A model generated the notes under the pieces. That model was not told the DNA's origin and did not search any database. It worked only from the letters and a program-made list of their open reading frames with translations. From Gadus chalcogrammus (lineage: Eukaryota; Chordata; Actinopteri; Gadiformes; Gadidae): a DNA stretch of 64,000 nt. A program made the position numbers and the translations under genes. Below are positions 1 to 64,000 of this stretch, piece after piece. The stretch covers positions 15,840,938-15,904,937 of the forward strand of contig NC_079413.1 of assembly GCF_026213295.1 (NCBI RefSeq), read 5' to 3'. How positions within the stretch are numbered: the first letter of the stretch is position 1; each line of letters starts with the position of its first letter.

Positions 1-356
1 TTATTTTGAGCAAGCCATTTTCTCATTCCAAATCACTCTTCCGGTAAACAAAAAATTTGATTGGCTATTTTTCTGAGTGACACTATCACGTACATGCCGT
101 GACAGACGGAGGGAGGGGGGGAGTTCAGTGAGTGCATGATCTTCGCTCTGTGTAGATCATTGCTTTTTGCTGTTTTTATGCTGCACTACAGACTATTCTG
201 CCTTTCAATTTGTATTTCAGTGAGAAATGATTTTACTAATGTAATCATGCTTTGTATAGTGAAATCATAAAAATCGTATTATTTTAAATTGGTCATGGGT
301 CCGGATAGGACCGTCACTTGGTCCAGACCCGGACCGCGGTCCGCCGTTTGGAGATG
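1..356. other. Non-coding flank, no feature recognised
   Basis: No credible reading frame, RNA gene or known repeat end is seen here. The stretch 300-345 is rich in GGACCG/CGGTCC words and locally self-complementary. Probably intergenic or intronic DNA. Confidence 0.5.
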
Positions 357-434
357 CCTGCACTAGAGCCTGTCTGAGGCCGGTTCTAGGTTCCACCAGA
401 GCTTGTCTGAGGCCAGTTCTAGGTTCCATTAGAG
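357..434. repeat. Two-unit minisatellite, about 37-bp period
   Basis: Two near-identical units built around AGAGCYTGTCTGAGGCC and GTTCTAGGTTCCA run head to tail. A third, partial unit (TAGAGCCTGTCTGAGGCC) lies at 773-790 on the far side of the MITE at 435-768, so the MITE appears to have landed inside a longer tandem repeat. Confidence 0.75.
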
Positions 435-768
435 AAGGGGTCACCAACCTTTTTGAACCTGAGAGCTACTTCATGGGTACTGAGTCATACTAAGGGCACC
501 CAGTTCTATACACTCTTCTGAAATAACAAATTTGCTCAGTTTGCCTTTAGTTATATATTACTATCAATGATACTCATCTATGTGAAGACATGTTGATTAA
601 TGAAGTCATGTTAATGATTTCTCACAATAATTATCAACAATGACTTAAAAAAGGTGGGAAAGAGTTGTTCAAGAATGAGTAGTGCTATTTTTAGAACAGG
701 CCTGCGGGCGCCTCATGTGGTCCTTGCGGGCGCCGTGGTGCCCGCAAGGATTGTGTTGGTGACCCCTG
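435..768. mobile_element. hAT-type MITE
   Basis: The ends are inverted: AAGGGGTCACCAACC on the left and GGTTGGTGACCCCTG-like on the right, the CAGGGGTCACCAAC type of hAT terminus with the first C mutated. The flanks CATTAGAG (427-434) and TACTAGAG (769-776) look like a diverged 8-bp target duplication. It has no coding capacity, and a GC-rich stem GCGGGCGCC/GGTGCCCGC sits near the right end. Class from termini and target length; family not named. Confidence 0.65.
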
Positions 769-912
769 TACTAGAGCCTGTCTGAGGCCGATTCTGCTCC
801 TCAGGGGACGAGGGCAGCGAGCTGGACGGCCTGCTTGAACCAGCGGACGGACAGACGGCCAGCGCCCCCAAGACAGAGCGGAGCCACCTCATCGTGTGGC
901 AGGTCGCGGCCG

Positions 913-999
913 GCCGGGACTGAGGGTCCGGGACTGAGGGTCCGGGACTGAGGGTCCGGGACTGAGAATCCGGGACTGAGGGTCCGGGACTGAGGGTCG
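913..999. repeat. 14-bp minisatellite, about six units
   Basis: The unit CCGGGACTGAGGGT is repeated about six times, with one variant unit carrying GAGAATCC. It follows a GC-rich stretch and creates a spurious proline/serine-rich reading frame on the minus strand. Confidence 0.9.
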
Positions 1000-1549
1000 T
1001 CACTGCGTCAGACCCTCCTCATCTGCTCATTCTGTTCCATGGTTATCCCAGAGTAGACCAGTACTTTTATACAAACGTGCTTTCTACGGGTGGTGTTGTG
1101 TCAGGACCCCAGTCTGACGTCGGGGGGGATCCGTCCAGGGGATCCGTCAAGGGGGATCATGTTTTAAGCTTCTTGTTTACTGTCGTATGCTACAGCAGCC
1201 AGTCGTCTGACAAAGAGATCAAATGAAGATTCAGGTTTTCTCTTTCTTCTGAAATGTTTCCTCATCATGGATTATTTTTATGCATTAGGGAAGTGTGTGT
1301 GTCCTACAGTTTGTGTTTGTATGTCTTTTTAAAGGTGTCTATGTGTGCATGAACGAGCTACCTTCTTTTTTTTATGTTGCCATGAAACTAATCTAAATCC
1401 TGGGGTTGAGGATCGGGTTGCTCCAGAATGATCTGGCATGATCCAAAAAAGGAAGCGGATTAAAGGAACCGTTTGTCGAACCGCTGGAATGCATGAGGAA
1501 CCTTCTGAAACCCATCTCCGTCCAACCCCCCTGCTCGTTCTGACACTCA
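1000..1549. other. Non-coding flank
   Basis: Nothing recognisable as a gene is present. A small GGGGGATCCGTC repeat lies near 1120-1160. Base composition is ordinary for the flank. Confidence 0.4.
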
Positions 1550-1633
1550 CTCCCCTCACTCCCACCCCTCCCTCCCTCTCCTCTCCTCCCCTCCCTCCTC
1601 CTCTCCCCTCCTCTCCTCCTCCCTCCCCCCTAG
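1550..1633 (+). repeat. Polypyrimidine tract (CCCTCC-rich)
   Basis: An almost pure C/T run made of CTCCCCT, CCTCCCT and CTCCTCC words. Low-complexity sequence able to form triplex or G-quadruplex structure on the opposite strand; it is not coding. Confidence 0.85.
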
Positions 1634-2468
1634 TCAGTCTTCCGTTCTGCTCGCCGTCTGCACTTTAACTGTAGCTGTAGTGGCCTGAGGCTCAGAGTCC
1701 TGTGCTATTAGAAACCTGTACTAACGAGTGATACTGAGGAATACTGTGTGAGGAAACAGACCTCAGATTTGTTTAAGAGTCAACCGCCCACTGGCGACAG
1801 GACAAAAGGAGAAGGAGGAATTGTCAGTAGAAGATCCTTTTGGCTTTACATTTTCTAAATCTTGTTTATGACGATTTGAAGGATGCTTATTTTTGTCGTC
1901 AACATGGAAGATTAGCAGGGAACTTTATTTCCATTTTTTGTGTCTGGCACTTTTAAATAGTTTCAATGTTAATGTTGGAGAAAGAGTCTCTCCTTTTACT
2001 GAATCCTGCTTCTATTCTTTGATTGCCTTTTTCTCCCGTTTGCCATTTAATGCGTCTGTCCTGTCTGGGGGGCTTTAATGTCCTCAGTATTTCAACAGTG
2101 TCTGTAGTTACTTTAGCAGGACCACCTACTTTGAGTTCGCCGTTTTGTTTGCCATTTCATTCCAATTTTTAATTACACAAATATCATGTTGCCATTCCAG
2201 TATTTATTTTTGGTATTTTTGGTTTGTTTATTGAGCCTATTGCTGGTTCAGAATGTAACTTTCTACATTAAGACTCTAAAAGTTGGTTATGGTTTGTTCC
2301 AAAAAGGTTTACATGATTGTAAATAATGGTTAAAAATGAATTTTAAGCAAACCATAAATTCATACGAAACGTTTATTTGGACGATTTCTTTTTCTAACGA
2401 AACATTCATTGTATAAAGCTATGCATGTTTTTTAAGAGACCATCGCTTACTCTCACCTGCACTTACCT
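1634..2468. other. AT-rich non-coding flank
   Basis: AT-rich sequence with T-runs, resembling a 3'UTR or intron, but no polyadenylation context or splice pattern can be tied to a gene. No repeat end recognised. Confidence 0.4.
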
Positions 2469-2610
2469 CCGCTCTCCTGGGGGGCGCTGCGGAGTGCCGC
2501 AATACCGCCCTTCTCCTGGGGGGCGCTGTGGAGCAGTACCACTGCTCTCCCGGAGGGCGACGCAGAGTGGTGCAGTACCGCCGCTCTCCTGGGGGGGCGC
2601 TGCGGCGCGG
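2469..2610. repeat. GC-rich minisatellite, about four 34-39-bp units
   Basis: Each unit contains CTCTCCTGGGGGGCGCTG or a variant, followed by GGAGYRGTA or GCAGTA-type words. The third unit is the most diverged (CCCGGAGGGCGACG). Overlapping short frames on both strands here are artefacts of the repeat. Confidence 0.85.
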
Positions 2611-3093
2611 TTTGTGTAGGTGGGAGCTGACACACTCGCCCTGTAGTGCATCAGACGTGCGGTATGTGCGTCGTGTGCTTGATGTGTGTTTCTGTACAGC
2701 ACAAAGAACACGTTTTGTGTAGGGACTCCATTTCAACACGAGTGTGGTGTTAAAGGGTTAAACAGCGTCATAGTCTTATTTTTAACAATGCATTAAAACT
2801 CTTATCTCATGGAAACGGAGTCACGACTCGTGTTTACTGGAGAGAATCCCTTATTATTTTATCTGTTGGTGCACCAATGTGAACATTGTAATGTAAATAT
2901 ATGACATTAACCCACCAGCTGGTATGGAAGAAAATAACCCTACATTTTATGGTAAACTATGATTAATATTAGGCCAATAAAACATATAGAAACTTTAGTG
3001 GTGGAAGGTAGCTGATCACCTCTCCCCTATAAGTTAGGTTTGACATGGCGCCAGGGAGCAAGTTCACTCTGTTCCTATCTTGTGTGTTTTCTC
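2611..3093. other. Non-coding flank
   Basis: AT-rich sequence without a supported gene. CCAATAAAA near 2972 looks like a polyadenylation signal, but no coding region upstream supports one. Confidence 0.4.
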
Positions 3094-3326
3094 AAGGGTA
3101 AAGCTCACATGCATACCATCGTTCCTTATGCATAATGGTTGATGTATGTTCGAGGGTAAAGCTGTGACCTGGAAAAATAGGCTATGTAGATCAACATTTG
3201 TGGTTAATGAGTGGTCAAGGGCAAAGCTGTGAGATGGAAAATGTGCTATGCAAATCAGCATTTTATGCAAGTCTGACCTCATAATATGTAAGGATTGGGT
3301 ATATAAGGAGCAGGACGAGAATCATT
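3094..3326 (+). promoter_or_regulatory. Promoter-like module: 60-bp repeats, octamer and TATA box
   Basis: Three diverged repeats begin AAGGGTAAAGCT (3094), GAGGGTAAAGCT (3152) and AAGGGCAAAGCT (3216), spaced 58 and 64 bp. The third contains an exact octamer ATGCAAAT (3248-3255). A TATA box TATATAAG follows at 3300-3307, and the rolling-circle array begins at 3327, where transcription would start. Enhancer-like repeats plus a TATA box are typical of an LTR U3 region, but no LTR ends were identified, so LTR versus host promoter is undecided. Right-flank sequence resumes at 49083. Confidence 0.45.
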
Positions 3327-3488
3327 AGGGGTCCAAGCCAACAGGTTGGATCCCTATTGTTTTTGTAAGGATTCTTATTAGGGGTCCAAGCCAACAGGTT
3401 GGATCCCTATTGTTTTTGTAAGGATTTTTCTTTTTAGGGGTCCAAGCCAACAGGTTGGATCCCTATTGTTTTTGTAAGGATTTTTATT
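3327..3488 (+). repeat. Three solo family-A 5' ends
   Basis: Blocks start at 3327, 3380 and 3436. Each has the stem AGGGGTCCAA / TTGGATCCCT (one mismatch) around a CCAAC-AG-GTTGG inner hairpin, then CTATTGTTTTTGTAAGGATT. No body follows before the next 5' end. Confidence 0.9.
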
Positions 3489-4360
3489 AGGGGTCCAAGC
3501 CAACAGGTTGGATCCCTATTGTTTTTGTAAGGATTATTATTATTATTATTTCGTACGCCTTAGAAGTGGTACCACAGCCCAAACCGTAAATGGTGCACAC
3601 GCGCCAATTACATGACTAGAACCAGGTCCGGCACCGCTACTCAGATAACAAAATCCAGACACGCCGGTCCCTAAGTGGCTCTATACCAAGGAATACGCGT
3701 TTGGGGCTATAACTCCCACACCGAACCTCCCAGAGTCCAAAAACTTGTACCCACAGATGCACTGGAGTCTGCTGCATCTTTTGGCCTAGGCCACGCCCAT
3801 TTGCGTCCATGAATATTTTTCGCTAAATCGCAAAAACCGCAAAACAGTTTTTTCCCTACTCCTCCCACATTTCTTGACCAATCAACACAAAACTTTGCAC
3901 ACGACATCGTCAGACGCACACGCAAAGAAATCCTAGACACTTTTTTGATCCGAACTTCGACGACGAAACGGTAGCGTTTTGAATATTTGTTTATTAGCTA
4001 CGTTTTACGTCGAAACGCAAAAAATTAAAAAAATACCAAAATTAGTCATCAGATCAAGTCCAAATTTTTGACACATGTTGATGCTACCCCTACTGGCGTT
4101 CAATAAAATAATCGGAATATTTCGCCATAAGGGGGCGCAATAAACGAGGAAATTGTATATCTTCGACAAAATCTCGCCGCAAAAACGCTACACTGACTTC
4201 CCGCTACTCCTACCACAGTCAAATCCTTTGTATCCACAGGTTCAGGGTAGCGTTTTGAACACATGCTTCGCATTGTGCCGGCGAAATGCACATTTCTTGT
4301 CGCGTTGTGCCGGCGAAATGCACACTTCTTGGACCCCTGCATAACTGCTTGCAGTTCTAG
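3489..4360 (+). mobile_element. Family A copy, type S, complete
   Basis: Has its own 5' block, a TTATTATT tract, the body starting TCGTACGCCTTAG, and a canonical CTAG end. It is almost identical to 33870-34741, which has the same 872-bp length, implying a shared duplication. Its CTCF-like core is degenerate (CTAAGTGGCTCT). Confidence 0.88.
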
Positions 4361-4365
4361 TTATT

Positions 4366-4684
4366 AGGGGTCCAAGCCAACAGGTTGGATCCCTATTGTT
4401 TTTGTAAGGATTTTTTAGGGGTCCAAGCCAACAGGTTGGATCCCTATTGTTTTTGTAAGGATTTTTAGGGGTCCAAGCCAACAGGTTGGATCCCTATTGT
4501 TTTTGTAAGGATTTTTAGGGGTCCAAGCCAACAGGTTGGATCCCTATTGTTTTTGTAGTGTTTATTATTTTTAGGGGTCCAAGCCAACAGGTTGGATCCC
4601 TATTGTTTTTGTAGCGATTATTATTAGGGGTCCAAGCCAACAGGTTGGATCCCTATTGTTTTTGTAATGATTTTTCTTTTTATT
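4366..4684 (+). repeat. Six solo family-A 5' ends in a row
   Basis: Blocks begin at 4366, 4417, 4467, 4517, 4573 and 4626, spaced 50-56 bp and separated only by T-runs or short TTATT tracts. A seventh block at 4685 carries a body. This is the densest 5'-end stack in the window. Confidence 0.9.
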
Positions 4685-5659
4685 AGGGGTCCAAGCCAAC
4701 AGGTTGGATCCCTATTGTTTTTGTAAGGATTTTTTTTATTATACTTCCTACCAAGAAAGTGGTACCACAGCCCAGACCGTAAATGGTGCCGACATGCCAA
4801 TTGCATGACTAGATCCAGGTCCGTGAAGACTATTCAGACGACAAAATCCAAAATTTTCGGAATATTTCGCCATTAGGGGGCGCAATAAACGAGGAAATTG
4901 TATATCTTCTTATTGGCCAAAGGAATGTTCTTCAAACTCAAAGGAAACCATCAAGGGGCAAACCCGAGTCTATATAAAAAATATGGCCAAGAATTATTAA
5001 TGTGGGCGGGAGTTATTTGGCAAAGGAAAAATGTCTTTGGAAAATTTCGCCACAAGGGGTCGCAAATAAACGACGAAATAATATATCTCCTAACTGGCCA
5101 ATGGAATGTTCTGAAAACGCGTTTTAGGCTATAACTCCCACACCGAAGCTCCCACAGTCAAAAACGTTATACGCACAGATTCACTGGAGTCAGCTGCATC
5201 CTTTGGCATAGGCCAGGCCCATTTGCGTCAGTATTTTCTTTATGCAAAATCGCAAAAAACAGCTAAACTGCCTTTTCGCTACTCCTCCCACATTTCTTGC
5301 CCAATTGACACCAAACTTTGCACACGACATCTTCAGACGCACACTACAAGAAATCAGCAAAACTATTTTGATCCGACCATCGTTGACGAAACGGTAGCGT
5401 TTTGAATATATGTTTTGCGTTGCAAATCAGTAAAAACTATTTTGATCCAACGACGACTAAACGGTAGCGGAAAATGCGTTTGGGGCCGAAACTCCCACAC
5501 TGAACCTCTCACAGTCAAAACCTTTATATCCACAGGTTGTTCACGGTAGCGTTTTGAATACTTGGTTCGCGTTGTGCCGGCGAAATGCACATTTCTTGTC
5601 GCGTTGTGCCGGCGAAATGCACACTTCTTGGACCCCTGCATAACTGCTTGCAGTTCTAG
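4685..5659 (+). mobile_element. Family A copy, type L2 with central deletion
   Basis: The first body module is lost: the sequence jumps near 4850 from the 'gacgacaaaatcca' stretch to 'aaattttcggaatatttcgcc'. The long L2 tail follows, with two further CTCCCACA modules and a canonical 3' hairpin. Because of the deletion it lacks the CTCF-like site of other copies. Confidence 0.85.
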
Positions 5660-5661
5660 TT

Positions 5662-5825
5662 AGGGGTCCAAGCCAACAGGTTGGATCCCTATTGTTTTTG
5701 TAAGGATTTTTTTAGGGGTCCAAGCCAACAGGTTGGATCCCTATTGTTTTTGTAAGGATTTTTTTTATTATTAGGGGTCCAAGCCAACAGGTTGGATCCC
5801 TATTGTTTTTGTAAGGATTATTATT
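5662..5825 (+). repeat. Three solo family-A 5' ends
   Basis: Blocks begin at 5662, 5714 and 5773; the next block (5826) leads into a body. Linkers are T-runs and one TTATTATT. Confidence 0.9.
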
Positions 5826-6869
5826 AGGGGTCCAAGCCAACAGGTTGGATCCCTATTGTTTTTGTAAGGATTTTTCTTTTTATTATTATTTTTATACTTA
5901 CCCCCTTAAAAGTGGTACCACAGCCCAAACCGTAAATGGTGCACACACGCCAATTACATGACTAGATCCAGATCTCTTCGGACTACGCAGACGACAAAAT
6001 CCAGACACGCCGGCCACTAGGTGGCGCTATACCAGGGAATACGCGTTTGGGGCTATAACTCCGACACCGAACCTCCCAGAGTCCAAAAACTTGTACACAC
6101 AGATGCACTGGAGTCTGCTGCATCTTTTGGCCTAGGCCACGCCCATTTGCGTCTATGAATATTTTTCGCTATATCGCGAAAACCGCAAAACTGTTTTTTC
6201 GCTACTCCTCGCACATTTCTTGACCAATCAACACCAATCTTTGCACACGGCATCTTCAGACGCACACGCAAAGAAATCATATACAGTTTTTTGATCCGAC
6301 CTTCGACGACGAAACGGTAGAGTTTTGAATATTCTTTTATTAGCTAAATTAGACGTGGAAAATCAAAAATCCCAAAAAATCAAAAATAGACATCGGATCG
6401 AGTCCAAATTTTAGACACATGTCGGAGCTACCCTTACTGGCGTTCACTAAAGAATTCGGAATATTTCGCCATTAGGGGGCGCAATAAACGAGGAAATTGT
6501 ATATCTTCTAATTGGCCAAAAGAATGTTCTTCAAACTATAAGGGAACCATCAAGGGGCAAACCCGAGTCTATATAAAAAATATGGCCAAGAATTATTAAT
6601 GTGGGCGGGAGTTATTTGGCAAAGGAAAATTGTCTTTGGAAAATTTCGCCACAAGGGGGCGCAAATAAACGACGAAATAATATATCTCCTAACTGGCCAA
6701 TGGAATGTTCTGAAAACGCGTTTTAGGCTATAACTCCCACACCGAAGCTCCCACAGTCAAAAACGTTATATCCACAGATTCACTGGAGTCAGCTGCATCT
6801 TTTGGCATACGCCGTTCCTCAATTTCGAACACATGCTTCGCGTTGTGCCGGCGAAATGCACACTTCTTG
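5826..6869 (+). mobile_element. Family A copy, type L1, alternative 3' end
   Basis: Has its own 5' block and an exact CTCF-like core at 6014. It stops at TGTGC-CGGCGAAAT-GCACA-CTTCTTG and is followed by TTATTATT, so it lacks the usual GGACCCC and terminal hairpin. Confidence 0.83.
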
Positions 6870-7686
6870 TTATTATTATTCCAGCACTAAAAGTGTGCCC
6901 ACAGCCCAAACCGTAAATGTTGCACACACGCCAATTGCATGACTAGATCCAGGTCAGTGAAGACTATGCAGACGACAAAATCCAGACACGCCGGCCACTA
7001 GGTGGCGCTATACCAAGGAATACGCGTTTGGGGCTATAACTCCCACACCGAACCTCCCACAGTCCAAAAACTTGTACACCCAGATGCACTGGAGTCTGCT
7101 GCATCTTTTGGCCTAGGCCACGCCCATTTGCGTCTATGAATATTTTTCGCTAAATCGCGAAAACCGCAAAACTGTTTTTTCCCTACTCCTCCCACATTTC
7201 TTGACCAATCGACACCAAACTTTGCACACGACATCTTCAGACGCACACGCATAGAAATCTTAGACAGTTTTTTGATCCGACCTTCGACGACGAAACGGTA
7301 GAGTTTTGAATATTGGTTTATTAGCTAAATTAGACGTGGAAAATTAAAAATCCAAAAAAATCCAAAATTAGACATCGGATCGAGTCCAAATTCTACACAC
7401 ATGTTGGTGCTAACCTTAATGACGTTCGATAAAAATTTCGGAAAATTCCGCCATTAGGGGGCGCAATAAACGAGGAAGTTGTATATCTTCTACAAAATTT
7501 CGCCGCGAAAACGCCACACTGACTTCTCGCTACTCCTACCACAGTCAAATCCTTTGTATCCACAGGTTCAGGGTAGCGTTTTCAACACATGCTTCGCGTT
7601 GTGCCGGCGAAATGCACATTTCTTGTCGCGTTGTGCCGGCGAAATGCACACTTCTTGGACCCCTGCATAACTGCTTGCAGTTCTAG
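6870..7686 (+). mobile_element. Family A copy, type S, without its own 5' end
   Basis: Starts TTATTATTATTCCAGCAC and ends canonically. CTCF-like core at 6995. This copy and the next closely match 31922-33400, so they were copied together. Confidence 0.85.
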
Positions 7687-7688
7687 TT

Positions 7689-8754
7689 AGGGGTCCAAGC
7701 CAACAGGTTGGATCCCTATTGTTTTTGTAAGGATTATTATTATTATTCTTACCTCCCTAAAAGTGGGACCACAGCCCAAACCGTAAATGGTGCCGACACG
7801 CGAATTGCATGACTAGATCCAGATCTCTTCGGACTACGCAGACGACAAAATCCAGACACGCCGAACACTAGGTGGCGCTATACCAAGGGAAAACGCGTTT
7901 GGGGCTATAACTCCCACACCGAACCTCCCACAGTCAAAAACTTGTACCCACATATCCACTGGAGTCTGCTGCATCTTTTGGCATAGGCCACGCCCATTTG
8001 CGTCTATAATTTTTTTTCGCAAAATCGCGAAAACCGTAAAACTGTTTTTTCGCTACTCCTCCCACATTTCTTGACCAATCAACACCAAACTTTGCACACG
8101 AAATCTTCAGACAGACACGCAAAGAAATTTTTGAACACTTTTTTGATTTGCCCTTTGACGACGAAACGGTAGCGTTTTGAATATCTGTTTATTAGCTACG
8201 TTTTACGTCGAAACGCAAAAAAATTAAAAAATACCAAAATTAAACATCGGATCAAGTCCACATTTTTGACACATGTCGATGCTACCCCTACTGGCGTTCA
8301 GTAAAATAATCGGAATATTTCGCCATAAGGGGGCGCAATAAACGAGGAAATTGTATATCTTCTAATTGGCCAAAGGAATGTTCTTCAAACTATAAGGGAA
8401 CCATCAAGGGGCAAACCCGAGTCTATATAAAAAATATGGCCAAGAATTATTAATGTGGGCGGGAGTTATTTGGCAAAGGAAAATTGTCTTTGGAAAATTT
8501 CGCCACAAGGGGTCGCAAAAAAACGACGAAATAATATATCTCCTAACTGGCCAATGGAATGTTCTCAAAACGCGTTTTGGGCTATAACTCCCACAACGAA
8601 CCTCCCACAGTCAAAACCTTTATATCCACAGATTCACTGGAGTCAGTTGCATCTTTTGGCATAGGCCAAGCCCATTTGTTTTGAACACATACTCCGCGTT
8701 GTGCCGGCGAAATGCACACTTCTTGGACCCCTGCATAACTGCTTGCAGTTCTAG
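7689..8754 (+). mobile_element. Family A copy, type L1, complete
   Basis: Own 5' block and canonical 3' end. The first part matches 32744-33400 closely, including the unusual GCGTCTATAATTTTTTTTCG stretch, but the tails differ, so one of the two copies is recombinant. The tail has one GTTGTGCCGGCG hairpin unit rather than two. Confidence 0.85.
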
Positions 8755-9769
8755 TTCCTATTATTCTTACCCCCCTAAAAGTGGGACCACAGCCCAAACC
8801 GTAAATGGTGCCGACACGCGAATTGCATGACTAGATCCAGATCTGTTCGGACTAAGCAGACGACAAAATCCAGACGCGCCGGTCACTAGGTGGCGCTATA
8901 CCAAGGAATACGCGTTTGGGGCTATAACTCCCACACCGAACCTCCCACATTCAAAACCTTGTACACACAGATGCACTGGAGTCTGCTGCATCTTTTGGCA
9001 TAGGCCACGCCCATTTGCGTCTATGAATATTTTTCGCAAAATCGCGAAAACCGCAAAACAGTTTTTTCCCTACTCCTCCCACATTTTTTGACCAATCAAC
9101 ACCAACCTTTGCACACGACATCTTCAGACGCACACGCAAAGAAATTATCGGACAGTTTTTTGATCCGACCGTCGACGACGAAACGGTAGCGTTTTGAATA
9201 TTGGTATATTAGCTAAATTAGACGTGGAAAATCAAAAATCCAGAAAGATCCAAAAGTAGACATCGGAACGAGTCCAAATTTTACATACATGTTGGTGCTA
9301 ACCTTAATGTCGTTCAATAAAATTTTCGGAATATTTCGCCATTAGGGGGCGCAATAAACGAGGAAATTGTATATCTTCTTATTGGCCAAAGGAATGTTCT
9401 TCAAACTCAAAGGAAACCATCAAGGGGCAAACCCGAGTCTATGTACAAAATATGGCCAAGAATTATTAATGTGGGCGGGAGTTATTTGGCAAAGGAAAAT
9501 TGTCCTTGGAAAATTTCGCCACAAGGGGTCGCAAATAAACGACGAAATAATATATCTCCTAACTGGCCAATGGAATGTTCTGAAAACGCGTTTTGGGCTA
9601 TAACTCCCACACCGAAGCTCCCACAGTCAAAACCTTTATATCCACAGATTCACTGGAGTCAGCTGCATCTTTTGGCATACGCTGTTTCTCAATTTTTGAA
9701 CACATGCTTCGCGTTGTGCCGGCGAAATGCACACTTCTTGGACCCCTGCATAACTGCTTGCAGTTCTAG
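8755..9769 (+). mobile_element. Family A copy, type L1, without its own 5' end
   Basis: Begins TTCCTATTATTCTTACC directly after the previous CTAG and ends canonically. Its tail (TGTTTCTCAATTTTTGAAC) is shared with 19171-20167. Confidence 0.84.
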
Positions 9770-9771
9770 TT

Positions 9772-10614
9772 AGGGGTCCAAGCCAACAGGTTGGATCCCT
9801 ATTGTTTTTGTAAGGATTTTTCTTATTATTCTTACCCCCCTAAAAGTGATACCACACCCCAAACCGTAAATGGTGCCGACACGCAAATTGCATGACTAGA
9901 TCCAGATCTGTTCGGACTAAGCAGACGACAAAATCCAGACGCGCCGGTCACTAGGTGGCGCTATACCAAGGAATATGCGTTTGGGGCTATAACTCCCACA
10001 CCGAACCTCCCACATTCAAAACCTTGTACACACAGATGCACTGGAGTCTGCTGCATCTTTTGGCCTAGGCCACGCCCATTTCCGTCTATGAATATTTTTC
10101 GCTAAATCGCGAAAACCGTAAAACTATTTTTTCCCTACTCCTCCCACATTTCTTGACCAATCGACACCAAACTTTGCACACGGCATCTTCAGACGCACAC
10201 GCAAAGAAATCTTAGACAGTTTTTTGATCCAACCTTCGACGACGAAACGGTAGAGTTTTGAATATTTGTTTATTAGCTAAATTAGACGTGGAAAATCAAA
10301 AATCCAAAAAAATCCAAAAGTAGACATCGGATCGAGTCCTAATTCTACGCACATGTCGGTGCTACCCTTAATGGCGTTCAATAAAGAATTCGGAATATTT
10401 CGCCCTTAGGGGGCGCAATAAACGAGGAAATTGTATATCTTCTAATTGGCCAAAAGAATGTTCTTCAAACTATAAGGGAACCATCAAGGGGCAAACCCGA
10501 GTCTATATAAAAAATATGGCCAAGAATTATTAATGTGGGCGGGAGTTATTTGGCAAAGGAAAATTGTCTTTGGAAAATTTCGCCACAAGGGGGCGCAAAT
10601 AAACGACGAAATAA
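9772..10614 (+). mobile_element. Family A copy, type L1, 3'-truncated
   Basis: Own 5' block. The body breaks at GACGAAATAA, where complete copies continue with TATATCTCC, and joins TTTTTATTATACTTCC of the next copy. There is no 3' hairpin of any kind, so this looks like deletion or recombination rather than an alternative end. Confidence 0.8.
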
Positions 10615-11434
10615 TTTTTATTATACTTCCTACCAAGAAAGTGGGAATACAGCCCATACCGTAAATGTTGCACACACGCCAATTGCATGACTAGATCCAG
10701 GTCAGTGAAGACTATGCAGACGACAAAATCCAGACACGCCGGCCACTAGGTGGCGCTATACCAAGGAATACGCGTTTGGGGCTATAACTCCCACACCGAA
10801 CCTCCCACAGTCCAAAGACTTGTACACCCAGATGCACTGGAGTCTGCTGCATCTTTTGGCCTAGGCCACGCCCATTTGCGTCTATGAATATTTTTCGCTA
10901 AATCGCGAAAACCGCAAAACTGTTTTTTCCCTACTCCTCCCACATTTCTTGACCAATCGACACCAAACTTTGCACACGACATCTTCAGACGCACACGCAT
11001 AGAAATCTTAGACAGTTTTTTGATCCGACCTTCGACGACGAAACGGTAGAGTTTTGAATATTGGTTTATTAGCTAAATTAGACGTGGAAAATTAAAAATC
11101 CAAAAAAATCCAAAATTAGACATCGGATCGAGTCCAAATTCTACACACATGTTGGTGCTAACCTTAATGACGTTCGATAAAAATTTCGGAAAATTCCGCC
11201 ATTAGGGGGCGCAATAAACGAGGAAATTGTATATCTTCTACAAAATTTCGCCGCTAAAACGCCACACTGACTTCTCGCTACTCCTACCACAGTCAAATCC
11301 TTTGTATCCACAGGTTCAGGGTAGCGTTTTCAACACATGCTTCGCGTTGTGCCGGCGAAATGCACATTTCTTGTCGCGTTGTGCCGGCGAAATGCACACT
11401 TCTTGGACCCCTGCATAACTGCTTGCAGTTCTAG
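10615..11434 (+). mobile_element. Family A copy, type S, without its own 5' end
   Basis: Body opening ATACTTCCTACCAAG, CTCF-like core at 10743, canonical end. Nearly the same sequence recurs at 29401-30228 and 31922-32741. Confidence 0.85.
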
Positions 11435-11436
11435 TT

Positions 11437-12865
11437 AGGGGTCCAAGCCAACAGGTTGGATCCCTATTGTTTTTGTAAGGATTTTTATTATTATTATACT
11501 TCCTTCCCTAAAAGTGGGCCCACACCCCAAACCGTAAATAATGCGGACACGCCAATTGCATGACTAGATCCAGGTCTGTGATGTGTACGCAGACGACAAA
11601 ATCCAGACATGCCGGCCACTAGGTGGCGCTATACCAAGGAATACGCGTTTGGGGCTATAACTCCCACACCGAACCTCCCACAGTCAAAAACGTTATACCC
11701 ACAGATGCACAGGAGTCTGCTGCATCTTTTGGGCTAGGCCACGCCCATTTGCGTCTATGAATATTTTTCGCTAAATCGCGAAAACCGCAAAACAGTTTTT
11801 TCCCTACTCCTCCCACATTTCTTGACCAATCAACACCAAACTTTGCACACGACATCTTCAGACGCACACGCAAAGGAATCATCAACAGTTTTTTGATCCG
11901 ACCTTCGACGACGAAACGGTAGCGTTTTGAATATTTGTTTATTGGCTACGTTTTACGTCAAAACGCAAAAATTCAAAGAATACCAAAAGTAGACGTCGGA
12001 TCAAGTCCAAATTTTAGACACATGTCGGTGCTACCCTTAATGGCGTTCAATAAAGAATTCGGAATATTTCGCCATTAGGGGGCGCAATAAACGAGGAAAT
12101 TGTATATCTTCTAATTGGCCAAAGGAATGTTCTTCAAACTATAAGGGAACCATCAAGGGGCAAACCCGAGTCTATATAAAAAATATGGCCAAGAATTAAT
12201 AATATAGGCGGGAGTTATTTGGCAAAGGAAAATTGTCTTTGGAAAATTTCGCCAACAGGGCGGCGCCAAAAAACGACGAAATAATATATCTCCTATTTGG
12301 CCAATGGAATGTTCTGAAAACGCGTTTTAGGCTATAACTCCCACACCAAAGCTCCCACAGTCAAAAACGTTACACGCACAGATTCACTGGAGTCAGCTGC
12401 ATCTTTTGGCATAGGCCAGGCCCATTTGCGTCAGTATTTTCTTTATGCAAAATCGCAAAAACAGCTAAACTGCCTTTTCGCTACTCCTCCCACATTTCTT
12501 GCCCAATTGACACCAAACTTTGCACACGACATCTTCAGACGCACACTACAAGAAATCAGCAAAACTATTTTGATCCGACCATCGTTGACGAAACGGTAGC
12601 GTTTTGAATATATGTTTTGCGTTGCAAATCAGTAAAAACTATTTTGATCCAACCGTCGACGACTAAACGGTAGCGGAAAATGCGTTTGGGGCCGAAACTC
12701 CCACACTGAACCTCTCACAGTCAAAACCTTTATATCCACAGGTTGTTCACGGTAGCGTTTTGAATACTTGGTTCGCTTTGTGCCGGCGAAATGCACATTT
12801 CTTGTCGCGTTGTGCCGGCGAAATGCACACTTCTTGGACCCCTGCATAACTGCTTGCAGTTCTAG
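11437..12865 (+). mobile_element. Family A copy, type L2, complete (1.43 kb)
   Basis: The best full-length L2 copy. It shows the CTCCCACACNGAACCTCCCA-type module three times (about 11660, 12335 and 12695), each followed by related downstream sequence, so L2 grew by internal duplication. CTCF-like core at 11616. Close relatives: 16118-17500, 21318-22685, 34742-36052 and 43235-44606. Confidence 0.87.
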
Positions 12866-13554
12866 TTATTATTATTCCCCCCTAGAAGTGGGTCCACAGC
12901 CCAAACCGTAAATGGTGCCGACACGCCAATTGCATGACTAGATCCAGGGCCCTGAGTTCTAAGCAGACGACCAAATCCAGACACGCCGGCCACTAGGTGG
13001 CGCCATACCAAGGAAAGACGCGTTTGGGACTATAACTCCCACACCGAACCTCCCACATTCAAAACCTTGTACACACAGATTCACTGGAGTCTGCTGCATC
13101 TTTTGGTATAGGCCACGCCCATTTGCGTCTATGAATATTTTTCGCTAAATCGCGAAAACCGCAAAACTGTTTTTTCGCTACTCCTCGCACATTTCTTGAC
13201 CAATCAACACCAACCTTTGCACACGGCATCTTCAGACGCACACGCAAAGAAATCATATACAGTTTTTTGATCCGACCTTCGACGACGAAACGGTAGAGTT
13301 TTGAATATTCTTTTATTAGCTAAATTAGACGTGGAAAATTAAAAAACCAAAAAATTCCAAAATTAGACATCGGATCGAGTCCAAATTTTAGACACATGTT
13401 GGTGCTAACCTTATTGACCTTCGATAAAAATTTCGGAAAATTTCGCCATTAGGGGGCGCAATAAACGAGGAAATTGTATATCTTCTACACTTGTCGCGTT
13501 GTGCCGGCGAAATGCACACTTCTTGGACCCCTGCATAACTGCTTGCAGTTCTAG
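12866..13554 (+). mobile_element. Family A copy, type S, internally deleted, no 5' end
   Basis: Only 689 bp. The sequence passes from TATATCTTCTAC straight to ACTTGTCGCGTTGTG, removing about 130 bp before the terminal hairpins. CTCF-like core at 12990. Confidence 0.84.
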
Positions 13555-13556
13555 TT

Positions 13557-14436
13557 AGGGGTCCAAGCCAACAGGTTGGATCCCTATTGTTTTTGTAGGG
13601 ATTTTTCTTATTATTATTATTATTATACTTCCTACCAAGAAAGTGGGAATACAGCCCATACCGTAAATGTTGCACACACGCCAATTGCATGACTAGATCC
13701 AGGTCAGTGAAGACTATGCAGACGACAAAATCCAGACACGCCGGCCACTAGGTGGCGCTATACCAAGGAATACGCGTTTGGGGCTATAACTTCCACAACG
13801 AACCTCCCAGAGTCCAAAAACTTGTACACACAGATGCACTGGAGTCTGCTGCATCTTTTGGCCTAGGCCACGCCCATTTGCGTCTATGAATATTTTTCGC
13901 TAAATCGCGAAAACCGCAAAACTGTTTTTTCCCTACTCCTCCCACATTTCTTGACCAATCGACACCAAACTTTGCACACGACATCTTCAGACGCACACGC
14001 AAAGGAATCGTATACAGTTTTTTGATCCGACCTTCGACGACGAAACGGTAGCATTTTGAATATTGGTATATTAGCTAAATTAGACGTGGAAAATCCAAAA
14101 TACAAAAAAATCCAAAATTAGAAATCGGATCGAGTCCAAATTCTACACACATGTTGGTGCTAACCTTAATGACGTTCGATAAAAATTTCGGACAATTTCG
14201 CCATTAGAGGGCGCAATAAACGAGGAAATTGTATATCTTCTACAAAATTTTGCCGCGAAAACGCTACACTGACTTCTCGCTACTCCTACCACAGTCGAAT
14301 CCTTTGTATCCACAAGTTCAGGGTAGCGTTTTGAACACATGCTTCGCGTTGTGCCGGCGAAATTCACATTTCTTGTCGCGTTGTGCCGGCGAAATGCACA
14401 CTTCTTGGACCCCTGCATAACTGCTTGCAGTTCTAG
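13557..14436 (+). mobile_element. Family A copy, type S, complete
   Basis: Own 5' block, TTATTATTATTATTATTATA tract, CTCF-like core at 13745, canonical end. One of the two hairpin units carries a GAAATTCACA variant. Confidence 0.86.
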
Positions 14437-14438
14437 TT

Positions 14439-15297
14439 AGGGGTCCAAGCCAACAGGTTGGATCCCTATTGTTTTTGTAAGGATTATTATTCCTATACTT
14501 GCCCCCCTAAAAGTGATACCACAGCCCAAACCGTAAATGGTGCCGACACGCCAATTGCATGACTAGATCCAGATCTGTTCGGACTAAGCAGACGACAAAA
14601 TCCAGACCTGCCGGCCACTAGGTGGCGCTATACCAAGGAATACGCGTTTGGGGCTATAACTCCCACACCGAACCTCCCACAGTCAAAAACTTGTACCCAC
14701 ATATTCACTGGAGTCTGCTGCATCTTTTGGCATAGGCCACGCCCATTTGCGTCTATGAATATTTTTCGCAAAATCGCGAAAACCGCAAAACAGTTTTTTC
14801 CCTACTCCTCCCACATTTTTTGACCAATCAACACCAAACTTTGCACACGACATCTTCAGACGCACACGCAAAGAAATTATCGGACAGTTTTTTGATCCGA
14901 CCGTCGACGACGAAACGGTAGCGTTTTGAATATTGGTATATTAGCTAAATTAGACGTGGAAAATCAAAAATCCAGAAAAATCCAAAAGTAGACATCGGAA
15001 CGAGTCCAAATTTTACAGACATGTTGGTGCTAACCTTAATGCCGTTCGATAAAAAAATCGGAAAATTTCGCCATTAGGGGGCGCCATAAACGAGGAAATT
15101 GTATATCTTCTAAAAAATGTCGCTGCGAACTGACTTCTCGCTACTCCTACCACAGTCAAATCCTTTGTATCCACAGGTTCAGGGTAGCGTTTTGAACACA
15201 TGCTTCGCGTTGTGCCGGCGAAACGCACATTTCTTGTCGCGTTGTGCCGGCGAAATGCACACTTCTTGGACCCCTGCATAACTGCTTGCAGTTCTAG
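14439..15297 (+). mobile_element. Family A copy, type S, complete
   Basis: Own 5' block, CTCF-like core at 14615, canonical end. A short deletion (TGTCGCTGCGAACTGAC) removes part of the GAAAACGCTACACTG stretch seen in other S copies; the same lesion is at 47780. Confidence 0.85.
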
Positions 15298-16117
15298 TTC
15301 TTATTATTCTTACCCCCCTAAAAGTGGGCCCACACCCCAAACCGTAAAAGGTGCCGACACGCGAATTGCATGACTAGATCCAGATCTCTTCGGACTACGC
15401 AGACGACCAAATCCAGACACGCCGGCCACTAGGTGGCGCTATACCAAGGAATACGCGTTTGGGGCTATAACTCCCACACCGAACCACCCAGAGTCCAATA
15501 ACTTGTACACACAGATGCACTGGAGTCTGCTGCATCTTTTGGCCTAGGCCACGCCCATTTGCGTCTATGAATATTTTTCGCTAAATCGCGAAAACCGCAA
15601 AACTGTATTTTCGCTACTCCTCCCACATTTCTTGACCAATCAACACCAAACTTTGCACACGGCATCTTCAGACGCACACGCAAAGAAATCTTAGACAGTT
15701 TTTTGATCCGACCTTCGACGACGAAACGGTAGAGTTTTGAATATTTGTTTATTAGCAAAATTAGACGTGGAAAATTAAAAATCCAAAAAAATCCAAAATT
15801 AGACATCGGATCGAGTCCAAATTCTACACACATGTTGGTGCTAACCTTAATGTCGTTCGATAAAAAATTCGGAAAATTTCGCCATTAGGGGGCGCAATAA
15901 ACGAGGAAATTGTATATCTTCTACAAAATTTCGCCGCGAAAACGCTACACTGACTTCTCGCTACTCCTACCACAGTCAAATCCTTTGTATCCACAGGTTC
16001 AGGGTAGCGTTTTGAACACATGCTTCGCGTCGTGCCGGCGAAATGCACATTTCTTGTCGCGTTGTGCCGGCGAAATGCACACTTCTTGGACCCCTGCATA
16101 ACTGCTTGCAGTTCTAG
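15298..16117 (+). mobile_element. Family A copy, type S, without its own 5' end
   Basis: Very close to the S copy at 36117-36985, including the shared changes GAACCACCCAGAG and CAAAACTGTATTTTCGC. CTCF-like core at 15426; canonical end. Confidence 0.86.
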
Positions 16118-17500
16118 TTATTATTATTATTATTATTCCCCCCTAGAAGTGGGTCCACAGCCCAAACCGTAAATGGTGCCGACACGCCAATTGCATGACT
16201 AGATCCAGGTCCCTGAGTTCTAGGCAGACGACAAAATCCAGACACGCCGGCCACTAGGTGGCGCTATACCAAGGAAAGACGCGTTTGCGGCTATAACTCC
16301 CACACCGAACCTCCCACATTCAAAACCTTGTACACACAGATTCACTGGAGTCTGCTGCACCTTTTGGCATAGGCCACGCCCATTTGCGTCCATGAATATT
16401 TTTCGCTAAATCGCGAAAACCGCAAAACAGTTTTTTCCCTACTCCTCCCACATTTCTTGACCAATCAACACCAAACTTTGCACACGACATCTTCAGACGC
16501 ACACGCAAAGGAATCATCAACAGTTTTTTTATCCGACCTTCGACGAAGAAACGGAAGCGTTTTGAATATTTGTTTATTGGCTACGTTTTACGTCGAAACG
16601 CAAAAATTCAAAGAATACCAAAAGTAGACGTCGGATCAAGTCCAAATTTTAGACACATGTCGGTGCTACCCTTAATGGCGTTCAATAAAGAATTCGGAAT
16701 ATTTCGCCATTAGGGGGCGCAATAAACGAGGAAATTGTATATTTTCTAATTGGCCAAAGGAATGTTCTTCAAACTATAAGGGAACCATCAAAGGGCAAAC
16801 CCGAGTCTATATAAAAAATATGGCCAAGAATTAATAATGTAGGCGGGAGTTATTTGGCAAAGGAAAATTGTCTTTGGAAAATTTCGCCAACAGGGCGGCG
16901 CCAAAAAACGACGAAATAATATATCTCCTATTTGGCCAATGGAATGTTCTGAAAACGCGTTTTAGGCTATAACTCCCACACCGAAGCTCCCACAGTCAAA
17001 AACGTTATACGCACAGATTCACTGGAGTCAGCTGCATCTTTTGGCATAGGCCAGGCCCATTTGCGTCAGTATTTTCTTTATGCAAAATCGCAAAAACAGC
17101 TAAACTGCCTTTTCGCTACTCCTCCCACATTTCTTGCCCAATTGACACCAAACTTTGCACACGACATCTTCAGACGCACACTACAAGAAATCAGCAAAAC
17201 TATTTTGATCCGACCATCGTTGACGAAACGGTAGCGTTTTGAATATATGTTTTGCGTTGCAAATCAGTAAAAACTATTTTGATCCAACCGTCGACGACTA
17301 AACGGTAGCGGAAAATGCGTTTGGGGCCGAAACTCCCACACTGAACCTCTCACAGTCAAAACCTTTATATCCACAGGTTGTTCACGGTAGCGTTTTGAAT
17401 ACTTGGTTCGCGTTGTGCCGGCGAAATGCACATTTCTTGTCGCGTTGTGCCGGCGAAATGCACACTTCTTGGACCCCTGCATAACTGCTTGCAGTTCTAG
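16118..17500 (+). mobile_element. Family A copy, type L2, without its own 5' end
   Basis: Starts with a long TTATTATTATTATTATT tract directly after CTAG. CTCF-like core at 16251. Ends canonically with two hairpin units. Confidence 0.86.
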
Positions 17501-17502
17501 TT

Positions 17503-17614
17503 AGGGGTCCAAGCCAACAGGTTGGATCCCTATTGTTTTTGTAAGGATTATTATTAGGGGTCCAAGCCAACAGGTTGGATCCCTATTGTTTTTGTAAGGA
17601 TTTTTATTATTATT
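17503..17614 (+). repeat. Two solo family-A 5' ends
   Basis: Blocks begin at 17503 and 17556; the third of the stack, at 17615, carries a body. Confidence 0.9.
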
Positions 17615-19170
17615 AGGGGTCCAAGCCAACAGGTTGGATCCCTATTGTTTTTGTAAGGATTTTTTTTATTATTATTATTATTATTATTCCCCCCTAGAAG
17701 TGGGTCCACAGCCCAAACCGTAAATGGTGCCGACAAGCCAATTGCATGACTAGATCCAGGGCCCTGAGTTCTAAGCAGACGACCAAATCCAGACACGCCG
17801 GCCACTAGGTGGCGCTATACCAAGGAAAGACGCGTTTGGGGCTATAACTCCCACACCGAACCTCCCACAGTCCAAAAACTTGTACACACAGATGCACTGG
17901 AGTCTGCTGCATCTTTTGGCCTAGGCCACGCCCATTTGCGTCTATGAATATTTTTCGCTAAATCGCGAAAACCGCAAAACTGTTTTTTCGCTACTCCTCG
18001 CACATTTCTTGACCAATCAACACCAAACTTTGCACACGGCATCTTCAGACGCACACGCAAAGAAATCATATACAGTTTTTTGATCCGACCTTTGAGGACG
18101 AAACGGTAGAGTTTTGAATATTTGTTTATTAGCTAAATTAGACGTGGAATATCAAAAATTCAAAGAATACCAAAAGTAGACATCGGATCAAGTCCAAATT
18201 TTAGACACATGTCGGTGCTACCCTTAATGGCGTTCACTAAAGAATTCGGAATATTTCGCCATTAGGGGGCGCAATAAACGAGGAAATTGTATATCTTCTA
18301 ATTGGCCAAAGGAATGTTCTTCAAACTATAAGGGAACCATCAAGGGGCAAACCCGAGTCTATATAAAAAATATGGTCAAGAATTAATAATGTAGGCGGGA
18401 GTTATTTGGCAAAGGAAAATTGTCTTTGGAAAATTTCGCCAACAGGGCGGCGCCAAAAAACGACGAAATAATATATCTCCTATTTGGCCAATGGAATGTT
18501 CTGAAACGCGTTTTAGGCTATAACTCCCACACCAAAGCTCCCACAGTCAAAAACGTTATACGCACAGATTCACTGGAATCAGCTGCATCTTTTGGCATAG
18601 GCCAGGCCCATTTGCGTCAGTATTTTCTTTATGCAAAATCGCAAAAACAGCTAAACTGCCTTTTCGCTACTCCTCCCACATTTCTTGACCAATCGACACC
18701 AAACTTTGTACATGGCATCTTCAGACGCACTCGCAAAGGAATCATCAACAGTTTTTTGATCCGACCTTCGACGACGAAACGGTAGCGTTTTGAATATTGG
18801 TTTATTAGCTAAATTAGACGTGGAATATCAAAAATCCAAAGAAATCCAAAATTAGACATCGGATCGAGTCCAAATTTTACACACATTTTGGTGCTAACCT
18901 TACTGTCATTCGATAAAAAATTCGGAAAATTTCGCCATTAGGGGGCGCAATAAACGAGGAAATTGTATATCTTCTACAAAATTTCGCCGCGAAAACGCAA
19001 CACTGACTTCTCGCTAATCCTACCACAGTCAAATACTTTGTATCCACAGGTTCAGGGTGGCGTTTTAAACACATGCTTTGCGTTGTGCCGGCGAAACGCA
19101 CATTTCTTGTCGCGTTGTGCCGGCGAAATGCACACTTCTTGGACCCCTGCATAACTGCTTGCAGTTCTAG
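17615..19170 (+). mobile_element. Family A copy, chimeric L2 head with S tail (1.56 kb)
   Basis: Follows the L2 pattern to about 18700, then runs into an S-type second half (GACCAATCGACACCAAAC, then TTAGCTAAATTAGACG, then the S tail). This makes it the longest A copy. A similar join occurs in 46470-47956. CTCF-like core at 17802. Confidence 0.82.
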
Positions 19171-20167
19171 TTTATTATTATTCCCCCCTAGAAGTGGGTC
19201 CACAGCCCAAACCGTAAATGGTGCCGACACGCCAATTGCATGACTAGATCCAGGTCCGTGAAGACTATTCAGACGACAAAATCCAGACACGCCGGTCACT
19301 AGGTGGCGCTATACCAAGGAATACGCGTTTGGGGCTATAACTCCCACACCGAACCTCCCACAGTCAAAAAACTTGTACACACATATTCACTGGAGTCTGC
19401 TGCATCTTTTGGCATAGGCCACGCCCATTTGCGTCTATGAATATTTTTCGCAAAATCGCGAAAACCGCAAAACAGTTTTTTCCCTACTCCTCCCACATTT
19501 TTGGACCAATCAACACCAAACTTTGCACACGACATCTTCAGACGCACACGCAAAGAAATTATCGGACAGTTTTTTGATCCGACCGTCGACGACGAAACGG
19601 TAGCGTTTTGAATATTGGTATATTAGCTAAATTAGACGTGGAAAATCAAAAATCCAGAAAAATCCAAAGGTAGACATCGGAACGAGTCCAAATTTTACAG
19701 ACATGTTGGTGCTAACCTTAATGTCGTTCAATAAAATTTTCGGAATATTTCGCCATTAGGGGGCGCAATAAACGAGGAAATTGTATATCTTCTTATTGGC
19801 CAAAGGAATGTTCTTCAAACTCAAAGGAAACCATCAAGGGGCAAACCCGAGTCTATATAAAAAATATGGCCAAGAATTATTAATGTGGGCGGGAGTTATT
19901 TGGCAAAGGAAAATTGTCTTTGGAAAATTTCGCCACAAGGGGTCGCAAATAAACGACGAAATAATATATCTCCTAACTTGCCAATGGAATGTTCTGAAAA
20001 CGCGTTTTGGGCTATAACTCCCACACCGAAGCTCCCACAGTCAAAACCTTTCTATCCACAGATTCACTGGAGTCAGCTGCATCTTTTGGCACACGCTGTT
20101 TCTCAATTTTTGAACACATGCTTCGCGTTGTGCCGGCGAAATGCACACTTCTTGGACCCCTGCATAA
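19171..20167 (+). mobile_element. Family A copy, type L1, lacking hairpin and 5' end
   Basis: Ends at CTTGGACCCCTGCATAA and abuts TTAGGGGTCC of the next 5' block, so the subterminal inverted repeat is present but the AACTGC-TT-GCAGTT-CTAG hairpin is gone. Confidence 0.82.
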
Positions 20168-20169
20168 TT

Positions 20170-20452
20170 AGGGGTCCAAGCCAACAGGTTGGATCCCTAT
20201 TGTTTTTGTAAGGATTATTATTATTGGGTGTCAAGCAACTATGTTGCGAGACAACCTATTGTTATTGTACGAATTCTTATTAGGGGTCCAAGCCAACAGG
20301 TTGGATCCCTATTGTTTTTGTAAGGATTTTTATTATTATTAGGGGTCCAAGCCAACAGGTTGGATCCCTATTGTTTTTGTAGGGATTTTTCTTATTATTA
20401 GGGGTCCAAGCCAACAGGTTGGATCCCTATTGTTTTTGTAAGGATTATTATT
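20170..20452 (+). repeat. Mixed stack: four solo A 5' ends and one solo B 5' end
   Basis: Family-A blocks begin at 20170, 20282, 20341 and 20400. A family-B 5' block (TTGGGTGTCAAG, inner hairpin CAAC-TAT-GTTG, then CCTATTGTTATTGTACGAATT) sits between the first two, at about 20224. The B block is the likely partner of the 5'-less B body at 22686. Confidence 0.88.
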
Positions 20453-21317
20453 AGGGGTCCAAGCCAACAGGTTGGATCCCTATTGTTTTTGTAAGGATTA
20501 TTATTATTTCGTACGCCTTAGAAGTGGTACCACAGCCCAAACCGTAAATGGTGCACACGCGCCAATTGCATGACTAGATCCAGAATCGGCACCGCTACTC
20601 AGATTACAAAATCCAGACACGCCGGTCCCTAGGTGGCGCTATACCAAGGAATACGCGTTTGGGGCTATAACTTCCACACCGAACCTCCCAGAGTCCAAAA
20701 ACTTGTACACACAGATGCACTGGAGTCTGCTGCATCTTTTGGCCTAGGCCACGCCCATTTGCGTCTATGAATATTTTTCGCTAAATCGCGAAAACTGCAA
20801 AACTGTTTTTTCGCTACTCCTCCCACATTTCTCGCCCGATCAACACCAAACTTTGCACACGACATCTTCAGACGCACACGCAAAGAAATCCTAGACACTT
20901 TTTTGATCCGACCTTCGACGACGAAACGGTAGCGTTTTGAATATTTGTTTATTAGCTAAATTAGACGTGAAAAGTCAAAAATCCGAAGAAATCCAGAATT
21001 ATACATCGGATCGAGCCCAAATTTTACAGACATGTTGGTGCTAACCTTAATGACGTTCGATAAAAATATCGGAAAATTTCGCCATTAGGGGGCGCAATAA
21101 ACAAGGAAATTGTATATCTTCTACAAAATTTCGCCGCGAAAACGCTACACTGACTTCTCGCTACTCGTACCACAGTCAAATCCTTTGTATCCACAGGTAC
21201 AGGGTAGCGTTTTGAACACATGCTTCGCGTTGTGCCGGCGAAATGCACATTTCTTGTCGCGTTGTGCCGGCGAAATGCACACTTCTTGGACCCCTGCATA
21301 ACTGCTTGCAGTTCTAG
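20453..21317 (+). mobile_element. Family A copy, type S, complete
   Basis: Own 5' block, body opening TCGTACGCCTTAG, canonical end. The variant CTCGCCCGATCAACACC links it to 39898-40727 and 47957-48725. Confidence 0.86.
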
Positions 21318-22685
21318 TTATACTTACCCCCCTAAAAGTGGTACCACAGCCCAAACCGTAAATGGTGCACACACGCCAATTACATGACTAGATCCAGATC
21401 TCTTCGGACTACGCAGACGACCAAACCCAGACACGCCGGCCACTAGGTGGCGCTATACCAAGGAAAGACACGTTTGGGGCTATAACTCCCACACCGAACC
21501 TCCCACATTCAAAACCTTGTACACACAGATTCACTGGAGTCTGCTGCATCTTTTGGGCTAGGCCACGCCCATTTGCGTCTATGAATATTTTTCGCTAAAT
21601 CGCGAAAACCGCAAAACAGTTTTTTCCCTACTCCTCCCACATTTCTTGACCAATCAACACCAAACTTTGCACACGACATCTTCAGACGCACACGCAAAGG
21701 AATCATCAACAGCTTTTTTATCCGACCTTCGACGACGAAACGGTAGCGTTTTGAATATTTGTTTATTGGCTACGTTTTACGTCGAAACGCAAAAATTCAA
21801 AGAATACCAAAAGTAGACGTCGGATCAAGTCCAAATTTTAGACACATGTCGGTGCTACACTTAATGGCGTTCAATAAAGAATTCGGAATATTTCGCCATT
21901 AGGGGGCGCAATAAACGAGGAAATTGTATATCTTCTAATTGGCCAAAGGAATGTTCTTCAAACTATAAGGGAACCATCAAGGGGCAAACCCGAGTCTATA
22001 TAAAAAATATGGCCAAGAATTAATAATGTAGGCGGGAGTTATTTGGCAAAGGAAAATTGTCTTTGGAAAATTTCGCCAACAGGGCGGCGCCAAAAATCGA
22101 CGAAATAATATATCTCCTATTTGGCCAATGGAATGTTCTGAAAACGCGTTTTAGGCTATAACTCCCACACCGAAGCTCCCACAGTCAAAAACGTTATACG
22201 CACAGATTCACTGGAGTCAGCTGCATCTTTTGGCATAGGCCAGGCCCATTTGCGTCAGTATTTTCTTTATGCAAAATCGCAAAAACAGCTAAACTGCCTT
22301 TTTGCTACTCCTCCCACATTTCTTGCCCAATTGACACCAAACTTTGCACACGACATCTTCAGACGCACACTACAAGAAATCAGCAAAACTATTTTGATCC
22401 GACCATCGTTGACGAAACGGTAGCGTTTTGAATATATGTTTTGCGTTGCAAATCAGTAAAAACTATTTTGATCCAACGACGACTAAACGGTAGCGGAAAA
22501 TGCGTTTGGGGCCAAAACTCCCACACTGAACCTCTCACAGTCAAAACCTTTATATCCACAGGTTGTTCACGGTAGCGTTTTGAATACTTGGTTCGCGTTG
22601 TGCCGGCGAAATGCACATTTCTTGTCGCGTTGTGCCGGCGAAATGCACACTTCTTGGACCCCTGCATAACTGCTTGCAGTTCTAG
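21318..22685 (+). mobile_element. Family A copy, type L2, without its own 5' end
   Basis: Begins TTATACTTACCCCCC straight after CTAG. CTCF-like core at 21440. Its CTAG end is followed by a TTATTATT tract and then a family-B body, as if this copy sat in a B microsatellite. Confidence 0.86.
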
Positions 22686-23935
22686 TTATTATTATTATTA
22701 TTATGCTGCCATTGGAGTCAATGGCAGCCCATAGAACCGCTTGGCGAAAAGTTGTGAAATTTGGCACACTTGTTCAGGACTGCCCCATTAGCCCATTAAG
22801 CCAATCTAAGGTCGCTAGCCCAACAGCTCTAGCGCCACCAACAGGTCAAAGTTGGGCATGCATTCATGTTCATAACTTTTGACCTATTCGACCAATTTTC
22901 ACAAACCAGGTATCATTGGATTCCTTGAACCAAGCCCAGTTCAACAAACCCTATGACGTCATTGCGCCATGACGTAAATGTCCGCCATCTTGGTTTATGT
23001 CAAAAACCTTCAAAATGTTACTCCTATCACAAATCTTGTCCAATCATCTTGAAACTTGGCACACATGATCTTCTGGCCATCCTTGATGAAAAACATCGAA
23101 TAGATTTGTCAAATTCAAAACCGTTTGCCCGCTAAAGCCAATCAAATTTGGCGGCAAAGCCGCCAAACAGGAAGTGAGCCGATTTCTCAGCATCCCTTTG
23201 ACATATCATAACCAGACTTGGTATATAGACCCATGGCCTCATAAAAGTGACACTGATTTAATTTGGTGACCTTTGACCTGTAGGGGGCGCTGTTATTAAT
23301 GTCCATGTGTTTTGACCTCTTTCTCTTCACATGAGTACATTTACAACTTATTTTCAATGTCTGGTGATACTATCAGACCTCCCCGTATAGCTAGTATATT
23401 ATAACTTGCACAAATATCCGCGACAGCCAATGATATTCAACCGCGAAGCCGCCAAACTGGAAAAACGCCAATATCTCAGTATCCCTTGGACAAATCATAA
23501 CCAAACTTGATACATAGACCCATAACATCATTATGGGGACACTCAATGAATTTGGTGACCATTGACCTCTAGGGGGCGCTATAATTAATGAAGACGTGTT
23601 TTAACTCCTCTCTCTTCACATGAGTACATTTCAAACTTATTATCAATGTTTAATGATACTGTCAGACCTCCCCATATATCTTGTAAATTATTTTGTTGAT
23701 ATTGTTCCGAATACCCCTATGTATTTGTGACATTTGTTCTGTCAGGCAGACTGCATTGCCCCCTTACCTCTAGGTGGGGTCCTTTTCCCATTTACTCATC
23801 CCACCGGCTGTCGGTATTGCCGATTTCCGAGGCGGTCGTCATGTAGCCCCCTGGCCGATTGCGTCCATCCGGCAGAATAAGCCTACCGAGTCCGATTATG
23901 CTTGACACCCACATTGCTGCTCGCAGCTAAATTTA
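22686..23935 (+). mobile_element. Family B copy without its own 5' end
   Basis: Starts in the TTATTATT tract, then ATGCTGCCATTGGAGTC. Ends with the subterminal repeat GCTTGACACCC and hairpin GCTGC-TC-GCAGC. It contains CRE (22954-22961), YY1-type (22982-22993) and DR1 (23267-23279) motifs. The TAGGGGGCGCT word occurs twice, after GACCTG and GACCTC. Confidence 0.86.
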
Positions 23936-25241
23936 TTGGGTGTCAAGCAACTATGTTGCGAGACAACCTATTGTTATTGTACGAATTCTTATTATTATTA
24001 TTATTATTATGCTGCCATTGGAGTCAATGGCAGCCCATAGAACCGCTTGGCGAAAAGTTGTGAAATTTGGCACACTTGTTCAGGACTGCCCCATTAGCCC
24101 ATTAAGCCAATCTAAGGACGCTAGCCCAACAGCTCTAGCGCCACCAACAGGTCAAAGTTGGGCATGCATTCATGTTCATAACTTTTGACCTATTCGACCA
24201 ATTTTCACAAACCAGGTATCATTGGATTCCTTGAACCAAGCCCAGTTCAACAAACCCTATGACGTCATTGCGCCATGACGTATATGTCCGCCATCTTGGT
24301 TTATGTCAAAAACCTTCAAAATGCTACTCCTATCACAAATCTTGTCCAATCATCTCGAAACTTGGCACACATGATCTTCTGGCCATCCTTGATGAAAAAC
24401 ATCGAATAGATTTGTCAAATTCAAAACCGTTTGCCCGCTAAAGCCAATCAAATTTGGCGGCGAAGCCGCCAAACAGGAAGTGAGCCGATTTCTCAGCATC
24501 CCTTTGACATATCATAACCAGACTTGGTATATAGACCCATGGCCTCATAAAGGTGACACTGATTTAATTTGGTGACCTTTGACCTGTAGGGGGCGCTGTT
24601 ATTAATGTCCATGTGTTTTGACCTCTTTCCCTTCACATGAGTACATTTACAACTTATTTTCAATGTCTGGTGATACTATCAGACCTCCCCGTATAGCTAG
24701 TATATTATAACTTGCACAAATATCCGCGACAGCCAATGATATTCAACCGCGAAGCCGCCAAACTGGAAAAACGCCAATATCTCAGTATCCCTTGGACAAA
24801 TCATAACCAAACTTGATACATAGACCCATAACATCATTATGGGGACACTCAATGAATTTGGTGACCATTGACCTCTAGGGGGCGCTATAATTAATGAAGA
24901 CGTGTTTTAACTCCTCTCTCTTCACATGAGTACATTTCAAACTTATTATCAATGTTTAATGATACTGTCAGACCTCCCCATATATCTTGTAAATTATTTT
25001 GTTGATATTGTTCCGAATACCCCTATGTATTTGTGACATTTGTTCTGTCAGGCAGACTGCATTGCCCCCTTACCTCTAGGTGGGGTCCTTTTCCCATTTA
25101 CTCATCCCACCGGCTGTCGGTATTGCCGATTTCCGAGGCGGTCGTCATGTAGCCCCCTGGCCGATTGCGTCCATCCGGCAGAATAAGCCTACCGAGTCCG
25201 ATTATGCTTGACACCCACATTGCTGCTCGCAGCTAAATTTA
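23936..25241 (+). mobile_element. Family B copy, complete (1306-bp tandem unit, first)
   Basis: Own 5' block TTGGGTGTCAAG, long TTA tract, full body and 3' hairpin. The next copy starts exactly 1306 bp downstream and differs at only a handful of positions seen by eye, for example CGCGAAGCC versus CGCAAAGCC and ATACATAG versus ATACCTAG. Confidence 0.9.
24260..24600 (+). promoter_or_regulatory. Family B cassette: CRE, YY1-type and DR1 motifs
   Basis: Representative copy. It has a palindromic CRE TGACGTCA (24260-24267), then CCATGACGT and CCGCCATCTTGG (YY1-type), and 300 bp on TGACCTTTGACCT (24573-24585). The last is, on the minus strand, AGGTCA-A-AGGTCA, a perfect DR1 nuclear-receptor site, followed by TAGGGGGCGCT. 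CREs recur at 22954, 25566, 26922, 37248 and 38923. Perfect DR1 sites recur at 23267, 25879 and 39236; B2 copies have TGACCCTTGACCT instead. The motifs are exact; function is not shown. Confidence 0.5.
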
Positions 25242-26544
25242 TTGGGTGTCAAGCAACTATGTTGCGAGACAACCTATTGTTATTGTACGAATTCTTATTA
25301 TTATTATTATTATTATGCTGCCATTGGAGTCAATGGCAGCCCATAGAACCGCTTGGCGAAAAGTTGTGAAATTTGGCACACTTGTTCAGGACTGCCCCAT
25401 TAGCCCATTAAGCCAATCTAAGGACGCTAGCCCAACAGCTCTAGCGCCACCAACAGGTCAAAGTTGGGCATGCATTCATGTTCATAACTTTTGACCTATT
25501 CGACCAATTTTCACAAACCAGGTATCATTGGATTCCTTGAACCAAGCCCAGTTCAACAAACCCTATGACGTCATTGCGCCATGACGTATATGTCCGCCAT
25601 CTTGGTTTATGTCAAAAACCTTCAAAATGCTACTCCTATCACAAATCTTGTCCAATCATCTCGAAACTTGGCACACATGATCTTCTGGCCATCCTTGATG
25701 AAAAACATCGAATAGATTTGTCAAATTCAAAACCGTTTGCCCGCTAAAGCCAATCAAATTTGGCGGCGAAGCCGCCAAACAGGAAGTGAGCCGATTTCTC
25801 AGCATCCCTTTGACATATCATAACCAGACTTGGTATATAGACCCATGGCCTCATAAAGGTGACACTGATTTAATTTGGTGACCTTTGACCTGTAGGGGGC
25901 GCTGTTATTAATGTCCATGTGTTTTGACCTCTTTCCCTTCACATGAGTACATTTACAACTTATTTTCAATGTCTGGTGATACTATCAGACCTCCCCGTAT
26001 AGCTAGTATATTATAACTTGCACAAATATCCGCGACAGCCAATGATATTCAACCGCAAAGCCGCCAAACTGGAAAAACGCCAATATCTCAGTATCCCTTG
26101 GACAAATCATAACCAAACTTGATACCTAGACCCATAACATCATTATGGGGACACTCAATGAATTTGGTGACCATTGACCTCTAGGGGGCGCTATAATTAA
26201 TGAAGACGTGTTTTAACTCCTCTCTCTTCACATGAGTACATTTCAAACTTATTATCAATGTTTAATGATACTGTCAGACCTCCCCATATATCTTGTAAAT
26301 TATTTTGTTGATATTGTTCCGAATACCCCTATGTATTTGTGACATTTGTTCTGTCAGGCAGACTGCATTGCCCCCTTACCTCTAGGTGGGGTCCTTTTCC
26401 CATTTACTCATCCCTCCGGCTGTCGGTATTGCCGATTTCCGAGGCGGTCGTCATGTAGCCCCCTGGCCGATTGCGTCCATCCGGCAGAATAAGCCTACCG
26501 AGTCCGATTATGCTTGACACCCACATTGCTGCTCGCAGCTATAT
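25242..26544 (+). mobile_element. Family B copy, complete (1306-bp tandem unit, second)
   Basis: Near-identical to the preceding copy. CRE at 25566-25573 and DR1 at 25879-25891. The 3' end reads AGCTATATT rather than AGCTAAATT, as in the copies at 28268, 38594 and 39897. Confidence 0.9.
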
Positions 26545-26603
26545 TTGGGTGTCAAGCAACTATGTTGCGAGACAACCTATTGTTTTTGTATGAATTCCTA
26601 TTA
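26545..26603 (+). repeat. Solo family-B 5' end
   Basis: A complete B 5' block with TATTGTTTTTGTATGAATTCC followed at once by another B 5' end. Family B therefore stacks 5' ends as family A does. Confidence 0.88.
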
Positions 26604-28277
26604 TTGGGTGTCAAGCAACTATGTTGCGAGACAACCAATTGTTTTTGTATGAATTCCTATTATTATTATTATCCTTCAGTGGGAGTCAATGGCAGCCCAT
26701 AGAACCGCTTGGCGAAAAGTTGTGAAATTTGGCACACTGGTTCAGGACAGCCCCATTAGCCCATTAAGCCAATCTCAGGTCGCTAGCCCAACAGCTCTAG
26801 CGCCACCAACAGGTCAAAGTTGGGCATGCATTCATGTTCATAACTTTCGAACTATTCGACCAATATTCACAAACCATGTATCATTGGATTCCTTGAACCA
26901 AGCCCAGTTCAACACACCCTATGACGTCATTGTGCCATGACGTATATTTCCACCATCTTGGTTTATGTCAAAAACCTTCAAAATGCTACTTCTATCACAA
27001 ATCTTGTCCAATCATCTCGAAACTTGGCACACATGATCTTCTGGCCATGCTTGATAAAAAACATCGAATAGATTTGTCAAATTCAAAACCGTTTGTCCGC
27101 TAAAGCCAATCAAATTTAACCGCCAAGTTGCCAAACCGGAAGTAAGCCCATATCTCAGAAGCCCTTTGACCTATCATAACCAACCTTGGTAGAGAGACCC
27201 ATGACCGCATCACGGTGACACTGAATGAATTTGGTGACCCTTGACCTCTAGGTGGCGCTGTTATTAATGTCGATGTGTTTTGACTCCTCTCTCTTCACAT
27301 GAGTACATTTAAAACTTATTTTCAATGTCTGGTGATACTATCAGACCTCCCCATATAGCTCATATATTACGTCTTGCAGAAATATCCGCGACAGCCAATG
27401 ATATTCGAGCGCGAAGCCGGAAAACCGGAAACACGCCAATATCTCTGCAGCCCTTTGACATATCATAACCAAACTTGATACATTGACCCATAACATAATC
27501 ATGGGGACACTCAAAGAATTTGGTGACCATTGACCGCTAGGGGGCGCTATAATTAATGAAGACGTGTTTTAACTCCTCTCTCTTCACATGAGTACATTTC
27601 AAACTTATTTTCAATGTCTGATGATACTGTCAGACCTACTCATATAGCTTATAAATTATTTCTCATTGCAACATCAGAACTTGGCCGCCATGTTGAAAGT
27701 TGTTAAAATCAGTTGTAAATTCCCACAGGCCACAAATTATGTCCAATCTTCATGAAACTCTGCATATATGATCTTCAGACCAAGCTGAACTAATGTGTTA
27801 AACAGCTTTCTCAAATTCAAAACCGTTTGGCCGTGACAGGCAATCAAACTTGACGGCGCTCATTAATGGGTAGACACTGCACTCGTGTGGCGATAAGCGG
27901 TACTTAATGTATAATGCAACAATGACTATATTTACCATTCCGCCCACTTAAAATATAAACTGCAATTCCCACTGGATCAGATGCTTCACGAACCACCTCC
28001 AGAAGGGATGCTTGTTTACATGGTGTCTCTTTTAGGGATATTGTTCCGAATACCCCTATGTATTTGTGACATTTGTTCTGTCAGGCAGACTGCATTGCGC
28101 CCTTACCTCTAGGTGGGGTCCTTTTTCCCATTTACTCATCCCACCGGCTGTCGGTATTGCCGATTTCCGAGGCGGTCGTCATGTAGCCCCCTGGCCAAAT
28201 GCGTCCATCCGGCAGAATTAGCCTACCGAGTCCGATTATGCTTGACACCCACATTGCTGCTCGCAGCTATATTTATT
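26604..28277 (+). mobile_element. Family B2 copy, complete (about 1.66 kb)
   Basis: A long form of B. After the CRE/YY1 region it carries extra sequence, including a second CCGCCATGTTG site near 27690 and a GGCAATCAAACTTGACGG to TTTAGGGATATTG segment, before rejoining the B 3' tail (TGTTCCGAATACCCC). Nearly the same as 36986-38599. Confidence 0.87.
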
Positions 28278-29358
28278 AGGGGTCCAAGCCAACAGGTTGG
28301 ATCCCTATTGTTTTTGTAAGGATTTTTATTATTATTATTATTATTATTATACTTCCTTCCCTAAAAGTGGGCCCACACCCCAAACCGTAAATGGTGCGGA
28401 CACGCCAATTGCATGACTAGATCCATGTCTGTGATGTGTACGCAGACGAGAAAATCCGGACACGCCGGTCACTAGGTGGCGCTATACCAAGGAATACGCG
28501 TTTGGGGCTATAACTCCCACACCGAACCTCACAGAGTCCAAAAACTTGTACCCACAGATGCACTGGAGTCTGCTGCATCTTTTGGCCTAGGCCACGCCCA
28601 TTTGCGTCCATGAATATTTTTCGCTAAATCGCGAAAACCGCAAAACTGTTTTTTCCCTACTCCTCCCACATTTTTTGACCAATCGACACCAAACTTTGCA
28701 CACGACATCTTCAGACCCACACGCAAAGAAATCATCAACAGTTATTTGATCCGACCTTCGACAACGAAACGGTAGAGTTTTCAATATTTGTTTATTAGCT
28801 AAATTAGACGTGGAACATTTAAAATCCAAAAAAATCCAAAATTAGACATCGGATCGAGTCCAAATTCTACACATATGTTGGTGCTAACCTTAATGACGTA
28901 CGATAAAAAATTCGGACAATTTCGCCTTTAGGGGGCGCAATAAACGAGGAAATTGTATATCTTCTAATTGGCCAAAGGAATGTTCTTCAAACTCAAGTGA
29001 ATCCATCAAGGGGCAAACCCGAGTCTATACAGAAAATATGGCTTATAATTATTAATGTGGGCGGGAGTTATTTGGCAAAGGAAAATTGTCTTTGGAAAAT
29101 TTCGCCAACAGGGCGGCTCCAAAAAACGACGACATTGTCTATCTCCTATTTGGCCAATGGAATGTTCTGAAAACGCGTTTTAGGCTATAACTCCCACACC
29201 GAAGCTCCCACAGTCAAAACCTTTATATCCACATGTTGTTCACGGTAGCGTTTTGAATACTTGCTACGCGTTGTGCCGGCGAAATGCACATTTCTTGTCG
29301 CGTTGTGCCGGCGAAATGCACACTTCTTGGACCCCTGCATAACTGCTTGCAGTTCTAG
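28278..29358 (+). mobile_element. Family A copy, type L1b, complete
   Basis: Own 5' block inserted right after the B2 3' end. Its tail (ATGGCTTATAATTATTAATG, CCACATGTTGTTCACGG, TTGCTACGCG) is a sub-variant shared only with 32744-33811. Canonical end. Confidence 0.85.
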
Positions 29359-29360
29359 TT

Positions 29361-30228
29361 AGGGGTCCAAGCCAACAGGTTGGATCCCTATTGTTTTTGT
29401 AAGGATTTTTATTATTATACTTCCTACCAAGAAAGTGGGAATACAGCCCATACCGTAAATGTTGCACACACGCCAATTGCATGACTAGATCCAGGTCAGT
29501 GAAGACTATGCAGACGACAAAATCCAGACACGCCGGCCACTAGGTGGCGCTATACCAAGGAATACGCGTTTGGGGCTATAACTCCCACACCGAACCTCCC
29601 ACAGTCCAAAAACTTGTACACACAGATGCACTGGAGTCTGCTGCATCTTTTGGCCTAGGCCACGCCCATTTGCGTCTATGAATATTTTTCGCTAAATCGC
29701 GAAAACCGCAAAACTGTTTTTTCCCTACTCCTCCCACATTTCTTGACCAATCGACACCAAACTTTGCATACGACATCTTCAGACGCACACGCATAGAAAT
29801 CTTAGACAGTTTTTTGATCCGACCTTCGACGACGAAACGGTAGAGTTTTGAATATTGGTTTATTAGCTAAATTAGACGTGGAAAATTAAAAATCCAAAAA
29901 AATCCAAAATTAGACATCGGATCGAGTCCAAATTCTACACACATGTTGGTGCTAACCTTAATGACGTTCGATAAAAATTTCGGAAAATTCCGCCATTAGG
30001 GGGCGCAATAAACGAGGAAATTGTATATCTTCTACAAAATTTCGCCGCGAAAACGCCACACTGACTTCTCGCTACTCCTACCACAGTCAAATCCTTTGTA
30101 TCCACAGGTTCAGGGTAGCGTTTTCAACACATGCTTCGCGTTGTGCCGGCGAAATGCACATTTCTTGTCGCGTTGTGCCGGCGAAATGCACACTTCTTGG
30201 ACCCCTGCATAACTGCTTGCAGTTCTAG
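29361..30228 (+). mobile_element. Family A copy, type S, complete
   Basis: Own 5' block, CTCF-like core at 29537, canonical end. Start of a run of very similar S copies to 32741. Confidence 0.87.
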
Positions 30229-30230
30229 TT

Positions 30231-31101
30231 AGGGGTCCAAGCCAACAGGTTGGATCCCTATTGTTTTTGTAAGGATTATTATTATTATTATTTCGTACGC
30301 CTTAGAAGTGGTACCACAGCCCAAACCGTAAATGGTGCACACGCGCCAATTGCATGACTAGATCCAGAATCGGCACCGCTACTCAGATAACAAAATCCAG
30401 ACACGCCGGTCCCTAGGTGGCGCTATACCAAGGAATACGCGTTTGGGGCTATAACTTCCACACCGAACCTCCCAGAGTCCAAAAACTTGTACACACAGAT
30501 GCACTGGAGTCTGCTGCATCTTTTGGCCTAGGCCACGCCCATTTGCGTCTATGAATATTTTTCGCTAAATCGCGAAAACCGCAAAACTGTTTTTTCGCTA
30601 CTCCTCCCACATTTCTTGACCAATCGACACCAAACTTTGCACACGACATCTTCAGACGCACACGCATAGAAATCTTAGACAGTTTTTTGATCCGACCTTC
30701 GACGACGAAACGGTAGCGTTTTGAATATTGGTTTATTAGCTAAATTAGACGTGGAAAATTAAAAATCCAAAAAAATCCAAAATTAGACATCGCATCGAGT
30801 CCAAATTCTACACACATGTTGGTGCTAACCTTAATGACGTTCGATACAAATTTCGGAAAATTCCGCCATTAGGGGGCGCAATAAACGAGGAAATTGTATA
30901 TCTTCTACAAAATTTCGCCGCGAAAACGCTACACTGACTTCTCGCTACTCCTACCACAGTCAAATCCTTTGTATCCACAGGTTCAGGGTAGCGTTTTGAA
31001 CACATGCTTCGCGTTGTGCCGGCGAAATGCACATTTCTTGTCGCGTTGTGCCGGCGAAATGCACACTTCTTGGACCCCTGCATAACTGCTTGCAGTTCTA
31101 G
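30231..31101 (+). mobile_element. Family A copy, type S, complete
   Basis: Own 5' block, body opening TCGTACGCCTTAG but with second-half variants of the ATACTTCCTACC group, suggesting recombination between sub-variants. The CTCF-like core has the TCCCTAGG variant. Confidence 0.85.
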
Positions 31102-31921
31102 TTATTATTATACTTCCCGCCTTGAAAGTGGGCCCACAGCCCAAACCGTAAATGGTGACGACATGCCAATTGCATGACTAGATCCAGGTCCGGCACCGCT
31201 ACTCAGATAACCAAATCCAGACACGTCGGTCACTAGGTGGCGCTATACCAAGGAATACGCGTTTGGGGCTATAACTCCCACACCGAACCTCCCAGAGTCC
31301 AAAAACTTGTACACACAGATGCACTGGAGTCTGCTGCATCTTTTGGCCTAGGCCACGCCCATTTGCGTCTATGAATATTTTTCGCAAAATCGCGAAAACC
31401 GCAAAACTGTTTTTTCCCTACTCCTCCCACATTTTTTGACCAATCGACACCAAACTTTGCACACGACATCTTCAGACGCACACGCAAAGAAATCATCAAC
31501 AGTTTTTTGATCCGACCTTCGACGACGAAACGGTAGAGTTTTGAATATTGGTTTATTAGCTAAATTAGACGTGGAAAATTAAAAATCCAAAAAAATCCAA
31601 AATTAGACATCGGATCGAGTCCAAATTCTACACACATGTTGGTGCTAACCTTAATGACGTTCGATAAAAAATTCGGAAAATTCCGCCATTAGGGGGCGCA
31701 ATAAACGAGGAAATTGTATATCTTCTACAAAATTTCGCCGCGAAAACGCTACACTGACTTCTCGCTACTCCTACCACAGTCAAATCCTTTGTATCCACAG
31801 GTTCAGGGTAGCGTTTTCAACACATGCTTCGCGTTGTGCCGGCGAAATGCACATTTCTTGTCGCGTTGTGCCGGCGAAATGCACACTTCTTGGACCCCTG
31901 CATAACTGCTTGCAGTTCTAG
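31102..31921 (+). mobile_element. Family A copy, type S, without its own 5' end
   Basis: Begins TTATTATTATACTTCCCGCC after CTAG; canonical end. Exactly as long (820 bp) as the next copy. Confidence 0.86.
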
Positions 31922-32741
31922 TTATTATTATACTTCCTACCAAGAAAGTGGGAATACAGCCCATACCGTAAATGTTGCACACACGCCAATTGCATGACTA
32001 GATCCAGGTCAGTGAAGACTATGCAGACGACAAAATCCAGACACGCCGGCCACTAGGTGGCGCTATACCAAGGAATACGCGTTTGGGGCTATAACTCCCA
32101 CACCGAACCTCCCACAGTCCAAAAACTTGTACACACAGATGCACTGGAGTCTGCTGCATCTTTTGGCCTAGGCCACGCCCATTTGCGTCTATGAATATTT
32201 TTCGCTAAATCGCGAAAACCGCAAAACTGTTTTTTCCCTACTCCTCCCACATTTCTTGACCAATCGACACCAAACTTTGCACACGACATCTTCAGACGCA
32301 CACGCATAGAAATCTTAGACAGTTTTTTGATCCGACCTTCGACGACGAAACGGTAGAGTTTTGAATATTGGTTTATTAGCTAAATTAGACGTGGAAAATT
32401 AAAAATCCAAAAAAATCCAAAATTAGACATCGGATCGAGTCCAAATTCTACACACATGTTGGTGCTAACCTTAATGACGTTCGATAAAAAATTCGGAAAA
32501 TTCCGCCATTAGGGGGCGCAATAAACGAGGAAATTGTATATCTTCTACAAAATTTCGCCGCGAAAACGCTACACTGACTTCTCGCTACTCCTACCACAGT
32601 CAAATCCTTTGTATCCACAGGTTCAGGGTAGCGTTTTCAACACATGCTTCGCGTTGTGCCGGCGAAATGCACATTTCTTGTCGCGTTGTGCCGGCGAAAT
32701 GCACACTTCTTGGACCCCTGCATAACTGCTTGCAGTTCTAG
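31922..32741 (+). mobile_element. Family A copy, type S, without its own 5' end
   Basis: CTCF-like core at 32050, canonical end. Pairs with the copy at 6870-7686 as part of a duplicated two-element block. Confidence 0.86.
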
Positions 32742-32743
32742 TT

Positions 32744-33811
32744 AGGGGTCCAAGCCAACAGGTTGGATCCCTATTGTTTTTGTAAGGATTATTATTATTA
32801 TTCTTACCTCCCTAAAAGTGGGACCACAGCCCAAACCGTAAATGGTGCCGACACGCGAATTGCATGACTAGATCCAGATCTCTTCGGACTACGCAGACGA
32901 CAAAATCCAGACACGCCGAACACTAGGTGGCGCTATACCAAGGGAAAACGCGTTTGGGGCTATAACTCCCACACCGAACCTCCCACAGTCAAAAACTTGT
33001 ACCCACATATCCACTGGAGTCTGCTGCATCTTTTGGCATAGGCCACGCCCATTTGCGTCTATAATTTTTTTTCGCAAAATCGCGAAAACCGTAAAACTGT
33101 TTTTTCGCTACTCCTCCCACATTTCTTGACCAATCAACACCAAACTTTGCACACGACATCTTCAGACAGACACGCAAAGAAATTTTTGAACACTTTTTTA
33201 ATTTGCCCTTTGACGACGAAACGGTAGCGTTTTGAATATCTGTTTATTAGCTACGTTTTACGTCGAAACGCAAAAAAATTAAAAAATACCAAAATTAAAC
33301 ATCGGATCAAGTCCACATTTTTGACACATGTCGATGCTACCCCTACTGGCGTTCAGTAAAATAATCGGAATATTTCGCCATAAGGGGGCGCAATAAACGA
33401 GGAAATTGTATATCTTCTAATTGGCCAAAGGAATGTTCTTCAAACTCAAGTGAAACCATCAAGGGGCAAACCCGAGTCTATACAGAAAATATGGCTTATA
33501 ATTATTAATGTGGGCGGGAGTTATTTGGCAAAGGAAAATTGTCTTTGGAAAATTTGGCCAACAGGGCGGCTCCAAAAAACGACGACATTGTCTATCTCCT
33601 ATTTGGCCAATGGAATGTTCTGAAAACGCGTTTTAGGCTATAACTCCCACACCGAAGCTCCCACAGTCAAAACCTTTATATCCACATGTTGTTCACGGTA
33701 GCGTTTTGAATACTTGCTACGCGTTGTGCCGGCGAAATGCACATTTCTTGTCGCGTTGTGCCGGCGAAATGCACACTTCTTGGACCCCTGCATAACTGCT
33801 TGCAGTTCTAG
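32744..33811 (+). mobile_element. Family A copy, type L1b, complete
   Basis: First two thirds match 7689-8350; the tail matches 28278-29358. It is therefore a recombinant of two copies seen elsewhere in the window. Canonical end. Confidence 0.85.
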
Positions 33812-33813
33812 TT

Positions 33814-33869
33814 AGGGGTCCAAGCCAACAGGTTGGATCCCTATTGTTTTTGTAAGGATTATTATTATT
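33814..33869 (+). repeat. Solo family-A 5' end
   Basis: One block with a TTATTATT linker before the next 5' end at 33870. Confidence 0.9.
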
Positions 33870-34741
33870 AGGGGTCCAAGCCAACAGGTTGGATCCCTAT
33901 TGTTTTTGTAAGGATTATTATTATTATTATTTCGTACGCCTTAGAAGTGGTACCACAGCCCAAACCGTAAATGGTGCACACGCGCCAATTACATGACTAG
34001 AACCAGGTCCGGCACCGCTACTCAGATAACAAAATCCAGACACGCCGGTCCCTAGGTGGCGCTATACCAAGGAATATGCGTTTGGGGCTATAACTCCCAC
34101 ACCGAACCTCCCAGAGTCCAAAAACTTGTACCCACAGATGCACTGGAGTCTGCTGCATCTTTTGGCATAGGCCACGCCCATTTGCGCCCATGAATATTTT
34201 TCGCTATATCGCAAAAACCGCAAAACAGTTTTTTCCCTACTCCTCCCACATTTCTTGACCAATCAACACAAAACTTTGCACACGACATCTTCAGACGCAC
34301 ACGCAAAGAAATCCTAGACACTTTTTTGATCCGACCTTCGACGACGAAACGGTAGCGTTTTGAATATTTGTTTATTAGCTACGTTTTACGTCGAAACGCA
34401 AAAAATTAAAAAAATACCAAAATTAGTCATCGGATCAAGTCCAAATTTTTGACACATGTTGATGCTACCCCTACTGGCGTTCAATAAAATAATCGGAATA
34501 TTTCGCCATAAGGGGGCGCAATAAATGAGGAAATTGTATATCTTCGACAAAATCTCGCTGCGAAAACGCTACACTGACTTCCCGCTACTCCTACCACAGT
34601 CAAATCCTTTGTATCCACAGGTTCAGGGTAGCGTTTTGAACACATGCTTCGCATTGTGCCGGCGAAATGCACATTTCTTGTCGCGTTGTGCCGGCGAAAT
34701 GCACACTTCTTGGACCCCTGCATAACTGCTTGCAGTTCTAG
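33870..34741 (+). mobile_element. Family A copy, type S, complete
   Basis: Near-duplicate of the first body of the array (3489-4360) but with an undamaged GGTGGCGCTATACC word. Canonical end. Confidence 0.87.
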
Positions 34742-36052
34742 TTATTATTCCCCCCCTAGAAGTGGGCCCACAGCACAAACCGTAAATGGTGCAGACATGC
34801 CAAATGCATGACTAGATCAAGATCCGTGGCGACTACGCAGACGACAAAATCCAGACATGCCGGCCACTAGGTGGCGCTATACCAAGGAATACGCGTTTGG
34901 GGCTATAACTCCCACACCGAACCTCCCACAGTCAAAAACGTTATACCCACAGATGCACTGGAGTCTGCTGCATCTTTTGGGCTAGGCCACGCCCATTTGC
35001 GTCTATGAATATTTTTCGCTAAATCGCGAAAACCGCAAAACAGTTTTTTCCCTACTCCTCCCACATTTCTTGACCAATCAACACCAAACTTTGCACACGA
35101 CATCTTCAGACGCACACGCAAAGGAATCATCAACAGTTTTTTGATCCGACCTTCGACGACGAAACGGTAGCGTTTTGAATATTTGTTTATTGGCTACGTT
35201 TTACGTCAAAACGCAAAAATTCAAAGAATACCAAAAGTAGACGTCGGATCAAGTCCAAATTTTAGACACATGTCGGTGCTACCCTTAATGGCGTTCAATA
35301 AAGAATTCGGAATATTTCGCCATTAGGGGGCGCAATAAACGAGGAAATTGTATATCTTCTAATTGGCCAAAGGAATGTTCTTCAAACTATAAGGGAACCA
35401 TCAAGGGGCAAACCCGAGTCTATATAAAAAATATGGCCAAGAATTAATAATGTAGGCGGGAGTTATTTGGCAAAGGAAAATTGTCTTTGGAAAATTTCGC
35501 CAACAGGGCGGCGCCAAAAAACGACGAAATAATACATCTCCTATTTGGCCAATGGAATGTTCTGAAAACGCGTTTTAGGCTATAACTCCCACACCAAAGC
35601 TCCCACAGTCAAAAACGTTATACGCACAGATTCACTGGAGTCAGCTGCATCTTTTGGCATAGGCCAGGCCCATTTGCGTCAGTATTTTCTTTATGCCAAA
35701 TCGCAAAAACAGCTAAACTGCCTTTTCGCTACTCCTCCCACATTTCTTGCCCAATTGACACCAAACTTTGCACACGACATCTTCAGACGCACACTACAAG
35801 AAATCAGCAAAACTATTTTGATCCGACCATCGTTGACGAAACGGTAGCGTTTTGAATATATGTTTTGCGTTGCAAATCAGTAAAAACTATTTTGATCCAA
35901 CCGTCGACGACTAAACGGTAGCGGAAAATGCGTTTGGGGCCGAAACTCCCACACTGAACCTCTCACAGTCAAAACCTTTATATCCACAGGTTGTTCACGG
36001 TAGCGTTTTGAATACTTGCTTCGCGTTGTGCCGGCGAAATGCACATTTCTTG
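34742..36052 (+). mobile_element. Family A copy, type L2, no 5' end, alternative 3' end
   Basis: CTCF-like core at 34864. Stops at the first internal hairpin, TGTGC-CGGCGAAAT-GCACA-TTTCTTG, and is followed by TTGGGTGTC of a family-B 5' block. The second hairpin unit and terminal hairpin are absent. Confidence 0.84.
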
Positions 36053-36116
36053 TTGGGTGTCAAGCAACTATGTTGCGAGACAACCTATTGTTATTGTACG
36101 AATTCTTATTATTATT
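36053..36116 (+). repeat. Solo family-B 5' end
   Basis: B 5' block with TTATTATTATT tract, into which one complete family-A element (36117-36985) is inserted. The B body resumes at 36986, so this is the clearest single nesting event in the array. Confidence 0.9.
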
Positions 36117-36985
36117 AGGGGTCCAAGCCAACAGGTTGGATCCCTATTGTTTTTGTAAGGATTTTTCTTATTATTATTCTTACCCCCCTAAAAGTGGGCC
36201 CACACCCCAAACCGTAAAAGGTGCCGACACGCGAATTGCATGACTAGATCCAGATCTCTTCGGACTACGCAGACGACCAAATCCAGACACGCCGGCCACT
36301 AGGTGGCGCTATACCAAGGAATACGCGTTTGGGGCTATAACTCCCACACCGAACCACCCAGAGTCCAATAACTTGTACACACAGATGCACTGGAGTCTGC
36401 TGCATCTTTTGGCCTAGGCCACGCCCATTTGCGTCGATGAATATTTTTCGCTAAATCGCGAAAACCGCAAAACTGTATTTTCGCTACTCCTCCCACATTT
36501 CTTGACCAATCAACACCAAACTTTGCACACGGCATCTTCAGACGCACACGCAAAGAAATCTTAGACAGTTTTTTGATCCGACCTTCGACGACGAAACGGT
36601 AGAGTTTTGAATATTTGTTTATTAGCAAAATTAGACGTGGAAAATTAAAAATCCAAAAAAATCCAAAATTAGACATCGGAACGAGTCCAAATTCTACAGA
36701 CATGTTGGTGCTAACTTTAATGACGTTCCATAAATTTCGGACAATTTCGCCGTTAGGGGGCGCTATAAACGAGGAAATTGTATATATTTTACAAAATTTC
36801 GCCGCGAAAACGCTACACTGACTTCTCGCTACTCCTACCACAGTCAAATCCTTTGTATCCACAGGTTCAGGGTAGCGTTTTGAACACATGCTTCGCGTTG
36901 TGCCGGCGAAATGCACATTTCTTGTCGCGTTGTGCCGGCGAAATGCACACTTCTTGGACCCCTGCATAACTGCTTGCAGTTCTAG
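36117..36985 (+). mobile_element. Family A copy, type S, complete, inside a B element
   Basis: Own 5' block and canonical end, flanked on both sides by parts of one B2 element. CTCF-like core at 36296. Small deletions here fuse minus-strand frames into a spurious 210-residue reading frame. Confidence 0.88.
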
Positions 36986-38599
36986 TTATTATTATTATGC
37001 TGCCATTGGAGTCAATGGCAGCCCATAGAACCGCTTGGCGAAAAGTTGTGAAATTTGGCACACTTGTTCAGGACAGCCCCATTAGCCCATTAAGCCAATC
37101 TCAGGTTGCTAGCCCAACAGCTCTAGCGCCACCAACAGGTCAAAGTTGGACATGCATTCATGTTCATAACTTTCGACCTATTCGACCAATAATCACAAAC
37201 CAGGTATCATTGGATTCCTTGAACCAAGCCCAGTTCAACACACCCTATGACGTCATTGTGCCATGACGTATATTTCCGCCATCTTGGTTTATGTCAAAAA
37301 CCTTCAAAATGCTACTTCTATCACAAATCTTGTCCAATCATCTCGAAACTTGGCACACATGATCTTCTGGCCATGCTTGATAAAAAACATCGAATAGATT
37401 TGTCAAATTCAAAACCGTTTGTCCGCTAAAGCCAATCAAATTTAACCGCCAAGTTGCCAAACCGGAAGTAAGCCCATATCTCTGAAGCCCTTTGACCTAT
37501 CATAACCAACCTTGGTAGAGAGACCCATGACCGCATCACGGTGACACTGAATGAATTTGGTGACCCTTGACCTCTAGGTGGCGCTGTTATTAATGTCGAT
37601 GTGTTTTGACTCCTCTCTCTTCACATGAGTACATTTAAAACTTATTTTCAATGTCTGGTGATACTATCAGACCTCCCCATATAGCTCATATATTACGTCT
37701 TGCAGAAATATCCGCGACAGCCAATGATATTCGAGCGCGAAGCCGGAAAACCGGAAACACGCCAATATCTCTGCAGCCCTTTGACATATCATAACCAAAC
37801 TTGATACATTGACCCATAACATAATCATGGGAACAATCAAAGAATTTGGTGACCATTGACCGCTAGGGGGCGCTATAATTAATGAAGACGTGTTTTAACT
37901 CCTCTCTCTTCACATGAGTACATTTCAAACTTATTTTCAATGTCTGATGATACTGTCAGACCTACTCATATAGCTTATAAATTATTTCTCATTGCAACAT
38001 CAGAACTTGGCCGCCATGTTGAAAGTTGTCAAAATCAGTTGTAAATTCCCACAGGCCACAAATTATGTCCAATCTTCATGAAACTCTGCATATATGATCT
38101 TCAGACCAAGCTGAACTAATGTGTTAAACAGCTTTCTCAAATTCAAAACCGTTTGGCCGTGACAGGCAATCAAACTTGACGGCGCTCATTAATGGGTAGA
38201 CACTGCACTCGTGTGGCGATAAGCGGTACTTAATGTATAATGCAACAATGACTATATTTACCATTCCGCCCACTTAAAATATAAACTGCAATTCCCACTG
38301 GATCAGATGCTTCACGAACCACCTCCAGAAGGGATGCTTGTTTACATGGTGTCTCTTTTAGGGATATTGTTCCGAATACCCCTATGTATTTGTGACATTT
38401 GTTCTGTCAGGCAGACTGCATTGCGCCCTTACCTCTAGGTGGGGTCCTTTTTCCCATTTACTCATCCCACCGGCTGTCGGTATTGCCGATTTCCGAGGCG
38501 GTCGTCATGTAGCCCCCTGGCCAAATGCGTCCATCCGGCAGAATTAGCCTACCGAGTCCGATTATGCTTGACACCCACATTGCTGCTCGCAGCTATATT
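36986..38599 (+). mobile_element. Family B2 body (5' end at 36053)
   Basis: Same long form as 26604-28277. CRE at 37248-37255. The 3' hairpin is followed directly by another B 5' end. Confidence 0.88.
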
Positions 38600-39897
38600 T
38601 GGGTGTCAAGCAACTATGTTGCGAGACAACCTATTGTTATTGTACGAATTCTTATTATTATTATTATTATTATGCTGCCATTGGAGTCAATGGCAGCCCA
38701 TAGAACCGCTTGGCGAAAAGTTGTGAAATTTGGCACACTTGTTCAGGACTGCCCCATTAGCCCAATAAGCCAATCTAAGGTCGCTAGCCCAACAGCTCTA
38801 GCGCCACCAACAGGTCAAAGTTGGGCATGCATTCATGTTCATAACTTTTGACCTATTCGACCAATTTTCACAAACCAGGTATCATTGGATTCCTTGAACC
38901 AAGCCCAGTTCAACACATCCTATGACGTCATTGCGCCATGACGTATATGTCCGCCATCTTGGTTTATGTCAAAAACCTTCAAAATGCTACTCCTATCACA
39001 AATCTTGTCCAATCATCTCGAAACTTGGCACACATGATCTTCTGGCCATCCTTGATGAAAAACATCGAATAGATTTGTCAAATTCAAAACCGTTTGCCCG
39101 CTAAAGCCAATCAAATTTGGCGGCGAAGCCGCCAAACAGGAAGTGAGCCGATTTCTCAGCATCCCTTTGACATATCATAACCAGACTTGGTATATAGACC
39201 CATGGCCTCATAAAGGTGACACTGATTTAATTTGGTGACCTTTGACCTGTAGGGGGCGCTGTTATTAATGTCCATGTGTTTTGACCTCTTTCCCTTCACA
39301 TGAGTACATTTACAACTTATTTTCAATGTCTGGTGATACTATCAGACCTCCCCGTATAGCTAGTATATTATAACTTGCACAAATATCCGCGACAGCCAAT
39401 GATATTCAACCGCGATGCCGCCAAACTGGAAAAACGCCAATATCTCAGTATCCCTTGGACAAATCATAACCAAACTTGATACCTAGACCCATAACATCAT
39501 TATGGGGACACTCAATGAATTTGGTGACCATTGACCTCTAGGGGGCGCTATAATTAATGAAGACGTGTTTTAACTCCTCTCTCTTCACATGAGTACATTT
39601 CAAACTTATTATCAATGTTTAATGATACTGTCAGACCTCCCCATATATCTTGTAAATTATTTTGTTGATATTGTTCCGAATACCCCTATGTATTTGTGAC
39701 ATTTGTTCTGTCAGGCAGACTGCATTGCCCCCTTACCTCTAGGTGGGGTCCTTTTCCCATTTACTCATCCCACCGGCTGTCGGTATTGCCGATTTCCGAG
39801 GCGGTCGTCATGTAGCCCCCTGGCCGATTGCGTCCATCCGGCAGAATAAGCCTACCGAGTCCGATTATGCTTGACACCCACATTGCTGCTCGCAGCT
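38600..39897 (+). mobile_element. Family B copy, complete
   Basis: Close to 25242-26544, sharing the ATACCTAG variant. CRE 38923-38930, DR1 39236-39248. So B2 followed by B occurs here, and B followed by B2 at 25242-28277. Confidence 0.89.
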
Positions 39898-40727
39898 ATA
39901 TTTATTATTATTATTATTTCGTACGCCTTAGAAGTGGTACCACAGCCCAAACCGTAAATGGTGCACACGCGCCAATTGCATGACTAGATCCAGAATCGGC
40001 ACCGCTACTCAGATAACAAAATCCAGACACGCCGGTCCCTAGGTGGCGCTATACCAAGGAATACGCGTTTGGGGCTATAACTTCCACAACGAACCTCCCA
40101 GAGTCCAAAAACTTGTACACACAGATGCACTGGAGTCTGCTGCATCTTTTGGCCTAGGCCACGCCCATTTGCGTCTATGAATATTTTTCGCTAAATCGCG
40201 AAAACCGCAAAACTGTTTTTTCGCTACTCCTCCCACATTTCTCGCCCGATCAACACCAAACTTTGCACACGACATCTTCAGATGCACACGCAAAGAAATC
40301 CTAGACACTTTTTTGATCCGACCTTCGACGACGAAACGGTAGCGTTTTGAATATTTGTTTATTAGCTAAATTAGACGTGAAAAGTAAAAAATCCGAAGAA
40401 ATCCAGAATTATACATCGGATCGAGCCCAAATTTTACAGACATGTTGGTGCTAACCTTAATGACGTTCGATAAAAATATCGGAAAATGTCGCCATTAGGG
40501 GGCGCAATAAACAAGGAAATTGTATATCTTCTACAAAATTTCGCCGCGAAAACGCTACACTGACTTCTCGCTACTCCTACCACAGTCAAATCCTTTGTAT
40601 CCACAGGTACAGGGTAGCGTTTTGAACACATGCTTCGCGTTGTGCCGGCGAAATGCACATTTCTTGTCGCGTTGTGCCGGCGAAATGCACACTTCTTGGA
40701 CCCCTGCATAACTGCTTGCAGTTCTAG
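39898..40727 (+). mobile_element. Family A copy, type S, without its own 5' end
   Basis: Follows the B hairpin through a TTATTATTATT tract. Carries the CTCGCCCGATCAACACC variant. Canonical end. Confidence 0.86.
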
Positions 40728-40729
40728 TT

Positions 40730-41598
40730 AGGGGTCCAAGCCAACAGGTTGGATCCCTATTGTTTTTGTAAGGATTATTATTATTATTATTTCGTACGCC
40801 TTAGAAGTGGTACCACAGCCCAAACCGTAAATGGTGCACACGCGCCAATTGCATGACTAGATCCAGAATCGGCACCGCTACTCAGATAACAAAATCCAGA
40901 CACGCCGGTCCCTAGGTGGCGCTATACCAAGGAATACGCGTTTGGGGCTATAACTTCCACACCGAACCTCCCAGAGTCCAAAAACTTGTACACACAGATG
41001 CACTGGAGTCTGCTGCATCTTTTGGCCTAGGCCACGCCCATTTGCGTCTATGAATATTTTTCGCTAAATCGCGAAAACCGCAAAACTGTTTTTTCGCTAC
41101 TCCTCCCACATTTCTCGCCCAATCAACACCAAACTTTGCACACGACATCTTCAGACGCACACGCAAAGAAATCCTAGACACTTTTTTGATCCGACCTTCG
41201 ACGACGAAACGGTAGCGTTTTGAATATTTGTTTATTAGCTAAATTAGACGTGAAAAGTCAAGAATCCGAAGAAATCCAGAATTATACATCGGATCGAGCC
41301 CAAATTTTACAGACATGTTGGTGCTAACCTTAATGACGTTCGATAAAAATATCGGAAAATTTCGCCATTAGGGGGTTCAATAAACAAGGAAATTGTGTAT
41401 CTTCTACAAAATTTCGCCGCGAAAACGCTACACTGACTTCTCGCTACTCGTACCAGTCAAATCCTTTGTATCCACAGGTACAGGGTAGCGTTTTGAACAC
41501 ATGCTTCGCGTTGTGCCGGCGAAATGCACATTTCTTGTCGCGTTGTGCCGGCGAAATGCACACTTCTTGGACCCCTGCATAACTGCTTGCAGTTCTAG
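40730..41598 (+). mobile_element. Family A copy, type S, complete
   Basis: Own 5' block. Tandem neighbour and close relative of the previous copy; the GGGGGTTCAATAAAC word shows a fresh mutation in the otherwise conserved GGGGGCGCAATAAAC. Canonical end. Confidence 0.86.
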
Positions 41599-41600
41599 TT

Positions 41601-42475
41601 AGGGGTCCAAGCCAACAGGTTGGATCCCTATTGTTTTTGTAAGGATTTTTATTATTTTTATTATACTTCCTACCAAGAAAGTGGGAATACAGCCCATACC
41701 GTAAATGTTGCACGCACGCCAATTGCATGACTAGATCCAGGTCAGTGAAGACTATGCAGACGACAAAATCCAGACACGCCGGCCACTAGGTGGCGCTATA
41801 CCAAGGAATACGCGTTTGGGGCTATAACTCCCACACCGAACCTCCCACAGTCCAAAAACTTGTACACACAGATGCACTGGAGTCTGCTGCATCTTTTGGC
41901 CTAGGCCACGCCAATTTGCGTCTATGAATATTTTTCGCTAAATCGCGAAAACCGCAAAACTGTTTTTTCCCTACTCCTCCCACATTTCTTGACCAATCGA
42001 CACCAAACTTTGCACACGACATCTTCAGACGCACACGCAAAGAATGCATTAAACACTTTTTTGATCAGACCTTCGACGACGAAACGGTAGCGTTTTGAAT
42101 ATTGGTTTATTAGCTAAATTAGACGTGGAATATCAAAAATCCAAAGAAATCCAAAATTAGACATCGGATCGAGTCCAAATTTTACACACATGTTGGTGCT
42201 AACCTTACTGTCGTTCGATAAAAAAATCGGAAAATTTCGCCATTAGGGGGCGCAATAAACGAGGAAATTGTATATCTTCTACAAAATTTTGCCGCGAAAA
42301 CGCTTCACTGACTTCTCGCTACTCCTACCACAGTCAAATCCTTTGTATCCACAGGTTCAGGGTAGCGTTTGGAACACAAGCTTCGCTTTGTGCCGGCGAA
42401 ACGCACATTTCTTGTCGCGTTGTGCCGGCGAAATGCACATTTCTTGGACCCCTGCATAACTGCTTGCAGTTCTAG
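41601..42475 (+). mobile_element. Family A copy, type S, complete
   Basis: Own 5' block, CTCF-like core at 41783, canonical end. The subterminal hairpin unit reads GCACATTTCTTGGACCCC, a mixture of the two usual units. Confidence 0.86.
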
Positions 42476-43234
42476 TTATTATTATACTTCCTACCAAGAA
42501 AGTGGGAATACAGCCCATACCGTAAATGTTGCACACACGCCAATTGCATGACTAGATCCAGGTCAGTGAAGACTATGCAGACGACAAAATCCAGACTCGC
42601 CGGCCACTAGGTGGCGCTATACCAAGGAATACGCGTTTGGGGCTATAACTCCCACACCGAACCTCCCACAGTCCAAAAACTTGTACACACAGATGCACTG
42701 GGGTCTGCTGCATCTTTTGGCCTAGGCCACGCCCATTTGCGTCTATGAATATTTTTCGCTAAATCGCGAAAACCGCAAAACTGTTTTTTCCCTACTCCTC
42801 CCACATTTCTTGACCAATCGACACCAAACTTTGCACACGACATCTTCAGACGCACACGCATAGAAATCTTAGACAGTTTTTTGATCCGACCTTCGACGAC
42901 GAAACGGTAGAGTTTTGAATATTGGTTTATTAGCTAAATTAGACGTGGAAAATTAAAAATCCAAAAAAATCCAAAATTAGACATCGGATCGAGTCCAAAT
43001 TCTACAAACATGTTGGTGCTAACCTTAATGACGTTCGATAAAAATTTCGGAAAATTCCGCCATTAGGGGGCGCAATAAACGAGGAAATTGTATATCTTCT
43101 ACAAAATTTCGCCGCGAAAACGCCACACTGACTTCTCGCTACTCCTACCACAGTCAAATCCTTTGTATCCACAGGTTCAGGGTAGCGTTTTCAACACATG
43201 CTTCGCGTTGTGCCGGCGAAATGCACATTTCTTG
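42476..43234 (+). mobile_element. Family A copy, type S, no 5' end, alternative 3' end
   Basis: CTCF-like core at 42604. Terminates at the first internal hairpin, GCACATTTCTTG, followed by TTATACTTCC of the next body. Confidence 0.84.
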
Positions 43235-44606
43235 TTATACTTCCTTCCCTAAAAGTGGGCCCACACCCCAAACCGTAAATGGTGCGGACACGCCAATTGC
43301 ATGACTAGATCCAGGTCTGTGATGTGTACGCAGACGACAAAATCCAGACATGCCGGCCACTAGGTGGCGCTATACCAAGGAATACGCGTTTGGGGCTATA
43401 ACTCCCACACCGAACCTCCCACAGTCAAAAACGTTATACCCACAGATGCACTGGAGTCTGCTGCATCTTTTGGGCTAGGCCACGCCCATTTGCGTCTATG
43501 AATATTTTTCGCTAAATCGCGAAAACCGCAAAACAGTTTTTTCCCTACTCCTCCCACATTTCTTGACCAATCAACACCAAACTTTGCACACGACATCTTC
43601 AGACGCACACGCAAAGGAATCATCAACAGTTTTTTGATCCGACCTTCGACGACGAAACGGTAGCGTTTTGAATATTTGTTTATTGGCTACGTTTTACGTC
43701 AAAACGCAAAAATTCAAAGAATACCAAAAGTAGACGTCGGATCAAGTCCAAATTTTAGACACATGTCGGTGCTACCCTTAATGGCGTTCAATAAAGAATT
43801 CGGAATATTTCGCCATTAGGGGGCGCAATAAACGAGGAAATTGTATATCTTCTAATTGGCCAAAGGAATGTTCTTCAAACTATAAGGGAACCATCAAGGG
43901 GCAAACCCGAGTCTATATAAAAAATATGGCCAAGAATTAATTATATAGGCGGGAGTTATTTGGCAAAGGAAAATTGTCTTTGGAAAATTTCGCCAACAGG
44001 GCGGCGCCAAAAAACGACGAAATAATATATCTCCTATTTGGCCAATGGAATGTTCTGAAAACGCGTTTTAGGCTATAACTCCCACACCAAAGCTCCCACA
44101 GTCAAAAACGTTACACGCACAGATTCACTGGAGTCAGCTGCATCTTTTGGCATAGGCCAGGCCCATTTGCGTCAGTATTTTCTTTATGCAAAATCGCAAA
44201 AACAGCTAAACTGCCTTTTCGCTACTCCTCCCACATTTCTTGCCCAATTGACACCAAACTTTGCACACGACATCTTCAGACGCACACTACAAGAAATCAG
44301 CAAAACTATTTTGATCCGACCATCGTTGACGAAACGGTAGCGTTTTGAATATATGTTTTGCGTTGCAAATCAGTAAAAACTATTTTGATCCAACCGTCGA
44401 CGACTAAACGGTAGCGGAAAATGCGTTTGGGGCCGAAACTCCCACACTGAACCTCTCACAGTCAAAACCTTTATATCCACAGGTTGTTCACGGTAGCGTT
44501 TTGAATACTTGCTTCGCGTTGTGCCGGCGAAATGCACATTTCTTGTCGCGTTGTGCCGGCGAAATGCACACTTCTTGGACCCCTGCATAACTGCTTGCAG
44601 TTCTAG
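43235..44606 (+). mobile_element. Family A copy, type L2, without its own 5' end
   Basis: CTCF-like core at 43357. Close to 11437-12865, including the unusual TTATATAGGCGGG/TAATATAGGCGGG spot. Canonical end. Confidence 0.86.
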
Positions 44607-45423
44607 TTTTTATACTTCCTACCAAGAAAGTGGTACCACAGCCCAAACCGTAAATGGTGCCGACACGCCAATTGCATGACTAGATCCAGGTCAGTGAAGA
44701 CTATGCAGACGACAAAATCCAGACACGCCGGCCACTAGGTGGCGCTATACCAAGGAATACGCGTTTGGGGCTATAACTCCCACACCGAACCTCCCACAGT
44801 CCAAAAACTTGTACACACAGATGCACTGGAGTCTGCTGCATCTTTTGGCCTAGGCCACGCCCATTTGCGTCTATGAATATTTTTCGCTAAATCGCGAAAA
44901 CCGCAAAACTGTTTTTTCCCTACTCCTCCCACATTTCTTGACCAATCGACACCAAACTTTGCACACGACATCTTCAGACGCACACGCATAGAAATCTTAG
45001 ACAGTTTTTTGATCCGACCTTCGACGACGAAACGGTAGAGTTTTGAATATTGGTTTATTAGCTAAATTAGACGTGGAAAATTAAAAATCCAAAAAAATCC
45101 AAAATTAGACATCGGATCGAGTCCAAATTCTACACACATGTTGGTGCTAACCTTAATGACGTTCGATAAAAAATTCGGAAAATTCCGCCATTAGGGGGCG
45201 CAATAAACGAGGAAATTGTATATCTTCTACAAAATTTCGCCGCGAAAATGCCACACTGACTTCTCGCTACTCCTACCACAGTCAAATCCTTTGTATCCAC
45301 AGGTTCAGGGTAGCGTTTTCAACACATGCTTCGCGTTGTGCCGGCGAAATGCACATTTCTTGTCGCGTTGTGCCGGCGAAATGCACACTTCTTGGACCCC
45401 TGCATAACTGCTTGCAGTTCTAG
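44607..45423 (+). mobile_element. Family A copy, type S, without its own 5' end
   Basis: The CTAG is followed by TTTTTATACTTCC rather than TTATT, so the linker is unusually short. CTCF-like core at 44732; canonical end. Confidence 0.85.
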
Positions 45424-45425
45424 TT

Positions 45426-46469
45426 AGGGGTCCAAGCCAACAGGTTGGATCCCTATTGTTTTTGTAAGGATTTTTATTATTATTATTATTATACTTCCTT
45501 CCCTAAAAGTGGGCCCACACCCCAAACCGTAAATGGTGCGGACACGCCAATTGCATGACTAGATCCAGGTCTGTGATGTGTACGCAGACGACAAAATCCG
45601 GACACGCCGGTCACTAGGTGGCGCTATACCAAGGAATACGCGTTTGGGGCTATAACTCCCACACCGAACCTCCCACAGTCAAAAACGTTATACCCACAGA
45701 TGCACTGGAGTCTGCTGCATCTTTTGGGCTAGGCCACGCCCATTTGCGTCTATGAATATTTTTCGCTAAATCGCGAAAACCGCAAAACAGTTTTTTCCCT
45801 ACTCCTCCCACATTTCTTGACCAATCAACACCAAACTTTGCACACGACATCTTCCGACGCACACGCAAAGGAATCATCAACAGTTTTTTTATCCGACCTT
45901 CGACGACAAAACGGTAGCGTTTTGAATATTTGTTTATTGGCTACGTTTTACGTCGAAACGCAAAAATTCAAAGAATACCAAAAGTAGACGTCGGATCAAG
46001 TCCAGATTTTAGACACATGTCGGTGCTACCCTTAATGGCGTTCAGTAAAGAATTCGGAATATTTCGCCATTAGGGGGCGCAATAAACGAGGAAATTGTAT
46101 ATCTTCTAATTGGCCCAAGGAATGTTCTTCAAACTATAAGGGAACCATCAAGGGGCAAACCCGAGTCTATATAAAAAATATGGCCAAGAATTATTAATGT
46201 GGGCGGGAGTTATTTGGCAAAGGAAAATTGTCTTTGGAAAATTTCGCCACAAGGGGTCGCAAAAAAACGACGAAATAATATATCTCCTAACTGGCCAATG
46301 GAATGTTCTCAAAACGCGTTTTGGGCTATAACTCCCACAACGAACCTCCCACAGTCAAAACCTTTATATCCACAGATTCACTGGAGTCAGTTGCATCTTT
46401 TGGCATAGGCCAAGCCCATTTGTTTTGAACACATACTCCGCGTTGTGCCGGCGAAATGCGCACTTCTTG
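45426..46469 (+). mobile_element. Family A copy, type L1, alternative 3' end
   Basis: Own 5' block, the last one in the array. Ends at GTGCCGGCGAAATGCGCACTTCTTG, then TTCCTATTATTATT. The core resembles 11437, but the tail resembles 7689-8754. Confidence 0.83.
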
Positions 46470-47956
46470 TTCCTATTATTATTCCAGCAATAAAAGTGTG
46501 CCCACAGCCCAAACCGTAAATGGTGCCGACACGCCAATTGCATGACTAGATCCAGGTCCGTGAGGTGACGGCAGACGACAAAATCCAGACATGCCGGCCA
46601 CTAGGTGGCGCTATACCAAGGAATACGCGTTTGGGGCTATAACTCCCACACCGAACCTCCCACATTCAAAACTTTAGACACACAGATGCACTGGAGTCTG
46701 CTGCATCTTTTGGCCTAGGCCACGCCCATTTGCGTCTATGAATATTTTTCGCTAAATCGCGAAAACCGCAAAACTGTTTTTTCCCTACTCCTCCCACATT
46801 TCTTGACCAATCGACACCAAACTTTGCACACGACATCTTCCGACAAACACGCAAAGGAATCATCAACAGTTTTTTTATCCGACCTTCGACGACGAAACGG
46901 TAGCGTTTTGAATATTTGTTTATTGGCTACGTTTTACGTCGAAACGCAAAAATTCAAAGAATACCAAAAGTAGACGTCGGATCAAGTCCAGATTTTAGAC
47001 ACATGTCGGTGCTACCCTTAATGGCGTTCAATAAAGAATTCGGAATATTTCGCCATTAGGGGGCGCAATAAACGAGGGAATTGTATATCTTCTAATTGGC
47101 CAAAGGAATGTTCTTCAAACTATAAGGGAACCATCAAAGGGCAAACCCGAGTCTATATAAAAAATATGGCCGAGAATTAATAATGTAGGCGGGAGTTATT
47201 TGGCAAAGGAAAATTGTCTTTGGAAAATTTCGCCAACAGGGCGGCGCCAAAAAACGACGAAATAATATATCTCCTATTTGGCCAATGGAATGTTCTGAAA
47301 ACGCGTTTTAGGCTATAACTCCCACACCGAAGCTCCCACAGTCAAAAACGTTATACGCACAGATTCAATGGAGTCAGCTGCATCTTTTGGCATAGGCCAG
47401 GCCCATTTGCGTCAGTATTTTCTTTATGCAAAATCGCAAAAACAGCTAAACTGCCTTTTCGCTACTCCTCCCACATTTCTTGACCAATTGACACAAAACT
47501 TTGCACACGGTATCTTCAGACGCACACGCAAAGAAATCATCAACAGTTTTTTGATCCGACCTTCGACGACGAAACGGTAGAGTTTTGAATATTTGTTTAT
47601 TAGCTAAATTAGACGTGGAAAATTAAAAATCCAAAAATATCCAAAATTAGACATCGGATCGAGTCCAAATTCTATACACATGTTAATGCTAACCTTAATG
47701 ACGTTCGATAAAAATTTCGGAAAATTTCGCCATTAGGGGGCGTCATAAACGAGGAAATTGTATATCTTCTAAAAAAAATTGCCGCGAACTGACTTCTCGC
47801 TACTCCTACCACAGTCAAATCCTTTGTATCCACAGGTTCAGGGTAGCGTTTTGAACACATGCTTCGCGTTGTGCCGGCGAAACGCACATTTCTTGTCGCG
47901 TTGTGCCGGCGAAATGCACACTTCTTGGACCCCTGCATAACTGCTTGCAGTTCTAG
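46470..47956 (+). mobile_element. Family A copy, chimeric L2/S, without its own 5' end
   Basis: L2 head with CTCF-like core at 46598, joined near 47500 to an S tail, parallel to 17615-19170. Canonical end. Confidence 0.82.
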
Positions 47957-48725
47957 TTATTATTATTATTATTATTTCGTACGCCTTAGAAGTGGTACCA
48001 CAGCCCAAACCGTAAATGGTGCACACGCGCCAATTGCATGACTAGATCCAGAATCGGCACCGCTACTCAGATAACAAAATCCAGACACGCCGGTCCCTAG
48101 GTGGCGCTATACCAAGGAATACGCGTTTGGGGCTATAACTTCCACAACGAACCTCCCAGAGTCCAAAAACGTGTACACACAGATGCACTGGAGTCTGCTG
48201 CATCTTTTGGCCTAGGCCACGCCCATTTGCGTCTATGAATATTTTTCGCTAAATCGCGAAAACCGCAAAACTGTTTTTTTCGCTACTCCTCCCACATTTC
48301 TCGCCCGATCAACACCAAACTTTGCACACGACATCTTCAGATGCACACGCAAAGAAATCCTAGACACTTTTTTGATCCGACCTTCGACGACGAAACGGTA
48401 GCGTTTTGAATATTTGTTTATTAGCTAAATTAGACGTGAAAAGTCAAAAATCCGAAGAAATCCAGAATTATACATCGGATCGAGCCCAAATTTTACAGAC
48501 ATGTTGGTGCTAACCTTAATGACGTTCGATAAAAATATCGGAAAATTTCGCCATTAGGGGGCGCAATAAACAAGGAAATTGTATATCTTCTACAAAATGT
48601 CGCCGCGAAAACGCTACACTGACTTCTCGCTACTCCTACCACAGTCAAATCCTTTGTATCCACAGGTACAGGGTAGTGTTTTGAACACATGCTTCGCGTT
48701 GTGCCGGCGAAATGCACATTTCTAG
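47957..48725 (+). mobile_element. Family A copy, type S, no 5' end, alternative 3' end
   Basis: Stops at the first internal hairpin, which here reads GCACATTTCTAG and is followed by TTTTTTGATCC. So the internal hairpin is followed by CTAG instead of CTTG in this one copy. Confidence 0.8.
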
Positions 48726-49082
48726 TTTTTTGATCCGACCTTCGACGACGAAACGGTAGAGTTTTGAATATTTGTTTATTAGCTAAATTAGACGTGGAAA
48801 ATTAAAAATCCAAAAAAATCCAAAATTAGACATCGGATCGAGTCCAAAATCTACACACATGTTTATGCTAACCTAAATGTCGTTGGATAAAAATTTCGCC
48901 GCGAAAACGCTACACTGACTTCTCGCTACTCCTACCACAGTCAAATACTTTGTATCCACAGGTTCAGGGTAGCGTTTTAAACACATGCTTTGCGTTGTGC
49001 CGGCGAAACGCACATTTCTTGTCGCGTTGTGCCAGCGAAATGCACACTTCTTGGACCCCTGCATAACTGCTTGCAGTTCTAG
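48726..49082 (+). mobile_element. Family A 3' half, last copy of the array
   Basis: Begins inside the body at TTTTTTGATCCGACC and ends canonically with CTAG at 49082. A further deletion fuses GATAAAAATTTCGCC to GCGAAAACGC. Single-copy sequence resumes with TTCTGGATTGTC. Confidence 0.84.
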
Positions 49083-49465
49083 TTCTGGATTGTCTTTGCA
49101 AACCTCACTCGGCTTTATCGTTGCCTGCTCACGGGTAGCAATAGTCTCTGTCAATACTTGATCCGGACTCCCCGATTCCTCATGTTTTTAGTTAGTTGAA
49201 GTGAATTAGATAAGTCGTTAATAGATTCCACGACACTGGTGCTATATCATATTTAGTGGTATAACATTATCTATCATATATTATAGATACATATAGCAAG
49301 ATACAGCATTTCACATAATCTTATGCGGTCTGATTTTGTCTTCTCTTCCCTGTAAAATAACTTAATTATTCAATATTGAGTTGTTCAGGGGTCAACCTGA
49401 CAGTTTGTGAACCGCCGTCATGTTGTTTGTGTCTCAGCCTTACATTTTGATGAAGTCCTGGCCTG
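49083..49465. other. Right flank of the array, non-coding
   Basis: Low-copy-looking sequence beginning TTCTGGATTGTC. If the array inserted between two Ts, this is the continuation of the sequence ending GACGAGAATCAT at 3325. No gene is recognised. Confidence 0.45.
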
Positions 49466-49570
49466 GGCCCCTGAACCGTTCATGGGAACCTGAACCGTTC
49501 CTGGGAACCTGAACCGTTCCTGGCCCCTGAACCGATCGTGGCCCCTAAACCATTCCTGAACCTTTCCTGG
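49466..49570. repeat. About 20-bp minisatellite (CTGAACCGTTCCTGGG)
   Basis: Five or so imperfect units of CTGAACCGTTCCTGG with GAAC or CCC spacers. Confidence 0.85.
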
Positions 49571-49800
49571 TTCTCTGCTTCTGTCCGCTGCCTGAAATGC
49601 AGGTTGAACTGAGTGTATTTTTCAGCAGTATAATGATCCTATTGATAAGGGATTATCAGAGCATGCGCTGTAGTCAAGGTGACACACAATTATAACAAAA
49701 CAGCGTTTGTAAATATATACATTTATTTAATCGATTCTTTAACAATTGACCATGGTCCAAGTTGTCTCTATATGTAATCGACCAAAATTGTCTTTCCTGC

Positions 49801-49868
49801 GCCTCACCGCTAGGTCCTCCGTCTCACCACTAGGGGACGGTTCTCTTCCTCACCGCCAGGGGTCGTGG
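49801..49868. repeat. Three-unit CTCACCRCTAGG repeat
   Basis: The words CTCACCGCTAGG, CTCACCACTAGG and CTCACCGCCAGG occur at 20-27-bp spacing. The short frames crossing it have no other support. Confidence 0.6.
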
Positions 49869-50159
49869 TTGGTCCTACCGAGCTGCGGGGCGCACGGGGA
49901 CTCTCTAAATCGACGCCACTTCGACCTGGGCGGGACTTTACGTCCTACGTCACTCGCTCTGGGTGTGCATGTGTGCGCATAGCCGTCACTCGCGATGGGT
50001 GTGCATGTGAGAAAGGTTTTGGCTTTAGTGTCTATGGGTTGGTAATAACGGTTCTGATGATTTTTCTGATGGATAAGTGGTCTTTTATTTCCATAATCTT
50101 TGTTCAGTGAACGCATAAACCCGTTTGTTAGTTAGCAGTTAAACAAAATGCGATCTCTT

Positions 50160-50235
50160 TGTTTACAGTTACCAACGACCAACTGATGATTGGGGGTTCG
50201 ATTCCCTAGTGATGCAAGGTTTTTTCTTTCATTTT
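50160..50235 (+). repeat. tRNA-derived SINE-like unit 1
   Basis: Contains a perfect pol III B-box GGTTCGATTCC (50195-50205), then a T-run terminator and TTTCATTTTGGACTG. The upstream A-box region is poor, so this is likely a decayed SINE head. Confidence 0.55.
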
Positions 50236-50354
50236 GGACTGCACACACATCGCGAGTGACGGATACTCGCACAATGTACACACATCACTGTCTTTACAAT
50301 TTCTAGGCAACCGAAGTTTAAAGATTGTCAAGTGGTTAACTCTTGAATCGCATG

Positions 50355-50450
50355 TACTAAGACCTGATGGGTTAGTGGTCAGAGAACAACTCATTAACGC
50401 GGGGATAAGGGGTTCGATTCCTTAATGAAGCTAGCTTTTTTCTTTCATAT
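50355..50450 (+). repeat. tRNA-derived SINE-like unit 2
   Basis: Shows an A-box-like GGGTTAGTGGTCAGAG and, 40 bp on, a perfect B-box GGTTCGATTCC (50411-50421), then CTTTTTTCTTTCATATTGGACTG, the same trailer as unit 1. The clover-leaf arms do not pair well enough for a working tRNA gene. Confidence 0.6.
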
Positions 50451-51398
50451 TGGACTGGATGTTTGTATGCCATTTTGCGTAACTTGTAGTTTATGAAGAA
50501 ATGTTACCGCTAAGGGTAAGACACAAAGTGTTTTTGCAACACAATATTTCTTACAATAACAAAGTCCAAAGTTTTGATGACTCCAGTAGGAAACTTAAGA
50601 TACCTAGAGAAATGCGTGAGTGCTCACAAAACATCAACAAGTCAGCAGTGTGGTACAGGGTGATCATTTCTGATATACAGTACAAAAGCTGAAACTATTA
50701 GCCAGGAGTGGGAAAGATGCAGACGCAGACGTGGGAAGCAATAAGACGCACCAACACACAGTTGCCTGTTGCAAAATGGTGCAGAGTTTAATAGAAATAG
50801 TTAGGGTTAGCTGGGATGGCGTTATCTGGTATGGCTATAGTCTAATGTTAGCTTAGTTCGTGTTGTTTCGTCATGTTAATCGCTAGTAATAGTAAGTCAT
50901 TTGTAGAAATATAGCCTATCATCACAGACTGTAGCAATGTCACCCACCCTCCATCGCGTACGACACTGACGCTCGTAATCTGTAGTGCAAGGGAGTTCGT
51001 GCACAGATCCCTGAGACAAACGGCTACGCGCACACATGCAAACCCATAGCGAGTGACGTAGGACGTAAAGTCCCGCCCAGGTCGAAGTGGCGTCGATTTA
51101 GAGAGTCCCGGGGCGCATGGAGCTCTCAGCACACACACCCACCGAACTAGTCCATGGAATGACATCACGAGGTGACGCCTCCTCCCTCTGTAGAAGGAGG
51201 AGGAGATGCAGAGCCCACACACTGGCCGTTTCTCAATTCGCGTACTTGTGCGTGCTCGTGTGCTCGTGGACTCGTGAAACGTCATCAGTCGTTACCCGAG
51301 CACTGTTCCAATTCGAAGCACGCATCAAGCGAGTACTGTCGTAAAACCCGGAAGTGTTCTTGATGCGTGCTCGATCTCGCCGTTTCACCAAGCATGCA

Positions 51399-51893
51399 TC
51401 TATGGCAAGCCATCCCCGCCAGAAAACGGCATCATTTAGACGCGTATCACCTTCATTACGGCGTAAAAAACGCCGTAAAATGTAGAAAAACGCCGTATTT
51501 TACGCCGTCATGCGCATAAAAAGCGCCGCTTTTTACGCCGCAATTAAGCCTTTCAAGAGCGCGCGTAAAAAGCGCCGTTTTGAACATCAAACCGCACGTG
51601 AAATACGGCGCTTTTGTGCACATCACAACGCCGTAAAATACGGCGTTTCTTTAGTATGCTAATAATCTCCGCCCTTCTTTTCTCTCAGGAAGTGTTTGCG
51701 CCCAATCGCTGAACAAGAGAGGCAGACCAAATCAGTTCAGCCAGCACAGATCTGCTTTGAGGAGTTCTCCTCTCATTTGTTGTTAGTTGTAGCGTCATAT
51801 AGATATATATTAGTAAATCCAGTTACAACAGTGTGGTCACCGTGGCCGTGGCCCAATCGATAGAGACGCTTGCTCTGTAGGCAAGAGGTTGTT
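51399..51893 (+). repeat. Left long arm with CGCCGTAAAA arrays
   Basis: Matches 54490-54950 in inverted orientation, from GGCAAGCCATCCCCGCCAG through AGAAAAGAAGGG-type and GCGTCATATAGATATATA words. It is packed with short palindromic words (ACGGCGTAAAA, CGCCGTATTTTACGCCG, AAAAGCGCCGCTTTT), so it can fold on itself as well as on the other arm. Confidence 0.75.
51842..51891 (+). repeat. tRNA-like sequence in left arm
   Basis: GTGGCCCAATCGATAGAGACG resembles a tRNA D-arm region and is followed by an anticodon-arm-like CTTGCTCTGTAGGCAAG. The T-arm is missing because a LINE inserted just after it. The inverted counterpart is at 54481-54542. Confidence 0.5.
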
Positions 51894-51916
51894 TTAAAAA
51901 ATAAATAAAAATACAT

Positions 51917-52861
51917 TTGTGTCCTCATCAGTTTCGTTCTCAGTGGGTGCTGGTCTCCGCCAGGGCTGCGCCTTGTCACCAATCCTGTTTGTGATATACA
52001 TGGACAGGATATCGAGGCGTAGTCGTGGTGGGGAGGGGTTGCAGTCCGGTGGTCTGAGGATCTCGTCACTGCTTTTTGCAGAAGATGTGGTCCTCATTGG
52101 ATCATCATCGGCCTGTGACCTTCAGCACTCACTGGATCGGCTGGCGGCTGGGATGAGGATCAGCATCGCTAAATCTGAGGCCATGACTCTTAGCAGGAAA
52201 CCGGTGGATTGCTTACTCCGGGTAGGAAATTAGTCCTTAGCCCAAGTGAAGGAGTTCAAGTACCTCTGGGTCTTGTTCGCGAGTGAGGGTACTATGGAGC
52301 GTGAGATTGGCTGGAGAATCGGAGCAGCGGGGGCGGTATTGCGTTCGTTTTACCGCACCGTTGTTACGAAAAGAGAGCTGAGCCGCAAGGCAAAGCTCTC
52401 GATCTACCGGTCGATCTTCGTTCCGCTATCCTCACCTATGGTCATGAGGGTTGGGTGATGACCGAAAGGACGAGATGAGTTTTCTCAGAAGGGTGGCTGG
52501 CGTCTCCCTTAGGGATAGGTTGAGAAGCTCAGCCATCCGTGAGGAACTCGGATTAGAGCCGCTGCTCTTTTACTTGGAAAGGAGTCAGCTGAGGTGGTTC
52601 GGGTATCTGGTAAGGATGCCCACTGGGCGCCTTCCTTGGGAGGTGTTCAGGCACGTCCAGTGTGAAGGGGGGGACCTCGGGGAAGACCCAGGACTAGGTG
52701 GAGAGATTATGTCTCAACACTGGCCTGTGAACGCCTCGGGATCCCCCCGTCAGAGCTGGTCAATGTGGCCCGGGAAAGGGAAGTCTGGAGCCCCCTGCTT
52801 GAGCTGCTCCCCCCGCGACCCGACCCCAGATAAGCGGACGAAGATGAGATGAGATGAGATG
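51917..52861 (+). pseudogene. 5'-truncated Rex3-like (RTE clade) LINE, reverse transcriptase remnant
   Basis: Three successive + frames (from 51919, 52246 and 52451) encode the C-terminal part of a LINE reverse transcriptase. Visible are GLRQGCALSPILFVIYMD, the catalytic box as LLFAEDVVL (usual second residue D is E) and EFKYLWVLFASEG, then a thumb/C-terminal stretch RRVAGVSLRDRLRSS. Frame changes fall near 52235 and 52455. The 3' tail is a GATGA repeat, as in Rex3. The 13-bp target duplication AATAAAAATACAT is perfect (51904-51916 and 52862-52874). Dead on arrival; the clade is from recall of the family. Confidence 0.85.
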
Positions 52862-52874
52862 AATAAAAATACAT

Positions 52875-54477
52875 ATAAAGACGTTTCAAACGTTCCATCG
52901 AGTCTCTCGCATTCTACAATGGCCAGCTTTATTGTTTCCCATGGGAGCCGGCGACGAGTCTGCGAGTGGACTATCTGAAACTAAATCGGATACTAGAATT
53001 CTTCTTTGAAGGTTGTGCTCCACACAGAACCTCCTCACCGTCATAACGGAGCACTTCGGGGCACTAGATTGCTTTAGAGCGGTATACTGATCGCGTCGTG
53101 TGTCTTTCCAGTGTCAAATAGCCTAGTTCACGAATAAAATCACCATGAGGTTCAAGTGCGGCCATAACTAAGGCTAAATATAATTAGACAGTCTATTGCT
53201 GGTTAAGGTGGTTGGCTCTTTTTTCTTCGCTGCGTTCTGCCTTCTGGTGTAGCCTATTACTACGCATGTATCTATTTTTGTTTTTCTGTTTCGGGTTTAA
53301 AAAACCAACACACAAAACACAGAAACACAAATGCCGTTTATTTGTTTATTCCTTTTGCCCTTTTTCAGTTTCAAAACCAAATCAGAAAAAACTAAAAACA
53401 ATCCTGTTAATCGTTTTTTCTGATTTTGTTTTAAATCGGAATATTCAAAGAACGAACCATACACGGATTCTCCTACCTCCTATATTCTATCACTTTACTG
53501 ACACACACAATGTGTGGCAGTAAAGTGACAAGATCATTCCATAGACAAAAATCTTTCCATACAACTAATTTAATTTTGGATAGTCATTGCACAGCTGTAA
53601 CCGAGTATTCTCATTATAGCCTAGTTATATCCTAGTTTTGCATATTTATACATTGCATCCTATTTTCATATTTCATGTGGCATCTGTATTTTTATGTAGG
53701 CTACAGCATCTGTATTTTAAATGTAGCTTATATCTTCTTTTTACATTTTACCTTTTGCTGAGGTGGGCGCTGTATTAGCCTACTGTATAGGCTGTCTGTA
53801 TTTGTGTAAGAGTTATTTGTATAGTGTAACCAGCTGGATTATGAAAGTTAGTTTTGGGTAAATAAAGTGTCTGTCTGTCTGTCTGTCTGTCTGTCTGGGG
53901 GAAAATGCCGTGAAAAATGTACGCACAGTGCGTTCAGGATTAGGACTGATATTATGTTGGTATAGGCCTAATCAATCGGGTTTTAATATTTGAAGCATTC
54001 ATATCAGTCTATTCTTTTCGTAGGCTACTCTGCTGTTGGCCTTGATGGGGAGATATTTTTTTGCTTCCATGCACAAATAGTTGAATCCAACAACATTCCT
54101 GCGTCTCCAGAGCCCATTTAAGCACCGTGTCAGACTCAGTAGACTGTTTACAAGCCTCTGAACGTTGTTTGAGCATGGCTCCCCAGTTCATCAGTGTCTC
54201 TCTCTACGGCTCCCTCTCACTCCTTTCCACTGTGTATTTATATTGATTGAACAAGAGAGGATGTTACGATAACTCCGTGAAAATAAAGGCTCCATGGCTG
54301 TAATAATTTAAATATAATTAACTTATAAAGCGTGTAACAAGACACCTAGATGATCTGGCTGGCTGACTAAAAAGGCACTGAATTTGGAACTTATAACACA
54401 GGAGGTCTGGCTTGCGGACTAAAAAGCATTGCGATCATAAAAGCGTGACCATCTGACAAAAGCACAAATCTGACAAT
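52875..54477. other. Interior of the 4.2-kb element, no gene
   Basis: AT-rich, with GTAGGCTA-type words repeated. A (TCTG)n microsatellite lies at 53869-53898 right after GGGTAAATAAAGTG, which looks like the 3' tail of a further retroposon. No frame has recognisable protein similarity. Confidence 0.45.
53869..53898 (+). repeat. (TCTG)n microsatellite
   Basis: About seven uninterrupted TCTG units, preceded by AATAAAG. Confidence 0.95.
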
Positions 54478-54480
54478 AAA

Positions 54481-54542
54481 TGGATTCGATCCGACAACCT
54501 CTTCCCTACATAGCAAGCGTCTCTATCGATTGGCCCACGGTT
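54481..54542 (-). repeat. tRNA-like sequence in right arm
   Basis: On the minus strand: GTGGGCCAATCGATAGAGACG, then CTTGCTATGTAGGGAAG, then a B-box GGATCGAATCC (54482-54492). It is complete through the T-arm, unlike the LINE-interrupted left copy. Probably a tRNA-derived retroposon captured by the element before its arms were duplicated. Confidence 0.5.
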
Positions 54543-54950
54543 ATCACAACGTTGAAACTGCATTTACTAATATATATATCTATATGAATATGACGCTACA
54601 ACTAACGCCAAATGAGAGGAGATCTGTGTTGAACTGATTTGGTCTGCTTGTCTTGTTCAGCGATTGGGCGCAAACACTTCAAATGCATTGGCTGAGAGAA
54701 AAGAAGGGATGTGATGTGCACAAAAGCGCCGTATTTTACGCACGGTTTGATTTTCAAAACGGCGCTTTTTACGCGCGCTCTTGAAAGGCTCAATTGCGGC
54801 GTAAAAAGTGGCACTTTTTTGCGCATGACGGCGTATTTTACGGCGTCTTTCTACATTTTACGGCGTTTTTTACGGCGTAATGAAGTTGATACGCGTCTAA
54901 ATGATGCCGTTTTCTGGCGGGGATGGCTTGCCATATGCATCGGAGGTGGC
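54490..54950 (-). repeat. Right long arm with CGCCGTAAAA arrays
   Basis: Inverted partner of 51399-51893. Small differences and an ATTGGCTGAGAGAAAAG variant show that the arms have diverged somewhat, so they are not a recent fold-back artefact. Confidence 0.75.
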
Positions 54951-55448
54951 TCGTGTGTGCTTGCAATCGCTATAAATCCCAGGATGCATTTCGCACTCGC
55001 AGCAGTACGATGGCGGACAATATGGAGAAGACGCACAACTGTAGCTTAAGTTACTCAACTTATATATATATTTATATAATATAATAATAATAATATAAGA
55101 TAATATATAAATATATATAAAGTCGTGTGTGCTTATACACATGACAGGACACGCATATCTCTTCAATTTTTATTCATTCAGAATATTTACATACTATTTA
55201 AAAATGAAAGAGGCTGGGATTTTGTTTTATATCATTTGTTTATATTGTTCAGTAGTACATGCCTAAATGAGGCCGTAGCACAGTTAACGGACGAGCAGAG
55301 GTGGTGACGTCATCGAGTCCGCTGCTGTTCCAATTGCAGGTACGTACTTGCGTGCTCGCAAGTCTGTGCTTGAAGTACGGACTTGCCAAGTACGTGCTTG
55401 CAAGTCATCGAGTCCGTAGTACGCGTGCTAGGAATTGAGAAACGGCCA

Positions 55449-57510
55449 ATGTCAAGGAAGCATGCTCAACGGCCGCCCTTTTAAGGACGCTACGTCATAG
55501 AACCCGACATGCACTGTTCCAATGTTGAGGACACTCGAAAGCCGCGCCATTTTTGCGTCCTTTGTTTTTGAGAATTCCGAGATTTTTCAAGGATGCATCG
55601 CTGCATCCTAGACGAGCCAAAACTACCCACAATCCCCTGCGTTCACTGGGCGGGTTCTTAAAAATGGCAGAGCAGTACATGTTCAAATTAAGTTATATTA
55701 GTTTTCAGAAATATTTTGTGCCGTATTGCTTTTTATAGATTCATCATGTTAATGCAAATAATCAAACCTAAAGACCTGTGCCACTTTTCAAACGTTTTTG
55801 CAACTTAATGATACGTTGCTATATTTTGCATGGACGTAGCTGGTGTTAAACACCACTGTCACCAATGTAAATTTACTCGCTCACAAGATTACATTATTTA
55901 TGTATACCTATTTATGTTTGTGTTGAATCGTTTTTTTTAGGGTCAGCCCAGCAAACGGAGGCTTTTGTGCGCCGGGTGGCGCGCAAACATTTGTTTACCG
56001 GTGGAAGGGATAGTGCCACTATCCAATGTTGTAAAATTAATGCACAACCGATCATTTGCAATGTTTGTAATTTTTAATGAACGTATATAATTGTATTTTA
56101 TATGATATACTTATGTGTTCAAACCACTTTTAGATTGTAGGCATATATGAATGAATTAATCAGTTAAATAATATATCCAAATAAATACATGTTTATCATC
56201 TCTTTCTTTGTCTTTTCCCCCCTGCATAATAGTAATCAACCGTACTGTAAATGTGATGCATGAATTAAGTTCTCAGACAATTTCACTTAGTTTTATAAAA
56301 ATTGAATGGATTTTCCTTTTAATAAAGACGATTCTATCAACCGCAACAAAGCTTTTGTGACTTCCCCAAAGAGGCTCCATGCAAAGGAGACATGACCGCA
56401 TTCATAACAGACAAAAGTCAAATAAATATCGATCAGCTTGATTGCTGCCATGTTTTATTCATAAGCGCACATGTGTTTACAAGCGCACACGCAGTATTAA
56501 AAAGCGGAAGCGCTTCCACACTACCAAGTCGTTCCAAAGTCTGAACGTTACAAACGCTAGGAAGCACTCGAGCTAGCACTCTAGTCTCATCTCCATAGGA
56601 CGCGACTAGCAAGGACGCATCCTAGCAAGGCTGCAACCTTCACTTTGGGAAACAGCCAGATCATGGACATATTATAGAATCGACACCTGATTCCAAAATG
56701 GCGCCCATTCATTCCTATGTAAACTGCTCAATGACGCAGGGAACATCAAGGAGAGATATGCTTCCGCCTAACGGGAGCCTAGCCACGTCCTAGTTCATGA
56801 CGTACCGGATGCAGAAATATTCTCGTTTTTTAGCATTGTTTGCATTGTAGCATCATAAGCAAGAGGTCTGAGCGATCGCAGTCGCATTGTTTACCGGCCA
56901 TGGAAGTATAAGTTAACTGCATAAATATGAAAGAATGCTCCATATAACATATAATACCAACAACATAGTAAATGTATGTTGGCCTAGAAAACAATACTTC
57001 AATGTTTTTGCTTAAGAAACAGATTCCATCCAAATATTTACGAAAAATGCTATCAATAATTATATGCAAATAAATGGTTGCATATTAATCAGCAACGAGG
57101 TTGGAGTAGCCTACCCACATAAATATTTGTAATAGGCCTACACCAACATTGTTAACTGTTGTACATAGCTGAACAAGCAAATGAAAAATTAAATACTAAC
57201 ACAACTGAAATGTTTATTATGCTATTAACAATATTATAAAAATGATACCGTAATGCACCCGATCTTTGTCTTTGGATATTTTGAATAAATGGATCAATAA
57301 ATGGTGAATCGCAATTATGGCAAGCAGAGGAACGTGAGAGTCATTGAGCAGCAGCTGAACCAGTCTAAAAATCTGTTTATCACTAAAACACTTTGTGATA
57401 AAAAGTCACCACAGTGCCTAAAAAAACATCAACGTCATTCAAGTAAAAGGAAAAACCTCGGACACGAGAAGTTATCGGCGCCGTGCACTAGGCCCTCTCG
57501 AATGCCGGGC
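55449..57510. other. Intergenic, with fragments of other DNA-element ends
   Basis: No gene recognised. AAGGATGCATCGCTGCATCCTAG near 55587 is a strong hairpin, and TTTGGGAAACAGCC near 56644 (inverse GGCTGTTTCCCAAA) looks like a DNA-transposon terminus without an identified partner. The rest is AT-rich. A 90-residue frame at 57301-57573 runs into the LTR and is not credible. Confidence 0.45.
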
Positions 57511-58306
57511 TGTTACGCCCCCTGGTGGCTCGGAGTAGGACGCAACATAAGGGCAACAGGTTTGGGCAAGTGAGGGTGCAGTCACACAAAATCCAAGACA
57601 AAAGGTGAATTCAATATAAAGTGTTTATTTACAAAAAAAGGCAACACAGGGATCAACAAGGACTGTCAGTGGCACCAAAGAAAAGAACATAACAAAACCC
57701 ACCCCCCCATTGACAGGTGCTTTGCACCCAAAAAGTACAGTGGGTGGTGCTCACTCTAACCTAGGGTATTAACAACAGGTAAACCTACGTGTATGAAATA
57801 TGTAAACCCCAGGGTATCTTACCTATCCTTGTTGACCCTGTGCGCACAACAAAAGAATCAACAAAGGCAAAGACAAAACTAAAGTAGGCTGCTAACAACT
57901 AAAGTAATGAGGTTTAAACAAGTGTGTAATAACTAAAGACAATACAATAAACCAACAAAGAAACCAAGCACTCGCAAGCACTCGCAACCACTAGTAAACA
58001 CTAGCAAATACACTCCAAAAACAAGCCAACAGAGCTCAACCAAAGCTCTGCCACAGCTCAAACCAAAGCACTCAACCCTGACAAACAAACACAGGACTAT
58101 TTAAAGGGGAATGGTTGATGGGAGATCTGGAACAGGTGTGGTGATTTGGTGATTGGGACCAGGTGTGCACATCTGAGAATTTGGAGAATGAAAACAGGAG
58201 GAGGAGACAGAACAACAACACAAACATACTACACAAAACAGAACACAATACATGTAGGCCTATACCATGTATAACATATAAGACATACAGAACACTGTAC
58301 GTAACA
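57511..58306 (-). repeat. 3' LTR of the gypsy element (796 bp)
   Basis: On the minus strand it starts TGTTACGTAC and ends GGGGGCGTAACA, giving the inverted ends TGTTACG/CGTAACA. Inside are a TATA-like TTTAAATA (58099-58107) and an AATAAA signal (57624-57629), in the order expected for U3 then R. The last bases include GCCACCAGGGGGCG, a strong CTCF-like core on the minus strand. Confidence 0.75.
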
Positions 58307-58317
58307 CTCCCCCCCAT
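58307..58317 (-). other. Polypurine tract of the gypsy element
   Basis: Minus strand TGGGGGGGAG immediately before the LTR's TGTTACG: the expected plus-strand primer for reverse transcription. Confidence 0.7.
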
Positions 58318-58441
58318 AAAGAGTCAGCCCATGGCTGACGATACCTCAAACCATCCCGTAAACTTTAATAGTATAATACTTTAATAGTATAAAAAACAAA
58401 ATCAATCAAAATTGCCCCCAGTAACTACTGACCCACAATAG

Positions 58442-58863
58442 TTACACACGAGACAGAGCATCTGCAAATACATTCTCGGTGCCCTTTTTGTGGTGGATCA
58501 CCAGGTTGTAATTCATGATAACCAAAGACCAACGCATAAGTCGCTGGTTTTGGTTGTGCATGCGATGCAGAAACACCAGTGGATTGTGGTCTGTGTAAAT
58601 CACCACAGGCTCCGCACTGGACCCAACATCGAAAAATTGGAGCGCTAGCAGCAAAGCCAACGTCTCCTGCTTGAAAAGACTTTCTGCTTTCTTATCGAAA
58701 TGCCGCTTCATACCCTGTTGTGCAACAGAGAGACTTTCCCCAGCGATACTGCAAGCCTCGTGCAGTCGTTCTCTGAAGCGACTCACGTAGGTCAGAATGT
58801 TTCGCTGGGTGGGCGAACTCTCGCCAGTTAGCTGGTCTCTCAACATTCTTAAAGGGCCTCTCA
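58442..58863 (-). pseudogene. gypsy pol fragment: integrase C-terminal part fused to RNase H
   Basis: One minus-strand frame. The first about 60 residues match the region after the integrase core (TYVSRFRERLHEA, VAQQGMKRHFDKKAES). It then changes abruptly to RNase H (ETLALLLALQFFDVG, YTDHNPLVFLHRM, ending DALSRV and a stop). The join lies near 58680 and removes the rest of integrase and all of RT. The catalytic-type aspartate of the TDHNPL box is present. The frame begins right at the edge of the Harbinger insertion and continues the frame ending at 61537. The combined reading frame cannot make a working polyprotein. Confidence 0.82.
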
Positions 58864-59088
58864 CTGGCCCTCATTTATCAAACGAACGTAGAAATGAGCG
58901 CAAATCTGAACGCATGATTCATCTTACGATAGGACCCACGTGAGATTTACGAAACCTTCGTATCACACCAATCCCAGCGTACGAAGGATCTTGCGTTGAT
59001 AAATACAGCGGCTGAGATCGATCGTAATTAACGTAACACGCCCATATAAAAGCACGTCTTCAGCAGTCTCGCCCCTAACTTTTACGAC

Positions 59089-59975
59089 ATGGAGAAACGT
59101 CCAACGGCAAAAAAAAAAAGTAAATTTTCCGAGACCGAAATGGAGACGCTCGTGTCACTAGTGGATGTGAACCGTCTGGTTTTGTTTGGGAGCCTAAAAG
59201 CTGGCATTAAAGGCAAGCAGAAGAATGCTGTATGGAAAGAAATAACTATGGCAGTGAATAGTGTTTCCAGTGTTCATCGGGCTACGGAAGAGGTTTGTTA
59301 ATTAAATAAATTAAATAATAAATGAAATGTAAAATATCTGTTATCCAGCTTAAAACATTTCACATATATGCTATTGTTTGCATTCTGTTAAAGTTATTTA
59401 ATTCCGAATAAGGTGAAGAAAAAATGGTCCGACATGAAGCTCGGCACCAAAAAACGTGTTGCGGCTGTGAGGCGGGCCAAGCAATTAACGGGAGGAGGCC
59501 GGGTGGACCCAAGCCTTGAACTGACGGCATTTGAGGAGCGAGTTGCTGGTCTCATCGGGTCTCCGTCCATTTCGGGCATAAGTGGCGGAGGAGACACCGA
59601 TGCACTCCAGACCCGTCATGGAAGTGGTAAAAAGGCCTTTGCAATTATTTAAAATATATATATCTACAGCTTCCGTGTTCCAAAGTAATGGCACAAATAA
59701 TCTCATGATTGCTTTTTATTTTTAAAGATGAAATGCAAGCAGGTTCATCCGAAATGGGAACAGAGCCAAGCCCAGAAGAAACGGAAGGGCCGCCGCCGCC
59801 GAAGCAGCCGGAACGCGTGTCTGGACGAATTGCTGGTCTGCCTTCATCGGTCTTGACTGCAGAGGTCCTGGACAAACAAACCGAGATATGCAGGTCAATG
59901 GTGGACATCAATAACTCTCTGTTGGCGATTAATGAAACGTTGAAACTAATCAATGAAAACTTGAAGAATAAATAA
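59089..59975 (+). CDS. Harbinger Myb/SANT-like DNA-binding protein, three exons, intact
   Basis: Exons 59089-59292, 59413-59626 and 59728-59975 give 666 nt in one frame (221 residues). Splice sites: GAG|GTTTGT..AATAAG|GTG and AGTG|GTAAAA..TTTAAAG|ATG. The N-terminal SANT/Myb-like domain spans about residues 10-85 (KFSETEMETLVSLVDVNR, VWKEITMAVN, KKKWSDMK: three spaced tryptophan or aromatic positions). Next come a proline-rich linker (PPPPKQPERVSG) and a C-terminal coiled-coil-like helix (SMVDINNSLLAINETL). In known Harbinger systems this partner escorts the transposase to the nucleus and binds the ends. The start is the first ATG downstream of the left terminus. No disabling change was seen. 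Confidence 0.82.
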
Positions 59976-60046
59976 ATTGGTTTGCTGTACTTTGATCTCT
60001 GTCTTGTTTTTAACCAAAAGATAAACGTATTGCTTACCCTTAGATA

Positions 60047-61143
60047 TTAGAAGAGCCGAATTAAATCCTCCCTTCGTCGTAGAGCTCGAGCATGTGGCGC
60101 CTGTGGCCAGGGATCTCTGGGCATCGGGTCATCTGGCTGCAGCAGGTCGGCAGCCAGATGCCAGCGCAATATTATGCAGAACCCCACATGCTAAAATAAT
60201 ATTGCATGTCTTTTCTGGGCTGTAGAGCAACGTTCCCCCCGCTGACCCGATGGACATCCACCTGCCCTTGAGTAGGCCTATACATCGCTCCACCGTTGCC
60301 CGTGTGAGCGCTGTTGAAGTTGCGCTCCTGATCCGTGTTCGGATGAGCCAGAGGAGTTATTAGGTACTCGTTCAGGGCATAGCCTTTGTCACCTAGATGA
60401 ATAACATCAAACTTTTAGTGCGATGTCTCAAACGTTTTGAGAGAAAAAATAGTGCGACTGCAGCGTAACTCACCGAGGAGATGACTCTGACCATGAAGTG
60501 CGCCCTGATGTAGACGATGGCCAACGTTGCTATTTTGGAAAATAAAAGAATCGTGCGTGGCCCCAGGCCATCGGGCAACCATGTTCAGGATTGACATTCT
60601 GGCATCGCAAATAATCTGAACATTAACCGAATGGTAGCTTTTGCGGTTGATGTACGCGTAATCATTACTAGATGGTGGCTTCATACGCACATGGGTACAA
60701 TCAACCGCACCAATCACATTTGGAAACCTAGCAATAGCATAAAAATCCCGTTTGATTCCAGTTTGCTGATCGTTAGTGTATGGGAATTTAATATAACGTT
60801 CAGAGAGGGACAGTATAGCTGCCAAAACTGCTGGCATGGTTCGGCTAATACTTGGCTGGGAAATACCAGACCTGTCCCCGATCTCCCGCTGAAAGGTCCC
60901 GGTGGCCAAAAACCCCAAGGTAGAGCACACCTGCACTGGCACAGGTATTGCGTTTGATCGCCTAGTTTCTCGCCTTAACTGTGGCTCCAAATCATTGCAT
61001 AGCTCCATCAGGAGATGCCTTGGGAGACGAAAACGACTCAAGAGCCATTCATCGCTCTCCATAAAAAAATCGGCGCGGTCTCGAAAAACTCTCTCTCGTC
61101 TTAGACGTGCGTTGAGGTCCTCTAACAGAGCCAGATCTGCCAT
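60047..61143 (-). pseudogene. Harbinger (HARBI1-type) transposase, two exons, frameshifted
   Basis: Exon 1 runs 61143 to 60474 and starts MADLALLEDLNARL. Exon 2 runs 60392 to a stop at 60047. The intron (60473-60393) has GTGAGT and TTCATCTAG sites. A helix-turn-helix-like stretch (GDRSGISQPSISRTM) precedes the DDE domain. The first Asp is in VIGAVDCTHVRMKPP, the second in PGATHDSFIFQNS, and the Glu in ATVERCIGLLKGRW of exon 2. Exon 2 changes frame twice, near 60308 and near 60165, so this copy should not make a full protein. An upstream in-frame ATG at 61209 is possible but less like the family. It converges on the Myb-like gene with about 70 bp between the stops. Confidence 0.85.
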
Positions 61144-61536
61144 CGCTGCGACTCGACCACCTATTTGGCAAAGCTCCTGTTTATATAGACAGCTGAATAA
61201 ACATTTCACCTGTCACATTCTAATTATTTTCATAGCAATACTGTTTTTAATTAGGGCTGACTTGATTGTAATTGTTTGAACGGCTGGGCTAGTTCCAATT
61301 TATTTAGTAATTAATACAGATGTGCAACATGGGCTACTTGTGCTGCACTATTCATCAGTGAAATACCCGTGTGTTGCGCCAAAAAAACTTGCGTACACGA
61401 GCTCAGACCTGACGTGAGATTTCATCGCAGCCTGCGCTCACGTTCAAATTGATAAATGCCAAGCTCAACGTTGAAATGAGCGTAGATCCATTTTACGCAC
61501 GTTTTCTGTCGTACGCTCGTTTGATAAATGAGGGCC

Positions 61537-62082
61537 ACTGTGTGACCAAATACCAGCTCTGCTGGACTAAATCCTAGTGACTCTTGCACTATTTTCCTAA
61601 CTGCAAATAAAGCCAAAGGGACTCCTTCATCCCATTCCCTACCACTCTCCATGGTATATTTCCGCAACACTGACTTAAACGTCTGATGCCATCTTTCGAG
61701 CGCGCCCTGTGACTCCGGGTGATAAGCACTCGAGATTCTGTGTGATATAGACAGTGATGTTAAAACCTGTTCAAAAATACCCGAAAGGAAGTTGGTACCT
61801 TGATCGGTTTGCACGATCTCAGGGAGCCCGAAAGTAGAAAAGAACTTGATCAGGGCCTTTGCTACTGACTGAGCTGTTATGCTCCTAAGAGGGATCGCCT
61901 CAGGGTACCGGGTAGCTACACACATTATGGTCAACAGGAACTGGTTACCGGATTTCGTTTTTGGCAGAGGGCCAACACAATCCACAAGTACATGCTCAAA
62001 CGGTTCCCCTATAGCTGTGACCGGGTGAAGAGGCGCAGGCTTTATAACCTGATTAGGCTTCCCCGTGACCTGACATACATGG
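61537..62082 (-). pseudogene. gypsy integrase catalytic core
   Basis: The open frame includes the second half of the zinc-binding motif (TCHVC) at its start, next to the hAT insertion, and then the core. All three acidic residues are visible: D in VDCVGPLP, D in VQTDQGTNF and E in SQGALERWHQTF. The frame breaks off at FGHTV where the Harbinger element begins, and the host sequence resumes at 58863. The domain was presumably sound before the two insertions. Confidence 0.87.
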
Positions 62083-62090
62083 CATGTACG

Positions 62091-63301
62091 CAGGGCTCTA
62101 CACTAACTTTTTTTTTCAGGAGCACTCGTGCCCCTAAGTTAAAAAATGTAGGAGCACAGGGGAAAAAAATGGGGGCACAATAGGTTTTTGTTTAGAACAT
62201 TTATTAGCGTGCAGAAATTGCACACACAAACAGCAACAACTTACTAAAGCAAAATTAAGACAAATAAATACACAAGATTACATTTATGCTACACAAAACA
62301 GCACCAATTTCGGCTTCCACCGTACCAGGGTTATTGGGCTGTGTGCGATTTATATAGAAATCGGAACAGCGAGAATGCCTAGTGGACTCGATGTGTTTCA
62401 CCACAGCATCGCGTTTCAGATTAGGGTTCCCCGTTATAAACACAGAGGAGCTTGCCATTGCCAATGGGGCTTCCTTACAAAATGTACAGAACATTTTCAT
62501 GTTCTTAGCATCATAAACTAGCCACCCGAAATCCTTCAACCAGTCGGGGGTTGAATTTGGAGGCTTTATCGACTACAGTAACAGCATTAACTTTCTCCAC
62601 GCAGTCTATTCATAATATTGTAATGACCACGGAAGAGGCAGTGAATGAAGTATTGATTAGACAGCGATTTAGATACCTAATAAACCGTGGAACACACAAG
62701 ACTGGTAACCATAGCAACGTAGGTAAACAAACCCAGCTAAACCCTCCCGTAGCGCCTCCCACGCTACGGCCAGCCGGAGGCGCACAGAGCCTTTGGCCGT
62801 GGAATTATGTATACAATACAATACAATTATATTATATACTATTCTATATAGAGCTTGGGGAGTCGCAAACGGCAACAATCACTTTCTCCTCCATTCTGCG
62901 GTACACCCCGGACTGCACTGCAGGGAACGGTTGGCCGGTTGAAAACTGATTGGCTGTTACGTTACGCACATCACTCAGTGGCCACGCTGTTGAACGCTGA
63001 TTGGCTGTCATCACGCGAATGTCGCTGCAAAGTTTAAATATTTCAACTCGAGCAAAAGTGGCGTGCTGCAAATCCACCTGAAATCCACGTGAACGCGCTC
63101 GCCCGTGCCGGGCAAAAATGTTGCGCTGCAAATGGAATCGTTGCTTTGTATGCAATCGTTTCGTCCCTTCGCGTTTGGTGTGAACGCACAGTATAGTGCG
63201 CTGTGGAGTAGTCACTCGCACGCGTGCTCCTGTTTTTCTCGTTCGCACGCCGAAATATTCGCTCGCAAATGCGAGTGAAATGGGCAGACTGTAGAGCCCT
63301 G
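62091..63301 (-). mobile_element. hAT DNA transposon, internally deleted
   Basis: Ends CAGGGCTCTACA and TGTAGAGCCCTG, with a perfect 8-bp target duplication CATGTACG (62083-62090, 63302-63309). At 1.2 kb it is too short for a full transposase and keeps only a zinc-finger exon near its left side. The right half carries GC-rich ACTCGCACGCG and TTGCTCGCAAATGCGAG-type words. It splits the gypsy zinc-binding motif between its two halves. Confidence 0.9.
62255..62590 (-). pseudogene. hAT transposase N-terminal TTF-type zinc-finger fragment
   Basis: The minus-strand frame reads PDWLKDFGWLVYD, MKMFCTFCKEAP, NLKRDAVVKHIESTRHSRC. The W..F.WL..D, FCxxC and HxxxxxH spacing is that of the TTF-type finger at the N-terminus of many hAT transposases. 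The frame runs out at the element's end, and the catalytic domain and dimerisation region are absent. Confidence 0.75.
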
Positions 63302-63309
63302 CATGTACG

Positions 63310-64000
63310 GCAAAACAACGACACATCTCACTTCAAACCTGGCCAGAAGAACTGTCGCAACACTCGGTCATAGGTTTTTGTAATACCAAGATGACCAGAC
63401 CAGAGATGCTCATGAGCCAGAGATAGAAGGGACTGTCGGTACGGTGTGGCACAACAATTTGAAAGACATTAGTCCAGTCATTATTAAACTCAGCGCGAGA
63501 TTTCCATCTCCGCATCAAGAGATCATTTTCAACAAAATAATCACTTTCTTTATTTTTAGCGCTCTCTGGAGCAAGAGCCGCCTCAAAACACTTCACCAAA
63601 GTCACGTCCTCTTTCTGAGCAGCAATCAGATTACTTCTAATCATAGGCAACCTAGTTGTCTCTTTGGTGGAAGTATCACATTGAACCTTAGGCTGGACAC
63701 TCGGTTCAGCAGTAGACTGAGGAAACACAGGTGGAGAAACAGTCTGGCCGGTCAACTCAGTCGCGAACAGAGTATCCGACAAAACAACTGCTTCACCCAA
63801 ACTACGTGCTTGAGCACGAGTGACTAAATAAGAACAACTTTCCATTTGTTCACTTTCTTTAATGAAAGATAGCAGTGAAATGACAATAACCAAACATGTC
63901 ATGAGCAGCTAAAGTATGTTTACATCTAAATAGTCATTAACTTCCGGTTCCGTTATGTGTAACAACATAGAGGTCCGTAGTGCAATATTCCCTAACTCCC
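63310..64000 (-). pseudogene. gypsy pol segment upstream of and including the integrase zinc finger
   Basis: The frame from 63902 holds TRAQARSLGEAV and a serine/threonine-rich stretch, then VTLVKCFEAAL, YFVENDLLMRRW and NVFQIVVPHR, the sequence before the H2C2 motif. The histidine half (LAHEH...SGHLGITK) lies in another frame at about 63430-63350, so there is a frameshift near 63440. The cysteine half lies beyond the hAT element at 62082. Bases 63903-64000 continue without a clear frame. Confidence 0.72.

What the first reader, a model, noticed from the sequence alone, without database searches (positions are those of the whole stretch)
3327..49082. The 45.8-kb array obeys a parenthesis grammar: repeated insertion into the element's own microsatellite
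By hand count family A has 38 five-prime ends and 37 bodies. Nineteen five-prime ends are solo and 18 bodies have none. Family B has 3 solo five-prime ends and 2 bodies without one. Scoring each 5' end +1 and each body end -1, the running total never goes below zero from left to right in either family. This is what results if each new element lands in the TT-rich microsatellite about 50 bp inside an older element: the old 5' block is stranded upstream and the old body downstream. The order of ends is then a last-in-first-out record of insertion history. The case 36053-38599 (B 5' end, one whole A, B body) shows a single step cleanly. The match is not perfect locally: between 20224 and 22685 there are four A opens and two closes.
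Basis: partly seen in the sequence, partly recalled or inferred. Interest (0 to 1): 0.88.

Follow-up and report, generated by a model that had tools for sequence, protein, structure and literature searches.

The report
Self-nesting rolling-circle transposon array
A 45.8-kb stretch of this genome is built from two families of short elements resembling the known Helentron-type (HINE) transposons, which likely kept landing in the TT-rich linker just inside their own left end, so that heads and bodies are separated; the order of the pieces does not, however, read as the strict insertion history that was proposed.

Summary
Observation confirmed: array 3327-49082 holds 38 A heads (19 solo), 37 A tail segments (18 without a head), 7 B heads (3 solo) and 6 B bodies (2 headless), one orientation; the running total never goes negative. 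Anatomy is HINE-like. Insertion into the element's own linker is shown in both split B elements: left and right remnants rebuild the exact 24-letter linker of three of four intact B copies. Seventeen of 18 A break points lie in linkers, which hold about 9% of TT sites.

The 'parenthesis grammar' is weaker. Non-negativity alone has p 0.10-0.15 for A and 0.5 for B; the left-right polarity of heads is unusual (p 0.0001, or 0.009 with runs kept together). Last-in-first-out partners share linker types no more than random partners (1-2 of 14; p 0.83-0.95). One B frame has four A heads for two bodies, and one 3' half lacks its 5' half. Depth cannot be dated: termini carry no substitutions. Best reading: targeted self-nesting plus rolling-circle by-products (multi-headed composites, early termination, end-to-end joins). 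New variant of a known kind; one locus only.

The parts
3327..49082 (+). whole array of A and B element pieces, all heads on the + strand
   Evidence: no match to the flanks
3327..3535 (+). run of 4 A heads (3 solo: 3327, 3380, 3436; the 4th, 3489, has its body)
4366..4731 (+). run of 7 A heads (6 solo: 4366-4626; the last, 4685, has its body)
5662..5872 (+). run of 4 A heads (3 solo; the last, 5826, has its body)
17503..17661 (+). run of 3 A heads (2 solo; the last, 17615, has its body)
20170..20216 (+). solo A head directly before B head 20226
20226..20275 (+). B head split from its body 22704 by A insert
   Evidence: linker rebuilt exactly
20282..20446 (+). 3 solo A heads inside the B frame (20282, 20341, 20400), with only one headless body (21335) to match
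22686..23931 (+). headless B body, partner of head 20226
23938..26543 (+). two whole B elements in tandem, same TTTATT junction before each
26547..26596 (+). extra B head; shares variants and linker prefix with the next head 26606 (local duplication or self-insertion)
26606..28271 (+). whole long-type B element
33814..33860 (+). solo A head before whole A element 33870
36055..36104 (+). B head split from body 36998 by one whole A element
   Evidence: linker rebuilt exactly
36117..36985 (+). whole A element nested in B
36986..38597 (+). headless B body, partner of head 36055
38601..39900 (+). whole B element
6870..7686 (+). headless A tail
8755..9769 (+). headless A tail
10614..11434 (+). headless A tail behind a deletion junction in body 9843 (start approximate)
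12866..13554 (+). headless A tail
15298..17500 (+). two headless A tails in a row (15321, 16147)
19171..20165 (+). headless A tail with cut 3' end (stops at CATAA)
21318..22685 (+). headless A tail inside the B frame
31102..32741 (+). two headless A tails in a row (31125, 31945)
34742..36052 (+). headless A tail ending early at TTCTTG|TT
39901..40727 (+). headless A tail behind B
42476..45423 (+). three headless A tails in a row (42499 ending early at TTCTTG|TT, 43252, 44627)
46470..48725 (+). two headless A tails in a row (46493; 47990 ending early at TTCTAG|TT)
48726..49082 (+). 3' half of an A body starting inside a T run; no tail in the array stops at that T run
5826..6869 (+). headed A element ending early at TTCTTG|TT
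45426..46469 (+). headed A element ending early at TTCTTG|TT
3489..3535 (+). example A head: hairpin AGGGGTCCAA/TTGGATCCCT, followed by the TT-rich linker
4328..4360 (+). example A 3' end: subterminal repeat CTTGGACCCCT plus terminal inverted repeat and CTAG; last 32 bp identical in 30 of 30 full 3' ends

Best explanation
The array is made of HINE-like rolling-circle transposon pieces in which new copies are inferred to have inserted repeatedly, same strand up, at TT sites of the TT-rich linker between an older copy's 47-bp head and its body, likely together with other rolling-circle by-products that blur the insertion order. Shown: both split B elements rebuild the exact intact linker when the insert is taken out; A break points lie almost only in linkers; all heads have one orientation; termini are invariant while bodies belong to many subfamilies. 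Inferred: the linker offers TT on one strand only, which would fix orientation and seed further insertions; replication started at an outer head and stopped at the first 3' end would make multi-headed copies without matching bodies; tails that stop at TTCT(T/A)G behind a small inverted repeat would be early terminations; tail-to-head joins of the form CTAG-TT-AGGGG would be insertions at the TT beside an existing end. The result would be a string of separable heads and tails, not a clean nesting record.
For: Exact 24-letter linker rebuilt in 2 of 2 split B elements, equal to 3 of 4 intact B linkers; a rough chance estimate assuming uniform remnants is 1/64. Seventeen of 18 A break points lie in linkers, which hold 8.9% of TT sites (p 2e-17; 16 of 17 without the deletion junction 10638, p 2e-16), and no A body is split by another element except at the T run before 48726. 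Every solo A head's linker ends in TT before the next head and every headless A tail other than 10638 starts with TT. Left remnants average 2.6 triplets against 5.0 in the 19 intact A linkers, as breaks inside a linker would give. Fourteen of 19 same-family head-to-head linkers are not prefixes of the next linker, so most solo heads come from different elements. Heads lie left and headless tails right more than shuffled (p 0.0001 / 0.0086). Five of seven tails with an abnormal 3' end stop exactly at TTCT(T/A)G|TT. Published precedent: multiple 5' termini explained by Helitron self-insertion and stopping at the first 3' end (PMC5148889, passages).
Against: A string of 38 heads and 37 tails in random order would give similar counts of head-head and tail-tail neighbours, so counts alone do not show nesting (reasoning, no call). 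Stack partners do not match in linker type. In a random-site nesting simulation 41% of tail-head spacers are bare TT, against 14 of 15 observed, and 19 tail-head joins are expected against 15, so linker insertion alone does not fit. No multi-headed series of linkers is seen twice here, so composite transposition is inferred mainly from imbalance. No other array, empty host site or genome copy could be examined (genome search did not complete), and assembly error is not excluded.
Confidence: 0.6

Rival explanations
1. Strict in-place nesting: every solo head has its own body in this array and the order is a last-in-first-out record.
For: Running total never negative; it ends at +2, and at 0 when two of the three solo heads of the frame 20226-22704 are set aside; polarity p 0.0001-0.0086; both B frames exact.
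Against: Stack partners match in 1-2 of 14 scored pairs, no better than random, against 12 of 16 among intact copies (P of 2 or fewer: 3e-6 at 0.75, 6e-3 at 0.5). Head 20341 carries the head variant and linker start of element 13557, whose body is at least 2.9% from every headless body here. One 3' half has no 5' half. Caution: several tags rest on one intact reference.
Confidence: 0.1
2. Microsatellite-mediated shuffling: unequal exchange or slippage between TT-rich linkers duplicates and deletes the 50-bp heads, leaving solo heads and headless bodies without insertion.
For: Break points would also lie in linkers; 5 of 19 head-to-head linkers are prefixes of the next one, as a local duplication would give, including B head 26547. 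Near-identical B units at 22686-26605 suggest some tandem duplication.
Against: 14 of 19 are not prefixes; both B frames rebuild the exact linker around A sequence; no reason for polarity.
Confidence: 0.2
3. Pre-formed units: multi-headed and multi-tailed composites, formed elsewhere by end bypass or first-end termination, were inserted whole, so balance of heads and tails is accidental.
For: Uninterrupted runs of 4, 7 and 4 heads; longest run 7 against 4.4 expected for in-place nesting (p 0.026); unbalanced B frame; the piece 48726-49082 lacks a 5' half. Some stretches alike across joins: 6901-8630 and 31956-33686 are 98.0% identical over a tail, a bare-TT join, a head and most of the next body; the order two heads, body, headless long body occurs at 20398-22625 and 33812-36053 (94.9%; bodies 7.6% and 2.6% apart). 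Precedent in PMC5148889 (passages).
Against: No multi-head series of linkers recurs; one headless junction string recurs (31945, 42499) but behind bodies 6.4% apart; polarity and near balance are unexplained.
Confidence: 0.25
4. Plain rolling-circle concatemers from read-through of one element.
For: Joins of a full A 3' end to an A head are bare TT in 14 of 15 cases; B units at 22686-26605 are near-identical in tandem; tandem Helitrons are known (PMC4067079 passages).
Against: Directly joined A neighbours are not alike (mean distance 0.108 vs 0.118 shuffled, p 0.23; 1 of 14 under 2%); does not make solo heads.
Confidence: 0.05

Closest known systems
HINE / DINE-1 non-autonomous Helentrons (Thomas et al. 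2014, PMC4067079; Vojvoda Zeljko et al. 2020, PMC7492417)
   Same: 5' subterminal repeat with complementary inverted repeat, short microsatellite after the head, 3' subterminal repeat plus terminal palindrome, TT-rich target (passages read)
   Different: Those passages describe dispersed, clustered or satellite-bearing copies; in them I saw no description of family members landing in each other's linker or of strings of solo heads and headless bodies
Fusarium FoHeli Helitrons with multiple 5' termini (PMC5148889)
   Same: Several 5' termini with one 3' terminus, explained by self-insertion and then transposition from the outer 5' end to the first 3' end (passages)
   Different: There short 5' duplications in individual elements; here 19 solo A heads and 18 headless A tails in one 46-kb locus, with break points almost confined to a linker
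Tandem Helitron arrays (bat, silkworm: PMC4067079; plant centromeres: PMC5148889; inner copies cut at the 3' end: PMC7492417; all as cited in passages)
   Same: Head-to-tail clusters, inner copies sometimes cut at the 3' end
   Different: Directly joined A neighbours here belong to different body subfamilies (1 of 14 pairs under 2%), and heads are split from bodies
Double insertion of transposable elements as a satellite seed (McGurk and Barbash 2018; title seen only in a reference list)
   Same: Insertion beside an existing copy gives tandem joins (recalled)
   Different: Recalled for elements with other mechanisms; not read here

Membership tests
HINE (non-autonomous Helentron) | 5' subterminal repeat with nearby complementary inverted repeat | tested here: met
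   A head folds as a hairpin, z -3.7; B head z -3.5
HINE (non-autonomous Helentron) | matching 3' subterminal repeat | tested here: met
   AGGGGTCCAAG / CTTGGACCCCT and GGGTGTCAAGC / GCTTGACACCC seen directly; 30 of 30 full A 3' ends identical over 32 bp
HINE (non-autonomous Helentron) | palindrome near the 3' terminus | tested here: inconclusive
   A: CTGCA/TGCAG stem, -3.3 kcal/mol, z -1.0; B: -2.5 kcal/mol, z 0.0; inverted repeats are present but fold no better than shuffles
HINE (non-autonomous Helentron) | microsatellite after the head | tested here: met
   triplet linker of ATT/TTT/CTT type in the 19 intact A and 4 intact B copies, one A and one B with a CCT unit
HINE (non-autonomous Helentron) | TT target | tested here: met
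   TT on both sides of the inserts in both B frames and at all solo-head and headless-tail junctions but the deletion junction 10638
HINE (non-autonomous Helentron) | no target duplication | tested here: inconclusive
   linker is rebuilt when one TT is counted once; whether that TT is the element's own or a 2-bp duplication cannot be told; no host empty site found
HINE (non-autonomous Helentron) | no ORF long enough for a Rep/helicase (length recalled) | tested here: met
   longest of the listed ORFs (110 aa or more) inside the array is 210 aa, antisense; these ORFs were not searched against families
HINE (non-autonomous Helentron) | shares ends with an autonomous Rep/helicase Helentron in the same genome | not testable with these tools
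   own-genome search unanswered in 11 tries
last-in-first-out nested record | running total never negative | tested here: met
   but p 0.08-0.15 for A by chance
last-in-first-out nested record | bracket partners belong together | tested here: not met
   A: 1-2 of 14 linker matches, as random; B: 2 of 2 match
last-in-first-out nested record | outer elements older than inner | tested here: inconclusive
   headless 0.51% vs headed 0.32% private changes, p 0.16

The most novel reading that the evidence does not exclude
The TT-rich linker behind the head is a built-in landing pad: it is preferred by the family's own copies and, because TT lies on one strand, holds all new copies in one orientation, so each insertion adds another pad and arrays grow autocatalytically; heads and tails become separable modules that are re-mobilised as multi-headed units, with a second, weaker terminator (inverted repeat plus TTCTTG) inside the tail.
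Probability: 0.35. Interest if true: 0.65.

Novelty: new variant of a known kind. Interest (0 to 1): 0.45.

Why it matters
If it holds in other loci, a dispersed rolling-circle element could build long same-orientation arrays, one route from transposon to satellite DNA, simply because it carries its own target. It would also show in sequence the multi-headed copies that the self-insertion model for Helitrons predicts, and give a natural experiment on where termination occurs. The caution matters as well: balanced brackets alone do not prove a readable insertion history.

Tried and rejected
Fuzzy-regex annotation timed out with no output and was replaced by blastn. Looking for long likeness inside the array (315 alignments of 700 bp or more, best 60 listed) gave the B tandem at 99.35% and otherwise many 89-98% stretches across joins; most fit subfamily likeness, and the two that could be shared units are told under the pre-formed-units rival. 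An empty host site in the window was not found. Copies of the head in viral contigs and prokaryote genomes, and of a 1.7-kb A stretch in plasmids and phages, gave no match; a text search for the head's first 12 letters gave two papers on unrelated subjects by title. Rejected: A concatemers of one element; head duplication as the main source of solo heads; dating by depth. The random-site nesting simulation reproduces the neighbour counts except tail-head joins, but random order would too, so I do not use it as support. Its two mean-spacer rows used observed values that I had entered by hand; the head-to-head value (3.5) was too high (2.6 on recount), and neither row is used. Literature: the listings and passages of five papers showed no description of such an element inserting into its own linker; most listed papers were not opened and the library lacks most subscription papers, so this is not proof of absence.
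Full report
WHAT IS THERE. The stretch 3327-49082 consists of pieces of two related kinds of short element; all 38 A and 7 B heads are on the + strand. Family A has a 47-bp head (AGGGGTCCAAG...GTAAGGATT), a TT-rich linker of ATT/TTT/CTT triplets, a body of several length classes and a 3' end CTTGGACCCCT...CTAG followed by TT. Family B has the same plan with GGGTGTCAAGC and GCTTGACACCC. Counts: 38 A heads, 36 A body starts plus one 3' half-body, 30 full A 3' ends, 7 B heads, 6 B bodies and 6 B 3' ends. Nineteen A heads are solo, 17 A bodies plus the half-body have no head, three B heads are solo and two B bodies are headless. The array has no match in the 18.2 kb of window outside it at E 1e-5.

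WHAT KIND OF ELEMENT. Head hairpins fold better than shuffles (z -3.7 and -3.5). Subterminal repeats, a microsatellite behind the head, a TT target and lack of long ORFs match published HINE features (PMC4067079 and PMC7492417, passages). The 3' palindromes are present but fold no better than shuffles. Absence of a target duplication and the autonomous partner could not be settled. The host is unidentified; of five flanking ORFs searched, three match transposase or retroelement domains and two match nothing. A teleost fish is my guess from recall only.

INSERTION INTO THE LINKER. In both split B elements, the left remnant plus the right remnant, counting one TT once, gives TTCTTATTATTATTATTATTATTA, the same 24 letters as three of the four intact B linkers; the fourth has 18 letters. 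With independent uniform remnants a rough chance estimate is 1/8 each. For A, 17 of 18 break points are in linkers, which hold 8.9% of the TT sites (p 2e-17). One of the 17 (10638) is a deletion junction, so 16 of 17 is the stricter count (p 2e-16). No body is interrupted by another element except at the T run before 48726. Left remnants behind solo heads average 2.6 triplets, intact A linkers 5.0. Fourteen of 19 same-family head-to-head linkers are not prefixes of the following linker, so most solo heads are remains of different elements and not local duplicates; five, including B head 26547, could be duplicates.

THE PARENTHESIS CLAIM. The running total never goes below zero, but by the ballot formula this has probability 0.15 for 19 against 17, 0.10 for 19 against 18 and 0.5 for B, and 0.084 for A with runs of heads kept as blocks. 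What is unusual is that heads lie left and headless tails right: area under the walk p 0.0001 with independent tokens, 0.0086 with runs kept together. A direct test asks whether stack partners belong together. Intact elements agree in linker type with another of the same body tag in 12 of 16 cases (three tags with one intact copy each left out). Stack partners agree in 2 of 14 scored pairs, or 1 of 14 in each of three variants that drop two of the three solo heads of the B frame; random partners agree in 2.3-2.7 on average (p 0.83-0.95 for exact matches, 0.33-0.61 for total edit distance). Three of 17 closers with tags not seen in an intact element could not be scored. Allowing losses, the best non-crossing parse has 7 exact pairs against 6.4 in shuffles (p 0.47). 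So the A order carries no detectable last-in-first-out identity signal. The test depends on linker types staying fixed, and some tags have one intact reference.

WHY THE ORDER IS BLURRED. Inside B frame 20226-22704 there are four A heads for two bodies. Head 20341 shares its head variant and linker start with the intact element 13557, whose body is at least 2.9% from every headless body in the array. The last piece, 48726-49082, is a 3' half, and no tail in the array stops where its 5' half would. These fit transposition from an outer head to the first 3' end, or past a weak 3' end, as proposed for Fusarium Helitrons (PMC5148889, passages); here this step is inferred. Stretches alike across joins (6901-8630 with 31956-33686 at 98.0%; 20398-22625 with 33812-36053 at 94.9%) may be co-mobilised units or chance neighbours of the same subfamilies. 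Seven of 37 tail segments have abnormal 3' ends: five stop at TTCT(T/A)G before TT (6869, 36052, 43234, 46469, 48725), in bodies of five different clusters; the other two stop at 20165 and in body 9843. All five stand behind GTGCC....GC(A/G)CA; in one (46469) the repeat is imperfect. The 36 bodies hold 60 TTCT(T/A)G sites with that repeat and 36 other internal ones without. The repeat itself does not fold better than shuffles, so early termination is a proposal.

TAIL-TO-HEAD JOINS. Fourteen of 15 joins of a full A 3' end to an A head are bare TT. Random-site nesting predicts 41%. Neighbours at these joins are not more alike than shuffled bodies (p 0.23; one of 14 under 2%), so they are not simple concatemers. 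Insertion at the TT beside an existing end would explain them. The B units at 22686-26605 are 99.35% identical in tandem and may be a true tandem duplication.

AGE. All 38 A heads are identical over their first 41 bp and all 30 full A 3' ends over 32 bp, while bodies of one subfamily carry about 0.46% private changes and bodies overall differ by up to 26%; zero changes in the heads has p 0.0008 at the private rate. Either the insertions are very recent and body differences are older than insertion, or ends are homogenised or constrained. Headless bodies carry slightly more private changes than headed ones (55 of 10820 vs 12 of 3750, p 0.16), in the predicted direction but not significant. That count uses 15 of 36 bodies, in three groups; the others were left out because their groups were too small.

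VERDICT. Self-insertion into the family's own linker is shown in two B cases and well supported for A; a readable last-in-first-out history is not. New variant of a known kind. The literature listings did not show this arrangement, within an open-licence library and with five papers opened in passages only. The result rests on one locus and one assembly.

Noticed in passing
6869, 36052, 43234, 46469, 48725: Five A tails of different body clusters stop exactly at TTCT(T/A)G before TT, behind a GTGC..GCAC repeat (imperfect in one), resembling the true TTCTAG|TT end: a possible second terminator.
   Followed up: partly
all A heads and full A 3' ends, 3327-49082: First 41 bp of 38 heads and last 32 bp of 30 full 3' ends have no substitutions, while bodies of one subfamily carry about half a percent private changes and bodies overall differ by up to 26%.
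   Followed up: partly
4517, 4573, 4626, 13557, 20341: All A head variation is confined to the last six bases; three of the five variant heads are consecutive in the run of seven.
   Followed up: no
22686-26605: B units in tandem at about 1306-bp spacing, 99.35% identical, with the same TTTATT junction at 23931 and 25237.
   Followed up: partly
6901-8630 and 31956-33686: Two stretches spanning a tail, a bare-TT join, a head and most of the next body are 98.0% identical: possibly a unit moved or copied together.
   Followed up: partly
3200-3326 and 49083-49250: Flanks look (from recall) like a long-terminal-repeat promoter region split by the array, with TATATAAG just upstream; no second copy in the window.
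   Followed up: partly
60415-61209 (-), 61422-61985 (-), 58442-58864 (-): DDE_Tnp_4 transposase fragment (PF13359; Harbinger-like from recall) and retroelement integrase core and RNase H fragments.
   Followed up: partly
about 10613 and 20165: Two tails are cut right after ATAA before TT, unlike the five TTCT(T/A)G cases; likely deletions.
   Followed up: no
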